Positions 1 through 64,000 of a stretch of DNA of 64,000 nucleotides are shown here, one piece after another. The stretch covers positions 2,418,001-2,482,000 of the forward strand of contig NZ_CP050854.1 in assembly GCF_017569925.1 (NCBI RefSeq). Direction: 5' to 3'. Each line of letters opens with the position of its first letter. The stretch's first letter is position 1. The position numbers and the translations under genes were made by a program. Below the pieces are notes generated by a model. That model was not told the origin of the DNA and did no database searches. It worked only from the letters and a program-made list of their open reading frames with translations. The DNA comes from Brenneria izadpanahii (lineage in GTDB: Bacteria > Pseudomonadota > Gammaproteobacteria > Enterobacterales > Enterobacteriaceae).

Positions 1-74
1 ATGCCATATAGCTCAGTTAACGCGTGTTTGCTGCCCCAAGCGTAATGCTGGACACGATTGAGCATTTTTTGCAT
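1..74 (-). CDS. manA: Mannose-6-phosphate isomerase, N-terminal fragment (runs off window start)
   Basis: Only the first 24 codons are in the window. The reverse strand from 74 reads MQKMLNRVQHYAWGSKHAL and continues LTELYG, which closely matches the start of E. coli ManA. An AGGAAA ribosome site precedes the ATG. ManA interconverts mannose-6-phosphate and fructose-6-phosphate in the cytoplasm. It is divergent from fumC, as expected for the enterobacterial manA-fum neighbourhood. The identification rests on a short stretch, but the motif and the neighbour agree. Confidence 0.88.
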   Translation of the reverse strand, partial: MQKMLNRVQHYAWGSKHALTELYG

Positions 75-377
75 GTTAGTTTCCTGACGTTAAGTAACTT
101 GTTGATTAACTAAGTTAAAATAATTAATAATAAGGAATGGCTGCGAATACACCGCTTCTGCTCACATCATGGTAATGTTTTATGTGTCACTATTCCAGAC
201 AGTGCTGGCTGGCTATAACCTAATGTTGATCGTTTAAGGAAGGATATTCTGGGGCGTTCCTGGTTGGATGAATCAACCCAGACTTAATTAACGGGCATTA
301 GTGTTATTCCGTTCATTTTACTGTTGTAGACAAGCCGGCTTTCCCCGCTATTTTGTGATACTTAAGGAGAAAAGGTT
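75..377. other. manA-fumC divergent intergenic region
   Basis: About 300 AT-rich bases between the divergent manA and fumC starts must hold the promoters of both. A strong AAGGAG ribosome site sits just before the fumC ATG at 378. I see no operator I can name with confidence. There is no second fumarase gene (fumA) next to fumC inside the window. Confidence 0.5.
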
Positions 378-1775
378 ATGACAACCACGCGTAGTGAAAA
401 AGATTCGATGGGGCCGATTGACGTTCCTGCCGATCGCTTATGGGGGGCGCAGACGCAGCGTTCGCTTGAGCACTTCCGTATTTCCGAAGAAAAAATGCCG
501 CGGGCATTGATTTACGCGCTGGCGCAGACAAAACGCGCGGCGGCTAGCGTCAATATGGATTTGAAATTACTGCCCGAAAATAAAGGAAACGCCATTGTGC
601 AGGCGGCGGATGAAGTGCTGGCGGGCAAACTTGCCGGCGAATTCCCGTTGGCCATCTGGCAAACCGGTTCCGGCACGCAAAGCAATATGAATATGAACGA
701 GGTGCTGGCGAACCGCGCCAGTGAACTGTTGGGCGGGGAACGAGGAAACAACCGTCTGGTCCATCCCAATGATGATGTTAATAAAAGCCAAAGCTCCAAC
801 GATGTTTTCCCCACGGCAATGCATGTTGCGGCCGTGCTGGCGATTAACGAACATCTAATCCCCGAACTGACGTCGTTGCAGCGTACGCTCGCGGCGAAAG
901 CCGAACAGTTCAAAGATATCGTAAAAATCGGACGTACCCACCTGCAGGATGCGACGCCATTAACGCTGGGACAGGAAATTTCCGGCTGGGCGGCCATGCT
1001 GCAACATAACCTGAAGCATATTGAAAACAGCGTACCGCATTTGTGCGAACTGGCGCTGGGTGGAACGGCGGTCGGCACCGGGTTAAACACGCATCCCGAG
1101 TATGCGGTGCGGGTCGCCGCCGAACTGGCTAAGCTAACCGGACAGCCATTCGTCACCGCGCCGAATAAATTTGAATCATTAGGCACCTGCGATGCGTTGG
1201 TTCACGGGCATGGCGCACTGAAAGGATTGGCCGCCTCATTAATGAAAATCGCCAATGACGTTCGCTGGCTGGCTTCCGGTCCGCGCTGCGGCATCGGCGA
1301 ACTGAGTATTCCTGAAAATGAACCCGGCAGTTCCATTATGCCCGGTAAAGTCAATCCTACGCAGTGCGAAGCCATGACGATGTTGTGCTGCCAGGTGATG
1401 GGGAATGACGTTGCGGTTAATATGGGCGGCGCATCGGGTAACTTTGAACTGAATGTTTATCGTCCTATGGTGATTCATAATTTCCTGCAATCCATTCGTC
1501 TTCTGGCCGACGGAATGAAGAGCTTTAATGAGCATTGCGCGGTTGGCATTGAGCCGAATCGTGAGCGTATCGATCAACTGCTGAATGAATCGCTCATGCT
1601 GGTGACGGCGCTTAATACTCATATCGGTTACGACAAAGCCGCTGAAATCGCTAAAAAAGCGCATAAAGAGGGGCTGACGTTAAAAGCTTCGGCGCTGAAG
1701 CTGGGCTATCTTACCGGAGAGCAGTTTGATGAGTGGGTGCGGCCGCAGGATATGGTCGGCAGTCTGAAAAACTAA
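378..1775 (+). CDS. fumC: Fumarate hydratase class II
   Basis: 465 aa, full length for the family. It catalyses reversible hydration of fumarate to L-malate in the TCA cycle; class II enzymes carry no iron-sulfur cluster and so work under oxidative stress (family knowledge). The fumarase/aspartase signature [16 protein letters not shown] is near residue 315, and the substrate-binding stretches [14 protein letters not shown] (about 97) and [15 protein letters not shown] (about 185) are intact. The start at 378 follows an AAGGAG site by a normal spacing. It lies between manA and tus, the E. coli order. A GC hairpin follows the stop. No abnormality seen. Confidence 0.97.
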
Positions 1776-1790
1776 TTAGTCTCTGTCTCG

Positions 1791-1814
1791 CCTGCCGGTA
1801 TTATTGCCGGCAGG
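1791..1814 (+). terminator. Hairpin after fumC
   Basis: CCTGCCGG and CCGGCAGG form a perfect 8-bp stem around an 8-base loop, 16 bases after the fumC stop. The downstream sequence is AT-rich but has no clean T run, so it could be a weak terminator or an mRNA 3' stabiliser. Confidence 0.6.
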
Positions 1815-2036
1815 CATAGAAATAATAATCATTATTGTAATCATTGGTATTTTGCAATTGGGCGATTCAACCTGCGCAAGGCGGGATGCCGGAGGGATCA
1901 CGATGAGCATAGGCAGGGTGACTGGGCTGCTAGTTTGATGCATGACGAGGAGCGTCATCAATCGTCGGTATAGGGGTTGAGGTCAAACGTGCAAAAAACA
2001 CGCTAAGGAGTTAACTTAATGTTTTATTTACTAAAA

Positions 2037-2061
2037 CATCACCAGCCGACGGTTGGTGATG
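2037..2061 (-). terminator. Terminator of the 2093-3266 gene pair
   Basis: CATCACCA and TGGTGATG form an 8-bp stem. On the minus strand the hairpin is followed by TTTTAGTAAATAAAAC, giving the T-rich tail expected of an intrinsic terminator about 30 bases past the stop at 2093. Confidence 0.7.
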
Positions 2062-2092
2062 ATTCAGTTTTGTCCGCAATCTTTGTGTATAC

Positions 2093-2566
2093 CTACTGCT
2101 TAGAGATGTTTACATTGTGTTTAGAATCTGCCAGAGATTTCGTATAGGGACTTCGGTATATCTGGACAAATATTTCCCTGGGTGACGTAAAATGAGCAAC
2201 AGTAATCACGTCATTATTTTTATAACTTCGCCAGCATTCCGCCTCAACATCACACGTTTTTTGTAGTTCATACCCTTCGGCTCTTAAGTAGTTAATAATT
2301 ACGCTACTATCTTTGGCTCCATAAAAATGGACTGTAAAAACAAACTCATCTCTGCCTGCGCCTTTACTGAAGTCAAACCTATAGTTATCTGAGGCTCTTG
2401 GAATTTTTTTTAGTATTTCAGGCGTGTAATACTCGTACTCACGTTTATCCAGCTCGGTATAATGCGCGCTGCTGGCAAACTCCATCCTCACATACGGCCA
2501 GCCAACGACCAGCACAATACCAGCGATGACTACCACACCAATCAGGGCGACGATAGCTTTCCTCAT
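2093..2566 (-). CDS. Unknown protein with one N-terminal membrane segment
   Basis: 157 aa. Residues about 5-25 (IVALIGVVVIAGIVLVVGWPY) form one hydrophobic helix with a positively charged start, so the rest, rich in Tyr, Asp and Lys, should sit in the periplasm or be exported. Two cysteines (CDVEAEC) could form a disulfide. I do not recognise a catalytic motif. The start overlaps the stop of the upstream gene by four bases (ATGA), so the two are co-translated. Such small membrane-anchored partners are common in accessory loci linked to type VI secretion in this group, but the function here is unknown; immunity or adaptor roles are only possibilities. Confidence 0.7.
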   Translation of the reverse strand: MRKAIVALIGVVVIAGIVLVVGWPYVRMEFASSAHYTELDKREYEYYTPEILKKIPRASDNYRFDFSKGAGRDEFVFTVHFYGAKDSSVIINYLRAEGYELQKTCDVEAECWRSYKNNDVITVAHFTSPREIFVQIYRSPYTKSLADSKHNVNISKQ

Positions 2567-3266
2567 AATCCCATCCTGCCGTTGCTGGCACCAAGTATCA
2601 CAAACGTCCCATCATACCGTGGCAGGATCACGTTTCCGGACAGAAAATCGTTATAGGGGACTACCGTCCGCATGAATGGCGGCAAAAGCCCTTTACAGGG
2701 CCGTGAGTGCGGGAATTTATCCGGATCGGGGAACAGCAGCGGCTGGAACGACTCGTTTTTCCAGCTACCGATCTTGCCGTAGTAGTCCCAGCGCTTTAGG
2801 GCTTCGGCCTTGCTCACCGGCCGGATCTGCGCAAAGGGATTCTGAATCGACACCACTCGATAGAAACCCAGCAGGTCTGACACCAGATCCTCACCGCTGA
2901 AGCCGCTATCAGTCATCAGGTTATTGGGAAACGATCTCTGGAACGCCTCAAACTTGCACGCCATCGTCATCATCATCGCCAGCGCAATGCTTTTCTGCTC
3001 CCAGTGAGGCCTCCCGCGCCGGATGCGCCAGACCATCACCTTACCCGAACGGAGCAACCTAAAGGGTGATGTCATCCCCTGTGAATATCTGACATCATAA
3101 AACTCCTTCCCTGATGACTCGCCCTCGGCCATTAATCTTAAGAGGTTGCGTATATCCTCCCCCTCGAATGCCCCAAATCCACCCAGCCAAGTACCTCCGT
3201 GTAAATTAATCCATCTCTAGATGTTGCCGCATATTTCCCGTCAATGATGTCTGATCGCTTACTCAT
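2563..3266 (-). pseudogene. Unknown conserved protein, reading frame broken by one base
   Basis: The open frame downstream begins MAEGESSGKEFYDV (3132), but the frame upstream from an ATG at 3266 reads MSKRSDIIDGKYAATSRDGL and then TEVLGWVDLGHSRG before slipping at a run of five C on the + strand (3159-3163). Adding one base there joins the halves as HSRGEDIRNLLRLMAEGESS, giving 234 aa. The N-terminal part resembles a family I associate with accessory type VI secretion loci of Enterobacterales; I cannot name a function. It heads a two-gene unit with the 157-aa membrane protein. The break may be a sequencing error rather than a real mutation, as five other genes in the window show the same kind of fault. 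Confidence 0.6.
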
Positions 3267-3591
3267 CCTGAATATCCCATTCCATGTTTTGATCCACTGC
3301 GGCCTAATTTACCATAACACCTGATAGCGGAGTGTAAATTGGCTTAATATGTGAGCATGAGCGTTTTCTCCATGGAAGTGCTCATGTGAAAGAGGAAAAA
3401 GTACGGCTTTAGAGCGTAAATGCAAAATTCAGGTTCAGGTTAAATGACGCCTCCTCGCTCAGGTCATCGTTGACGCTCCTTCTTGAGTCTGCGGCGGTCG
3501 TTGCCGGTTAATGGCAGAGGTTCTCAAATCAGAAAGGGCAAAGCCCGACAGGACTTAAAGATCTCCACCGTTAGCGGGGTTTTTTACATCA
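3267..3591. other. Gene-free region between the unknown gene pair and tus
   Basis: No coding frame with support is seen. The stretch must carry the promoter of the minus-strand pair that starts at 3266. Around 3562-3587 an imperfect GC stem followed by GGGGTTTTTT resembles a weak terminator on the + strand, with no + gene visible upstream to use it. Confidence 0.4.
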
Positions 3592-4527
3592 TTATCCCTC
3601 AAACCCCGTATATAGATGTAGCCGGGGTATCAGTAGTCGCAGCGGCATAGCCTGCGGTTTATGCTTATGTTTTATATTATCGGCATCATAGTTATTCAAC
3701 TCGCCGATAATGGGAACCTCTCCGCCAAACTCCTGCTGACACAGTACCAACAGCGGCGACGGGCAGGGGTGTTGGACCTGTTTCTGCTGTTTGGGATACC
3801 ACACTCTGGCAATCGGCTGGACTTTCACCGGACGCTTTATCTTCAGCACCGCATGTTTAGGTAAGCCTATGACCTGTTCTATCTCCCGCTCAACTAATGC
3901 AACCCACTGATCTTTGTTGTACGGCGCGCTGCTTTTGCCCGCTTTCAGGCTTTTTTCCAGCTTGGTCAGTAACTCGGTGCGGGTCATATTCTTGATGATA
4001 TGCTTATTGGCCCAGCCGAAGCGTACCGACGCCGGGTTGGTAATAAGCATTAACGAGCGGTAAGCGCTCAGCGTGATAAGGCCGGGCAGATGGTTATGTA
4101 CAAACTCAAAACGCTGTTCGGGGGCTAACCCCGATTCAACGGCGATGATGTGCTCTAGTTCTTTCTTCAGCGCGTTTATCTCGGTGACGAGCTGTTGCGC
4201 CTGCTGATACTGCCGTTGATCGACGGAAAAACACAGCGCGCCCGGAAGGCGAATGGCGGCTTTGCTGCTGATGGTTTCGGGGTAGTGGTGGATAAATAAG
4301 CGTTGGAAATGCGCCAGCCCCAATTCACAGGCCGCCGGGCCTATATGCTGGCGGACCTCGATGCGCGCTATGGCGTCGTGTTCGGCGCCTTTTTCAATAT
4401 CGGGTAATGAATAAACACGACCAGCCAGTAAACGAAAGGAGGAAAACAGCGGCGGCATCCGCGCCAACTTTTCTTCCAGCGACGTAAAGCAGCGATTCAT
4501 TCGATCAATCAGTGAATAACGATCCAT
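3592..4527 (-). CDS. tus: Tus, replication terminus site-binding protein
   Basis: 311 aa, about the length of E. coli Tus (309). Tus binds Ter DNA as a monomer and stops the replicative helicase from one side only, confining fork fusion to the terminus. Highly conserved stretches include RFGWANKHIIKN (about 170-180), the strand KIKRPVKVQPIARVWYPKQQ (about 228-247) that contacts the major groove, and the end PQAMPLRLLIPRLHLY. The ATG at 4527 is 13 bases from a Ter site, so the protein should repress its own promoter as in E. coli. Its position beside fumC is the E. coli arrangement. No truncation is seen. Confidence 0.97.
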   Translation of the reverse strand: MDRYSLIDRMNRCFTSLEEKLARMPPLFSSFRLLAGRVYSLPDIEKGAEHDAIARIEVRQHIGPAACELGLAHFQRLFIHHYPETISSKAAIRLPGALCFSVDQRQYQQAQQLVTEINALKKELEHIIAVESGLAPEQRFEFVHNHLPGLITLSAYRSLMLITNPASVRFGWANKHIIKNMTRTELLTKLEKSLKAGKSSAPYNKDQWVALVEREIEQVIGLPKHAVLKIKRPVKVQPIARVWYPKQQKQVQHPCPSPLLVLCQQEFGGEVPIIGELNNYDADNIKHKHKPQAMPLRLLIPRLHLYTGFEG

Positions 4528-4539
4528 ACCCGCACCATT

Positions 4540-4560
4540 CTTTAGTTACAACATACTAAT
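4540..4560 (-). other. Ter replication fork barrier in the tus promoter
   Basis: The minus strand contains AGTATGTTGTAACTAAAG, matching the Ter core (AGNATGTTGTAACTAAA) without mismatch and resembling E. coli TerB, which also sits before tus. In the known Tus-Ter geometry the blocking face is the 5' end of this strand, here at 4560. A fork moving leftward is therefore stopped and a fork moving rightward passes. It should also be the operator for tus autorepression. Confidence 0.95.
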
Positions 4561-4709
4561 GGTTATATTATTAATTCCCGCTATCGGCAACCGTGTTTTT
4601 ATCGCCAAGCAGGAATTAATGGGAACCCCGATGGGGCAAAGGAGGGATGCCGCGCGCTTAAGCCTGGATTTAGGGAGAAATCTCGGTTCTTAAACGAGCG
4701 GCATCAGCG

Positions 4710-5984
4710 TTAGGAGAGCTGTTTCAGACGAACGCTGACCAGCAGCGCGATGAATAGTAGGGTTGCCAGAAAGGCGGTGATGCCCGCCCAGCCATACGAA
4801 TACCAGAAGACGCCGCCGAGGGTTCCGGCCAGACTGGAACCGAAATAGTAGGAAAACAGATACATGGAGGATGCCTGGCCTTTTGCACGGCGCGCTCGCT
4901 GGCCAATCCAACCGCTGGCGACGGCATGGGCAGCGAAGAAACCGGCGGCGAACATCATCATGCCGAGAAAAACGCACAACAGCGGGCTAAAAGCGGTAAT
5001 GAACAGGCCTAGCAGCATAATTGCAATGGAGATGCTCAATACCGGCCCCCGGCCATAGCGCGCGGTTAATGCGCCGGCTTTCGGCGAGCTATAGCTTCCT
5101 GTCAGATAAACCACGGATAAAAGACCAACCACGGCCTGACTAAGCAGATAGGGTGAGGCCAGCAGACGGTAGCCGATGTAATTAAAGAGGGTAACGAAAG
5201 ACCCCATCAGCAAAAAACCTTCTAAAAACAGCAATGGCAGCCCGGCATCATGCCAGTGCAGTTTGGCATTCAGCAGTAAGGATTTGGGCCGCAAAGAGCC
5301 TGGCCGGAAATGGCGCGACTCCGGCAGAATTTTCCAGAAGGTCAGCGCGGAAATTAACGCCAGAACGCCGATGGCGCCGACAGAAACTCGCCAGGGGAAA
5401 TAGTCGCTCAATACGCCGCTAACCAGGCGTCCGCTCATGCCGCCAATAGAATTACCGCTGATGTACAGCCCCATGGAAAAGGCCAATACGCTGGGGTGGA
5501 TCTCTTCGCTCAGATAGCTCATCGCGACGGCCGCCACGCCGCTAAGCGACAGACCGACCATGGCGCGCATGATCAGCACGCCTTGCCAACTGGTCATAAA
5601 GGCGCAAATCAACGTACAAATAGAGGCCAGCATTAGCGACACGACCATTACGTTTTTGCGGCCGACGGTATCGGACAGCGGTCCGGTAAATAGTAGTCCG
5701 CAGGCCATCGTCCCCGTGGCTACCGAAAGCGACAGGCTGCTGGTCGCCGGGGAAATGGAAAACGCCTGGGAAAGAACCGGCAATAGGGGCTGCACACAGT
5801 AAAGCAAGGCAAAAGTGGCCAGGCCGGCTGAAAATAGGGCCAATGTGACGCGCATAAACTGCGGCGTGCCGCGTTTTATATAGGGTTTTTTACCGGTAGC
5901 GTTCGATTTAGTTGAAAGCGGTTCCACATCATCAAGGATAGAGACGGATACGGCGTTTGATGCTGGGGTTGAAGGGGTACTCAA
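4710..5984 (-). CDS. ynfM: MFS transporter, YnfM family
   Basis: 424 aa with the twelve-helix plan of the major facilitator superfamily. It aligns along its length with E. coli YnfM as I recall it: IKRGTPQFMRVTLALFSAGL near residue 38, GPLSDTVGRKNVMV (motif A of the family, about 100-113), YLSEEIHPSVLAFSMGLYISGNSIGGMSGR (about 155-185) and FSYYFGSSLAGTLGG near the end. The substrate is unknown; family members include arabinose-like sugar and drug exporters. A cytoplasmic tail of about 40 residues precedes the first helix. It is divergent from the LysR regulator at 6083, the same pairing as ynfL/ynfM in E. coli, so that regulator probably controls it. Confidence 0.9.
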   Translation of the reverse strand: MSTPSTPASNAVSVSILDDVEPLSTKSNATGKKPYIKRGTPQFMRVTLALFSAGLATFALLYCVQPLLPVLSQAFSISPATSSLSLSVATGTMACGLLFTGPLSDTVGRKNVMVVSLMLASICTLICAFMTSWQGVLIMRAMVGLSLSGVAAVAMSYLSEEIHPSVLAFSMGLYISGNSIGGMSGRLVSGVLSDYFPWRVSVGAIGVLALISALTFWKILPESRHFRPGSLRPKSLLLNAKLHWHDAGLPLLFLEGFLLMGSFVTLFNYIGYRLLASPYLLSQAVVGLLSVVYLTGSYSSPKAGALTARYGRGPVLSISIAIMLLGLFITAFSPLLCVFLGMMMFAAGFFAAHAVASGWIGQRARRAKGQASSMYLFSYYFGSSLAGTLGGVFWYSYGWAGITAFLATLLFIALLVSVRLKQLS

Positions 5985-6082
5985 AATAATTCCAGGTTTG
6001 AAAAAGAAAAGATGGCGCGATCATAGAAGAGCAATATTGTTTTGTATAATATATTAGTCATCATAATTAATACTTATAAGAT

Positions 6083-6976
6083 ATGAATATCGAATTACGC
6101 CACCTCCGTTATTTTATTGCTGTTGCCGAAGAGCTGCATTTCGGCCGCGCGGCCGAAAAATTGCTTATTTCGCAACCCCCCCTCAGTCAGCAAATACAGA
6201 TTCTGGAGGAACAGGTCGGGGCGAAGCTGTTAGAACGAAATAATCGTAATGTCCGATTGACCCCCGCGGGCGAAATGTTTTTAAAAGAAGCGTGGTCGAT
6301 CATCGCGCAGGTTAATCAAGCGGCGGAACGCGCAGCACGAATTCAGCGGGGAGAAATAGGGGAACTGACCATTGGTTTTACTTCATCAGCGCCTTTCATC
6401 AAAAAAGTGTCCCGCAGTCTGCTCCGGTTCCGCCAGTCTTTTCCGCAAGTACATATTCAGATGATCGAATTAAACACCAAACAGCAAATCGAACCTTTGC
6501 TGAATGGTAAACTTGATATTGGCGTGATGCGCAATAATCCGCTGCCCGATGCGCTGGAACATCAACTGCTGCTGCATGAAGCGCTCGTCGCCGTGGTGCA
6601 TGAGGAACATCCGTTGGCCACACAGGCCAAAGGACCGATCAGTATTAGTCAATTGGCGAATGAGCCTTTTGTTTTCTTCTCTCGGGCGGTTGGTACGGCG
6701 CTGTACGATGAAACGCTGACGTTGCTGAAGAAATATGGGATCACGCCTTATATTACTCAGGAAGTCGGCGAAGCCATGACGATTGTCGGTCTGGTGTCAT
6801 CCGGCTTAGGCGTATCCATCCTTCCCGCCTCGTTCATGCGGATTAAAGTCGATGGCGTGAAATACTTACAATTAGCGGAAAGTGACGCGATTACCGAAGT
6901 ATGGTTGGCTACGGCGCGGCATAGGCCGTTAAAAACGGCGGCCGAGACGCTGATTTCGCTTATGCTTAACCGATAA
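6083..6976 (+). CDS. ynfL: LysR-type regulator YnfL
   Basis: 297 aa. The N-terminal winged helix-turn-helix (residues 1-60) contains FGRAAEKLLISQPPLSQQIQILEEQVG, typical of the family, followed by a two-lobed effector-binding domain (about 90-295). Regulators of this type act as tetramers and usually control a divergent neighbour, here ynfM about 100 bases away. The shared intergenic stretch at 5985-6082 is AT-rich and must hold both promoters. The effector is unknown. Length and motifs are normal. Confidence 0.9.
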   Translation: MNIELRHLRYFIAVAEELHFGRAAEKLLISQPPLSQQIQILEEQVGAKLLERNNRNVRLTPAGEMFLKEAWSIIAQVNQAAERAARIQRGEIGELTIGFTSSAPFIKKVSRSLLRFRQSFPQVHIQMIELNTKQQIEPLLNGKLDIGVMRNNPLPDALEHQLLLHEALVAVVHEEHPLATQAKGPISISQLANEPFVFFSRAVGTALYDETLTLLKKYGITPYITQEVGEAMTIVGLVSSGLGVSILPASFMRIKVDGVKYLQLAESDAITEVWLATARHRPLKTAAETLISLMLNR

Positions 6977-7199
6977 TATTTTCAATATGTGCATTAAATC
7001 ACATAACGAATCAAATATTTGACGGCTTTGGCGAAAAGCTCCAACATAACCTCAGTTTTTTATTTTGCAGCGTGAAAAATAGAATACAGATACCCGTTAG
7101 ATGTCGAGGTGCAGCGAGAGCCTTAGCGCGACGAAAAGGATAATGGGTATAACCGGTCCCCATCAGCAGTGCTAGCGATAAAAAGTAGGAGCCAGTTTT

Positions 7200-8417
7200 G
7201 TGATTGCCGACGGTCAGCCAGGACATATCGATCAGATTAAACAAATGAATGCCGGTGCAGTATACAGGCTGATCGATAAATATGGCCCGATATCACGTAT
7301 TGAACTGTCTAAACGTGCGCAATTGGCGCCAGCCAGCATCACCAAAATCGTGCGCGAACTGCTGGAAGCCCATCTGGTTCAGGAAACGGAATATCAGGAT
7401 GTCGGCAGCCGGGGACGGCCGGCCATCGGGTTGATTCTTGATACACAGGCATGGCATTACCTTTCCGCGCGCATCAATCATAATTCGATCACTCTGGCGT
7501 TACGCGATCTGAGCAGCAAACTGGTGGTCGAGGATAGCATTCCTCTTCCGGCGGACCAGCCGCAGCCGCTGCTTCAGCGTATCCTTAACGAAATCGATCA
7601 ATTCTTTATTCGCTATCAAAATCGGCTGGAACGCCTGACCGCCATTGCGATTACCGCGCCCGGCATGATCGATGCCGCCGCCGGCATTATCCACCGGATG
7701 CCGTTTTATGATGTCGAAGAGATGGCGATAGGGCCGGAATTGGAACAGCGGACGGGATTACCTGTTTTCGTACAGCATGATATCTGCGCCTGGACGATGG
7801 CCGAAGCGTTGTATGGCGCATCGCGCGGTTGTCAGAACGTCATCCAGGTGGTGATTGACCATAATGTCGGGGCGGGCGTCATTACCGGCGGACGGGTGCT
7901 GCATGCCGGGAGCCGTAACCTGGTCGAGATAGGGCACACGCAGGTCGATCCTTATGGCAAGCGCTGTTATTGCGGCAATCACGGTTGTCTTGAGACGGTC
8001 GCCAGCACGGCAAGTATGCTGGAACTGGCGCAGCAGCGGATGAATGCGTCGATGAGTTCATTGCTGCATGGCTCGCCATTGACGGTTGATAGCCTTTGTG
8101 ACGCCGCGCTGAGAGGCGATCAACTGGCAAGAGACATTATTAACGATGTGGGTAATAACGTCGGACGAATTGTTGCCATCATGGTTAATTTATTTAATCC
8201 CGATAAAATTCTGGTCGGCTCTCCGCTAAATAAAGCCGCCGGTATTTTATATCCGGCCATTATGGGCTGCATTCATCAACAGTCTTTTCCGCCTTATAGC
8301 CACAACATTAAGGTAGAAGCGACCCAGTTTTATAATCAAGGCACGATGCCCGGCGCGGCATTGGTTAAAGATGCATTGTATAACGGGTCGTTACTGGTGA
8401 AATTGTTGCAGGGTTAA
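7200..8417 (+). CDS. mlc: Mlc, ROK-family repressor of sugar uptake genes
   Basis: 405 aa, near-identical in plan to E. coli Mlc (DgsA). Mlc represses ptsG, manXYZ, ptsHI and malT, and is released when it is held at the membrane by unphosphorylated EIICB-Glc. The helix-turn-helix is at about residues 33-52 (RAQLAPASITKIVRELLEAH), and the zinc-binding motif GHTQVDPYGKRCYCGNHGCLE is at about 244-264. The start is GTG at 7200, as also used in E. coli; the conserved start PGHIDQIKQMNAGAVYRLID follows after a few residues. bioD2 follows on the same strand, again the E. coli order. Confidence 0.96.
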   Translation: MIADGQPGHIDQIKQMNAGAVYRLIDKYGPISRIELSKRAQLAPASITKIVRELLEAHLVQETEYQDVGSRGRPAIGLILDTQAWHYLSARINHNSITLALRDLSSKLVVEDSIPLPADQPQPLLQRILNEIDQFFIRYQNRLERLTAIAITAPGMIDAAAGIIHRMPFYDVEEMAIGPELEQRTGLPVFVQHDICAWTMAEALYGASRGCQNVIQVVIDHNVGAGVITGGRVLHAGSRNLVEIGHTQVDPYGKRCYCGNHGCLETVASTASMLELAQQRMNASMSSLLHGSPLTVDSLCDAALRGDQLARDIINDVGNNVGRIVAIMVNLFNPDKILVGSPLNKAAGILYPAIMGCIHQQSFPPYSHNIKVEATQFYNQGTMPGAALVKDALYNGSLLVKLLQG

Positions 8418-8576
8418 AGTTAAACGTTCAAATTAATATTTTTCTGTTCGGAAGCGCAGAAAAACAAAACATTGAGCTAACGCAAACTGCCCGAATGGCG
8501 CTTCGCCTAGACTTCCACCATTGGATAGCATTTCTGTTGTGCTTGTTATTTTCAGGTGGCCCCCCGGAGTTTTCTC

Positions 8577-9242
8577 ATGTTGAACCGCATTTTTGTCACA
8601 GGTACTGATACTGCAGTCGGTAAAACTGTTGTATCCAAAGCGTTATTGCAGAAATTAGCAATGACCGGAAAATCAGTGGCGGGCTATAAACCAATAGCAA
8701 AAGGGTGTGTGGAAACGGAAGAGGGGTTACAGAATAAAGATGCGCTGTTGCTACAGGCGGCGTCTTCTATTCGTCTACCCTATGCGGCGGTAAATCCGAT
8801 TACGCTGAGCGAGGATGAAATCAGCGCGAGTGAACAACCGATTAACTACAGTTCGATGACGCAGGGATTACAGCACTTAAGCGATATAGCCGACGTCGTT
8901 GTGGTTGAAGGCAGCGGCGGTTGGCGTACATTGATGAACGATCTGCGCCCTTATTCTGAATGGGTCGTTCAGGAACAACTTCCGGTCGTTTTAGTCGTCG
9001 GTATTAAATTGGGCTGTATCAGCCATGCATTATTAACCGCTCAAGCCATTATTAATGACGGCTTGCCGCTGGCCGGCTGGGTTGCCAATCGAATTAATCC
9101 GGGACTGGCGAATTATGCGGATATCATTACCGTGCTGCGCAAAAAAATTCCCGCGCCGCAGTTGGGGGAGTTACCTTATTTACCCCGGGCCGAACAGCGT
9201 GATTTGTCTTCTTATATCGATCTGTCGGCGTTGGATTATTAG
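8577..9242 (+). CDS. bioD2: Dethiobiotin synthetase paralogue BioD2
   Basis: 221 aa from the ATG at 8577. A GTG seven codons upstream is open, but it would place the CCGGAG ribosome site inside the gene, so the ATG is preferred. The P-loop GTDTAVGKTVVSKA lies near residues 8-21, the second family motif VVVEGSGGWRTLM near 109, and the C-terminal LPYLPRAEQRDL is typical of the YnfK/BioD2 subgroup. BioD uses ATP and carbonate to close the ureido ring of dethiobiotin, the step before BioB. This copy sits after mlc rather than in a biotin operon, as in E. coli, where it is a second gene of less clear role. Confidence 0.93.
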   Translation: MLNRIFVTGTDTAVGKTVVSKALLQKLAMTGKSVAGYKPIAKGCVETEEGLQNKDALLLQAASSIRLPYAAVNPITLSEDEISASEQPINYSSMTQGLQHLSDIADVVVVEGSGGWRTLMNDLRPYSEWVVQEQLPVVLVVGIKLGCISHALLTAQAIINDGLPLAGWVANRINPGLANYADIITVLRKKIPAPQLGELPYLPRAEQRDLSSYIDLSALDY

Positions 9243-9475
9243 TCCTGCGGCGATATTTATCGAATGATTGCAAGGTGTAGCCTGTACCGCGCTACACCTT
9301 TATTCCTTCCGTCGTGTTTATAGCATTCCTGTTTTTAATTCCAAAATAATGTTACCTATCCGCGCCAAATGCAGGAATGATACAGCTTTTCATTTTCTCT
9401 TTTCAGTCAGTCACCCAATAGGATGGCAACTGGTATACTCAAAAACAGAGTCTATTTTTCAGGCGAAAAAGTATA

Positions 9476-10939
9476 ATGAAAACAGTAAATAATTCTGAGC
9501 ATCCTCCTGTAACGCATCGCCACTGGGTTTTAATCGCCTGTATGTTGGCCATGTTTACGGCGGCAATCGAGGTCACCATCGTGGCTACCGCATTGCCGAC
9601 GATTATTGCGGATTTAGGCGGTTTTTCACTATTGGGATGGGTCTTTTCCGGCTATTTGCTTACGCAAGCGATCAGTATTCCTATTTATGGCCGGCTGGCT
9701 GATTTGTTTGGCCGTAAGCGCGTTTTTTTCATCGGTACGATTATTTTTCTGCTGGGATCGGTGCTGTGCGGCTTTTCCAGCCACATGGGATGGTTAATCC
9801 TGTTTCGCACGATTCAGGGCTTGGGCGCCGGCGCTATCACGCCGATCGCGTTCACGATAGTCGCTGACGTGTATAGCAGGACGGAGCGGCCTAAAATTCA
9901 GGGCTATCTCTCCAGCGTGTGGGGCATCTCGGCGATTGTCGGCCCGCTGATGGGCGCGTTCATCGTTGAGCATTTCAACTGGGCTCTGGTTTTCTGGGTT
10001 AACGTCCCCATTGGGTTACTGTCGATATTTTTATTAGCCCGCTATCTGCCGACGGTTAGCCAGGTACGGCAACATCAATTAGACTGGGCTGGCGCATTCT
10101 ATCTCGCCGTCACCGTCGCCAGCCTGTTGATGGCGTTGCTGCAGGCTGAAGTGCTTGGGCTTTGGATTATCCCGTTAATGGTTATTGCCCTGGTCGGGGG
10201 CGTTCTATTATTCCGGCAGGAAACGAGTACGCCGGAGCCGCTTTTCCCGTTAGCCTTATGGCGTAACCGGGTGATTGTCGCGGGAAATCTTGGCGGTTTG
10301 CTGATTGGTGCGACCATGATGGGTGTCAGCGCCTTTCTGCCGACCTTTATTCAGAGCGTAATGGGGCGTTCGCCGCTGGAGGCGGGCAGTATTCTGGCGC
10401 TGATGTCGATTGGCTGGCCGTTGGCCAGTACGCTGAGCGGCAGATTAATGCTGTGGACATCCTACCGGGTTACCGCCGTCAGCGGAGGCGTGCTGCTGAT
10501 CGCCGGCAGTTTGACGCTATTAACGCTTGAGCCGGATAAATCGCTCAACTGGGCGCGCATCGCGGCTTTTCTTATCGGCGCCGGCATGGGATTAAGCAAC
10601 ACGACCTTTCTGGTTTCGGTACAAAACGCGGTGGATTATTCCATTCGCGGCATTGCGACCGCGTCCACCATGTTTACCCGCATGCTGGGATCGGCGTTGG
10701 GTACGGCAATTCTTGGCGCGACGCTGAACATCAACCTGCATTTGCGTCTGCCGGGCATGGCCGATCCGCTGCAAACGCTGATGGATGCCCATAGCCGGAG
10801 CATGATGAGCGCGACGCAGCTTGAATCGCTATCCTGGAATGTTTCATCCTCGATACATTGCGTATTCATTGTATCCGCGCTAATTGCGTTTATTACGCTA
10901 TTTTCGGCCTGGATGATCCCGGCTAATCAACGAGTTTGA
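9476..10939 (+). CDS. DHA2-family multidrug-type MFS exporter (14 helices)
   Basis: 487 aa. Length and hydrophobic pattern suit the 14-helix DHA2 drug:proton antiporters (EmrB/QacA/Smv-like). It has the D1 motif near the start (MLAMFTAAIEVTIVATALPTIIADL, residues about 23-45), motif A GRLADLFGRKRVFF (about 76-89), and motif C-like glycines GISAIVGPLMGAF (about 155-167). It is predicted to export a hydrophobic or cationic compound using the proton gradient; the substrate cannot be read from sequence. It stands alone between bioD2 and a strong hairpin, with no adjoining EmrA-like adaptor or regulator, so it probably acts as a single inner-membrane pump. Confidence 0.85.
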   Translation: MKTVNNSEHPPVTHRHWVLIACMLAMFTAAIEVTIVATALPTIIADLGGFSLLGWVFSGYLLTQAISIPIYGRLADLFGRKRVFFIGTIIFLLGSVLCGFSSHMGWLILFRTIQGLGAGAITPIAFTIVADVYSRTERPKIQGYLSSVWGISAIVGPLMGAFIVEHFNWALVFWVNVPIGLLSIFLLARYLPTVSQVRQHQLDWAGAFYLAVTVASLLMALLQAEVLGLWIIPLMVIALVGGVLLFRQETSTPEPLFPLALWRNRVIVAGNLGGLLIGATMMGVSAFLPTFIQSVMGRSPLEAGSILALMSIGWPLASTLSGRLMLWTSYRVTAVSGGVLLIAGSLTLLTLEPDKSLNWARIAAFLIGAGMGLSNTTFLVSVQNAVDYSIRGIATASTMFTRMLGSALGTAILGATLNINLHLRLPGMADPLQTLMDAHSRSMMSATQLESLSWNVSSSIHCVFIVSALIAFITLFSAWMIPANQRV

Positions 10940-10965
10940 GGTAAGGGTAGGATTGCCTGAATATT

Positions 10966-11008
10966 TTCGTTTCAGAGATAGAGAGAGCTCTCCGCTCTCT
11001 GAAACGAA
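10966..11008. terminator. Bidirectional terminator between MFS exporter and ynfD
   Basis: TTCGTTTCAGAGA and TCTCTGAAACGAA form a perfect 13-bp stem between two genes that converge here, so it can end transcription from either side. A T-rich flank lies on both arms. Confidence 0.8.
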
Positions 11009-11029
11009 ATATGAACCGGCAGAGGCGCG

Positions 11030-11332
11030 TTACTGCGCGGTGGGAGCTGGCTGACTCTCCGTCGCCGAAGGTGCGCTGTCGACGCTTGTATCGCCATCAG
11101 CATGCCGGATGTAAATAATTTTTTGCGAGTCATTCTCACAATGACCAACTACCTGACCGCCGGCTTGACTCACCTGATCGTTAGGAACGATATCAAGCGT
11201 AAAACCTGACTCAGGCACGCCGTTATTGATGATTTTCTGCGAGATATCCGCTTTAACGCTCTCACAAGAGGCCTGTGCCGCCAGAGGAACAAGCACAAAT
11301 AAGGCCGCGCCGAAAATTATCGTCTTTTTCAT
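11030..11332 (-). CDS. ynfD: Small exported DUF1161 protein (YnfD-like)
   Basis: 100 aa. Residues 1-21 are a clear Sec signal peptide ending AAQA before SCESVKAD. The mature part has two cysteines (SCESVKAD and GHCENDS) likely to pair in the periplasm, and the run SVKADISQKIINNGVP typical of DUF1161/YnfD. The tail after about residue 78 is Ser/Ala/Pro-rich and low in complexity. The function of the family is unknown. It lies next to the YnfB homologue on the same strand, as in E. coli. Confidence 0.85.
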   Translation of the reverse strand: MKKTIIFGAALFVLVPLAAQASCESVKADISQKIINNGVPESGFTLDIVPNDQVSQAGGQVVGHCENDSQKIIYIRHADGDTSVDSAPSATESQPAPTAQ

Positions 11333-11463
11333 CTTATCACCCTTTTATTTGAACAAAGTCCTGGCTCATTGCCTGGCGTTATATCTTTCACCGTCGAAGA
11401 GGCTCGAAATCTATTGGGTTATGCCGCCAGGCAAGATGGTTACTTTAAAGCGTAGACTAAATT

Positions 11464-11811
11464 TCAGGGCGTAACAGGGCGGCCGGTCCGACGGTCAAGA
11501 CAACGCGCGGTGTTGGCTTCCCAATAGGCGTTAACGTTATAGCTGGCGTTACATTTTTCCTCGCCGTCTATCGCTTTTTCAGTTTTATCGAATTCTTTCT
11601 CAACGCGGGTGTTAACCTTGTTACGCAAAGAGCGGGTTGAATTCCACTGCTCGCTGCTTTGACGCGCCGCTTCTTTGGACAAGGTATTATCCGATTCGAT
11701 AATGACATGACGAGTATCCGCCTGCACGGCTGGCAACCAGGCTGCGGACGCCATCAACATGGACAGTGGGATCAAGGCCCGAATCAGGGAGGCAAAGGAG
11801 TGTTGGTTCAT
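11464..11811 (-). CDS. ynfB: Small exported DUF1283 protein (YnfB-like)
   Basis: 115 aa with a signal peptide of about 31 residues ending AVQA. The mature part carries [23 protein letters not shown] and the C-terminal [20 protein letters not shown], both diagnostic of DUF1283/YnfB, with two cysteines (about 88 and 104) that probably form a disulfide. The family is periplasmic and has no assigned function. ynfD lies 130 bases downstream on the same strand; the gap suggests separate transcripts or a leaky operon. Confidence 0.87.
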
Positions 11812-12103
11812 TTTTCACCTTGATAAATAGAATGCGCCTTCCAACTTTCTGGCTGCGGATGCGCATCGGGAAAGCCATTGGGCATAAATATAAAAAAACG
11901 TTATTACTATGGCAAATACTGCCGGTAATTACAAAACAACCCTTCACTGTGGGACGTAAATGAGAAGGAAACGGCCGGGAATATCTGGCGGCGCGCTGAA
12001 GTGTATCATTTTTATCGTCAATGGCTCCATAACCGCGGACAACCGCGCAACGGAAGGAAAGGGGACGTTGCGGCGCGAAGAGCGGCTTCGCGCCGCATGA
12101 GGT

Positions 12104-12853
12104 TTAATTTTCGCGATATACGTTCAGCCCGGCAAAGGATTGGCTGACCGGCATCATTTCCAATGAGTTAATATTGACGTGGACTGGCAGGGAGGCTACC
12201 CAGAATACCGCCTCGGCGACATCGTCGGGCGTAAGCGGGTTGGTCTTATCGTAGGTTTTATTCACTTTATTTTCGTCGCCCTTAAAGCGCACGGCGGAAA
12301 ACTCCGTTCCCCCGACCAGCCCCGGCTCGATATTCGTGACGCGAACCTTGGTCCCGAACAAATCCGCCCGCAGGCCAAGGCTGAACTGCTGGACAAAGGC
12401 TTTAGTCGCGCCATATACGTTACCGCCGGCGTAAGGCCAGCTTCCGGCGACGGAGCCGATATTAATGATATGGCCGACATTGCGTTTGACCATCTCCGGT
12501 AACAGCGCGCGAGTCATAAAAACCAGCCCTTTGTTATTGGTATCGATCATCACATCCCAGTCATTCACATTGGCTTTATTGGCCGGCTCCAAACCCAGAG
12601 CCAACCCGGCATTATTCACCAGGACATCGATATTGCGCCATTCGGCGGGAAGGGAGGTTAACGCCTGATCGATTGATTGATGTTCGCGGACATCCAACTT
12701 TAAGGTATACAACGATGTTCCCAGCTCTTTTTTCAGCGCATCCAGACGTTCCTGACGGCGGCCGCACGCGATAACTTTGTGGCCCTCTTTGATAAATCTG
12801 CGAGTGATGGATTCACCGAATCCGGCCGTTGCACCGGTAACGAAAATTATCAT
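12104..12853 (-). CDS. ydfG: NADP-dependent 3-hydroxy acid dehydrogenase YdfG
   Basis: 249 aa short-chain dehydrogenase. The cofactor motif TGATAGFG is at residues 6-13, the NNAG motif near 85, the catalytic Ser in NIGSVAGSWPYAGGNVYGATKA near 134 and the YxxxK pair near 147-151. Arg residues after the second strand (GRRQER, about 32-37) favour NADP. E. coli YdfG oxidises L-allo-threonine, serine and 3-hydroxy acids and also reduces malonic semialdehyde. The start follows an AGAGGAAAC site. It is well conserved, and nothing unusual is seen. Confidence 0.95.
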   Translation of the reverse strand: MIIFVTGATAGFGESITRRFIKEGHKVIACGRRQERLDALKKELGTSLYTLKLDVREHQSIDQALTSLPAEWRNIDVLVNNAGLALGLEPANKANVNDWDVMIDTNNKGLVFMTRALLPEMVKRNVGHIINIGSVAGSWPYAGGNVYGATKAFVQQFSLGLRADLFGTKVRVTNIEPGLVGGTEFSAVRFKGDENKVNKTYDKTNPLTPDDVAEAVFWVASLPVHVNINSLEMMPVSQSFAGLNVYREN

Positions 12854-13039
12854 TACTGTTTCCTCTGATGACTACGTTTATTCAATTAAGGGAAAAAGGC
12901 GACAAATCAGCCAGGGCAAAACGGCTGTTTGTGCTCGATGTCAGTTCAGTATAGATAAAGTAGGGCGAACAAACTGACTTTGATGAATACAACATTAACA
13001 GCTTGAAGATAACCTTCAAGCATTAAGCTTTACGCACCG

Positions 13040-13462
13040 TTAAAACGACACTATTCCCGAACAGGTAAAGTCCAGGGTTACCCGCGCTTGGCTAAAATGA
13101 ATTTCGTAGAGTTCAATCTCATCACCGGCATGATCGATTATCGTTTGATAACCGGGATTTTTTTTAATAAAAAATTCACTTAAATCGTAGATAGTCAAAT
13201 CGCTCTTTTTAACTATCACATTCATCGCTCTGACATGTTGATTTTCCGACAAGGGGATAGTTGTAAAAGCAACCCGGTTATTTTGCTTAAACTCTTTGAC
13301 CTTCAGGTTATCTCTGAACGTCGAAAAATAGACGATGCCTTTTTTCGCCGTGTCGCAATAAAAGTTCACAATACGAACGTTCGGTCTATTTTCAATGCTG
13401 GTCGCTAAAGCCAACTCCCGCTGTTCCGTCATCAGGCGGTTGAATTGCTGTAAGAAGTCCAT
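13040..13462 (-). CDS. Pyridoxamine-phosphate-oxidase-like flavin protein
   Basis: 140 aa with the split-barrel fold of the PNPOx-like family: NRPNVRIVNFYCDTAKKGIVYFSTFRDNLKVKEFKQNNRVAFTTI (residues about 25-70) is the FMN-binding half. Members bind FMN, F420 or heme and include small oxidoreductases of unknown substrate; this one is too short to be PdxH. The ribosome site GGAGGAAATAG is strong. It is divergent from a WYL-type regulator at 13591, which most likely controls it. The substrate is unknown. Confidence 0.75.
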   Translation of the reverse strand: MDFLQQFNRLMTEQRELALATSIENRPNVRIVNFYCDTAKKGIVYFSTFRDNLKVKEFKQNNRVAFTTIPLSENQHVRAMNVIVKKSDLTIYDLSEFFIKKNPGYQTIIDHAGDEIELYEIHFSQARVTLDFTCSGIVSF

Positions 13463-13590
13463 CTATTTCCTCCATATACTCAATGAAATTAACATGCGTT
13501 TCTTTATGACGTGAGTGTAGTAGACTAACCCTGACATCTGCGTGTCAGGGTTTATTTGCAAAGTAAAAAATAATTGGCAGAGCATCGACA

Positions 13591-14519
13591 GTGAAAATAG
13601 AACGCATCATCGCCATCATTATGCTGTTATTGGAAAGGGATAGAATCAGCGCTACGGTATTGGCAGAAATGTTCGAAGTCAGCATTCGCACCATATATCG
13701 GGATATTGATACCATCAATTTAGCCGGCATTCCCATTGTGACGTATCAGGGCGTTAATGGCGGCATCAGTATTATGGATAAATATAAAGTAAATAAACGA
13801 TTATTCACCACCGATGATATATCAACGCTGCTAACCGGCTTGGGGAGCCTTTCGTCAGCGTTATCGGGTAAATCGCTCATTAATACGCTGGCTAAAATAG
13901 AAAGCCTGATCCCGCAGCAGCAGGCCGGGGAAATTAAGTTGAAAACCAGTCAGATTGCTATCGACCTGAGCCGCTGGATTGGCTCTCCCAACCTGCAAAC
14001 GCACCTTGAAAAAATCAAACAGGCGTTGAATCAAAGCCTATTGCTGAATTTCAACTACTCCGATGGCAAAGGGAAAAAGAGTCAGCGGCAAATTGAGCCT
14101 TATCAATTGAGATTAAAAGAGGGGAATTGGTATGTTCATGGCTTTTGTCTTGCCAGGCAGGATTTCCGGCTATTCAAAATCTCCCGAATAACGCAGTTAA
14201 ATATATCAGAGCAGGGCTTTACTCCCAGGCCGTTTGAACCTGGAACATTGGCGGGGAATATTGGATAGACAAACCATTAATTGCGGTGACGCTGCTACTG
14301 GATGAGTCCGTCAGGGATTTGATTTCCGAACGCTGCGATGAAGAGAATATTCAGCCCTATGAAGAGAGTAAACTGTTGGTAAATTTTCCCTTTATTGCCG
14401 ATGAACAGGGATATCATTTTCTGCTTAGCCTCGGAGATAAATGCGAATGTCTGCAACCTGAATTCGTCCGTAATGAATTGATCGGCAGGGTTAAAAAAAT
14501 GCTGGCGAACTATAATTAG
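13591..14519 (+). pseudogene. HTH/WYL-domain transcription regulator, frame broken by one base
   Basis: The first frame (GTG at 13591, to 14268) holds a DeoR-type winged helix (about 1-60: LERDRISATVLAEMFEVSIRTIYRDIDTI) and a WYL domain (about 140-210: LLNFNYSDGKG, IEPYQLRLKEGNWYVHGFC). It then slips at a run of four G (14253-14256) and stops. One more G restores LAGEYWIDKPLIAVTLLLDESV and continues to 14519, giving 309 aa, normal for YafY-like regulators. WYL domains sense small ligands or nucleic acids. The gene is divergent from the flavin protein at 13040. The break may be a base-calling error. Confidence 0.7.
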
Positions 14520-14530
14520 CGGCAGAGAGA

Positions 14531-14568
14531 ATAAATAAACGACCACCGGCAAGCGGCCGTTTATTTAT
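14531..14568. terminator. Bidirectional terminator
   Basis: ATAAATAAACG and CGTTTATTTAT form a perfect 11-bp stem with A/T-rich outer arms between the convergent WYL regulator and the glucosyltransferase gene. Either strand gives a hairpin followed by a T-rich tract. Confidence 0.8.
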
Positions 14569-14586
14569 CATGGGCGACGACGAATA

Positions 14587-15804
14587 TTATTCGTCCTGAT
14601 TATCCGCCTCTACGGCATCATACAACCGTTCCAGAATGTCAGGGAAGGCGGACTGTACGCGGTTCCAGCTTGGCACGAACGGTTTATCTCCGGGGCTTTC
14701 ACTGTATACCTGACCAGAAATCGTAATCACGTCAGAAAACAGCTCAACGGCTGACTCCTCCGTATGCCGATCAAAATGTAATCCGTTCATTCGGGCATCA
14801 TGTTCGAAAGCGTCAATCATATCCAGAGCCGTTCGATAGTAGGTCGCCCGCAGGATACGGAACGAATCCGTCGTGATATTCACCCCTAAAATTGCCAGCT
14901 TGCGGTATAGCGCTTTAGTGATATCGATGGCCATCCGCTGTAGACCGGTATTGGGATCGTCTTCCGACATCGGCTGATGTTTATGCTCGTAGTTGTCGGC
15001 AATATCCACCTGACAAATACGGCTGGTCGCCGTACCGCGATGTATTTCAGATAGCACGCCGATTTCCAGCCCCCAGTCGCTGGGAATACGCAGATTATTC
15101 AAAATATGGGTACGCATGGCGAACTCGCCCGACAGCGGGTAGCGGTAGCTGCGTATGTACTCCAGATAGTCCGAGTTGCCGTAAACCTTTTGCAGTGATT
15201 TGAGCAATGGGAAGACCAGCAGGCGGCCGACGCGGCCATTGAGCTTCCCGTCAGCGACGCGCGCATAGTAGCCTTTACAAAAGTCATAATGAAAATGCGG
15301 ATTCGCTACGGGATAGAGCAGGCGGGCCAGCATACCGCGATTATAAGTGACAATGTCACAATCGTGCAGCGCCACACAGGCTGTCCGGCGTGACGCCAGC
15401 GTATAACCGACGCAAAACCACACGTTGCGTCCTTTGCCTGGCTCCGTGGGCGCCAGGGATTTATCCGCCAGCTCATCGCTTAATGCTTTCAGCCGGGGGC
15501 CGTCGTTCCACAAGATACGATGACGTTGCGGCAGGCGAGAAAAAAACTCGCGCGCGTATTGAAACTGTTCCCGATCGGCGCGATCCAGGCCGATGACGAT
15601 TTCATTGAGATAAGGCACCTTGGATAACAGCTCGACAATATTATCCAGGGCCGGACCTTCCAGTTCGGAGAACAGAGAAGGAAGGATAAGCCCCATGCTG
15701 TTTTGCCCGGAAAACACCTGTAGTTCATACTCAAGCTCTTCCACATTTCTCTGGGTCAGATTATGGAAGTTGGTAATTATGCCGTCTTGATAAAATTCAC
15801 TCAT
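14587..15804 (-). CDS. gpgS: Glucosyl-3-phosphoglycerate synthase (GT81 type)
   Basis: 405 aa from the ATG at 15804. An upstream in-frame ATG at 15822 is open, but the GGGAGA ribosome site lies between the two, so the later start is preferred. It is a GT-A glycosyltransferase with the metal-binding DxD as HDCDIVT (about 150) and GEFAMR and DWGLEIGVLSEI motifs (about 210-240) typical of GpgS/MpgS. It should transfer glucose from a nucleotide sugar to 3-phosphoglycerate, making glucosyl-3-phosphoglycerate, the precursor of the compatible solute glucosylglycerate. The phosphatase gene lies 61 bases upstream on the same strand. Confidence 0.85.
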   Translation of the reverse strand: MSEFYQDGIITNFHNLTQRNVEELEYELQVFSGQNSMGLILPSLFSELEGPALDNIVELLSKVPYLNEIVIGLDRADREQFQYAREFFSRLPQRHRILWNDGPRLKALSDELADKSLAPTEPGKGRNVWFCVGYTLASRRTACVALHDCDIVTYNRGMLARLLYPVANPHFHYDFCKGYYARVADGKLNGRVGRLLVFPLLKSLQKVYGNSDYLEYIRSYRYPLSGEFAMRTHILNNLRIPSDWGLEIGVLSEIHRGTATSRICQVDIADNYEHKHQPMSEDDPNTGLQRMAIDITKALYRKLAILGVNITTDSFRILRATYYRTALDMIDAFEHDARMNGLHFDRHTEESAVELFSDVITISGQVYSESPGDKPFVPSWNRVQSAFPDILERLYDAVEADNQDE

Positions 15805-15865
15805 TATGTTCTCCCATGCCAATTAGATTTTATATGTCTAATATCACCAATAAACGTTAAGAAAA

Positions 15866-16678
15866 TTAATCGCCAAGAAAATAATCGAGGCCTTCACTCC
15901 AGCCCGCCGGCCCCATGAACTGGGTACGATATAGTTTGCCGGCATAGCTTTCTGGCAAACCAACAGGTTGATTTCCTTTACCTTTAATCATCACTGCATT
16001 ATCCATTGCACACAGCAGAGAGATATCATTCGGCCCATCGCCAAGACCAATAGTTAGCGCCGCCTTGCCGCTTTTATCCGAATACTGTTTTTTTATCCAG
16101 TCGGCGGCCTTGCCTTTACCGATGTCTTTTCCCATAACGTGATAAAAACGCCCGCCCTGGGTTAGTGATAATCCAACCTCCGTCAATGTTTGACGAAAGA
16201 CGGCCAGAGAATCCGTATCGCCCAGCCACTGAATCGGCTCTGAGGCTTCACGCCGACGGGCAAGTTCAGCATCCTGCGCCGATAGCCCGGTTAATCCGGC
16301 GACTTCCGCGGCGTCCATGTCGGCGAATCCTCTAAAACGGAAGGCATGTTTTTCCCGCAATTGATTCAGTTGAGCGCAGATAAAAGGGTAGTCGGCGTTA
16401 AAAATTTTACGCGGGTAATCCGGATGCGAATGCCAATCCGTCGGCAACGCAATCAGCGCGCCATTTTCCGCGATATAAGGCAGATGGTTGAGACCGAGAG
16501 CGCATCGCAGTTGCTCCACTTCAGCCGTGGTTTTACTGGTTGTGATGATGACCGGGATCTTATTCTGAGCCAGTCGTTCCAGCCACGGACGCGCAGGTTC
16601 CCAACTGTATGTGTCATGATCAAGCAGCGAACCGTCGAGGTCGCTGAAGATCATCAGATTAGAACTCAATCTTGACAT
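15866..16678 (-). CDS. Glucosyl/mannosyl-3-phosphoglycerate phosphatase (HAD family)
   Basis: 270 aa. HAD motif I is FSDLDGSLLDHDTYSW (residues 11-26; nucleophile Asp14), motif II is IITTSK (about 45), and the C-terminal GLGDGPNDISLLCAMD (about 212-227) is motif IV. The sequence fits the MPGP/YedP subgroup. It should remove the phosphate from glucosyl-3-phosphoglycerate to give glucosylglycerate, working with the synthase encoded just downstream. Whether glucose or mannose is the sugar depends on the synthase; the GpgS resemblance favours glucose. The pair looks like an osmotic or nitrogen-stress solute operon. Confidence 0.83.
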   Translation of the reverse strand: MSRLSSNLMIFSDLDGSLLDHDTYSWEPARPWLERLAQNKIPVIITTSKTTAEVEQLRCALGLNHLPYIAENGALIALPTDWHSHPDYPRKIFNADYPFICAQLNQLREKHAFRFRGFADMDAAEVAGLTGLSAQDAELARRREASEPIQWLGDTDSLAVFRQTLTEVGLSLTQGGRFYHVMGKDIGKGKAADWIKKQYSDKSGKAALTIGLGDGPNDISLLCAMDNAVMIKGKGNQPVGLPESYAGKLYRTQFMGPAGWSEGLDYFLGD

Positions 16679-16927
16679 TGGCGCTCCATAGATTATTGGG
16701 GATAAACAGATAATAACGGTGAGTTTGCAGTATTGCGTTGCGTTGTCGTATCAAACTGATTTTTTCTATCAGTTTGATAATAAAATGAATTTAAACTATC
16801 GATTCTATTTTAACTGTATGCATAAATCGCTAATTACGCAAATTTATGCGGGTTCCATCACATGGTTACCGAGAGCGCCATCGCCGCCATAAAGATGATC
16901 AAATGGCTTTCGAAGGGGATGAAACGG

Positions 16928-18697
16928 CTATTCTTGCTGGAATAATGCCTGGATCTGCTTTGGTGAAACGGGTTTGGAGAAAAAATAGCCTTGAGCTTCA
17001 TCACAGCCGAACTCTTTAAGCGTTAGCGCCGTTTCCTCATCCTCAACGCCTTCCGCAAGCACGGTATAATCCAACTCCTTAAGCATTACGATGATATTTT
17101 TTACGATAATTCGGCTACCGGTATCTGTCGTAATAAGGCTAATAAGGGAACGGTCGAGTTTGATAATATCAATAGGCATACGACGCAGGTAATTGATGTT
17201 GCTGTATCCTGCGCCAAAATCATCCAGAAGTATTTTAAACCCTCTCAGTTTGAGCATATTAAGTTCATGCAACGCGGTATCGCTTTCCAGTACCTTTTCG
17301 GTTTCTAAGCACTCGATGCGCAAGTCTGCCGGGGTGAGCGCAGATGCGAGTATGCGTTCCTCCAGCCGGTCGGCAAAACCAGGGTTGGATAAATCACTCA
17401 CGGTTACATTAATAGAGATGGGAATATCGATGCCTGCTTTTCGCCATATTTTGAGTTGTTCAAGCGTTCTGAAAATCACCCAGTTTGTAATATTTCGCAT
17501 CAGACTGGTTCTTTCCGCCAGGGCGACAATCGTTGTGGGAGAAATATTTCCTTTAACTGGGTGCTCCCAGCGCAGTAGCGCTTCTACACCTTCAATATGA
17601 CCGTCGTGCAATGACACTTTGGGTTGATAAGCCAGATACAGCTGATCCCCGGATTTTACGGCTTCCCCCAGATCATACAGCAGCCTAAAGTCGTCGTTTC
17701 TTTTTTTATCTAATACAGGATCAAACTTTTGCACCGGGATGGCTTGCTTTATCGCTTCATGCAGCGCGCTTACCGCCTGGCGAAAAACCTCCGCGGTTGA
17801 AGCGGTGGCCGGTTTGAAAGAGACATAACCCGCATAGATGTGAAGCGTGATGTCAATATCGTTAGTAATTTTTGCGTGCGTCGGGGGTAAAACCGCTGCT
17901 TTTTGTAGAATATTCTCCATATTGCGCGATTTAACCAATAGGGCGTACCGTCCCACCGCGAAGGAATACAAAACAGTCTCTTTTTTCAGGTTAAGCCGAA
18001 GACGCAGCAATGAACTAAAATCTATTAGTATTTTCTCGACGGCGGCAAGCCCCAGGTATCGGGAAAGCTCATAAGCCTGCGGCATATCAATACAATCAAA
18101 AATGATCAAACTATAAGGATCGACGACGCGTTCTTCGGGTAGCTTTTCAATGTCATTGAGTAGCTGTCGTCTATTGGGCAATTCGGTCAATGCGTCAATA
18201 CGGCTAATCGAGTATCGGGCTTCAAGATAAACGCTTCCCAGCTCGGCTATGCGCAGAAAGCTGTCAATGTCCTCCTGCGACGGAGTCAAAGGATTAGGAT
18301 CAATGACGCACAGCGAGCCCAGCACAAACCCATCCTTGGTTTTTAATGGCGCGGCCGCATAAAACAAAATAGCGCCGTCTTTAACAAATTGATGATCTTT
18401 AAACCGTATATCGGCACGAGTATCCGGGCATATAATCGGATTGCCGGTATCCATCGCATGCCGGTACATGACCTCGGCCATCGGAACTTTTGCAAGCGGG
18501 AAGGGCACATTTTTTGCGAACTTAACGTCTTGATGCGCATCATCAAAAATAGTCACAAAATATCCCGATGTTCCCATAGCCTTGCTGGCCAGCCACGCAA
18601 ATTCACCCAGGGCATGGTCTCTTGCTTGGTCTGCTGTTTTGAGTAATGCAAGCGTCGCTAGTTTTTTTGCTTCGTTTTTATTAAGACCAGTAAACAT
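16928..18697 (-). CDS. GAF / degenerate GGDEF / EAL protein (probable c-di-GMP phosphodiesterase)
   Basis: 589 aa from the ATG at 18697; a TTG at 18745 extends the frame but has no ribosome site, whereas GAGGG precedes the ATG. A GAF sensor domain (about 10-155) is followed by a GGDEF domain (about 160-310) in which the signature reads AVGRY, so cyclase activity should be lost. The EAL domain (about 335-585) keeps EALLRWEHP, INVTVSDL, ECLETE, DDFGAGYS and AEGVED, the residues for metal binding and catalysis, so c-di-GMP hydrolysis is likely. No membrane segment is seen. It stands alone, so it is probably a cytoplasmic sensor with an unknown GAF ligand. Confidence 0.87.
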   Translation of the reverse strand: MFTGLNKNEAKKLATLALLKTADQARDHALGEFAWLASKAMGTSGYFVTIFDDAHQDVKFAKNVPFPLAKVPMAEVMYRHAMDTGNPIICPDTRADIRFKDHQFVKDGAILFYAAAPLKTKDGFVLGSLCVIDPNPLTPSQEDIDSFLRIAELGSVYLEARYSISRIDALTELPNRRQLLNDIEKLPEERVVDPYSLIIFDCIDMPQAYELSRYLGLAAVEKILIDFSSLLRLRLNLKKETVLYSFAVGRYALLVKSRNMENILQKAAVLPPTHAKITNDIDITLHIYAGYVSFKPATASTAEVFRQAVSALHEAIKQAIPVQKFDPVLDKKRNDDFRLLYDLGEAVKSGDQLYLAYQPKVSLHDGHIEGVEALLRWEHPVKGNISPTTIVALAERTSLMRNITNWVIFRTLEQLKIWRKAGIDIPISINVTVSDLSNPGFADRLEERILASALTPADLRIECLETEKVLESDTALHELNMLKLRGFKILLDDFGAGYSNINYLRRMPIDIIKLDRSLISLITTDTGSRIIVKNIIVMLKELDYTVLAEGVEDEETALTLKEFGCDEAQGYFFSKPVSPKQIQALFQQE

Positions 18698-18745
18698 ATC
18701 GGTTTTTACCCTCGTGGATAATTTTATTCGAATTTGCCCTGACAA

Positions 18746-19094
18746 GGGGAAAGATGTCTACCATATAAGGTAAGTGCCTATAAACATTCAGATCATCCTA
18801 TAGATTATAGCAGCTTGGTGATGATTGGGATTAAGGCGGTTTTTATATGGGGTGTGTACGCAGTTGATTTATGAATTCTCGAGGCCTTTGTCAAAGCTAA
18901 GTTCAGATGTCCGGGGCCGGGCAAATTGAAATGTCCGCTGTGGGCCAGAACCGACCATTAATATCTTTATTTAGATGGCCAAAATCTGTGTTCTGCTACG
19001 ATGACCTGATGCCAAAAAGTGGCTGTATCCAGGACATTTTCCCGATAAAGTAAAACCTAAGCCAGACTGATTTGCATGGAGTAAAAAATTAATA
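18746..19094. other. Gene-free region with short ATGTCC repeats
   Basis: No coding frame is supported. AAATGTCC-like words occur at about 18904 and 18931 in direct orientation, and the reverse form GGACATTTT at about 19031. This could be the degraded end of a mobile element. A GGAG site at 19078-19081 serves the small gene at 19095. Confidence 0.35.
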
Positions 19095-19313
19095 ATGATG
19101 ATTTACGATGTTTTTGGCAGGCACATAGGGGTTGAGCGTAAAGACGAGCGTTGGCTAGTTTATCGTGTTGATTTGACAGAGCGAAAATCATCCCGACTCT
19201 ATGACGTCATCATTCCTGATGATCTTAGTGAAGCCGAAATCCTCGGCTGGTTGGATGATATTTTTCACGAAGCCGCTAACGCACGTCATCCTGAAGTAAG
19301 GAGGATTCAATAA
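19095..19313 (+). CDS. Small conserved acidic protein of unknown function
   Basis: 72 aa, MMIYDVFGRHIGVERKDERW onward, with an acidic C-terminal helix (SEAEILGWLDDIFHEAANARHP). A GGAG site precedes it. It resembles short proteins grouped as DUF7661 in gamma-proteobacteria, but I recall this only weakly. It has no signal peptide or membrane segment. Codon use looks native. It is the last intact gene before dif on this side. Confidence 0.6.
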   Translation: MMIYDVFGRHIGVERKDERWLVYRVDLTERKSSRLYDVIIPDDLSEAEILGWLDDIFHEAANARHPEVRRIQ

Positions 19314-19561
19314 GCCGTTGTGATAATCATCAGGCAACACCGGGCCAGAGCCCAGAATTGAGGCAGCATTACAGAAGCGAGTCCTGGATTCGGTAATCTT
19401 AACTTTAAATAAATATAGCTGTCAGGTTGTAAATGTTCGTATGGAATCCAGATTATCCATCACGATCTGGAGCATGGCACCGAAGAAGTGATGTTTGATT
19501 CAGCGCATCAATACGACCAATGACAGCACCGGGAATACCAGTTCCCGCCCATTCTTATCTT

Positions 19562-19589
19562 GGTACGCATAATGTATATTATGTTAAAT
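19562..19589 (+). other. dif: dif chromosome dimer resolution site
   Basis: 28 bp. XerC arm GGTACGCATAA, central hexamer TGTATA, XerD arm TTATGTTAAAT. Compared with E. coli dif only one base differs (fourth base A instead of G, in the XerC arm). XerCD act here under FtsK control to resolve chromosome dimers. KOPS octamers on either side point towards it. The orientation is as in the standard E. coli notation on the + strand. Confidence 0.97.
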
Positions 19590-19869
19590 AAACTTTATGG
19601 CAGCCTGACGCTGACACTGGACGTTGCTGGTTGGTCACTCCCCCCATTTTTAACTGAAGGCATTGCCTCATCGAACTATCCACGCGTCTTCCGATACCGT
19701 TCTGAATGCTAAGTGTGGGCCTTCGGTGCTCCTGAGATAGGAAGCAAAAAAGCAATCACATTGCAATTGCAAACCTGATAATCGCTGTCATCAGTATGAC
19801 TATCTCAGTTTCGCAGGTAAAAACCGAAAGAAACCTCACGGTAAAGTTCGCACAATAGTGTTTGCTAAA

Positions 19870-19911
19870 GAGGCCGCGCGGCCGATATCTTCACTGCGGC
19901 CTTTTCAACAT
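19870..19911. repeat. Hairpin repeat, copy 1 (AGGCCG...CGGCCTTTTCAACAT)
   Basis: AGGCCGC and GCGGCCT bracket about 18 bases and are followed by TTTCAACAT. The last 16 bases, GCGGCCTTTTCAACAT (19896-19911), recur exactly at 21927-21942 with a similar upstream arm. The hairpin plus T run resembles a terminator. The two copies flank the IS2-like element and the hydrolase fragment. Confidence 0.6.
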
Positions 19912-20111
19912 AACGAGTCGTACATTATGCGCACTAGATTTGGTTGAATGGCTCTTCCCTTCCCTATTTTACATATGACTGATTATTCAATAGATGGAAG
20001 ATTACTTATCTTTTCCTTTTCACGTGTCAAAGCGCAGATAGAATATCTAGACTGGCCCCATAGATCACCAGACACTTCGACTCTCTTAAAATAAGAGGTA
20101 GTCTTGGAACT

Positions 20112-20507
20112 ATGTTTAATACCAGTCAGAACGATAAGATGGTTGACGTGTTATCAGGGCCTGAACGGCGTCGCCGCCGTACTCCGCAGGAAAAAATTGC
20201 CATTATTCAGCAGACTATGGAACCCGGTATGACCGTGTCTCATGTCGCGCGCCTGCATGGCATCAATGCAAACCAGATATTCAAATGGCGCAAGCAATAT
20301 GAAGACGGCTCGCTGACGGCTGTTGCATCGGGCGAGGAAGTGGTGCCGGCCTCCGAGCTCGCTGCCGCCAATAAGCAAATCCGCGAGCTCCAGCGCCTTC
20401 TGGGCAAAAAGACGATGGAAGCCGAGATCCTTAAAGAGGCCGTGGAGTTCGGTCGGGCAAAAAAATGGATAGCGCATGCGCCCTTGTTGCCCGGGGACGA
20501 CGACTAA
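20112..20507 (+). CDS. insC: IS2-like orfA (InsC-type helix-turn-helix protein)
   Basis: 131 aa. [49 protein letters not shown] (residues about 16-64) is the helix-turn-helix that binds the element ends, followed by a leucine zipper ([33 protein letters not shown]) for multimer formation. It overlaps orfB by 43 bases in another frame; in IS2 a -1 slip joins the two to make the transposase. The sequence closely follows E. coli InsC and is intact. Confidence 0.92.
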
Positions 20508-21344
20508 CCGACGTCTGCCGGAGTATTGGTGTGTCGCGTGCGCAACTGAGCATCAGGGTTCACCGGCCATCTGACTGGCAGGATCACAGACGGCAGCCCC
20601 GTTCTGACGATACCACCGTATTGTCCCGGATAAACATGGCGGTGGCTGACCTGCCGACGTATGGTTATCGCCGTGTGTGGGCGCTGCTGCGACGGGAGTC
20701 AGAGCGGGACGGCCTGCCTGTGGTTAATGCGAAGCGGGTGTATCGCATTATGAGAACACATAATTTGCTTCTTGAACGTAAACCCGCTGCTCCTTGCCGT
20801 AAGCGGGCCCATAAGGGGCGCGGTAGCAGTAGCGGAAAGTAACCGGCGCTGGTGCTCAGATGGCTTTGAGTTCCGCTGTGATAATGGCGAAAAGCTGCGG
20901 GTGACCTTCGCGCAGGACTGCTGCGACAGGGAGATCATTGACTGGGCAGCGAGCACCGGAGGCTATGACAAAGAAACGGTGCAGGATGTCATGTTGGGTG
21001 CGGTGGAAAAACGCTTCGGAAGGCAGTTGCCAACAGAGTCGCTAGAGTGGCTGACGGATAATGGTTCAGCCTACAGGGCTCATGAAACGCGGGCGTTCGC
21101 CCGGTTGCTGGGACTGGAGCCTTGCACGACAGCAGTGCGAAGCCCGGAAAGCAACGGCATAGCAGAAAGCTTCGTGAAGACGATAAAACGGGACTACATC
21201 AGCATCATGCCGAAACCGGACAGCCAGGCAGCGGTGATGAATCTGGCGGTGGCGTTCAGTCATTACAACGAACATCATCCGCATAGTGCACTGGGATATC
21301 GCTCACCACGGGAATATATACGCAGGAAGTTATCGCAACCGTAA
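20465..21344 (+). pseudogene. insD: IS2-like orfB (InsD-type integrase domain), frameshifted
   Basis: The first part (20465 to about 20815) covers [17 protein letters not shown] through KRAHKGR. The frame then shifts by one base near 20815-20825, where GCGCGGTAGC has one G too many for GRVAVAES, and the rest reads on in another frame to 21344. With one base removed it is 292 aa, near the 301 of InsD. The DDE catalytic core is present: [27 protein letters not shown] and [19 protein letters not shown]. Since this is a +1 change, unlike the missing-base faults elsewhere, it may be true decay. Confidence 0.85.
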
Positions 21345-21381
21345 GAGAGCAAAAACGTCTGGATATATAGGGTCAAATCCA

Positions 21382-21766
21382 GTCGACAGCTTCAACAACT
21401 ATCTTGAATTATCTAAAAAACTTTGCTATCCGCGTTAGTGACGATTTTTCATATGACGAAACATCAATTCACGGAATAGATTGGTCATCTAATTATTCCA
21501 CTTCCGCCGGTAACGTTAAATGCATATCCGTGCCGTTACTAACTATGGGGATGACCGGGAGTTGGGAATATTTATCCGTAGAAACAATTTATCAAAATGC
21601 GAAAAGTCCTGATAAAAAGATTGCATTTGTAGATGGCGCTAATCATCTTTTTCAAACCTGCACTCAATGTGAAAAAAGCAAAGGACAATATGGGGATACG
21701 GCTAATACTCTATTCAACTATATAGACAAGTGGATATCTTTCCCTGGTAGGTTTGATAACTTTTAA
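21382..21766 (+). pseudogene. C-terminal piece of an alpha/beta hydrolase cut by the IS element
   Basis: The frame is open from the IS right end and reads STTILNYLKNFAIRVSDDFS, then ISVPLLTMGMTGSWEYLSVET, IAFVDGANHLFQTC and NTLFNYIDKWISFPGRF. This is the end of an alpha/beta hydrolase: the late Asp/Glu region and the His of GANHLF are where such enzymes place their last catalytic residues. The N-terminal half with the nucleophile is missing; a TTG at 21404 could start a 120-aa peptide, but there is no reason to think it is active. I do not recognise the N-terminal half on the other side of the element. Confidence 0.7.
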
Positions 21767-21900
21767 GCAATTAATAATAACACCATAGATCCCCTTGAAT
21801 AACACACCCTAGAATTGTTAGTCTAGGGCGATAAATAAGAGTTCATCGCCATTCGCCAGTCCCTCAGGGGCTTCGTCCATTTCTGCTATGCCGCCTGAAT

Positions 21901-21942
21901 AGGCCGACACAGGAAAGATTTTCGCAGCGGCCTTTTCAACAT
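21901..21942. repeat. Hairpin repeat, copy 2
   Basis: AGGCCG and CGGCCT bracket about 22 bases, followed by TTTCAACAT, the same plan and the same 16-base end as 19896-19911. It lies just past the 3' end of the DUF943 gene (stop at 21962, minus strand). Confidence 0.6.
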
Positions 21943-21961
21943 TTGAATTTTGCTGTTTTGC

Positions 21962-22354
21962 TTAAAAACTATACTGAATGTTGCCGTCACGAGTGCGCCG
22001 AATCATCATAAGAATATTTTTGTCGATGCAGTTCCGAGGAGGCTTCACATCGCTAAAGCACCGTCTGTCCTCTTTCCCTTCCTCTTTATACCCATCTCCA
22101 AAATCGTATATGGTAATGAAAAATGGCCCTTCCTCTCCATTTGGAATGTTGTATTTCTTTCTGATTTCTCCTTGATTGTGCTGCCACCAATTAATTCTGG
22201 CTGCGTCGGTAAACGGCAATCTATCTACCAGAACCTGTGCGGTATTTCCGTCATAGTGCACGGCAATAATATTTATCGCCCGGTTATTCAGAAACAGGTA
22301 ACATGCAACACTAAACAGAGCTACCAAAATTAACGCTATTAGCAATCGCATCAC
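21962..22354 (-). CDS. DUF943 family membrane-anchored protein
   Basis: 130 aa. Residues 4-26 form one N-terminal membrane helix. The rest has the DUF943 hallmarks as I know them: INIIAVHYDGNTAQVLVDRLPFTD, INWWQHNQGEIRKKYNIP and FGDGYKEEGKEDRRCFSDVKPPRNCI, with two conserved cysteines. The family is common in type VI secretion-linked and orphan loci of Enterobacterales; its function is not established. Its start overlaps the DUF3289 stop by four bases (ATGA), so the two are translationally coupled. A partner or immunity role towards DUF3289 is inference only. Confidence 0.85.
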   Translation of the reverse strand: MMRLLIALILVALFSVACYLFLNNRAINIIAVHYDGNTAQVLVDRLPFTDAARINWWQHNQGEIRKKYNIPNGEEGPFFITIYDFGDGYKEEGKEDRRCFSDVKPPRNCIDKNILMMIRRTRDGNIQYSF

Positions 22355-23196
22355 AGCCCACCTTCTATATTAATCACTGCTTCCATATTGGTAAGAAACG
22401 GATGAAAGCCAAATTTATTAAATCGTTGTAATACAAACCATATTTTAAAAAACTGAAACTGGTTGAATTTCTGTTTTCGAATATCATCAACATCCAAACC
22501 GAAATGGTCTTGACCTATGAACTTAACTCTGGCTTTCCAGCTTCTTTCTCCAACATCAAGGCTGAGTATATCTATCTTTGTGGCATGAACATCGTGAACG
22601 GTAATACCCATCCCGTTTATTTTATCGAATATAAATGAATCGAACTTTGGAAGTATTGTATCCCTAATAGCGGAATCAAGCTTATTCAGTTTGTCTTGCG
22701 GGTAGCCCCTATTGTCATAATCAATGAATAGATCAATAACTTCCTGTATAGCCAGTTTTGTGCTCTTTGATGAATTATCAGAAATAATTCGCTCCCTATA
22801 TGCAGCGTTTAACTGCATATCAGTGAATGGAGTCCCTGATTTTCTTTGAAAGTGCTTTAGCATTTGATTGATTAAATACTTATACGGACCATAAAAGGAA
22901 TAAAGAAGTGATGTAGCCTGCATTTCTTCAAATAATAACCTAGCACACTCCTGGATGCTGACTGCGTTGCCACGATGGACACCGCCATAAACCCCTGCAA
23001 ATCTGGATTGTGGGTTATCAAATGCTGTTAGTCTGGTTAATGTGTAAGGGTCAACAACATTTGATACATTCGTCAACCCAAACTCTCCTTTTAATCTATC
23101 CTCAGAAATATCGCCATAGCGCATATCGTTAGCGCCGTAATCATTAAAACTTTTCTGTGTGGTGTATATCGTCTGTGGAAATCTGGTGATAATCAT
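22351..23196 (-). CDS. DUF3289 family protein
   Basis: 281 aa, soluble, no signal peptide. The start FPQTIYTTQKSFNDYGANDMRYGDISEDRL is typical of DUF3289, as are FAGVYGGVHRGNAVSIQECARLLFEEM (about 70) and the C-terminal QDHFGLDVDDIRKQKFNQFQFFKIWFVLQRF, which look like a structured C-terminal domain. DUF3289 proteins are found near VgrG/Hcp genes and in orphan islands and are candidate type VI cargo, but activity is unproven. It is the first gene of a two-gene unit with DUF943. No VgrG, Hcp or PAAR gene is in the window. Confidence 0.85.
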   Translation of the reverse strand: MIITRFPQTIYTTQKSFNDYGANDMRYGDISEDRLKGEFGLTNVSNVVDPYTLTRLTAFDNPQSRFAGVYGGVHRGNAVSIQECARLLFEEMQATSLLYSFYGPYKYLINQMLKHFQRKSGTPFTDMQLNAAYRERIISDNSSKSTKLAIQEVIDLFIDYDNRGYPQDKLNKLDSAIRDTILPKFDSFIFDKINGMGITVHDVHATKIDILSLDVGERSWKARVKFIGQDHFGLDVDDIRKQKFNQFQFFKIWFVLQRFNKFGFHPFLTNMEAVINIEGGL

Positions 23197-23431
23197 ACCC
23201 GTTACTCCCTTAACTGATAGTTAATTAATCCATCTTTCCATAATACCTCAACAAAAAACGGGGTTCGAGGACCAGTGCAGTAAAAAAACACGTTGAGAAG
23301 CATCAAAAATCGAAATCATTAATCTCTTTTTTGCAGCTACGACCAGAACAGATCGATCATCCAGCACTCCCATCGTTGCTCTGATAACAGATAGCTAAGG
23401 GCTGCCCTGCTCCCAGGTTTCCTTGTTTCAG

Positions 23432-23872
23432 TCAAATAAGTTCCAACATTTCTAAGATGTCCTGCGGGTAAACAACCTCATGCGTTGTTCTTAGTTCTTC
23501 TGCATTCCACCAGTGATGATCGCTGATAACCTTTTTTTCATTACTGCTCCAACTGTCATTACTGATCTCATGGTTAGCCACCCGCACAACGTAAAACTTC
23601 TCCAGTGCTGCAACCATCTCACCGCTCGGTAATTTCATCTCGAAATTTCTTTGTGCAACGCACCGGCCAACATCTCTACGTACAATGCCGGTTTCTTCCA
23701 TTAGCTCTCTGATAGCTGCTTGCTCGAATGATTCGCCTTGCTCGACACCGCCGCCTGGCGTAGCCCAGTATGATTTGCCCGCCAGAGCGTCCATACTGTG
23801 TGTAAACTTAAACAATAAAACCTGTCTTAAAGAATCGACAATCAAAAGTCTGGATGCTGGCCGGGATTTCAC
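23432..23872 (-). CDS. NUDIX hydrolase
   Basis: 146 aa. The complete NUDIX box GGGVEQGESFEQAAIRELMEETGI lies at about residues 42-65 and matches GX5EX7REUXEEXGU with all metal-binding glutamates. NUDIX enzymes cleave nucleoside diphosphates linked to another group, for example oxidised dNTPs or capped compounds; the substrate is not readable. The start is GTG at 23872 with a strong AGGAG site. It stands alone, upstream of osmC but separated by over 170 bases. Confidence 0.85.
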   Translation of the reverse strand: MKSRPASRLLIVDSLRQVLLFKFTHSMDALAGKSYWATPGGGVEQGESFEQAAIRELMEETGIVRRDVGRCVAQRNFEMKLPSGEMVAALEKFYVVRVANHEISNDSWSSNEKKVISDHHWWNAEELRTTHEVVYPQDILEMLELI

Positions 23873-24045
23873 ATTATCTCCTGTTTGCTGTTAAGGCGGG
23901 GGCAAACCAATAGAGGCAGCCTAATATTCTCAGGGAAATGTTATTATATTTCAATGGATTATTTGTGATTTTTTGACGGCACGCCGAGATTATACTTATA
24001 CATCAACGTGCCATATGACGTGTTGCTGCTGTCTACGATTACGAA

Positions 24046-24474
24046 TTAATTCAACTTATATTGAAGCGTGATTTCTGCTTTGAGCAGTTGTGATACCGGG
24101 CAACCGGCTTTAGCCTTTTGGATAATTTTATCGAAGGTGGCTTCATCAATGCCGGGTAATTTTACCGTGCTATTGAGCGCGATTTTGGTAATGGCGAAGC
24201 CGCCGTCGACTTTGTCCAGCGAAACATCGGCCGTTGTATCAATTGATTCCGGCGTATGGCCTTCTTCACCAAGCATCAGCGATAGCGCCATAGAAAAACA
24301 GCCGGCGTGCGCGGCGCCGATCAGTTCTTCCGGATTGGTGCCCGGTTTTCCCTCAAAGCGCGTGTTAAAACCATATGGCTGCTGTTGCAAAGCGCCGCTC
24401 TCGGTTGAGATAGTGCCTTTCCCTTGTTTGATGTTGCCTTCCCAATGTGCCTGCCCTTTCTTATGAATGGTCAT
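24046..24474 (-). CDS. osmC: OsmC, organic hydroperoxide peroxidase
   Basis: 142 aa from the ATG at 24474, preceded by AAAGGAGC; an open frame upstream to 24531 is not needed and does not match the family. It begins MTIHKKGQAHWEGNIKQGKG, as in E. coli OsmC. The two redox cysteines are in GAAHAGCFSMALSL (about 59) and KAGCPVSQLLKAEITL (about 124). OsmC reduces organic hydroperoxides as a dimer and is induced by osmotic stress and stationary phase in E. coli. Confidence 0.95.
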   Translation of the reverse strand: MTIHKKGQAHWEGNIKQGKGTISTESGALQQQPYGFNTRFEGKPGTNPEELIGAAHAGCFSMALSLMLGEEGHTPESIDTTADVSLDKVDGGFAITKIALNSTVKLPGIDEATFDKIIQKAKAGCPVSQLLKAEITLQYKLN

Positions 24475-24777
24475 GCTAGCTCCTTTAATCGCTTCGTATT
24501 GACGCCTTGACAGACGCCGCCGCCGTGACATTCAATGCTGTCACATCTCCCTTTAACCCTAGTTCACATTCGAAAGGAAAGCCAAACCAGGGGGTGTTTC
24601 AGTCTTTAATATCTGGCATGGCCTGGTATTTCTGCTTCATTTCTTTTATGAATTGCCATTCTTTTTCTAGGTTTATTGTACGATCTCGGTTCTGGCAGGC
24701 CGTCACGCATAATTTCCTGAGCGCGCCATCATTTTCCTTTACAATGACCATTCCAGCCATTAATCAGGTCGATACTT

Positions 24778-25044
24778 ATGCCAAGACTGACGCAGAAAGA
24801 CATGACGGAGCAAGAACAACGTCAACTTAAAACCTTGCTCGATCAGGAAAGAAAAAAACGCGGCCGTCCGCTGACCAATTCTGAAAACAATCACATCAAA
24901 GATGATTATATCGATAGTCTAATGAAAGAACGGGAAGCGGCAGCCAAACAGGCTCGGGCAGAGAAGAAAAAGAATAAATTCAAGCCCGATACTTCCGCTA
25001 CCTATAGTTGGTCGTCCAATACCAATTGGCGGGGCCGTCGTTAA
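24778..25044 (+). CDS. yjbD: DUF3811 protein (YjbD-like)
   Basis: 88 aa, highly charged. RLTQKDMTEQEQRQLKTLLDQERKKRGRPLTNSENNHIKDDYIDSLMKEREAAAKQAR, then the C-terminal YSWSSNTNWRGRR, follow E. coli YjbD. It is mostly helical with a likely coiled coil in residues 45-70. The family is of unknown function. It stands alone between osmC and the YciI-like gene. Confidence 0.82.
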   Translation: MPRLTQKDMTEQEQRQLKTLLDQERKKRGRPLTNSENNHIKDDYIDSLMKEREAAAKQARAEKKKNKFKPDTSATYSWSSNTNWRGRR

Positions 25045-25102
25045 GAGTTGAATTTGGTTTACTCAGGCGCTAATCGCTATTATCACCTGAGTAAACAATT
25101 AG

Positions 25103-25387
25103 TTAGATGGTTTTTAATCCATCAAGTTCTTTGCTTGTCATCGACGGCGCAAACTCGATGATGTCATAGTTGGCGACCGCATTGAACGGATCTTCGGATA
25201 GTATCGATTCAAGAACCGAGCGCTCCATCGTTTTGGCAAAAATCACTCCGCCCGTACGCGGCACCTTTCTGCCGGAGGCAACGAACGCACCCTGCGCATA
25301 GTATTTTTTTAACCATGCGATATGCTCTTCCAGATGCGCTTCCACCGTTTCAATGGGTTGATGATAAGTAAGACTAATTATGAACAT
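25103..25387 (-). CDS. YciI-like protein
   Basis: 94 aa. It has the ferredoxin-like YciI/dimeric alpha-beta barrel pattern: FIISLTYHQPIETVEAHLEEHIAWLKKYYAQGAFVASGRKVPRTGG, with the conserved His of HxxWL near residue 22, then DPFNAVANYDIIEF. The family is related to muconolactone isomerase-like and Asp-His catalytic proteins; the true activity is mostly unknown. It is not next to a tonB- or intracellular septation-type yciI locus, so I give no gene symbol. Confidence 0.78.
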   Translation of the reverse strand: MFIISLTYHQPIETVEAHLEEHIAWLKKYYAQGAFVASGRKVPRTGGVIFAKTMERSVLESILSEDPFNAVANYDIIEFAPSMTSKELDGLKTI

Positions 25388-25643
25388 CGGTTATCCTTTC
25401 GCAATACAAAAAAGCGTTGCATATTAACGCAAAGAGCACGCCGTTGACATAGATAAAACCCGGCCGGTCGTCCCTTTCATCGTCGTTCGAATCTTGCTTA
25501 TTCATCATCTATGCCGCAAATATTTACCAGTTTTGCCCCTTCTTTAAGCATTTGATTCGCCATCATTGGCACTAGAGTATAGCCTGTCGCAGATTACACA
25601 CTATTTTCTGCCCTAGGTATCTATTACAAAAGGTCTCTTTTGC
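25388..25643. promoter_or_regulatory. Upstream region of the srfABC operon
   Basis: About 250 bases between the divergent YciI-like gene and srfA, which must carry the srf promoter. AAAAGG at 25628-25633 is about ten bases before the GTG start at 25644. I cannot name an operator. Confidence 0.4.
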
Positions 25644-27065
25644 GTGACAAAATTATTTTTACGTAGCGGGAGTTTGGATGATTTTCTGGCTCTAGGTGAA
25701 AATGGACAGCCAGTTTATGCATCAGCACTTCAGTTACGGGAAACTTTACGTCTCAGAAAACAGCAACGGATTGCGGAATGTTTGGCTATCCCTCAACCCA
25801 ACGAAAATGGCGATCGTATTGACTGGTATTCGCCAATTGCAGGCAAGATAACATCCTGGATCGCTGCAAGCGAAGATGAACGAGCCGCCGCGCTGAAACT
25901 ATTGGAAACCTATCAATCCGCTGTGGCTGAAATTAGCCAGCGGGCGCAAAACGCGGAAAAACCCGGCCAGAAACTTTTTGGCGTGCTGTTGGCGAAAGCG
26001 ATACAGTTCCCCGGACCGAATCACGTTTATCTGGTTGACGGTAAACCGGTCTTGACCTTTTGGGGATTTGTCAATCTTGATAAAAAATCCCGCGCCGACG
26101 CGCTAGATTGCTTGCGTCTGGTCGAGAAAGCGGCGGAACCAGCCCTCTCTCCTGTCTCTGCTTATGCTGAGCCTCCGGCCGAACCGGTAGCGCCAGAGCC
26201 GAAACCTGCGGTGAAACCAGAACCCATTCCTGAGCCTGAAGCCGTTGCGGCGGCGCCTCGCAACAGTCAATGGCGACGCTTGTGGTGGCTATTCCCCGCC
26301 GCCGCGCTGTTGGCGGTTTTAGCGCTACAGATCCGGGGATGGCTCTCACATCAGAACGAGGCGCCGGAGCCGCCGGCGTTGACCGCAGCGATAAAACCGG
26401 AAAAACGCGTGTTGCCGGCCTCTTCGACCACTCCTCAAGAAACAGAGCCGAAGCCGCAGGCGGAGAGCGATGCCGAGACGGTAGCGCCGCCAGAGGCTGA
26501 ACCGCCCAAACCTGTTGCCGCGCCCACTGAAGCGGCTAATCCTGACGTTGCGCAGCCGGAGCCCGCTGCGGCGCCGGTCGAAACGCCTCCCCCGGCGGCG
26601 AATACCGAGCCTAAAGCGATCGCCGCTGAAGCCCCGGCCCCTGTTGAAACGCCCGCCGCGCCGCCCGCCAAGGCCAGTAAAGATGAATTGGTCATGCCTG
26701 CGGATGCGGTGAGAATGGGCTCGGTCAACTTCCTTAACGGAAACTGGCGCGTGTCGATAGACGCTAAAACCCCGGTTACCGGCCGGCCGCCGAGTCTGAT
26801 ATATCAGATTAAAAATGGCAGAGGAACGGCAAGAATTACTCATGGCGATGGCGTCACTTGCCGGACGGATATTGAAGCTGGGCTGATGAGTTCCGGTAAC
26901 CTGGTCATCAATAGCCGATATAGAGCGCGATGCAGTGATAATACCCGATACCAGATGCCGGAAATCGTATGTAAACAAGGTACGGCAGGCGGCGCCGCAG
27001 AGTGTACCGGTCGCTATAACGCTGATGCGGTCTTCCCTATGACGATAAAGCGCGAGAGTAAATGA
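25644..27065 (+). CDS. srfA: SrfA-like protein, membrane-anchored, first gene of srfABC
   Basis: 473 aa, GTG start at 25644. A cytoplasmic N-terminal domain (1-160) is followed by a Pro/Glu/Ala-rich stretch (163-205), one membrane helix (about 213-234, LWWLFPAAALLAVLALQIRGWL), a long Pro/Ala/Glu linker (about 237-345) and a C-terminal beta-rich domain (about 350-473) with four cysteines (CRTDIEAG, RCSDN, VCKQG, ECTG), suited to disulfides in the periplasm. The linker is long enough to cross the periplasm. The gene overlaps srfB by four bases (ATGA). In Salmonella the srf genes were named as SsrB-regulated factors; a molecular function is not known. Confidence 0.82.
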   Translation: MTKLFLRSGSLDDFLALGENGQPVYASALQLRETLRLRKQQRIAECLAIPQPNENGDRIDWYSPIAGKITSWIAASEDERAAALKLLETYQSAVAEISQRAQNAEKPGQKLFGVLLAKAIQFPGPNHVYLVDGKPVLTFWGFVNLDKKSRADALDCLRLVEKAAEPALSPVSAYAEPPAEPVAPEPKPAVKPEPIPEPEAVAAAPRNSQWRRLWWLFPAAALLAVLALQIRGWLSHQNEAPEPPALTAAIKPEKRVLPASSTTPQETEPKPQAESDAETVAPPEAEPPKPVAAPTEAANPDVAQPEPAAAPVETPPPAANTEPKAIAAEAPAPVETPAAPPAKASKDELVMPADAVRMGSVNFLNGNWRVSIDAKTPVTGRPPSLIYQIKNGRGTARITHGDGVTCRTDIEAGLMSSGNLVINSRYRARCSDNTRYQMPEIVCKQGTAGGAAECTGRYNADAVFPMTIKRESK

Positions 27066-30058
27066 TAATGCTGGCGACGATCACCGATTACAAACAGAAA
27101 ATTACGCTTATTCAGGATAGCGGTATTCAATTTCTGGATTTTGCGTTGAAACCAGAATTATCTACGGACTTTCCTAATAAGTATGTACGAAAAAGCGCCA
27201 ACGGCCCGCTGTTGCGCCTGGTCTATAACGAACAGACCGATAAATATTTGCTTCCGTCCCCGACGGGCGCTGCGCCAGAAGTGGTCAGGCCTGAGTTAAG
27301 CATCCCGCTGGCGCAGTCGCTGACGCTGCTGGAAAAAATCTGGTTGCCGCTGCCCTTTTTCCGTTTTAATCCGCCGCGCACTTTTATGGGCGGGCCGGAT
27401 AACTGGGCGCGGATGCAAATTTTAGCGCTGGATACCCCGGATCAGGACGGCAATACCCATCGAATTTGTCTGGCCTTTGATACCAAGGTTTATCCCGAAG
27501 GACATGAGTATGAATCCCTGGCGCCCAACGTCAATGACATCAAAACCGGCGGCAGCTTCGCGTTGGCCTATCGCAGCGACGAACTGGGCGAGTTTCTTGA
27601 CCTGACCTGGGTGGACGGCTGGCTGCGTGAAGTCTTTACTCAGCAGGCGGTCAGGCTGGAAAAGCGTAGCGCCGGGGAGATCAAGGCCGCGCTGCGGGGA
27701 TTTGAGTATCAGGCTCATTACATGAACTTGCTGGATATGCTGGGCAATCAACTGTCCGTGCCGGAAATACGCATTAATGCCAGTACGCTCCAGGAGCCTG
27801 CCGTCAACGTCGATTTGATACTGGACGTCGGCAACTCACACACTTGCGGTATTCTGGTTGAAGACCATCCTGATGAGAGCAACGGTTTAAAGCAGACTTA
27901 CGAACTGAAATTGCGCGATCTGAGCGAACCGCACTACCTGTATAACGAATTGTTTGAAAGCCGGGTTGAGTTTGCGCAAGCTAAATTCGGCAAGCAAAAT
28001 TTCTCCATTGAAAGCGGCCGCGATGACGCCTTTATCTGGCCTTCGATTGTCCGGGTCGGCCGTGAAGCCAGCCGAATGGCGTTACTGCGTCAGGGTTCCG
28101 ATGGCTCGACCGGTATTTCCAGCCCGCGTCGTTATCTGTGGGATGAAGAGAGCTATGCGCCCGGCTGGCGTTTCAGTCCATCGTCCGAAGTGAATGGTAC
28201 GAGCGAACCGCTGGCGACGGCGATGCCGCTGACTATTCTGCTGGATGACGAAGGGCAGCCGCTGTACAACCAGCCGTTGGAAGATCGTTTACCGGTTTTT
28301 TCCCCGCACTACAGCCGCAGTTCAGTCATGACGTTTATGCTGTCTGAACTGTTGTTGCAGGCGCTGATGCAGATGAACAGCGCCGCCCAGCGTCTGAAAA
28401 TGGTCCATTCCACGGCGCCGCGTCAGCTGCGCAACATCATCCTTACCCTGCCCTCTGCGATGCCGAAGCCAGAGCGCGAGATATTTCGCCGCCGGATGCA
28501 TGAGGCGATTGGTTTGGTCTGGAAATCAATGGGCTGGCATCCGTTAGATGACGATTTCACCACGCCGCAAGACAAACAAAAAAGCAGCGTTCCGGTGCCG
28601 GAAGTCCAAATCGAGTGGGATGAAGCGACCTGCGGACAAATGGTGTATCTGTACAATGAGGCGCAGGTCAATTTTGGCGGGCGCGCCGAAGACTTTTTCG
28701 CCAGCATGGCCCGCCCGGATAAAGAGCTGTCGGAGAATGAGCCCGCCGGAAAAACCCTGCGCATTGCGTCGATTGATATCGGCGGCGGAACAACCGACCT
28801 GGCGATCACGCAATATTTGCTGGATGACGGCATCGGCAATAACGTCAAGATCATTCCGCGTCTGTTGTTCCGCGAGGGGTTCAAGGTAGCGGGCGACGAT
28901 ATCCTGCTGGACGTCATCCAACTATATGTTTTACCGGCGCTACAGGCCGAGTTGAAAACCGCCGGTCTGGCCAACGCCGATGAGCTGATGGCTAAACTGT
29001 TTGGCAACGAAGGACGAATCGACGGACAGTTGACGTTACGCCAGCAGGTCACGTTGCAGATTTTCATCCCGATTGGCCGGTCGATTCTGGAAGCCTATGA
29101 AAGTTTCGATCCGCTGGATATCAGCGCCGAAATTGAATCAACCTTTGGCGAGCTGCTGGCGCAACATCCAACGCCCAAGGTGCTGGAGTACATCAATACC
29201 GAGGTTCTGCGCGAACTGCCGGCCGACAGCAGCCCGTTCGATATTTTACAGGTGCCGCTGATCCTCAAACTAAGCAAACTGCATGGGGAATTTTTATCCA
29301 ACCGGATGAACATCACCCAGAATCTGCGGTTAATGTCCGAGGTTGTCTCGCTCTATTCCTGCGACGTGCTGTTGCTAACCGGACGCCCTTCCCGTTTTCC
29401 TGGCATTCAGGCATTGTTCCGGCATCTACAGCCGCTGCCGATTAACCGTATGCTGTCGCTGGATGGTTATCACACCAACGATTGGTATCCGTTCAATAAG
29501 CGCGGCCGCATTGATAATCCGAAGTCTACCGCCGCGGTTGGCGCCATGCTCTGCCTGTTGGCCCTCGATCTGCGGCTACCGGGGTTCTATTTTAAGGTCG
29601 GCGATTTCCAGCCTTATTCCACCGTGCGCTACCTCGGCATGATGGACGGCAATAACGCGCTAACCACGGACAACGTTTATTACAACGATATCGATCTGGA
29701 CGATCCCGCTTTTGAGCTTAATCCTAACGCCAGTTTCCAAATTCGCGGCTCCCTTTGTTTGGGATTCCGCCAGCTTGATAACGAACGCTGGCCGGCATCG
29801 CCCCTCTATACCCTGTCGATCGTCGATCAGGAATTGGCAAGAAAAGTGGTCGGCGACAGTATCCTGCGCGTCAGGCTGGCCGTGACCAGAGACGATGATC
29901 GGGATAGCCCGGAACGCTTTGAAATAGCCGATGCCGTGCTTGACGACGGCAGCCGCGTGCCTCCTCAACATTTGCGCCTCAAACTGAACACATTAGCCGC
30001 TAACGGCTCAGGAGCAACCCATTATTGGATCGATAGTGGGAGTGTATTTAGAAAATGA
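27062..30058 (+). CDS. srfB: SrfB-like protein with actin/Hsp70-type ATPase motifs
   Basis: 998 aa, full length for the SrfB family. After an N-terminal region of about 250 residues the phosphate-1 loop DVGNSHTCGILV (255-266) and phosphate-2 loop SIDIGGGTTDLAI (about 570-582) are those of the actin/Hsp70/FGGY superfamily, and TGRPSRFPGIQALF (about 775) suits the adenosine motif. So it should bind ATP and change shape. No signal peptide or membrane helix is seen. It overlaps both neighbours by four bases, implying balanced synthesis with SrfA and SrfC. SrfB is listed as a virulence factor family; SrfABC was reported as a toxin in Xenorhabdus, but its role here is unproven. Confidence 0.9.
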   Translation: MIMLATITDYKQKITLIQDSGIQFLDFALKPELSTDFPNKYVRKSANGPLLRLVYNEQTDKYLLPSPTGAAPEVVRPELSIPLAQSLTLLEKIWLPLPFFRFNPPRTFMGGPDNWARMQILALDTPDQDGNTHRICLAFDTKVYPEGHEYESLAPNVNDIKTGGSFALAYRSDELGEFLDLTWVDGWLREVFTQQAVRLEKRSAGEIKAALRGFEYQAHYMNLLDMLGNQLSVPEIRINASTLQEPAVNVDLILDVGNSHTCGILVEDHPDESNGLKQTYELKLRDLSEPHYLYNELFESRVEFAQAKFGKQNFSIESGRDDAFIWPSIVRVGREASRMALLRQGSDGSTGISSPRRYLWDEESYAPGWRFSPSSEVNGTSEPLATAMPLTILLDDEGQPLYNQPLEDRLPVFSPHYSRSSVMTFMLSELLLQALMQMNSAAQRLKMVHSTAPRQLRNIILTLPSAMPKPEREIFRRRMHEAIGLVWKSMGWHPLDDDFTTPQDKQKSSVPVPEVQIEWDEATCGQMVYLYNEAQVNFGGRAEDFFASMARPDKELSENEPAGKTLRIASIDIGGGTTDLAITQYLLDDGIGNNVKIIPRLLFREGFKVAGDDILLDVIQLYVLPALQAELKTAGLANADELMAKLFGNEGRIDGQLTLRQQVTLQIFIPIGRSILEAYESFDPLDISAEIESTFGELLAQHPTPKVLEYINTEVLRELPADSSPFDILQVPLILKLSKLHGEFLSNRMNITQNLRLMSEVVSLYSCDVLLLTGRPSRFPGIQALFRHLQPLPINRMLSLDGYHTNDWYPFNKRGRIDNPKSTAAVGAMLCLLALDLRLPGFYFKVGDFQPYSTVRYLGMMDGNNALTTDNVYYNDIDLDDPAFELNPNASFQIRGSLCLGFRQLDNERWPASPLYTLSIVDQELARKVVGDSILRVRLAVTRDDDRDSPERFEIADAVLDDGSRVPPQHLRLKLNTLAANGSGATHYWIDSGSVFRK

Positions 30059-32523
30059 AACCATTAACGCCAAAACAACTGTCAAGCCGACTCAATAGCC
30101 AGCTACAGGCCGTAGCGCAAGGCGTTGATCGGGCGATAGACTGGATCGAAAACACCCGGCAAAATGCGCCGCGGCTGGATATTGAGGCCGACAGGCTGAT
30201 TGTTAAACTTCGCCGCAATCGCAACAAGGCAAAACACCTGTCCGATGTGGCGTTGAAAGATATCGCCATTGGTTTCTTTGGCCTGGCGCAGGCGGGGAAA
30301 TCTTACTTAATCTCATCATTGGCCGGCGGTGAAAACGGTAAGCTGGAAACGTTTTTTGAAGGACAACAAATTGATTTTCTTACCCATATCAATCCAACCA
30401 ACCAGCCTGCCGCGTTGGTCACCCGTTTCAGCCGCCAGTCGGGGGTAAAAAACCAATCCTTCCCTGTTCAGCTGTTGCTGCTCAGTGAGGCGGATATCGG
30501 CAAAATTATCGCCAATGCTTTTCTATACGATCTCAATCAGGAAAACGCGTTCGAGGAATTGGACGAGCAGCTCATTGATGAACATCTGAGAACATTGCTG
30601 ATGCATCGTCAGCCGGAACCGGTCGACGGCATGACTTCTGATGAAGTCGTCGCCCTGTGGGATTATCTGGCTCGCCATGATGCAAAGCGGCAAAAACAAT
30701 TGGAGACGCATTTCTGGCCTGTAGCGGTAGAACTGGCGCCATACCTCGGCGTTGACGATCGTGCGCAGCTGTTCTCGGTGCTCTGGGGCAATAATCATGC
30801 GCTGACGGCGGCTTACCGTCAGTTTTCCCATACGTTGCAACACCTCTCCGGCGCGCATAAGGTATTGGCTCCGCTTCGGGTATTAGTCGATGAGGCGCTG
30901 CATCCCGTAAATAGCATCATTCACGGCGCCGCGTTGGCGCGTATGAATTCGGCTTACGATCCCGGCGTTTTGGTTCGCCCGATATTGAATAGCCGGGCGG
31001 GCAAAGCGGTCGAGCTTTCGCAGGCTGAATTGGCTATGCTGACCGCTGAACTGCTGATCCCTTTGCATTCCCCGCCTCGTGAAACTTTGTTTGAACAGGT
31101 CGATATCCTGGATTTCCCCGGTTTCGGCGACCCGTCGGAAGAGGACGGCGAGCAAACGGAAGGACAAGTAAAAAACGAGACGCATCCCCTGGCGCGCACG
31201 CTGTTGCGGGCCAAGCGCGCTTATCTGCTTGAGCGCTATACCGATAATCAGGAAATGAATCTGCTGATGGTATGCACCGCCGCCGGCAAGCGCTCTGATG
31301 TAAAAGTCGTAGGTAAGGCGCTGGATCACTGGGTTAAACAAATGCAGGGAGAGAATGCCCAGATCCGCAGCCGCCGTAAACCAGGGCTTATCTGGGCGGT
31401 CACCAAGTTTGATCGGCGCATCACCCACGGGCAAAACCATGACGCGGCGGTACAACGTTATGTCGGTAATCCTGGCGATGCCTGGGGGACGATGCTGGCA
31501 ATGGACAAACGGGGCGTCAGCCGGATGGCGGCCTGGCTGGGAACGGAAGTGCACCGTGAAGTGAAACTGGGCCGTATCAATGAACAGCTCAACGAAATAC
31601 AGCGGGAGATGGGCGATAATCTGCTGGGAAGTTGGTATCAGCCGACGGAGACCGACGACCCGGCTAAAAAACAGCAAATCGCCGAAACGCTGCTCAAGTC
31701 GTTACAAACCCGCACCGGCGTGCATGGCGAATTGCTGGAGCGCCTGTTGCCTTCACGCGATGAACTGTGGCGCCTCTATCTGCAACAGCAGGGACAACCG
31801 GGGTTCGGCAACTACCATCAGGAAGCGGAGGAACTCAGCGTACCGCTAACGGGGAACGATCCCTTTGGCATCGGGATCGAAATCGATCTATTTGCCGATG
31901 AACCCATCGACGTGGATCAACCCGTTTCTCCCGTCCAGGAGATGGATCATGGTTACGAGGCGGAGTATGCGCACAATGTTTATCGGTATTGGATAAACCA
32001 TTTACGCAGTCTGCCGGAAAACGGCCCGCTGGTGGAGCTGTTGGGCGTAACCAAAGCCACCATAGAGATGCTGGTGGAAGAGCTAATCACCGCGAGCATT
32101 CGCATGGGTATCGAAGATGCGCTGATCGCTATGCTGGTGGATGCGGAACAGCTGGGCGTGCATCGTGAAAGTAAGGCTGACCGCCAGGTTTCCCGTGTTC
32201 TCACCGTATTGGGTGACTTCGTCGCCTGGCTGGGGTTCCAGCAGATGGATGAGACGCTGCGCCCCGCCAGCCGTATCAATCGCGGCCATAAAATTTTCGC
32301 CAAGCCGGAAAAGCAGGCGGTGAGTTGGGGAGCGTCGCAGCGCCTGACCAAGATTTCATTAACGCCAACCAACAATACGGCCTTTTATATCTATGACTGG
32401 CTGGTCGGCCTTAATGAGATGATTATTCAAAACACGGGATATTCCGCCGGACGCGAAGTCAGTGCGGAACAGCGTGAGCAGTTAGGCGCTATCTTGAGTT
32501 TGATCAAGCCCGACGCGAAGTAA
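30055..32523 (+). CDS. srfC: SrfC-like large GTPase (dynamin-like)
   Basis: 822 aa. G1/P-loop GLAQAGKS is at residues 76-83, G3 DFPGFGD at 353-359 and G4 TKFD at 450-453; the wide spacing between G1 and G3 is an insertion, as in several bacterial dynamin-like or virulence GTPases. The second half is helical and may assemble or contact SrfB. The sequence fits the SrfC (putative virulence factor) family. It is the last gene of the coupled srfABC operon; a GC hairpin follows. Family membership and motifs are seen directly; membrane remodelling or chaperone-like work with SrfB is inference. Confidence 0.88.
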   Translation: MKPLTPKQLSSRLNSQLQAVAQGVDRAIDWIENTRQNAPRLDIEADRLIVKLRRNRNKAKHLSDVALKDIAIGFFGLAQAGKSYLISSLAGGENGKLETFFEGQQIDFLTHINPTNQPAALVTRFSRQSGVKNQSFPVQLLLLSEADIGKIIANAFLYDLNQENAFEELDEQLIDEHLRTLLMHRQPEPVDGMTSDEVVALWDYLARHDAKRQKQLETHFWPVAVELAPYLGVDDRAQLFSVLWGNNHALTAAYRQFSHTLQHLSGAHKVLAPLRVLVDEALHPVNSIIHGAALARMNSAYDPGVLVRPILNSRAGKAVELSQAELAMLTAELLIPLHSPPRETLFEQVDILDFPGFGDPSEEDGEQTEGQVKNETHPLARTLLRAKRAYLLERYTDNQEMNLLMVCTAAGKRSDVKVVGKALDHWVKQMQGENAQIRSRRKPGLIWAVTKFDRRITHGQNHDAAVQRYVGNPGDAWGTMLAMDKRGVSRMAAWLGTEVHREVKLGRINEQLNEIQREMGDNLLGSWYQPTETDDPAKKQQIAETLLKSLQTRTGVHGELLERLLPSRDELWRLYLQQQGQPGFGNYHQEAEELSVPLTGNDPFGIGIEIDLFADEPIDVDQPVSPVQEMDHGYEAEYAHNVYRYWINHLRSLPENGPLVELLGVTKATIEMLVEELITASIRMGIEDALIAMLVDAEQLGVHRESKADRQVSRVLTVLGDFVAWLGFQQMDETLRPASRINRGHKIFAKPEKQAVSWGASQRLTKISLTPTNNTAFYIYDWLVGLNEMIIQNTGYSAGREVSAEQREQLGAILSLIKPDAK

Positions 32524-32533
32524 TCTTTTGATT

Positions 32534-32554
32534 ATCCCCGGTTAAACCGGGGAT
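32534..32554 (+). terminator. Hairpin after srfC
   Basis: ATCCCCGGTTAAACCGGGGAT is a near-perfect palindrome 10 bases after the srfC stop, with a T-rich stretch (TCTTGTTTT) a little further on. A probable operon terminator. Confidence 0.65.
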
Positions 32555-32710
32555 ATCGTCCTCTTGTTTTATCCGCCAGCGGCCGTCAATTCATGCCGGT
32601 GGCATCGCGCCATTATCCATTCAGAAGACTGCTGACAGAAACTGACAGCGGCGCCCGTTACGCTTTGGTCTCCGGTAGTTCATAAGATATGACCAGAGAA
32701 GGATATTCCA

Positions 32711-33298
32711 ATGACCAAAGCCATCACTATCATCACCGAAAACTTTTCCGACTGGGAAACGGCGCTGATAAATTCCACATGCCGGGCCTATTACGGTTTC
32801 GATACACAGTTCGCCTCCCCCAGCGGCGCTTCGGTTAGCTCTTCCGGCGGCATGACGGTGACTCCCCATATGGCGATTGAAAATATTCGGCTTGATGATC
32901 TTGACCTGTTAATCATCTGCGGGGGTACCATCTGGCGGACCAGCCATGCGCCAAATATCAATATGTTGGTTGCTGAAGCGCATGATAAGGGCATCGCCGT
33001 TGCCGGCATTTGTGATGGCACCAGAGTGTTGGCGCAAGCGGGCGTGCTTGACGATCTCCGCCACACCTCCAATTCGGCAGAAAACCTGTCGCAGCTGAAT
33101 TATGGCGGAGCCGCGTATTATCAGGATGTCCCTTATGCCGTAGCCGATCGTCATGTCGTCACCGCTCCCGGCTCTGCCCCGGTTAGCTTCATGGCGGAAA
33201 TTATGGGGGTGTTAGGGATAAGGGATGAAAAACTCAATGCTTATTTGGCGATGCACGCGGCTGAACACAGCAAACCCGCGGGGAATATCATTAGCTAA
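32711..33298 (+). CDS. DJ-1/PfpI family protein (class I glutamine amidotransferase fold)
   Basis: 195 aa. The nucleophile elbow is AGICDGTRVLAQAGVLD (Cys about 102), with an upstream CGGTIWR motif, as in the DJ-1/PfpI superfamily. Members include chaperone/deglycase-like, protease and isonitrile hydratase proteins; which applies is not readable. An AGAAGGA site (32696-32702) precedes the ATG. It is transcribed alone, with a hairpin at 33310-33333. Confidence 0.85.
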   Translation: MTKAITIITENFSDWETALINSTCRAYYGFDTQFASPSGASVSSSGGMTVTPHMAIENIRLDDLDLLIICGGTIWRTSHAPNINMLVAEAHDKGIAVAGICDGTRVLAQAGVLDDLRHTSNSAENLSQLNYGGAAYYQDVPYAVADRHVVTAPGSAPVSFMAEIMGVLGIRDEKLNAYLAMHAAEHSKPAGNIIS

Positions 33299-33309
33299 AG
33301 AGAACCCCA

Positions 33310-33333
33310 TGCCGTATCAAAAGCGATACGGCA
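33310..33333 (+). terminator. Hairpin after the DJ-1/PfpI gene
   Basis: TGCCGTATC and GATACGGCA form a 9-bp stem 12 bases after the stop codon. There is no strong T run after it, so termination efficiency is uncertain. Confidence 0.6.
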
Positions 33334-33460
33334 ATCATTATATCGCAGCCCAATTCCATTGCCTGAATAAGGCAGTATGCAAATAACAAAATATCAGTGT
33401 GATTTAGCTTACGTTTTTTCAGATTGAAATCGTGATGTCTTGCTATTTTCACCCGTCATC

Positions 33461-33478
33461 TTGTGATATTAATCACAA
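33461..33478. promoter_or_regulatory. CRP-type palindrome upstream of ogt
   Basis: TTGTGATATTAATCACAA contains both halves of the CRP consensus, TGTGA-N6-TCACA, without mismatch. It ends 74 bases before the ogt start, a workable distance for a class I or II activator or for a repressing site depending on the promoter. Confidence 0.75.
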
Positions 33479-33551
33479 TATTTTCCCCGGTAGTTTACTG
33501 CTATGACGATTCGCTAATACAGTCAGTGAGATAAATCAGTAAGGAATGATT

Positions 33552-34085
33552 ATGCAGGTTTTTTTGCTGGATGCGCTGCCAACCCCGCTAGGGGAATTAA
33601 TGATTGTTGCGGATGAAAATAATTGCCTGCGGGCGGTAGAATGGCGTGAATATGAAGAAAAGTTATATCGTTCGCTTAATAGCAGTTACAAGAATGATCC
33701 CTTTAGGTTACGGCCTTGCCATAACCCCGGCGGATTGACGGATGTTCTACAGCGTTATTTCGCCGGCGATTTAACAATTATTGAAACAATAGCGGTCGCT
33801 TCGGTTGGAACCGCATTTCAGCAACAGGTATGGCGCGAATTACGCCGGATTCCCTGTGGGGAAATAATAACTTATGGTGAGCTGGCCGCCCGGCTCGGTC
33901 GCCCTTCCGCTGCCCGCGCGGTGGGAATGGCCAATGGCTCAAACCCAATTAGTATTGTCGTTCCCTGTCATCGGGTTATCGGCGCGAACGGCGCATTAAC
34001 CGGTTATGCCGGCGGCGTTCATCGTAAGCAATGGTTGCTAACGCATGAAGGGTATTTCCCACAGCAGAATATATTGGCGTTATGA
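33552..34085 (+). CDS. ogt: Methylated-DNA-protein-cysteine methyltransferase Ogt
   Basis: 177 aa from the ATG at 33552; an ATG at 33546 directly abuts the AAGGA site, so the second is preferred. The active-site motif IVVPCHRVIG (Cys about 137) and GRPSAARAVGMANGSNPIS before it are complete. Ogt removes methyl groups from O6-methylguanine and O4-methylthymine by transferring them to its own cysteine, which inactivates it. It precedes fnr, as in E. coli. A perfect CRP-type site lies upstream. Confidence 0.95.
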   Translation: MQVFLLDALPTPLGELMIVADENNCLRAVEWREYEEKLYRSLNSSYKNDPFRLRPCHNPGGLTDVLQRYFAGDLTIIETIAVASVGTAFQQQVWRELRRIPCGEIITYGELAARLGRPSAARAVGMANGSNPISIVVPCHRVIGANGALTGYAGGVHRKQWLLTHEGYFPQQNILAL

Positions 34086-34220
34086 AAGGTATTTCTCCGA
34101 CAACGGCCTGATCGCTAAAGTATATTTGGCCTTATATCGGGTGAAATTATCTTAGTTCGCTATATATTGGCATCTTGAAGAGACTATCGGACTTATCAGC
34201 GGCGATAAAAGCTGTTAAAA

Positions 34221-34234
34221 TTGACCAATATCAA
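34221..34234. promoter_or_regulatory. FNR box in the fnr promoter
   Basis: TTGACCAATATCAA matches the FNR consensus TTGAT-N4-ATCAA with one difference and lies 20 bases before the fnr start. E. coli fnr has a comparable site and represses itself without oxygen, so the same is likely here. Confidence 0.85.
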
Positions 34235-34254
34235 TTATCGCCTGAGCAAAGTCT

Positions 34255-35006
34255 ATGATCCCGGAAAAGCGAATTATCCGCCGCATCCAGTCTGGCGGTT
34301 GTGCGATCCACTGTCAGGATTGCAGTATCAGTCAACTATGCATTCCATTTACCTTAAATGAGCACGAGCTCGACCAGCTCGATAATATCATTGAAAGGAA
34401 AAAGCCTATCCAGAAAGGACAAGCTCTCTTCAAAGCTGGCGATGAGTTAAAATCTTTATACGCTATCCGTTCGGGTACGATTAAGAGCTACACAATCACC
34501 GAACAAGGTGATGAACAAATTACCGGTTTTCATCTGGCTGGCGATCTGGTCGGTTTTGATGCCATCGGTAATGCGCAGCACCCTAGCTTCGCGCAAGCGT
34601 TAGAGACGTCAATGGTATGCGAAATTCCATTTGAAACGCTGGATGATCTCTCAGGGAAAATGCCCAACCTGCGTCAGCAGATGATGCGTTTGATGAGCGG
34701 CGAGATTCGCGGCGACCAGGATATGATCCTGCTGCTGTCGAAGAAGAATGCCGAAGAACGTCTGGCGGCCTTCATCTATAACCTGTCCCGCCGGTTTGCC
34801 GAACGCGGGTTCTCCCCCGCGAGTTTCGCCTGACCATGACCCGCGGCGATATCGGCAACTATCTGGGGCTAACCGTTGAAACCATCAGCCGTTTGCTCGG
34901 CCGTTTTCAAAAAAGCGAGATTCTTGCGGTAAAGGGCAAATACATCACTATTGAGAATCTTGGCGCGCTCTCCGAGCTTGCCGGCTCCTCGCCTAATCGC
35001 GCCTAA
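34255..35006 (+). pseudogene. fnr: FNR, anaerobic global regulator, frame broken by one base
   Basis: The sequence follows E. coli FNR almost residue by residue: cysteines at [14 protein letters not shown] (cluster ligands 20, 23, 29) and SMVCEIP (122), the cyclic-nucleotide-type barrel and the dimer helix. At a run of five C (34814-34818) the frame slips and stops at 34833 with SPASFA. One more C gives [32 protein letters not shown], the DNA-binding helix-turn-helix, ending at 35006 as a 250-aa protein, the E. coli length. As read, FNR would lack its DNA-binding domain. The perfect conservation after the break argues for a sequencing error. An FNR box lies in its own promoter. Confidence 0.93.
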
Positions 35007-35130
35007 TCCCTTGCCGGACCTATAAATATCCTATTTTATTGATCCGGCTTGCATCATCTGTTGTTCAAAACGACGCCCTTAGGGTACTCTTAATTTACAG
35101 ACTGTGAACTAACAGCTGTTTGGAGGACCT

Positions 35131-36090
35131 ATGGCAAAGTATCAGAACTTACTTGTAGCTATTGACCCGAATCAGGATGACCAACCAGCGCTTCGGCGGG
35201 CGGTTTATTTGGTTCAGCGACTTGGCGGCCGTATTAAGGCGTTTCTGCCTATTTATGATTTTTCGTATGAAATGACCACCCTGCTGTCTCCGGATGAACG
35301 GACGGAAATGCGACAAGGCGTGATTCAGCAACGCACCGAGTGGATTAAGGAGCAATGCAAATATTATCTTGATGCAGGCGTACCGATAGAAATCAAAGTG
35401 GTCTGGCACAATAAGCCATTTGAAGCCATCATCCAGGAGGTCATTGCCGGACAGCACGACCTGTTACTGAAAATGGCGCATCAGCACGATCGGTTGGAAG
35501 CGGTTATTTTCACTCCCACCGACTGGCAGCTATTGCGTAAATGCCCATGCCCCGTCTGGATGGTTAAAGATCAGCCCTGGCCGGAAATTAGCCGTGCGCT
35601 GGTTGCCGTCAACCTTTCCAGTGAAGACCCCTATCACGATCCTCTTAATATTAAGCTGGTATCAGAAACGCTGGAACTGGCTAAACAGGTTAATGAAACG
35701 GAAGTTCACCTCGTCGGCGCCTATCCCGTCACGCCGATTAATATCGCCATCGAACTGCCTGATTTTGACCCCAGCGTCTACAATGACGCGATTCGCGGTC
35801 AGCACCTTATCGCCATGAAGGCATTACGTCAGAAGTTCAACCTGGATGAACGGGTGACGCATGTGGAAAAAGGATTGCCCGAAGAGGTGATCCCCGATCT
35901 GGCGGAGCATTTACAGGCTGGCGTAGTGGTTCTGGGCTCGCTGGGGCGAACCGGGCTTTCTGCGGCGTTTATCGGCAACACGGTGGAACATGTTATCGAC
36001 CATCTGAAGTGCGATCTGCTGGCGATTAAACCTGATGATTTCGTCAGCCCCGTCACGCAGGAAGGTGAAGCCGAAGAGGATAAAAGTTAG
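35131..36090 (+). CDS. uspE: Universal stress protein E (tandem USP domains)
   Basis: 319 aa with two USP domains (about 1-150 and 155-305). [24 protein letters not shown] opens domain 1; [33 protein letters not shown] closes domain 2 and carries the G-2x-G-9x-G(S/T)-like loop. UspE is cytoplasmic and linked to adhesion, motility and DNA-damage resistance in E. coli. It follows fnr as in E. coli, with a TGGAGGA ribosome site. A strong bidirectional terminator follows. Confidence 0.95.
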
Positions 36091-36119
36091 TATAGATTTA
36101 CATCAATAGCGGGCATAAG

Positions 36120-36147
36120 AAAGGGGCGATAATTATCGCCCCTTTTT
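36120..36147. terminator. Bidirectional terminator between uspE and pntB
   Basis: AAAGGGGCGAT and ATCGCCCCTTT form a perfect 11-bp stem with a T run on both strands, between two genes that converge. Confidence 0.93.
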
Positions 36148-36170
36148 CGTCAGCCTATTCCCGGTAGGGA

Positions 36171-37558
36171 TTACAGCGCTTTCAGAATCGCTTCTACGCT
36201 GTCTTTGGCATCGCCAAATAGCATCTGTGTATTTTCTTTGAAGAATAACGGGTTCTGAACGCCGGCATAGCCGGTATTCATCGAGCGTTTGAACACGATG
36301 ACATTCTGCGCTTTCCACACTTCAAGAACCGGCATTCCCGCAATCGGGCTATGCGGATCTTCCTGCGCGGCCGGGTTTACCGTGTCATTGGCGCCGATGA
36401 CCAACACGGTATCGGTATCGGCGAAATCATCATTGATTTCATCCATTTCCAGCACGATATCGTAAGGCACTTTCGCTTCGGCCAACAGCACGTTCATATG
36501 ACCAGGCAAGCGACCCGCAACCGGGTGAATGCCGAACCGAACATTAACGCCGCGGGCGCGCAGCTTAGCGGTAATATCGTGTACCGGATACTGTGCCTGC
36601 GCTACCGCCATGCCATATCCGGGGTGATGATCACCGAGCTTGAGTTCTTGAGTAACTCAGCCACTTCTTCCGCTGAAGCCTCACGGTATTCGCCCATCTC
36701 TTCGCTTTCACCGGTGGAAGAGCCGTCGGTGCCGAAACCACCGGCAATCACGCTGATAAAGGAACGGTTCATCGCCTTACACATGATGTAAGACAGGATG
36801 GCCCCGGAAGAACCCACCAAAGCACCGGTCACAATCAACAGGTCGTTGCTTAACATGAAGCCCGCGGCGGCGGCGGCCCATCCTGAGTAGGAGTTCAGCA
36901 TGGAAACCACGACCGGCATGTCGGCGCCGCCGATGGAGGCGACCAAATGCCAGCCGAACACCAATGCGATTGCGGTCATGACCAGTAAAGCGAGGGTTTG
37001 CGCCACAACGCTGTCGGTATTAATAAACGCCAGAAGCAGCAGGAAAGAGACAACCAGCGCCGCCAGGTTCATTTTGTGACGATGAGGCAGCATCAGCGGT
37101 TTGGATGAGATTTTACCGCGCAGCTTGCCAAAAGCGACAACCGAACCGGTAAAGGTTACCGCACCGATGAAGATACCCAGGAAGACTTCCGTCAAATGGA
37201 TATTCACCATCACCGGGTCGGTGATTTCGCCGTGATCAAGAAAGCTGTTAAATCCAACCAGAACGGCGGCCAGCCCCACAAAGCTGTGAAGAATGGCAAC
37301 CAGTTCCGGCATTTCGGTCATTTCAACTTTACGCGCCAGATAAACGCCGATCGCGCCGCCAATTACCATGGCGAGAATGATCCAGCCAACGTTTCCGGTT
37401 TCAGGCCCAAGGATGGTGGCGATCAACGCTATCGCCATCCCGACGACGCCGAAGATGTTCCCCTGACGAGACGTTTCGTGCTTGGATAAACCAGCCAGAC
37501 TAAAAATAAATAAGATCGCGGCAACAATGTATGCAGCTGTAACTAATCCACCAGACAT
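36171..37558 (-). pseudogene. pntB: NAD(P) transhydrogenase beta subunit, frame broken by one base
   Basis: The upstream part (37558 to 36602) is the membrane domain with nine or so helices ([20 protein letters not shown] onward) and the hinge. The frame slips at CCGGGG (36619-36624), where IITPDMAWR ends the first frame, and [21 protein letters not shown] begins the next. One more base restores [12 protein letters not shown], with the NADP-binding loop, and gives 462 aa, equal to E. coli PntB. The lower part has [15 protein letters not shown] and [14 protein letters not shown], which hold NADP. PntAB uses the proton gradient to make NADPH. The break is likely a base-calling error. Confidence 0.93.
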
Positions 37559-37568
37559 GTGTTACCCC

Positions 37569-39728
<2,160 letters not shown>

Positions 39729-40682
39729 ATGAAGTTGAAGACTACTATTGTTATTGCATCCGCACTGCTCTCGTTATCGGCATTTTCAGCGCAGGCTGCG
39801 AAGGAACTCACGCCGGAACAGGCTGACGCATTGCAGCCATTTGAGCGCATTTCATTTAAAGGCCGGTTTAACGCTATCAATGAAGCGGTTGCCGCCGCAT
39901 CGAAACGGGCGGGTAAGCTAGGCGCCGATGCGTTCTATGTGCAGGACATGATAGACGAGAATTCCAATGGCAACTGGAACGTTATCGTTGACCTCTATCA
40001 TAAAGATGCGCCCAAGGCTGATGGCAATGTTAAATTACGTGATTTTCATGGCGTCAAAGAGCTTCCTAAAGATGTTGCCTATGCGTTGGAACCGTATGAT
40101 ACGGTCACCGTCAGCGGCTATTTCCCCAATCAGCCAAGCCTGAATGAAGCGATCGCCAAAGCGGCGAAAGAAAAAAACGCGGCTTCTTTCTACATTGTGC
40201 GCCAAATAAACATTAACTCCGAAGGGGGCAACCAGCGGGCTACGGCGTATATATACAAAGCCGATGCGCCTAAGCGCCAGATCCAGAGCGCGGATGCCAT
40301 TCCCGCTGATTCCGAGGCCGGGCGCGCAGCTTTGGCCGCCGGTGGCGCTGAAGCCGCCAAGGTGGAAATTCCAGGCGTGGCGAACTCAGGCAGCCCAAGC
40401 CGCAACGTCGGCAATTTCTTTGAAACTCAATCGTCGAAAGGCGGCCGTTACACGGTAACGTTGCCGGACGGCACCAAGATTGAAGAAGTGAATAACGCCA
40501 CCGCCGCGCAGATGGTGCCGTTTGATTCGATCACCTTCCGTGGAAACTACACCACCAGCCCCGCCGTATCGGAAGCGGTTGCCAAACGCGCCGCCCAGAA
40601 AGGCGCCAAGTATTACCACATTACCAAACAGTGGCAGGGAAACGGTACGAATATGACTATTAGCGCTGACCTGTATAGATAA
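39729..40682 (+). CDS. ydgH: YdgH, exported protein with three BhsA/McbA (DUF1471) repeats
   Basis: 317 aa. The signal peptide is residues 1-23 (ending AQA). Three copies of the DUF1471 fold follow: about 34-92 (QPFERISFKGRFNAINEAVAAASKRAGKLGADAFYVQ), 114-175 (EPYDTVTVSGYFPNQPSLNEAIAKAAKEKNAASFYIV) and 258-317 (VPFDSITFRGNYTTSPAVSEAVAKRAAQKGAKYYHIT), with a linker between two and three. The family is periplasmic or outer-membrane and linked to stress and envelope, and in recent work to envelope integrity with YdgH paralogues (known for the family; not proven here). It is divergent from pntAB, as in E. coli. A strong terminator follows. Confidence 0.94.
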   Translation: MKLKTTIVIASALLSLSAFSAQAAKELTPEQADALQPFERISFKGRFNAINEAVAAASKRAGKLGADAFYVQDMIDENSNGNWNVIVDLYHKDAPKADGNVKLRDFHGVKELPKDVAYALEPYDTVTVSGYFPNQPSLNEAIAKAAKEKNAASFYIVRQININSEGGNQRATAYIYKADAPKRQIQSADAIPADSEAGRAALAAGGAEAAKVEIPGVANSGSPSRNVGNFFETQSSKGGRYTVTLPDGTKIEEVNNATAAQMVPFDSITFRGNYTTSPAVSEAVAKRAAQKGAKYYHITKQWQGNGTNMTISADLYR

Positions 40683-40701
40683 TTTTCGTGTCGCAAGCCC
40701 C

Positions 40702-40731
40702 AAAAAAAACCCGCGTAATGCGGGTTTTTTT
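40702..40731. terminator. Bidirectional terminator between ydgH and kdsA
   Basis: AAAAAACCCGC and GCGGGTTTTTT form a stem with T runs on both strands, between convergent ydgH and kdsA. Confidence 0.95.
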
Positions 40732-40762
40732 ATCGGCCGGGTAACGCAAGCCAACGTATCCC

Positions 40763-41626
<864 letters not shown>

Positions 41627-41722
41627 TTAATGTCGGATAAATCAACGTTGAAATACACCCGCCGACGTTCAAGCTTTCGTCCGGCTTTGCCTTGAGGTCA
41701 AGCGGGTATAAATATGCATTCA

Positions 41723-42532
41723 TCAATGCAGGACGATATGTTTTTGCTCTATTGAGTGAATTTGCACTTTAATCATTTCACTCACCGGATCTTCCGGGCA
41801 TTGTTCAACAAAATAGTTAAGGTCGGATAGCGCAATGTGATCGCAGTCCAACTGGGCGTAAATCAGGCCGCGGTCACGGATTTCATATGGATCGTCGGGA
41901 TCGAACTGCAACACCGTTTCGCTGGCTTTCAGGGCCAGTTCCATCTGTTTTTCCTCCATTAGCGCCACTTTCAGCGTATCGAGTATTTTACGGACGATCA
42001 GCACATTCTCGGCCTCATCAAGATCTTCATCCATCAGCTGCGACGACGGGCCAATATTGCCTTTCAGCCACACTTCCAGCACATGCTCGCTCAAGGTGTC
42101 GCCGTTTAACGGATTGATCAGCCACATTTCTTCGTCCAGCCAGTCCGCCCGCAAAATAAGCTGGGTTGGGAAGATGACCGGCATCAGCGGCAGCCCGAGC
42201 GCATGCGCGATATGCAGGAAGATAACGCCAAGCGATACCGGCATGCCCTGGCGGGACTCCAGTACCTTATCCAGCCACAGCACATCGGAAAGCCGATAAA
42301 CGCCGCTGGCGCCGCCAAATCCCCAGGTGTGAAAGAAAAGCTCGATGAGCTTTTCAAGCTGCAAATCTTGTTCAAGATCTTCGGGAATGACCGCGCGGGC
42401 ATCGTCAACCAGCTGTTGCAGATTTTTCCGCACATCCTGAGCGGGGAAGTCGCGGCGAATCGCCTGTGAAACTAATACGACACCTTCACTTAATTGTGAA
42501 CGATTGAATTCAAAATTAGCAATAGAACTCAT
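41723..42532 (-). CDS. sirB1: SirB1, transglutaminase-like/TPR protein
   Basis: 269 aa, the E. coli length. The N-terminal half is the transglutaminase-like SirB1 domain (LELFFHTWGF region about 65-75; SRQGMPVSLGVIFLHIAHALGLPL about 93-116), and the C-terminal part (about 190-260) has tetratricopeptide-like helices. The first SirB work linked it to virulence gene expression in Salmonella; the molecular role is unknown. It is next to sirB2 with a 2-base gap and is co-transcribed with the hemA operon in E. coli. Confidence 0.94.
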   Translation of the reverse strand: MSSIANFEFNRSQLSEGVVLVSQAIRRDFPAQDVRKNLQQLVDDARAVIPEDLEQDLQLEKLIELFFHTWGFGGASGVYRLSDVLWLDKVLESRQGMPVSLGVIFLHIAHALGLPLMPVIFPTQLILRADWLDEEMWLINPLNGDTLSEHVLEVWLKGNIGPSSQLMDEDLDEAENVLIVRKILDTLKVALMEEKQMELALKASETVLQFDPDDPYEIRDRGLIYAQLDCDHIALSDLNYFVEQCPEDPVSEMIKVQIHSIEQKHIVLH

Positions 42533-42534
42533 AG

Positions 42535-42927
42535 TTATTCCATCTGCAACGGTAACTTAGTCAGCGAAATCTGCATAACCAGATAAAAGCATACTAAGGC
42601 AAGTATAAACGCCAGCCAACGCACTTTCCCACTACGTGGGCGTTTCCCCAAAGCGATTGCGCCAAGGAGGATGTAAATAATAACGCCAAACAGTTTTTCC
42701 GTCAGCCAGCTTTGTCCGGCAACGAACGGATAAACGCGGTTAATAACGACTAAGCCGATACCGCTGACTAATAATAAAGTATCGTTTATATGCGGCAGTA
42801 TCTTAACCCATCGTTGTCGCAGCATGGCGGATTGCCGGCATAACCAGAAAAAACGCAGCACAAATAAAAAAATGCTGGCGCCGACCGTAACCATATGCAG
42901 ATATGCAAACCCTAAAAAAAGCGCCAT
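42535..42927 (-). CDS. sirB2: SirB2 family membrane protein
   Basis: 130 aa with four membrane helices: LGFAYLHMVTVGASIFLFVLRFFWL, the INDTLLLVSGIGLVVI region, EKLFGVIIYILLGAIAL and WLAFILALVCFYLVM. The sequence matches SirB2, also called invasion gene expression up-regulator. The function is unknown; its conserved His near helix 1 (YLHM) and the four-helix form recall heme or quinone binding proteins, but this is speculation. It lies between prmC and sirB1. Confidence 0.93.
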   Translation of the reverse strand: MALFLGFAYLHMVTVGASIFLFVLRFFWLCRQSAMLRQRWVKILPHINDTLLLVSGIGLVVINRVYPFVAGQSWLTEKLFGVIIYILLGAIALGKRPRSGKVRWLAFILALVCFYLVMQISLTKLPLQME

Positions 42928-42947
42928 CCGCGTCGCCTCCTGAATAA

Positions 42948-43793
42948 TTATTTAATTGCCGCGTTTAGCCATTGCCCTAGCGAAACGCGATCGTTATTGC
43001 CGTAATCCCGATAGGTCTCTATCCGTGCAAACCCGCTGTTTTGCAACAACCGGCGCACGGCGGCTCCCTGTTGCCATCCGTGCTCCAGTAATAGCCAGCC
43101 GTTCGGCAGTAAATGGTTGACGGCATGTTCGATAATAAAACGCAAATCGGCCAACCCATGCTCCGCGGCCACCAGCGCGCTGTCGGGCTCAAAACGAACA
43201 TCGCCCTGAGACAGATGGATATCATCGGCATCGATATAGGGAGGATTGCTGACGATCAGCGTGAACCGCTGTTGCGATAGCGACGAGAACCAGTCGCTCA
43301 ATAAAAATCGGGCGTTCGTAATACCAAGCCGCTCGGCGTTGCGCCTTGCCAGCGCGACGGCTTCGGACTGCGCATCCACGCCAGTCACCTGACAGTCAGG
43401 GCGCTCGCTGGCAATGGCCAGCGCAATCGCGCCGGTGCCGGCGCCCAGATCCAAGACGGCGGACGCTTCAGCGGGCAAGCGTTGCAATGCCAGCTCAACC
43501 AGCCGCTCGGTATCAGGGCGTGGTATCAGCGTGGCGGGCGAAACCAGCAGCGGCAGCGACCAAAACTCGCGTTCTCCGGTCAGATAGGCGATAGGTTCGC
43601 CTTTAACCCGCCGGGCCAGCAGCGCATCCAACTGCCGCGACTGGCCGTCCGTCAGCATGGTTTCACCAAACGCCAGCAAAAACGTGCGCGCTTTCCCGGT
43701 GACAAAGCTCAGCAGGATTTCCGCATCGCGTTTCGGGCTTTCCCCCGCCGCCAGCCGCGCAGTGGCCGATGCTAACCAGGTTTGATAATCCAT
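42948..43793 (-). CDS. prmC: Release-factor glutamine methyltransferase
   Basis: 281 aa. It methylates the glutamine of the GGQ motif in release factors RF1 and RF2, using SAM. The SAM loop VLDLGAGTGAIALAIASERP (about 113-132) and catalytic NPPYIDADD (about 183-191) are intact. It touches prfA, its substrate gene, sharing the base at 43793 (ATG and TAA overlap). Start and length are as in E. coli PrmC/HemK. Confidence 0.97.
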   Translation of the reverse strand: MDYQTWLASATARLAAGESPKRDAEILLSFVTGKARTFLLAFGETMLTDGQSRQLDALLARRVKGEPIAYLTGEREFWSLPLLVSPATLIPRPDTERLVELALQRLPAEASAVLDLGAGTGAIALAIASERPDCQVTGVDAQSEAVALARRNAERLGITNARFLLSDWFSSLSQQRFTLIVSNPPYIDADDIHLSQGDVRFEPDSALVAAEHGLADLRFIIEHAVNHLLPNGWLLLEHGWQQGAAVRRLLQNSGFARIETYRDYGNNDRVSLGQWLNAAIK

Positions 43794-44875
43794 TACTCTT
43801 GCTCTGAAAGCGCGGCAAGCTGATCGGCCTGATATTCCTGAACTATTGGCTGAATCAGCATATCCAGCTTGCCCTCCATTGCTTCATCCAGGCGGTAAAG
43901 CGTCAGGTTGATTCGATGATCGGTCACCCTTCCCTGCGGAAAGTTATAGGTGCGGATACGATCCGAACGATCGCCGCTGCCAAGCAGATTACGGCGCGTA
44001 GAGGCTTCCTCCAACTGCCGTTTCTGCATTTCCGCGGCGCGGATACGCGCGCCCAGCACGGACAACGCCTTAGCCTTGTTTTTATGCTGTGAACGCTCAT
44101 CCTGACATTCAACGACGATGCCGGTCGGCAAGTGGGTAATACGAATGGCGGAATCGGTGGTGTTGACGTGCTGACCGCCCGCCCCGGACGAGCGGAACGT
44201 ATCGATACGCAAGTCGGTTGGGTTGATTTCGGGCAGTTCGGCTTCCGGGATTTCCGGCATCACCGCCACGGTGCATGCCGAGGTGTGAATACGCCCCTGC
44301 GACTCGGTTGCAGGAACGCGCTGCACGCGATGGCCGCCGGATTCGAATTTGAGCTGACCATAGACGCCATCGCCGGAGACTTTGGCGATGACTTCTTTAT
44401 AACCGCCATGCTCGCCATCACTGGCGCTCATGACTTCAACCTGCCAACGGCGGGTTTCCGCGTATCGGCTGTACATGCGGAACAAATCGCCGGCGAAGAT
44501 CGCCGCTTCATCCCCGCCGGTTCCGGCGCGAATTTCAAGGAAGCAACCGCGTTCGTCATCCGGATCTTTCGGTAATAGCAGAACCTGAAGCTGCTGTTCC
44601 AGTTCTTCAGCGGTTAGTTTCGCCTGTTTTAATTCTTCCTGCGCCATTTCGCGCATTTCCGCATCATCCAGCATGATTTCCGCGGTTTGTATATCTTCCT
44701 GTACCTGCTGCCATTGTTGGAAACAGCGAGTAATATCAGTGAGCTGCGCATACTCGCGGGACAATGCGCGAAATCGGTCCATATCAGCGATCACGCTCGA
44801 CTCACCGAGTAACGCCTGAACTTCCTCATGGCGCTCTTGTAACGCTTCCAGTTTAGCAACAATAGAAGGCTTCAT
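43793..44875 (-). CDS. prfA: Peptide chain release factor 1
   Basis: 360 aa, the E. coli length. RF1 ends translation at UAA and UAG. The GGQ motif is [20 protein letters not shown] (Gln about 235), and the PAT codon-recognition tripeptide is in the [21 protein letters not shown] stretch (about 186-206). It lies between hemA and prmC in the conserved operon. Confidence 0.98.
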
Positions 44876-44912
44876 GCGGGCTGTTAAATCCTGTTATTAA
44901 AAGAGATGAATA

Positions 44913-46169
44913 CTAGTCCAGCCCAAGGCTGTCACGTAAAATTTGCAAACGGTTCAAATCGCCATCGCGGGCGGCTTGTTGAAGAGATTTGGTGGGAGCA
45001 TGAATTAAACGATTGGTTAAACGATGCGTCAATTCCTGAATGACCGCTTCCACATCGTTTCCCTGCTGAATAGCGGCAATGGCCTTGGCCGTCATTTCCG
45101 AACGAAGTTCCTCTGCCTGATCCCGGTAATCGCGGATGGTATCGACGGCGGACTGCGCCCGCATCCAGGCCATAAAGTCAGAGCTTTCCTGCTGAACAAT
45201 CGATTCCGCCTGGATAGCGGCTGCTTTGCGCTGCGCTAAATTGTGCTGAATGATGGCGTGCAGATCATCAACGCTATAAAGATAAACGTTAGGTAATTTA
45301 CCCACTTCCGGTTCGATATCACGCGGAACGGCAATATCCACCATTAACATCGGCTGATTGCGTCTTGCTTTCAGCGTCCTTTCCATCATCCCTTTCCCAA
45401 TAATCGGCAGCGTGCTGGCGGTTGAGCTAATTACGATATCGGCATGAGCAAGCTGCTCATCCAGTTCGGCGAGAGTAATGACTTCGGCCCCTACTTCGGC
45501 GGCCAGCGCCCGAGCGCGTTCGCGAGTACGGTTGGCAATCACCATACGATGAACCCGATGTTCATGAAGATGGCGGGCCACCAGTTCGATGGTTTCCCCC
45601 GCGCCGACCAATAACACGTTAACATCGGCAAGGGATTCGAAAATCTGGCGCGCCAGCGTACACGCGGCAAACGCGACAGACACCGCGCTGGCGCCGATAT
45701 CCGTCTCGGTGCGAACCCGCTTGGCGACGGTAAATGATTTCTGGAATAAGCGCTCAAGCTCGCCGGAGACGTTATGTCCGCGCAATGATTCAGCAAAAGC
45801 TTTCTTCACCTGCCCCAAAATCTGCGGTTCGCCCAACACCAGTGAATCCAGGCCGCTGGCAACGCGCATTAAATGGCTGACGGCGGCGTTGTCTTTATGC
45901 CAGTAAAGGCTGTCGCTGACTTCATCAGGATTCAGATGGTGATATTCACATAACCAGTCAATCAGTTGCTCACGCAGATTTTCCCGCTCTTCGACGCTGA
46001 GGTAGATTTCGGTGCGGTTGCAGGTGGACAGCAGTACGCCGCCCTGCACCATAGGTTGTTGCAGCAGGCTATTCAGAGCCTGCTCCAGCGCATCCGGCGA
46101 GAAAGAAACTCGTTCACGCAAAGAAACTGGAGCCGTTTTGTGATTAATACCTAGCGCAAGCAGCGTCAT
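44913..46169 (-). CDS. hemA: Glutamyl-tRNA reductase
   Basis: 418 aa, as in E. coli. It reduces glutamyl-tRNA to glutamate-1-semialdehyde with NADPH, the first step of tetrapyrrole synthesis. [21 protein letters not shown] opens the catalytic domain, with the nucleophile Cys50 in [24 protein letters not shown] (about 182-198) is the NADPH loop; the C-terminal dimer helix follows. It is divergent from lolB and heads the prfA-prmC-sirB2-sirB1-kdsA run. Confidence 0.98.
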
Positions 46170-46382
46170 TGAACAATTCTTGAGTAATACCGGTGTTAGT
46201 ATGGGTTTCGTGTGAATGGCATTCTACTTGATGCCGGGAAGCAAGAAAAGCGACAGCGCGCAATGCCGCCCCTCCTCGGTGTATACTCTTTGATGAAAAC
46301 GACAAATATTGACGCTGAGTCACAAGCCCGTTAGCGTGACACATTTTGCGATACTCAACCTGATTTATAGGATCCGACAGAC

Positions 46383-47006
46383 ATGCCACTAATCACCCTC
46401 CGTTGCTTGCGGCTACTGCCTTTAGCCGGTTTTTTACTGACCGCCTGTAGTCTTCACCAACCCGCTTCGCCGGGAAAAAGTCCGACGTCGCCCGAGTGGC
46501 AACAGCATCAACAGAAAGTGCAACAGCTGAGCCAATATCTGACCCGCGGCTCCTTTGCCTATATCTCCGATAGCAAGAAACTATATGCCCGTTTTTACTG
46601 GGAGGAGTCATCATCACAGCGCTATCGTCTGTTGTTGACCAACCCGCTGGGGAGCACGGAACTGGAGCTGAGCGCGCAGCCGGGCAGCGTACAGATCACC
46701 GACAATCAGGGTAAACGCTACGTCGGGAAAGACGCAGAAGATATGGTGCGACAGCTGACGGGAATGGCGATCCCGCTGAATAATCTGCGTCAGTGGATCC
46801 TGGGGCTGCCGGGCGATGCGAGCGATTTCTCCCTCGACGATCGGTTCCTGTTGAATAAGGTCACCTATCGCCAGGGCGATCAAAACTGGAGCGTGAGCTA
46901 TCAGAGCTACAACCAGAAAGTGAATCCGCCATTGCCGGAAAACCTGGAGCTTACTCAGGGCGAACAGCGTATTAAGTTAAGAATGGATAACTGGACGGTA
47001 AAATAA
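46383..47006 (+). CDS. lolB: Outer-membrane lipoprotein receptor LolB
   Basis: 207 aa. Lipoprotein signal [18 protein letters not shown] with lipobox LTAC gives a lipid-modified Cys at residue 21 or 22. LolB takes lipoproteins from periplasmic LolA and places them in the outer membrane. The stretches [24 protein letters not shown] and [18 protein letters not shown] are typical. It is divergent from hemA and is followed by ispE after 3 bases, so they form an operon. Confidence 0.96.
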
Positions 47007-47009
47007 CCC

Positions 47010-47882
47010 ATGCGGCTCAACTTCATTGAGAAATGGCCCTCTCCAGCCAAACTGAACTTGTTCCTTTATATCACGGGGCGGCGGGCGGATGGCTATCACC
47101 TGCTGCAAACCCTGTTTCAATTTTTAGACTATGGCGATACGTTGACGATTACGCCTCGTCAGGATGAACGGATTCAATTGCTCACGCCGATAGACGGCGT
47201 TGATAACGAGCAGAATCTGATTATCCGCGCGGCTCGCCTGCTGCAACAACATTGCATCAGCCGCGGCGTTCGCCCCGCCGGTTTCGGCGCGGATATTCGT
47301 ATCGATAAGCGCCTGCCGATGGGCGGCGGACTGGGCGGCGGTTCATCTAATGCGGCCACGGCGCTGGTCGCGCTTAATCACCTGTGGCAGTGCAATCTGA
47401 GCGCAGATGCGTTGGCCGGCCTCGGCCTGCGGCTCGGCGCCGACGTTCCGGTGTTCATTCATGGACACGCCGCATTTGCAGAAGGCATAGGAGAAAAGCT
47501 GACGCCCGCCTATCCAGCTGAAAAATGGTATCTGGTGGCGCACCCTGGCATCAGCATCTCTACCCCGCTAATCTTTGGCGATCCCCAGCTAAAACGAAAT
47601 TCTCCGGTTCGATCTTTAGAAACGTTACTAAAACAGACCTTTGTCAATGATTGTGAGACTATCGCAAGAAAACGTTTTCGTGAGGTTGAACAGCTACTTT
47701 CATGGCTGTTAGAATACGCCCCGGCGCGCCTGACCGGAACAGGTGCTTGTGTGTTTGCTGAGTTCGACACCGAGCCCGAAGCCCGTCAGGTGCTTGACCA
47801 GGCCCCGGATTGGTTAAATGGTTTTGTGGCGCGAGGCGTTAACGTTTCTCCGCTGCAACGCACGCTTTCCGGGCAATGTTAG
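47010..47882 (+). CDS. ispE: 4-diphosphocytidyl-2-C-methylerythritol kinase
   Basis: 290 aa GHMP kinase. It phosphorylates CDP-methylerythritol in the MEP route to isoprenoids. The start [35 protein letters not shown] is the family's substrate region; the ATP loop [19 protein letters not shown] is at about 97-115, and [17 protein letters not shown] near 246 is the third GHMP motif. It is 3 bases after lolB. Confidence 0.97.
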
Positions 47883-47987
47883 GTTTTGATAACACCCAAC
47901 CTTTTCGGGCTGTGTGTTATCAAGCTTAATTCATACACCCGTATGCATATTGTACCTGTTGTTGCTCACCGCTCCCGGATATTATAG

Positions 47988-48977
<990 letters not shown>

Positions 48978-49008
48978 TCGTTTCTGCCGGTCTGGTTATT
49001 TCCGCGAG

Positions 49009-49034
49009 TTAAGCCACCTTTTCAGGTGGCTTAA
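49009..49034 (+). terminator. prs terminator
   Basis: TTAAGCCACC and GGTGGCTTAA form a perfect 10-bp stem followed by TTATT, 31 bases after the stop. Confidence 0.88.
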
Positions 49035-49129
49035 TTATTGGCGTGAAGGAATATAGAGATAAAAAACCGCCGTCGCACAGAGGCCACAGCGGATTTTGAA
49101 ATTCGCTACAGATTATATTTTATATTGCG

Positions 49130-49399
49130 CTATGAATGGCGTTCTCGCCGGCAGCGCTTATCAAAATGTTTTAACCACCAATAACGATCGGCGACTTTTT
49201 CGCGGCCGCTAATACGAGCGCCTGCCAGCCAGGAAATAGCCCCGGTAAAAATGGCCACCAAATCAATATAGGCCGAATGATGCGGCAGGTTCAGATCGGG
49301 AAACTGACTGATGATGGAGTAAGCAATACCGCCAATCATCAGAAACATACCGATGCCCATCAACACGTTACCCAATGTAGTCACGTTCTTACGTTTCAT
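49130..49399 (-). CDS. ychH: YchH, small stress-induced inner-membrane protein
   Basis: 89 aa with two membrane helices (about 9-31 LGNVLMGIGMFLMIGGIAYSIIS and 45-62 YIDLVAIFTGAISWLAGA) and a basic C-terminal tail (REKVADRYWWLKHFDKRCRRE). It matches YchH of E. coli, linked to stress and biofilm; its molecular role is not known. In E. coli dauA lies between prs and ychH; here it is absent. It is divergent from pth. Confidence 0.9.
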   Translation of the reverse strand: MKRKNVTTLGNVLMGIGMFLMIGGIAYSIISQFPDLNLPHHSAYIDLVAIFTGAISWLAGARISGREKVADRYWWLKHFDKRCRRERHS

Positions 49400-49753
49400 C
49401 TGTCACCTCCAGATAAACTCTGTGGATGAATGGGGCTTCGTTGTATTGATGTAATTATAGACAATCAGGGGGCTGATGATTGCGTGAGGGATCACAGATA
49501 GCGGAGTAAAAAGAATATTTTTTTACATATAACTAGATAAATAGACAAATATTTAAATAATCCCTACCTGGTTTGGCCGGGCAATGTTCTTAACGTTCAT
49601 ATTGAGCTTAGGCGTCCTGGTATTGATGTCAAATGCTCTGCGGCCTTCAAGTAATAAAGAGATATGTGTAAACTATCGGCCTTCACCGCTATTTAAATTA
49701 TGCGGACGTTATATCGAACAACAGCGATATGGCACGCAATCTGGAATATTATC
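49400..49753. other. ychH-pth divergent intergenic region
   Basis: About 350 AT-rich bases carrying both promoters. A + frame beginning at 49700 is simply the pth frame extended upstream and is not supported. No named operator is seen; GCGTGAGGGATCACAG near 49484 has CRP-like halves with a 4-base spacer, which is not the CRP arrangement. Confidence 0.45.
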
Positions 49754-50341
49754 GTGAGTAGCATTAAGTTAATTGTTGGCCTGGCTAACCCTGGCGCTGA
49801 GTATGCGGCCACTCGTCATAATGCGGGAGCCTGGTATGTTGACCGTCTGGCTGAAATTCATCGCCAGCCGTTGAAGGAAGAAAGCAAGTTTTTTGGTTAT
49901 ACCTCGCGCCTTAATTTGGCTGGACGCGATATCCGGTTGTTGGTCCCGACTACGTTTATGAACCTGAGTGGCAAAGCCGTGGCCGCCATGGCGACGTTTT
50001 ATCGCATTCAGCCGGATGAAATTCTGGTTGCGCATGATGAGCTGGACTTATTGCCAGGGGTTGCCAAACTCAAATTAGGCGGTGGGCACGGCGGCCATAA
50101 TGGATTAAAGGATATCATCAGTAAGCTGGGGAATAACCCCAACTTCCATCGTTTACGCATTGGCATCGGGCATCCGGGCGATAAAAATAAGGTGGTCGGC
50201 TTTGTTCTGGGAAAACCGCCCGTCAGCGAACAAAAGCTGATTGATGAAGCCATTGATGAAGCGATCCGCTGCACTGAGATCCTGCTGAAAGAGGATATGG
50301 TGAAAGCCATGAACCGCTTACATTCATTCAAAGCGGTATAA
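49754..50341 (+). CDS. pth: Peptidyl-tRNA hydrolase
   Basis: 195 aa from the GTG at 49754; an ATG at 49700 in the same frame would add 18 residues not found in the family. It recycles peptidyl-tRNA dropped from ribosomes. Catalytic His is in [11 protein letters not shown] (about residue 21), [12 protein letters not shown] and [29 protein letters not shown] are complete. It is followed by ychF after 130 bases, as in E. coli. Confidence 0.96.
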
Positions 50342-50471
50342 ATCGCGCGCTGATGACGATGGCTGATCGAGATAAATAGTCATTCCGTGTATAATCAGCC
50401 GGAATATTTTCATTCTGACAGGCATTTTTGATTAATTGTCTGATTAATAAGTAATTTAAGGTGATATAAAC

Positions 50472-51563
50472 ATGGGATTTAAATGCGGTATCGTCGGCCT
50501 GCCTAACGTCGGTAAATCCACCCTGTTCAACGCGTTGACCAAAGCCGGTATCGAAGCGGCCAACTTCCCGTTTTGTACCATTGAACCCAATACCGGCGTA
50601 GTGCCAATGCCCGATCCGCGTCTGGATAAACTGGCCGAAATCGTCAAACCGCAGCGTACCCTCCCTACCACCATGGAGTTTGTCGATATCGCCGGGTTGG
50701 TAAAAGGCGCTTCCAAAGGCGAAGGCCTGGGTAACCAGTTCCTGACCAACATTCGTGAAACCGAAGCCATTGGTCACGTGGTACGTTGTTTTGAAAACGA
50801 AAATATAGTTCACGTTTCCGGCAAGGTGAGCCCGGCCGATGATATTGATGTGATCAATACCGAACTGGCCCTGTCCGACCTGGATACCTGTGAGCGCGCT
50901 ATCCATCGCGTACAGAAGAAAGCCAAAGGCGGCGACAAAGACGCAAAAGCCGAACTGGAAGCGCTGGAAAAATGCCTGCCGCAGTTGGAGAAAGCAGGAA
51001 TGCTGCGCTCGCTGGATCTGAGCGCGGAAGATAAAGCCGCGATTCGTTATCTGAGTTTTCTGACGTTGAAGCCGACTATGTACATCGCCAACGTGAACGA
51101 AGACGGTTTTGAAAACAACCCGTATCTCGATCAGGTTCGGGAGATCGCCGCCGCCGAAGGTTCCGTCGTCGTGCCGGTTTGCGCCGCGGTTGAATCCGAT
51201 ATCGCCGAACTGGATGATGAAGAACGCGATGAATTCATGGCGGAACTGGGGCTGACCGAGCCCGGCCTGAACCGCGTCATCCGCGCCGGCTACGAGCTGC
51301 TGAATCTGCAAACCTACTTCACGGCGGGCGTTAAAGAAGTCCGCGCCTGGACCATTCCCGTCGGCGCCACGGCTCCCCAGGCTGCGGGCAAAATCCACAC
51401 CGACTTTGAAAAAGGCTTTATCCGCGCCCAGACCATCGCTTATGAAGACTTCATCACCTACAAAGGCGAGCAAGGCGCGAAAGAAGCGGGAAAAATGCGT
51501 TCAGAAGGTAAAGACTACATCGTGAAAGATGGCGATGTGATGAACTTCTTGTTTAACGTCTAA
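50472..51563 (+). CDS. ychF: Redox-responsive ATPase YchF
   Basis: 363 aa, the E. coli length. P-loop [14 protein letters not shown] is at residues 8-21; the DxxG motif as [16 protein letters not shown] (about 71) and NVNED in place of NKxD explain its known preference for ATP over GTP. The C-terminal TGS domain (about 280-363) holds [15 protein letters not shown]. YchF binds ribosomes and dampens the oxidative stress response. A hairpin at 51622-51648 ends it. Confidence 0.97.
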
Positions 51564-51621
51564 ATAAAATTTGTCGTCTCATGAGGTTTCAGCAAATCTC
51601 ATGAAAGCCATAAAAATCTAT

Positions 51622-51648
51622 AAAATCCACGCATTTGCGTGGATTTTT
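51622..51648 (+). terminator. ychF terminator
   Basis: AAAATCCACGC and GCGTGGATTTT form a perfect 11-bp stem with a T run after it, 60 bases after the ychF stop. Confidence 0.93.
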
Positions 51649-51683
51649 CTTGAAACGGTAACTGAAGCTCGGCACTTCTTTAA

Positions 51684-52070
51684 TCAGTCATCAATTTCCC
51701 GGTAAAAGCAAAAACTGAATAAACCGCATAAAATGCCAGGTAACCATGCAGTGATCATTTCAAAAGTAGGATTGGGATATATCTCTACTGCATTTACCGT
51801 AGCCTGCGCAAGCGTAACAGCGGCTACGTCTCCCAGCAGACACATAATCCGGTACACGCCTTCTCTATCCTTAAATTTCGCTGTTCGCCAAAACAGTGAC
51901 AACGCAAGCGTGAATAAAGCGAGAAATGCGAGAGTGAAAGCATCTTTAATTATGACTTCAGAGAGCAGCAAAGTGATGCCAAATATAGCAACTGCTAACA
52001 GTGCAGGGCGGAAAAAAAATTTCCATAACTGTTTGTATTTTCTAATGTTAAATTTATGAGTGGTAATCAT
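51684..52070 (-). CDS. Unknown four-helix membrane protein
   Basis: 128 aa. Helices at about 20-38 (FFRPALLAVAIFGITLLLS), 44-61 (AFTLAFLALFTLALSLFW), 73-92 (VYRIMCLLGDVAAVTLAQA) and 104-121 (EMITAWLPGILCGLFSFCF). I do not recognise the family. The N-terminal start is basic, so it should lie in the cytoplasm. It is alone between the convergent ychF terminator and a gene-remnant region, which suggests accessory DNA. Confidence 0.6.
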   Translation of the reverse strand: MITTHKFNIRKYKQLWKFFFRPALLAVAIFGITLLLSEVIIKDAFTLAFLALFTLALSLFWRTAKFKDREGVYRIMCLLGDVAAVTLAQATVNAVEIYPNPTFEMITAWLPGILCGLFSFCFYREIDD

Positions 52071-52274
52071 TTTTTCCCTGATATAGCTTTTCGGATTAGA
52101 GGATATGAGCTTATTAGCTCAACCCCTTGGTTTTTCCATACGATATAATCCCTATACTCTCATTTCTTAAGGATGCGATCGATTAATCTCCATTCCAACG
52201 CTTCCTCCGCTCTCATGGCCCCGCCAGCGACCCTCCCCCCCTGCAATAAAAGAAAATTGCTTTGCGACCGGCGT

Positions 52275-52418
52275 TCACTTCCGTCGGCATAATACTAAAA
52301 CCGCCGCCAGCGCCGCGTAAGACATCCCTGCGACCGCCATGCCGTTCCACCCGAAATGTCCCGCAACTATGGCGCCTAATGCCGAACCGGCCGCACCACC
52401 GAGAAAGTAGGCGGTCAT
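52275..52418 (-). pseudogene. C-terminal remnant of an MFS transporter
   Basis: The minus-strand frame reads TAYFLGGAAGSALGAIVAGH, then FGWNGMAVAGMSYAALAAVLVLCRRK and a stop. This is the last two helices of a major facilitator transporter. The rest of the gene is absent: at about 52415 the homology ends where the LysR remnant begins on the other strand. Confidence 0.75.
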
Positions 52419-52630
52419 ATGATTTTGAGGCGCTGCTGCTGGCGGCGATTGCCGGTATTGGCTTGTGTTACCTGCCAACCTGGGTTACCGCGCGCGCCAC
52501 TGCCGGCGGACAATTAATTACTGTGTTTGACGATCCGGCGCAACGCCACGACGATATCCATCTGCTGCGCGCACTGAGAAATCCGCCGGCCAAGTTGCAA
52601 GTGTTCGCACAGGCGCTGCTGGGAGCATAA
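52415..52630 (+). pseudogene. C-terminal remnant of a LysR-type regulator
   Basis: The + frame reads YDFEALLLAAIAGIGLCYLP and on through AGGQLITVFDDPAQRHDDIHLLRALRNPPAKLQVFAQALL to a stop at 52630. This is the end of a LysR effector domain; nothing upstream on the same strand supplies the rest. It abuts the MFS remnant in a back-to-back arrangement. Confidence 0.75.
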
Positions 52631-52644
52631 ATCGGCCAGACAAA

Positions 52645-53532
52645 TCAGAGCGGAAACAGGTTTTCCACGATGAAGTCAACGAACACCCGAATCTTGGGCG
52701 AAAGGTGACGGCCCGACGGCCACAATACATGGAAAACCATCATATCCCGGTTGTAATCGTCCAGGATGGTCATCAAGCGGCCTTGCTGCAACTGCGAGCG
52801 CACCGCGATTTCGGGCACACAGGCAATGCCCAGCCCCTGCTCCGCGAAGCATACCTGCGGGTCAAGACTATTGGTCACCATACTGGCGGGGAGTTCAATG
52901 GCGGGCATACCATCAGGGCGCGACAATGGCCAGACATCCTGTTTACCCGTAGCGGGAAAGCGATAGAGCAGGCAGGCATGCCCTGCCAGATCTTCCGGTT
53001 TAAGTGGAATACCGGCCTTGTCAAAGTACTCGGGCGCGCCCACTATCACTCTGCGGCAGACCCCCAGACGTCGCGCGGTAAGCCGGGAGTCGCTGGGCGT
53101 TCCGGTGCGGACAACGGCATCGAACCCCTCCTCAATAACATCCACCAGACGATCTGAATAATCGATATCAAGCGCTATATCGGGATAGCGCCGCTTGAAT
53201 TCCCCCAATCTGGACATAAAAAGCGTACCGATCGATGGGAGGCTGATGCGCAACTTGCCCTGCGGCGTTTTCTTCGTTTGCAGCAGCTCGGCTTCGGCAG
53301 ATTCCACCTCACTCAGAATGCGCCGGCATCGCTCCAGAAACAGCGCGCCTTCCGGCGTCAGACTGACGGTACGGGTTGAACGGTGGAACAGGCGCACTTC
53401 CAACCGATCTTCCAGCCGAGCGATGGCCTTGCTTACCGCCGATGCGGAGATGCCTAACTGCTGACCAACCGCCGTGAAACTACGGGAATCGCCGACCCGC
53501 ACGAAGATGTGGAGTGAGCCGAGACTATCCAT
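52645..53532 (-). CDS. LysR-type regulator
   Basis: 295 aa. N-terminal winged helix: LHIFVRVGDSRSFTAVGQQLGISASAVSKAIARLEDRLEVRLFHRSTRTVSLTPEG (about 7-63), of the CrgA/AaeR-like subgroup. The effector domain follows (about 92-290). It is divergent from the MFS exporter at 53670 across 137 bases, so it probably controls that gene. The ligand is unknown. Confidence 0.87.
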   Translation of the reverse strand: MDSLGSLHIFVRVGDSRSFTAVGQQLGISASAVSKAIARLEDRLEVRLFHRSTRTVSLTPEGALFLERCRRILSEVESAEAELLQTKKTPQGKLRISLPSIGTLFMSRLGEFKRRYPDIALDIDYSDRLVDVIEEGFDAVVRTGTPSDSRLTARRLGVCRRVIVGAPEYFDKAGIPLKPEDLAGHACLLYRFPATGKQDVWPLSRPDGMPAIELPASMVTNSLDPQVCFAEQGLGIACVPEIAVRSQLQQGRLMTILDDYNRDMMVFHVLWPSGRHLSPKIRVFVDFIVENLFPL

Positions 53533-53669
53533 ATAACTCCCCTAATGATGACGAATTTGTCACAAGTGTTATTCACTCTAGCCTATTTTTCTTCTATGCG
53601 GGAATTGGCAGCATGACAAACAGTTTTCAGCAAGGGGCTGAATGACGTCGATCCGGGGATATATGATTA

Positions 53670-54863
53670 ATGAACAAAACGACTACGGCGATTCTAGACA
53701 AGAACAGCGAACGCCTGCCGCTGCCGGGACTGTTTGCTTTGGCGATGGCGGCTTTTCTCACGCTACTGACCGAAATCCTGCCCGTGGGATTACTTTCCGC
53801 CATTGCGCAAAGCCTGGATACCTCTGAAAGTCTGGCGGGTCAGTTCATCACCGCCTATGCGTTGGGGGCGTTGATCGCAGCCATCCCTGTCACCGTGCTT
53901 ACGCAAGGCATGCGGCGGCGTCCGCTGCTCTTGACTGCGATCTTCGGCTTTGCGGTAGTCAATTTTATTACCGCGACCTCCGCTAGCTATACCATCTCGC
54001 TCATAGCGCGTTTTTTCGCCGGCGTTTTCGGCGGCGTCGTCTGGTCGCTGCTGGCTGGCTATGCGGTGCGCATGTCGCCATCCCATCTCAGCGGGCGCGC
54101 CATAGCAATCTCCGGCGCGGGTGCGACTATCGCGCTGGTGCTCGGCGTGCCGCTCGGTTCCTTATTGGGGCAAGCCATCGGCTGGCAAGGCGCTTTTGGT
54201 CTGATGACGGCGCTGGCGTTGGCTCTCATCGCATGGATAGTCGCGGTCGTGCCGGATTTCCCAGGGCAGACCAAAGAACAACGCCAGAGGCTTGTCAGCG
54301 TCTTTCTGAGGATCGGCATTCGTACCGTGCTGTTTGTGGTCTTTACCTTCATTATCGCCCACAACATTCTCTACATCTACATCGAGCCTTTACTCATCCC
54401 TTCGGGATTATCCGCGAATGTGGATATCGTGCTATTCGTCTTCGGTTCGGGGGCAATCATCGGGCTGTGGTGCGTCGGCGCGCTGGTCGATCGCCGGTTG
54501 CAACGGCTTGCCGTGGCGAGCATTGCCGTTTTCGCCCTCGCCTCTCTGCTGTTGGGCCTTTGGGGCGATCTTCCGCAGGTGGTTTATCCTTCCGTGCTGG
54601 TATGGGGGCTCGCTTTCGGCGGTTTTGCCACAATCACGCAAACCGCATTATCTTGTTTCGCCGGCGCCTCGGTGGATGTAGCGCAATCCTTCTATACCAC
54701 CGGCTGGAACACCGCCGTTGCCGGCGGAGGCATCGTCGGGGGCATTTTATTGGGCCGGACGGGTTCAGCATCATTCGCATGGGCGGCGATCGGCATTCTG
54801 CTTGCTTCTTTACTGGGGGTGCTTTTCATGAACAGACGGCTGGCCAACAACCACAATCGTTGA
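53670..54863 (+). CDS. MFS exporter (DHA1, SotB/AraJ-like)
   Basis: 397 aa, twelve helices. LPGLFALAMAAFLTLLTEILPVGLLSAIAQSL (about 18-49) is the first-helix motif of the sugar-efflux/arabinose-type DHA1 exporters. Motif A in loop 2-3 is weak: VLTQGMRRRPLLL. The substrate is unknown; purine nucleosides, sugars or drugs are possible. It is divergent from a LysR regulator that likely controls it. Confidence 0.83.
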   Translation: MNKTTTAILDKNSERLPLPGLFALAMAAFLTLLTEILPVGLLSAIAQSLDTSESLAGQFITAYALGALIAAIPVTVLTQGMRRRPLLLTAIFGFAVVNFITATSASYTISLIARFFAGVFGGVVWSLLAGYAVRMSPSHLSGRAIAISGAGATIALVLGVPLGSLLGQAIGWQGAFGLMTALALALIAWIVAVVPDFPGQTKEQRQRLVSVFLRIGIRTVLFVVFTFIIAHNILYIYIEPLLIPSGLSANVDIVLFVFGSGAIIGLWCVGALVDRRLQRLAVASIAVFALASLLLGLWGDLPQVVYPSVLVWGLAFGGFATITQTALSCFAGASVDVAQSFYTTGWNTAVAGGGIVGGILLGRTGSASFAWAAIGILLASLLGVLFMNRRLANNHNR

Positions 54864-54948
54864 AGTGAACGCGCCATAAGCAGGATATGGGGAATGGCGT
54901 CGCCCAAAAACCGCTTTCCAATAAGGAAAGCGGTTTAAGGAAGAGAAC

Positions 54949-55728
54949 TTAGCGGTAAACAATGCCGCCATCAATCAGGATAGACTGACCGGTGACGTAG
55001 TCAGAGTCAGGGCCGGCCAGGTAGGATACCAGACCTGCCACGTCATCTGCCGTTTCGGCGCGGCCAAGCGCAATACCGTCCACGTATTTTTTGTAGGTTT
55101 CGCCCACCGGCGTACCGGTAATTTCCGCAAAACGGCGGTCCATATGTTCCCACATCCCGGTACCGACCACCCCAGGGCAGTATGCATTCACCGTGATTCC
55201 GCGGCTGGCATACTCTTTGGCGGCGGCCTGGGTCAGAGCGCGCACGGCAAATTTGGTGGCGGAATAAACGCCGAGTAAAGCGAAACCATCATGACCGGCA
55301 ATGGAGCTGGCGTTAATGATTTTGCCTTTCTGTTTCCGGTCGATGAATTTCTTCGCGGCGGCCTGAATGCCCCAGAGCGTTCCCTGAATGTTGATGCGCG
55401 TGATGCGTTCAACTTCTTCCGGCGTGACATCGGCCAGCGCCTGAACCTGGGAAATACCCGCATTGTTGACAATAATGTCGAATCCGCCTAACTGTTTCTC
55501 AGCCAGATCGATAGCTTCATAAACCTGAGCGCGATCGGAAATATCGGCAACAAACGTTGCCGCCTTACGCCCCAATGCTTCAACTTCCGCGGCTACCGTA
55601 TCCAGAGCGGAACGATTAACGTCGACCAGCATTATCGATGCTCCGTCTCTGGCCAGACGCAATGCGATACCACGGCCAATACCCTGCCCGGCGCCGGTTA
55701 CCAACGCTACTTTATTTTCGATAGCCAT
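54949..55728 (-). CDS. budC: Acetoin/diacetyl reductase (meso-2,3-butanediol dehydrogenase type)
   Basis: 259 aa short-chain dehydrogenase. Cofactor loop [13 protein letters not shown] is at 10-22, NNAGIS near 90, catalytic Ser in [21 protein letters not shown] near 143 and the YxxxK pair near 156-160. The C-terminal [16 protein letters not shown] is typical of BudC-like enzymes, which reduce diacetyl and acetoin to 2,3-butanediol with NADH and run in reverse on butanediol. No budA or budB is in the window. The unlinked MalT-like regulator at 56310 is the only other gene nearby that may relate to acetoin. Confidence 0.85.
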
Positions 55729-56309
55729 ACTCTAAATCCACCTCATTACTGATTAAAAGAAACAATAGTTACTGATGCAATGCCCGGCCATTAGCTGTAA
55801 AAAATGGCCCCGAACATTGTTTCCAACAGCCTGGGATGCGCAAAATCATCCCAGGGAAAATTTTCATCCTCCGTCTTAAACGCAGGCGGATGAGCGGCAC
55901 AATGGCCGTGACCCCGGAGTGCTGAACCGATATAATCGGTATATATCAGGCTTATATACACGCTGACTGCGATGTCCTACTCACCGGCGTATTGATGTAT
56001 AAATCCGGGAATATCGCCGCCGGTATTTTCAGCGCGCAGACGTTCTTCAAACTCACGATTCATGCATCTTGGATAAGCCGGTAACAACCGTTGTTTATTT
56101 CATGTTCCCCGGCGGTATGGCCGTTAGGCGCGTGGAATCCCGTCTTCCTGCTCTATTTGCGGAATGCGGTTTACTTTATAGAAGTGAACAAACTCGGTAT
56201 ACCCCCCGATTGGGGGGGCTAATTCATATGGGGCGAGTCATCGCGGCGGTTCGGTCTATCCTCTTAAGCGCCTTGAAAACATTTATTGAATAAAGGGATA
56301 TTGGCACGT
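55729..56309. other. Intergenic region between budC and the MalT-like regulator
   Basis: About 580 bases with the promoters of two divergent genes. On the minus strand an ATG at 56063 opens 28 codons (MNREFEERLRAENTGGDIPG, ending FIHQYAGE), with no clear ribosome site; I do not recognise it. A + frame from 56069 has no support. The regulator's ribosome site AAAGGGA lies at 56292-56298. Confidence 0.4.
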
Positions 56310-59072
56310 ATGCCGTTTTTGCTCCCCAAATATTACCCGCTGGCAGAATTCGTTAATGAAGAGCCTTTTCGTTTTACACGCAAGCTACCGCTGATCCTCA
56401 CCAAACTTACGCCCCCGCGCACATCGGGAATGTTGTTGCAGCGAGAGCGCTTATTGCAACGGCTTGATGAAGCCGCGCCATGCTGTTTGACGCTGGTTTG
56501 CGCCGCGGCCGGCTTTGGTAAAACCACCCTGCTGGCTCAGTGGTATCATCGGCGCCGGCAGCAAGGCGATGCGGTGGCTTGGCTAAGCCTTGAGGAAGAC
56601 GACAACTCGCCGCTGCTATTTATGCGTTATCTGCTGGAAGCGCTGCGGCCCCTGTATCACGATTGGAGCTCGGCCTTCCAACAGTATCTGGAGGGCGAGT
56701 TACCCGCCGATTTTTCGATGTTTCTGGCGGAACTCATCAACCAATTACACCTTTGTCCGCATCCGTTGTATCTGATTCTTGATGACTACCACAGCATCAG
56801 CCATCGTGAAATACGTGACGGGCTTGCATACCTGCTTAACCATGCCCCTTCTTCTTTGCACTTGATAATCGGCAGTCGTTTCCACCCGCCTCTGGCGCTG
56901 AGCCGTCTGCGGCTTCAGGATCAACTGGCGGAAATTTACGATAAAGATTTACGTTTCACCGTTGAGGAAGCCAGCGCCTATTTTATGGATTTAGCGCCCG
57001 ATACGGCCAGAAAGCAGGATATTCAGCAGATTATCGCCCTGACCGAAGGCTGGATCGCAGGCATGAAGATAGCGACGCTGTCCGCCGACTGGCGCACTAA
57101 CCCCGGTAGCTTTATCGGCAGTCTGAGCGAAGGTTCCCGTACGATCACCCGCTATCTGGAAGAGATTATTTTCAAGCCGCTGCCGCCCGATGTGTTCGAT
57201 TTCCTGTTATGCACGGCTATTCTTAACCGTCTCAGCCCCTCCCTATGCAATGCCGTAACCGGGCGGAGCGACGGCGAGGCGACATTGGCCTGGATAGAGC
57301 GGCACAACCTGTTTCTCTGTGCTCTGGGCGAAGGCGGAGCCTGGTTCCGTTATCATCCGCTGATGCGCGATACGTTGCTCAACCGGCTGCAAAACTCAGC
57401 GGATAAAGACATTCATCTCTTGCATGAACGGGCCAGCAATTGGTTCGCCGGTGAGAATCTATGGTCCGAAGCGATAAGACACACGTTGGCCGCGGGCAAA
57501 ACCGGCAGCAAGCATGCCGTGGTTGGGGCTCAATCGCTGGCTGAGGAAGGGGATATTGATACGCTGGTGCGCTGGATGCGCTACCTGCCGGCCAATCTGG
57601 ACCCTTCCCGCATTGATCTACAGCTCAACCTGGCCTGGGCGCTGGCGCATCATTTTCGGTTTAACGATTCCCGGCAGTTACTCGATGCCATAGAGGTACT
57701 GGTGGCGGCCAACCGCGACAGTCTGACGCGCAGCATCTGGGTCAAGTTACGGGTGGTTCGGGCCATTTGCGAGGCCTTTGCCGAAAATATTCCACAAAGT
57801 ATGGCCCTGGCCGAACCGTTATTACGCGAAATACCCTGTGGTGATGTTTGGGTGGATGGCCTGGTGTGCAACATTCTCAGTTATTGTCATCTGGTTGATT
57901 TACGTCCGGAACAGGCTCTGAATGTGCAACGCCGACTACCCGGCGCCAAAGTCGCGAACCGGAATCTGTTCGTTGAGGTCTACCGTGCGTTCGTCGTGGC
58001 CCAGGGTTATCTGCGTCAGGGGCAGCTGATTGAAGCCGAGCGTCAGGCCTCCCAGGCATTGCGCTATGCCGAACAGCATACCGGGGATAATTCCAGCAGC
58101 GGCGCAACGCTCGCCCCTATTCTGGCTGAAATTGCCTGGGAGCAAGGGGATATAGGCAGGATTGATGCGTTGCTCACCCTGCGCCTGGAGATGATCGATA
58201 ATTTCTGCCCGCCCGATAGCCTCAGCCGCTGCTATATCGTCTTAGCGCGCCAGGCGCTGTTAAACGAACAGCCCGGCGAGGCGGATCGGTTGCTGCTGCA
58301 TGCTGAACAACTGGCGATTAGCCGGGGCTGGTCGCGGGCGCGGGCGCCGCTGCTGGCCGAGCGGTTAGCCGTGCGTCTTCGGCAGCGAGACATCGACGGC
58401 GCCAAGCATTTATTCGGCCAGTTGCAAGCGTTGGCTGAAGAAGCCGGGCCGGGGGAAAATGCTGCGGGTCTGAATGTTATTATCTATTATCTTCGCATAA
58501 GCCACAGCCGCCTGCTGATTGCCGATGGCGAACCCTTGGCCGCAGCCGACATAATTAACCAACTGGCCGGCGAACAGGAGCAATGCGCAGAGTGGTTGTC
58601 GGCCGTACGATTGAGGATTATGCAAACAGTCGCCTTGCGGCGGGCGGGTCAGGAAGCGCGTGCTTGCGAGATCTTTAAACCGGTGTTGCAGCGGGCGATA
58701 CAGCAAAAACTCAAGCGTAGCCTGTTGGATGCCGGCTCTGACCTGCTGCCTTTGCTGGGCCCATTATGCAAGAAACTGCCCCCTAACGCCGAATGCGCCA
58801 AGACGATCGCAATATTATTGCAACAGGCCGCAGAGGGCGGCGAGCTTCTGGCGGAAGAGATCCCGCAATCGCAGCCACACCATTTGACCGAACGAGAGCA
58901 GCAAATGCTCCATCTTATTGCCGATGGTTATTCCAATAAAGGCATTGCCCGTTCGTTGGGGATCTCGGTCGAAACGGTAAAATGGTATCTGAAGCAGGTG
59001 TATGAAAAGCTGGGCGTCAGCGGCCGAATTCAGGCGATTAACCAAGCCAGGGAGTGGAATCTGTTGAGCTGA
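56310..59072 (+). CDS. MalT/AcoK-type ATP-dependent LuxR regulator
   Basis: 920 aa from the ATG at 56310; TTG codons at 56286 and 56301 are open alternatives. P-loop AAAGFGKTTLLAQWYHRR is near residue 68 and an LILDDYHSI Walker B-like motif near 153, both of the STAND class. A helical repeat sensor region (about 400-840) follows, then a LuxR helix-turn-helix at the end (LTEREQQMLHLIADGYSNKGIARSLGISVETVKWYLKQVYEKLGV). Proteins of this form multimerise on ligand and ATP binding. Next to budC, an AcoK-like link to acetoin is plausible; maltose is less so without mal genes. Confidence 0.85.
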   Translation: MPFLLPKYYPLAEFVNEEPFRFTRKLPLILTKLTPPRTSGMLLQRERLLQRLDEAAPCCLTLVCAAAGFGKTTLLAQWYHRRRQQGDAVAWLSLEEDDNSPLLFMRYLLEALRPLYHDWSSAFQQYLEGELPADFSMFLAELINQLHLCPHPLYLILDDYHSISHREIRDGLAYLLNHAPSSLHLIIGSRFHPPLALSRLRLQDQLAEIYDKDLRFTVEEASAYFMDLAPDTARKQDIQQIIALTEGWIAGMKIATLSADWRTNPGSFIGSLSEGSRTITRYLEEIIFKPLPPDVFDFLLCTAILNRLSPSLCNAVTGRSDGEATLAWIERHNLFLCALGEGGAWFRYHPLMRDTLLNRLQNSADKDIHLLHERASNWFAGENLWSEAIRHTLAAGKTGSKHAVVGAQSLAEEGDIDTLVRWMRYLPANLDPSRIDLQLNLAWALAHHFRFNDSRQLLDAIEVLVAANRDSLTRSIWVKLRVVRAICEAFAENIPQSMALAEPLLREIPCGDVWVDGLVCNILSYCHLVDLRPEQALNVQRRLPGAKVANRNLFVEVYRAFVVAQGYLRQGQLIEAERQASQALRYAEQHTGDNSSSGATLAPILAEIAWEQGDIGRIDALLTLRLEMIDNFCPPDSLSRCYIVLARQALLNEQPGEADRLLLHAEQLAISRGWSRARAPLLAERLAVRLRQRDIDGAKHLFGQLQALAEEAGPGENAAGLNVIIYYLRISHSRLLIADGEPLAAADIINQLAGEQEQCAEWLSAVRLRIMQTVALRRAGQEARACEIFKPVLQRAIQQKLKRSLLDAGSDLLPLLGPLCKKLPPNAECAKTIAILLQQAAEGGELLAEEIPQSQPHHLTEREQQMLHLIADGYSNKGIARSLGISVETVKWYLKQVYEKLGVSGRIQAINQAREWNLLS

Positions 59073-59595
59073 TTTTCTCGTTATACGATGCAATCACGCT
59101 TCAAATGCCGCATTGAGCGGTAATCTCCCTCTTCATTTATTCAGGCAGTCATTTCCTTCTGTCTTGAATGAAATTGCAGGCCGCGATTGTCGCGGTTAAC
59201 GGCGCTTAATGTTCGAAAAAGGCTAATCGTTTCGTGCCGGTTGCGTTATTTTCCCTGCATAACAATGCGAGCGTTTCACTGCGGCGATATTTTTATATTG
59301 TCACCCTGGTGTTAAGAGATAACGACGCGAAATAATCGAGAAAAAGATGATAAACATCTATTTATTATTTTTTGATAAATAATAAATACGATAAATTGTA
59401 TCACTGGTGACTTTTAAATTCATCAAACATTGAAATACTTAAAAAGCGGATATCATAAAAAATACTCATCTATAACAAAAAGCACCTAACCATAACAAAA
59501 AACGCGCCGGCTTTTAATAATATGTATAGATCTTGCTCCGGGGTAATAAATAAATTACCATTTCCGGGTTTTATAACTTTGACGACAAAAATTTT
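59073..59595. other. AT-rich gene-free region before the ClpP-like gene
   Basis: Over 500 bases, strongly AT-rich from about 59330. No coding frame is supported. It must hold the promoter of the gene at 59596. The base composition differs from the flanking genes and suggests acquired DNA. Confidence 0.45.
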
Positions 59596-60291
59596 ATGAA
59601 AAATCATCACTCATTATCCATGTTTAGAACGCTCGCTTTTATTATATTACCTTTACTGCCATTGCAGTCCTTCGCTGAAGTTTCAGTAATTAAAAGCCCC
59701 GGTATCAAGAATGCTAATGTTGAGCATGCCAAAATCGTTTATGTCGGCGACGTGACCGAAGGTAAAACCATAGATGTAATGTCCACGCTGGATGAGATTA
59801 ACGCCACTTACCCTAATCTGAAGGATATATATTTTTATATCAATAGCTACGGCGGCGACATGGACAACGGTTATATGACCTATGAGGCGATAAAAAGCTC
59901 GCCGGCCCCGGTGATCACAGTAAATATGTCAATGGTCGCCTCTTCGGCTACCATGTTTTATTGCGCAGCAAAAGAGCGTCTGGTTATGAAAGGCGCATCA
60001 TTTCTCCTCCATCCGGCGGCTTCATCCAACATCAATAGGGAGTATTTAAAACCTGATGAGGTAAATACGGTGCAACAAATGAATATCACATATAACAATA
60101 TGTTCGATACGATATATAAGAGCTGTACAACGTATACCGCTGATGAGCGCCAAAAAATCCTGTATAGCGAAAGCACCAGAGCATTAATCAATGCCGATCA
60201 GGCGGCGGAGAAAAAAATGACGACCGGTATTGCAGAAGCAATGGTCAATGCCGACGTATCTTATTACATTTCTGAGAAAGAGACGCACTAA
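59596..60291 (+). CDS. Secreted ClpP-like serine protease
   Basis: 231 aa. A signal peptide (1-27, ending SFA) is followed by a ClpP/crotonase-type domain. IYFYINSYGGDMDNGYMTYEAIKSSPAPVITVN (about 78-110) matches the ClpP strand-turn-helix (INSPGG in ClpP). The nucleophile should be Ser117 in MVASSATMFYCA and the His is His139 in FLLHPAAS; a third acid residue lies later. Canonical ClpP is cytoplasmic and paired with an ATPase, so an exported form must work without one. It is a stand-alone gene, possibly with a role in envelope or extracellular proteolysis; substrates are unknown. Confidence 0.8.
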   Translation: MKNHHSLSMFRTLAFIILPLLPLQSFAEVSVIKSPGIKNANVEHAKIVYVGDVTEGKTIDVMSTLDEINATYPNLKDIYFYINSYGGDMDNGYMTYEAIKSSPAPVITVNMSMVASSATMFYCAAKERLVMKGASFLLHPAASSNINREYLKPDEVNTVQQMNITYNNMFDTIYKSCTTYTADERQKILYSESTRALINADQAAEKKMTTGIAEAMVNADVSYYISEKETH

Positions 60292-60531
60292 ACAGTAATC
60301 TTCGTTGTTGTTACGCAGCGTTGCGGTCAGGTAATATCAGCACATTTGCGATATTACCTGTCGATATTTTATTTCTGAAATGTCGGTGTTATTTCCCCGC
60401 CATCTTGTCGGCGATCGATGTATCCCATTAGTCACTTCTTTTTTAGTCGTCAATGGAATAACGCTATTCTAATGAAATAAAATAAATTATTGCTGAATTA
60501 ATTCTCATGGCAGAAAGCCGGCGATATGTTA
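60292..60531. other. Gene-free region
   Basis: About 240 AT-rich bases between the convergent ClpP-like and ClbS-like genes. No perfect hairpin, gene or operator is identified. Confidence 0.35.
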
Positions 60532-61067
60532 TTAACCGTTATTCTGGCAATCCTTTGTTGATTGGCGATTTTTCTCCCAGTCACGAAGCCGGCCGGCCGC
60601 GTTTTTATAGGGAGAGGCGGTATTAAATTGAATCATTCTGCCGCGCGTCCACTTACCATACCAGGGCGCGCCGTAGAGTTGTTCATTGGAGTATCCCTCG
60701 ATCAACGCAAGCAGACTAGCTTTGTTATCCTCCAGTAACTCAACCAATACCGGCCACTTCTCTATATGGGCGTAATCCTGATAAAACTTTTGCGCCAACA
60801 GTCCGAGTTGATTCCATTTGAAACCCGTCTCGGGAAAGTCGATCGGCAGGTCTTGTCGTTCGCATTCATGCCATTTCAGCACCAGTTCGCCCCACCCCAG
60901 CAGGTAAGCCACCAGATTGGCTGCGCTCATCCGCGTATCTTTTGCGTGTCCGGGCATTTCAGGAACAAAGGCGCGTTCGGGGGAACTGCGTTGATGCGTT
61001 TCATCAACGACGCAAAATTACGGTTAATCGCCTTAATTAATTCGTCTTTTGTATCAGGTACCGACAT
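60532..61067 (-). pseudogene. ClbS/DfsB-like four-helix protein (DUF1706), frame broken by one base
   Basis: The frame downstream (from 60957) reads MPGHAKDTRMSAANLVAYLLGWGELVLKWHECERQDLP and NTASPYKNAAGRLRD, clearly ClbS-like. The start lies in another frame: ATG at 61067, MSVPDTKDELIKAINRNFAS. One more G in the run of five at 60979-60983 joins them as NAVPPERAFVPEMPGHAKDT, giving 178 aa. ClbS hydrolyses colibactin cyclopropane as a self-protection enzyme; relatives without a pks island probably have other roles. The YLLGWGELVLKWH histidines suit a DinB-like metal or catalytic site. The break may be a base-calling error. Confidence 0.8.
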
Positions 61068-61151
61068 ATAACCTCTTCAACTGAAAGTCTGAGAGAAAAG
61101 ATTAGCGTCAGCATATCCGGTTAACTTTGTTATCGATCATATTGCGGGGTA

Positions 61152-61670
61152 TTAGTCTTCAGGCGAGAAGCAAAAATCAATTTCACTACAGCTTTCGCAG
61201 GATGGAGAACGGCACATCAGTTCCCCGTCCTGCGTCAGGCAAACCTGGCGATAGAAAAATTTCTTCCAGCGCATGTTTTTTTCATTCATGCCGACCAGCG
61301 GCGTAAAACAGACCGTCATTAATTCCCGCAGCTCTGCGCGTGAAGCCAGCCCTAAATCCTGCCACAGATGATTAAACCCCATCGCGGCGCTGGCGATTAA
61401 ACGATGCATTGGCGCGGCCTGTTCCGTCATGTATTGAGCGAGCCAGTCGGCTAGCTGTCCGCACTCCTGACGACGCGGCATAAGCAAGCCGCGCAATAGT
61501 TCATCCTGCTGATGCAAGTACTCCGGCCGCGCCGGTTCCGTTATCTCTAGCCGTTGCAGCAACCCTTTCCAGGCGGCATCATCCAGATTCATCCGGGTCG
61601 GAAAGCGCGACAGGCCGCGCAGGTGATTGTCGACCAGGTAGCGCAGCCATATGTCCGGCGTCTGATGCAT
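61152..61670 (-). CDS. nifQ: NifQ, molybdenum donor for nitrogenase cofactor
   Basis: 172 aa from the ATG at 61670, which shares its A with the nifB stop (TAATG); an upstream start to 61721 is not needed. NifQ carries a Mo-Fe-S cluster to the FeMo-cofactor pathway. HLWQDLGLASRAELRELMTVCFTPLVGMNEKNMRWKKFFYRQVC matches Klebsiella NifQ, and the C-terminal CRSPSCESCSEIDFC is its C-X4-C-X2-C-X5-C metal motif. Translational coupling with nifB is as in nifBQ of Klebsiella. Confidence 0.95.
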   Translation of the reverse strand: MHQTPDIWLRYLVDNHLRGLSRFPTRMNLDDAAWKGLLQRLEITEPARPEYLHQQDELLRGLLMPRRQECGQLADWLAQYMTEQAAPMHRLIASAAMGFNHLWQDLGLASRAELRELMTVCFTPLVGMNEKNMRWKKFFYRQVCLTQDGELMCRSPSCESCSEIDFCFSPED

Positions 61671-63066
61671 TATGCCACCCCCTTCTGGTTGACCTCCGGC
61701 GGAGTGCGCTCGGCGCGCCATTGTTCCAGCGTTTCACGAACGGGTTGCCAGGCGCCGTTGACGTATGGTTCTATTCCTTCTGATTCCAGACGCTGCCAGG
61801 GCGTCAGCCCGATACGGGCGCAAAAGACCGCCTTTACGTCAGACAGCAATGCGATAACCCGTTCCAGGCGATCTTCCGGCTCATCTTCAGCGCAATCATC
61901 CGGCCCCTGGCAATAGCGTTGAGTAAAGCGTTCGCCCAGCGGGATGATACCGGCTCTGGAAATGCTGAAAATATGGAAGCGATCCGCATGGCCGAAATGC
62001 TGATCGATGACATCGCCGCTCCCGGTCGCCACCGCAACCAGGCAGGCGTCCGGCTCTTCAGACTCCCCTGCGTTGCGATGCCGGCCTGAATGCTGGCGCG
62101 GCGAAACAGTGACGGCAGCATCGGTTCAGGCTGTTGCGGTAGCGATGATAGCGGGAACTCCTGGCTGCGGTCATCGCCCAGCATGCCAATCGCATCGGCC
62201 CGGCATTGATTGCAGTGCGCCATCTGCGGCAGATGACGTCCGCACTGGTTGCGCGCCGCTCCCAACTCATCCGCGTTGGGTTCGCGAACCCCATCCAGAC
62301 CGAAACGCGTGCCGTGTTCCGGTTTGGCTATCAGCGGCATGACATTATGCAGCACGGCGCCCCACTGGCGAGCCTGTAAACTGACGTCATTCAGATGCGC
62401 GGCATTGATATCCGGGATCAGCACCGAGTTCACCTTTACCATGATGCCGCGTTCGGCCAGCTTGCGAATGCCCTCGCCCTGCCGTTCTATCAGCAAATCG
62501 GCGGCCATGCGGCCCCGCAGCTTATCCCCTTCATACCACAGGTGGTCGTAGATTTTTTCGGCGATGACCGCATCGATGGCATTAACCGTGACGGTGACGT
62601 GATCGACGCCCACGTCAATCAGCCGATCGACCACATCTGGCAGCATCAGTCCATTGGTCGATAGGCACAGTTTGATATCCGGCATCTCCGCGCGCAGCCC
62701 TTCCAGCGTTTTGAAGGTTCGGGCGATATTCGCCAGCGGATCGCCCGGCCCCGCAATGCCGATAACCGATAACTGGGGGATCCGGGAGGCGACATACCTG
62801 GCTTTGGCGACGGCCTGTTCAGGCGATAACAGCTCAGAAACCACGCCAGGACGGGATTCGTTACTGCAATCATACTTCCGGTTACAGTAATTGCACTGCA
62901 GGTTGCAGGCTGGCGCCACGGCCAGATGCATACGTGCATAACGGTGATGCGCCTGTGGCGAGTAACACGGATGGCGGGAAATTTTATCCGCCTGCAGAGG
63001 CGTAAAGTGCGCCGTATTCATCGAACCGCATGAACGCTTGCCTGAAAATGATGCGTTATTTGCCAT
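61670..63066 (-). pseudogene. nifB: NifB, FeMo-cofactor core synthase, frame broken by one base
   Basis: The radical-SAM half is intact: PACNLQCNYCNRKYDCSNESRPG (CX3CX2C, about 53-75), GIAGPGDPLANI and CLSTNGLMLPD. In the second half the frame slips at a run of four C on + (62066-62069). As read it ends in unrelated residues to 61834, while the frame to 61670 carries VATGSGDVIDQHFGHADRFHIFSISRAG, the NifX-like domain. One more base joins them as ATQGESEEPDACLVAVATG, giving 465 aa, near Klebsiella NifB (468). NifB builds the NifB-co iron-sulfur-carbide core. A sigma-54 promoter and NifA site lie upstream. The break may be a base-calling error. Confidence 0.92.
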
Positions 63067-63107
63067 ATGCTTAACCCCGGTAATGAGCCAACCTCATCAC
63101 ATTTCGT

Positions 63108-63121
63108 GCAATCGCCATGCC
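63108..63121 (-). promoter_or_regulatory. Sigma-54 promoter of nifBQ
   Basis: The minus strand reads CCGGCATGGCGATTGC, with GG and GC exactly ten bases apart (GG-N10-GC), and the TTGC end matches the -12 element. The -12 GC is 42 bases before the nifB ATG at 63066. Confidence 0.83.
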
Positions 63122-63202
63122 GGGCGGACAAAATAAAAAGTCTTTATTAAATAAATAGTTATTTTTCAGGCATCGTGCTTTATAACCGACATTGTCGCAC
63201 AA

Positions 63203-63218
63203 TGTACCGAATGCGACA
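63203..63218. promoter_or_regulatory. NifA upstream activator site
   Basis: TGTACCGAATGCGACA has the NifA consensus TGT-N10-ACA. It lies about 80 bases upstream of the sigma-54 promoter's -24 element, the usual range, so NifA made by the upstream gene should activate nifBQ. Confidence 0.8.
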
Positions 63219-63370
63219 TACGCATGGGACGCCTCCTGACGCGGGTTCTTATGCGGTTTCGCGCGGCTTTTGTATATAACAGACAGCAACGCCAGCGGGG
63301 ATCCGCTTCCGCTGGCGGCCAAACGTGGTTTGAAATATCCGTCCCGTGCGGAACGGAAATAGCGGGCTTC

Positions 63371-64000
63371 TCACATCCGCTGCATATTGATATTCATTAT
63401 CTGAATGCGGTAGGCCACCTGGCGGGGCGTCATCCCCAGTAAGCGGGCCGCCTTGGCCTGAACCCAGCCGGTGCGCTCCAGTGCGGCGATTAACCGCTGC
63501 CGTTCATCCTGAATGTTTTCAATGCTCGGTTCGCTACTGACGCCCGCCGCCGGATCGTTGGTTTTGGTGCGGCTGAGCGGCATCAAGGCATTTTCTTTGT
63601 AGTTAAACAGGATTACATCGCGGTCGATCAAACCATCTTCGGCCATTACCGCTGCACGTTCCAGGCAGTTTTCCAATTCGCGCACGTTGCCCGGCCAGTC
63701 ATAGTTCATCAATAGCCGTAACGCCCCGTCGCTGATATGCAGCGCCCGCCCTTGCCGTTTACTCAGTTTGGCTAACAAAAACTGGGCGAGATCGGGCACA
63801 TCCTCAAGCCGATCCCGTAGCGGCGGCAGGAAAATCGGCATGACGTTCAGGCGGTAATAGAGGTCTTCACGAAAGCTGCCCGCGCGAACTTCCTCCTCCA
63901 GGTTACGATTGGTCGCGGCGATAATGCGTACATCCACGCGAAGGGTTTCGTCGCCGCCCACCCGCTCCATTTCCCCTTCCTGCAGGATGCGCAGCAATTT
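63371..64000 (-). CDS. nifA: NifA, C-terminal part (start lies beyond the window)
   Basis: The last 209 residues. LLRILQEGEMERVGGDETLRVDVRIIAATNRNLEEEVRAGSFREDLYYRLNV is the second half of the sigma-54 AAA+ domain with the sensor I and arginine-finger regions, then YDWPGNVRELENCLERA. A linker leads to the Fis-type helix-turn-helix AALERTGWVQAKAARLLGMTPRQVAYRI that binds TGT-N10-ACA. No Cys-rich interdomain linker is seen, so oxygen control is probably through NifL, as in Klebsiella; nifL would lie outside the window. Confidence 0.95.
   Translation of the reverse strand, partial: KLLRILQEGEMERVGGDETLRVDVRIIAATNRNLEEEVRAGSFREDLYYRLNVMPIFLPPLRDRLEDVPDLAQFLLAKLSKRQGRALHISDGALRLLMNYDWPGNVRELENCLERAAVMAEDGLIDRDVILFNYKENALMPLSRTKTNDPAAGVSSEPSIENIQDERQRLIAALERTGWVQAKAARLLGMTPRQVAYRIQIMNINMQRM

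Follow-up and report, generated by a model that had tools for sequence, protein, structure and literature searches.

The window analyzed here is a 64,000-nucleotide stretch (positions 2,418,001 to 2,482,000) of the single 5,330,697-base contig of a Brenneria genome, referred to below as G000. Judged by PntA, the named relatives nearest to it belong to Brenneria and, after that, to Pectobacterium. Six of its genes are interrupted by a change of reading frame, and these are listed in Table 1 together with the other features that we discuss. The initial annotation had described six genes broken by one missing base in runs of G or C, and in our alignments with a relative or with database homologues the two frames meet with a −1 change at or beside a called run. 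Its placement of the runs also held except at pntB and nifB, where it was off by one or two bases: 36619-36624 reads CCGGGG and 62066-62069 reads CCCT, neither of which is a run, and the true runs are those given in the table. At all six sites, the run as called is 4 or 5 long.

Table 1. Split genes and other features of the window (positions count from the first base of the window).
Feature	Position	Strand	Reading frame	Site of frame change	Family entry
Gene of a 234-aa family, function unassigned	2563..3266	-	two frames	C run 3159-3163	
Ter/Tus-type terminus-binding protein gene	3592..4527	-	one open frame		PF05472
HTH/WYL-domain regulator	13591..14513	+	split	G run 14253-14256	
IS3-family element	20100-21381				
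Downstream transposase part of the IS3-family element	20465-20842 and 20772-21344		two ORFs		
DUF3289 gene, function unassigned	22351-23196		open		
fnr	34255..35003	+	split	C run 34814-34818	NCBIfam PRK11161
pntB	36174..37558	-	split	G run 36621-36624	NCBIfam PRK09444
ClbS/DfsB-like (DUF1706) gene	60565..61067	-	split	G run 60979-60983	PF08020
nifB	61673..63066	-	split	C run 62065-62068	

The IS3-family element in the window shares 97.3% identity with the listed copies from Salmonella plasmids. It is one base longer than the eight plasmid copies listed, a difference opposite in sign to an omission, and it is outside the count of 19 breaks reported below. The DUF3289 gene lies close to this element, where no block of the relative aligned.

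The nearest relative genome that we compared, G002, shares 90 to 92% DNA identity with G000 (91% over the fnr-pnt block) and is collinear with it over most of the covered part of the surrounding 464 kb (400 kb of G002 was used). The 310-aa WYL protein and the 465-aa NifB protein of G002 each align to the window in two frames, with a net change of −1. The same net change was found for FNR (250 aa; residues 1 to 191 and 188 to 250 match in different frames) and for PntB (462 aa; residues 1 to 313 and 313 to 462), and these two lengths are presumably those of the Escherichia coli proteins. In the WYL regulator, the Pfam WYL and HTH_11 domains both fall in the first piece, and nifB, in two pieces, is the sole copy above the family cut-off in G000. 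At the sites corresponding to the breaks in fnr, pntB, and nifB, G002 lacks any run of at least four, so that for these three genes the alignments establish a net change of −1 and we infer from the statistics given below that the base lost would be a member of the run.

The initial annotation had proposed a comparison with related genomes, and this comparison yielded intact counterparts of fnr, pntB, nifB, and the WYL regulator. The first three are whole in each of four genomes (G001, G002, G005, and G008), while the WYL regulator was matched whole in G002 only. Across 80 named loci, pntB was whole in every one; fnr was matched in 58 and was whole in 57 of these. The sole locus with fnr in two frames is that of Serratia rubidaea NCTC12971 (L034), from a collection that we take to have been sequenced with PacBio technology, and its split may be the same artifact. 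When an independent sequence of nifB from the same species was sought, no match to NifB above 88% identity was found among the best 120 of the 8,000 scored.

Because the 234-aa and ClbS-like genes both lie outside the blocks aligned with G002, database homologues were used for them instead. Among the best 120 of 461 homologues of the 234-aa gene, 77 are 234 aa long and 97 need two frames to match the window; for 89 of these 97 the upstream match stops at 3159, and for 8 it stops at 3156. The other 23 matched a single frame, as their short upstream piece was below our limits. For the ClbS-like gene, two frames were needed for 43 of the best 120 of 1,763 homologues, of which at least 41 end within 60966-60990 and one at 60506. 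The remaining 77 of the 120 matched in one frame only, the upstream piece of ~30 residues being unmatched at ≥45% identity.

We compared three regions of G000 with G002, namely, 2,218,001-2,682,000 (which holds the window), 380,001-780,000, and 3,850,001-4,250,000. Gene calls in the relative rested on an open frame together with the way mismatches were distributed over codon positions. A break was counted only when both of its flanks showed this distribution, which removed 127 events when G002 ORFs were taken as the genes and 149 when G000 ORFs were. Within the window, the screen for further breaks covered everything except the stretches without a G002 block (about 1972-3608, 18832-24678, 32552-33458, 51649-54876, and 60291-61047). 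In total, 602 genes, 672,369 aligned gene bases, and 877,513 aligned bases were compared. We found 19 breaks in 18 of the 602 G000 genes, one gene carrying two, and they were distributed 12, 5, and 2 over the three regions in the order given, as expected if a base-calling error produced a pattern running through the whole assembly. The WYL regulator, nifD, a 5,557-aa gene, and a peptide synthetase gene, all of them broken, also carry frame events that the filter dropped.

Every one of the 19 breaks is a −1 change of a single base with G000 the shorter sequence, and every one touches a called G/C run of at least 4, against a background of 4,739 of 132,535 sampled gene positions (3.6%; binomial P of about 3e-28). 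None lies at an A/T run of that length, and runs of A/T are about twice as common in the same genes (5,600 versus 2,589). The number of breaks per called G/C run was 6 of 2,099 at length 4, 9 of 429 at length 5, 3 of 47 at length 6, 1 of 12 at length 7, and 0 of 2 at length 8, so that the rate climbs from 0.3% to 2.1, 6.4, and 8.3% for lengths 4 through 7, the last two values resting on three breaks and one. When the roles of the two genomes were exchanged, G002 showed two breaks, one of 11 bases and one of 1 base, neither of them at a run. Both the dependence on run length and the absence of the pattern from the relative are predicted by an error in base calling.

Gaps of a single base told the same story within genes. 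At G/C runs, G000 was the shorter in 25 cases and G002 in 2; at A/T runs, the gaps were balanced at 6 versus 6; and elsewhere the counts were 48 (G000 shorter) versus 40. A base-calling error also predicts the same excess between genes, where it was not clearly seen: the intergenic gaps at G/C runs numbered 29 versus 26, which is almost no asymmetry. Because real indels are frequent between genes, we regard this test as uninformative, and it gives no support to the base-calling idea. A tblastn screen of the first two regions, noisier in that it also reports overextended ORF ends, gave 26 events in G000, 16 of which were −1 changes with a G/C run nearby; the other 10 were of other kinds, four of them +1, and many lay at ORF ends. 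The corresponding screen of G002 gave 19 events, of which 1 was a −1 change with a G/C run nearby. The tblastn screen also placed a 690-aa gene that is whole in G000 (579404-581476) +1 out of frame in G002 near a run of six C's, possibly a single error, or else a real change, in the relative.

The broken genes have no function common to all of them among the 17 of 18 that we could name by NCBIfam from the relative's intact copies, the 5,557-aa gene being outside that scan. Threonyl-tRNA synthetase, methionyl-tRNA formyltransferase, OppC, FNR, PntB, NifB, NifD, and the NAD(P)H-hydrate repair enzyme scored above their cut-offs, and a peptide synthetase, a peptidase, an S/N-oxide reductase, regulators, and transporters fell below equivalog cut-offs. 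The fmt gene is in two pieces, and no second copy above the cut-off was found in G000. ThrS is essential. G000 has a single thrS copy above the family cut-off, and its break falls near residue 20 of 642, as judged from the relative's protein, which matches the E. coli threonyl-tRNA synthetase (PDB entry 1qf6) over its full length. An error of base calling would ignore the importance of a gene, and a break in the only thrS copy is what it would produce. The first in-frame start codon after the break would yield 603 aa, and a shortened ThrS made from this internal start is conceivable, but on the sequence it would need special pleading.

The replication terminus lies in the window, as shown by the Ter/Tus-type gene, by a reversal of GC skew between about 3001 and 61000, and by the placement of dnaA at base 16 of the contig. 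In a growing culture, the terminus is usually where the fewest reads fall. Break densities were 12 per 273,431 gene bases in the region of the terminus and 5 per 186,090 and 2 per 212,848 in the other two, but the heterogeneity among the three is slight (chi-square P = 0.08) and their order is unlike that of distance from dnaA. That the window looks worse through low read depth at the terminus is therefore only suggestive, and in a literature search we found no paper linking residual assembly errors and the terminus.

Could these genes be broken in the cell? Genuine decay, in which the strain would truly have lost them in the manner of host-restricted pathogens, is very improbable. The WYL, ClbS-like, and 234-aa genes and the transporters are probably dispensable, and nifB and nifD are both broken, as they might be in a decaying nif cluster; single sites, above all those in the WYL, ClbS-like, and 234-aa genes, could be real. 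Decay should, however, have left stops, deletions, and frameshifts of mixed sizes, and the initial annotation had argued that it would not pick only G/C runs and only −1 changes, an argument strengthened by the finding that all of the counted breaks are of that one kind. No broken gene contains an in-frame stop, and of the 27 in-frame stop differences that we found, only 2 are located in the 10% to 95% portion of a gene, so that there is little sign of general decay. The only copy of thrS is among the casualties, which also speaks against decay. Third positions are still favored by mismatches downstream of the breaks (854 of 1,180, or 72%, versus 1,253 of 1,903, or 66%, upstream and 28,176 of 37,602, or 75%, in unbroken genes, all in the first two regions), although a very recent break would leave the same pattern.

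In a real mutator, faulty repair or an error-prone polymerase would be dropping single bases from G/C runs, and Pol IV is known to make −1 slips in runs of G. Such a mutator is scarcely credible here. The MutS, MutL, and MutH domains are in open frames of 861, 668, and 237 aa (860, 681, and 251 aa in G002), and no defect was found among these three genes. Defects in mismatch repair also produce +1 changes and changes at A/T runs, whereas the in-gene gaps at A/T runs are balanced, and a mutator should not leave an essential gene broken. A strain mutating by −1 specifically at G/C runs, in which anything from dozens to about a hundred genes would be newly broken and ThrS would be made from an internal start, is likewise highly improbable. 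Programmed frameshifting or phase variation is as poor a candidate as the general mutator. Homopolymer runs can serve as switches or slippage sites, as the GeneTack survey describes (PMC3711429), but the phase-variation screen described there takes runs of 7 or more, against 4 or 5 at the six sites in the window. In the relative, the sites in fnr, pntB, and nifB lack a run of four, and each gene is read in one frame; the relatives' genes are unsplit, the slippery site is not conserved, and the broken genes share no function. Decay, a mutator, and programmed frameshifting were all rejected.

The reading that we favor, with a probability of about 95%, is that these are single-base omissions in G/C homopolymers left uncorrected in a long-read assembly, such that the six genes would only appear to be broken and are most likely intact in the cell. 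The sequencing method would undercount G/C runs, so that a run would now and then be written one base short; the consensus would not have been fully corrected with accurate reads; and each omission within a gene would shift its frame and create a false pseudogene. From the pattern in the assembly, we infer that the machine rather than the cell is probably the cause. The initial annotation had read the six breaks as a signature of base calling, a view that the identical breaks in all three regions both support and extend beyond the window.

This kind of artifact is already documented, and we find it in all three of the regions sampled. In the account given for Streptomyces leeuwenhoekii, an early PacBio assembly was missing C's or G's from runs at least three long; the resulting frameshifts were substantiated by protein comparison, and the omissions were corrected with Illumina short reads, 2,934 bases being inserted in 7.9 Mb (PMC4487206). 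Our case resembles that one in the G/C omissions within runs, the resulting frameshifts, and their recognition by protein comparison; it differs in that the S. leeuwenhoekii sequence was corrected with short reads, whereas ours is known from the assembly alone, and in that the density we detected is much lower. The reports on Homopolish (PMC8011154) and Kastor (PMC12007338) describe nanopore homopolymer indels that make false pseudogenes, and the homopolymer indels, frameshifts, and excess of pseudogenes visible against relatives are shared with our case. In Kastor's R9.4 example, however, long A/T runs have about twice as many errors as G/C runs (PMC12007338), unlike the 19 breaks counted here. 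The restriction to G/C and to omissions thus seems to lean toward a PacBio-type cause over nanopore R9.4, and it is no proof of one. In the GeneTack survey, singleton frameshifts that pass BLASTp validation are expected to stem from sequencing error and not from genuine indels (PMC3711429); our events likewise are frame transitions without counterparts in other genomes, but unlike the singletons of that survey, they have one common context and one direction.

The test used here examines the direction and run context of breaks relative to a single related genome, with the roles exchanged as a control; it works without reads and suits any complete genome. At 19 breaks in 877,513 aligned bases, the whole 5.33 Mb would carry roughly 115, an extrapolation from only the strictest events. 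A literature search found no paper joining Brenneria, nifB, and pseudogene. Automatic annotation would probably call FNR, PntB, NifB, NifD, ThrS, and Fmt pseudogenes, and a reader could wrongly infer that the strain is unable to fix nitrogen or sense oxygen. The caution of the initial annotation, that these genes should not be read as pseudogenes without a check, is upheld, and they should be treated as intact until reads say otherwise.
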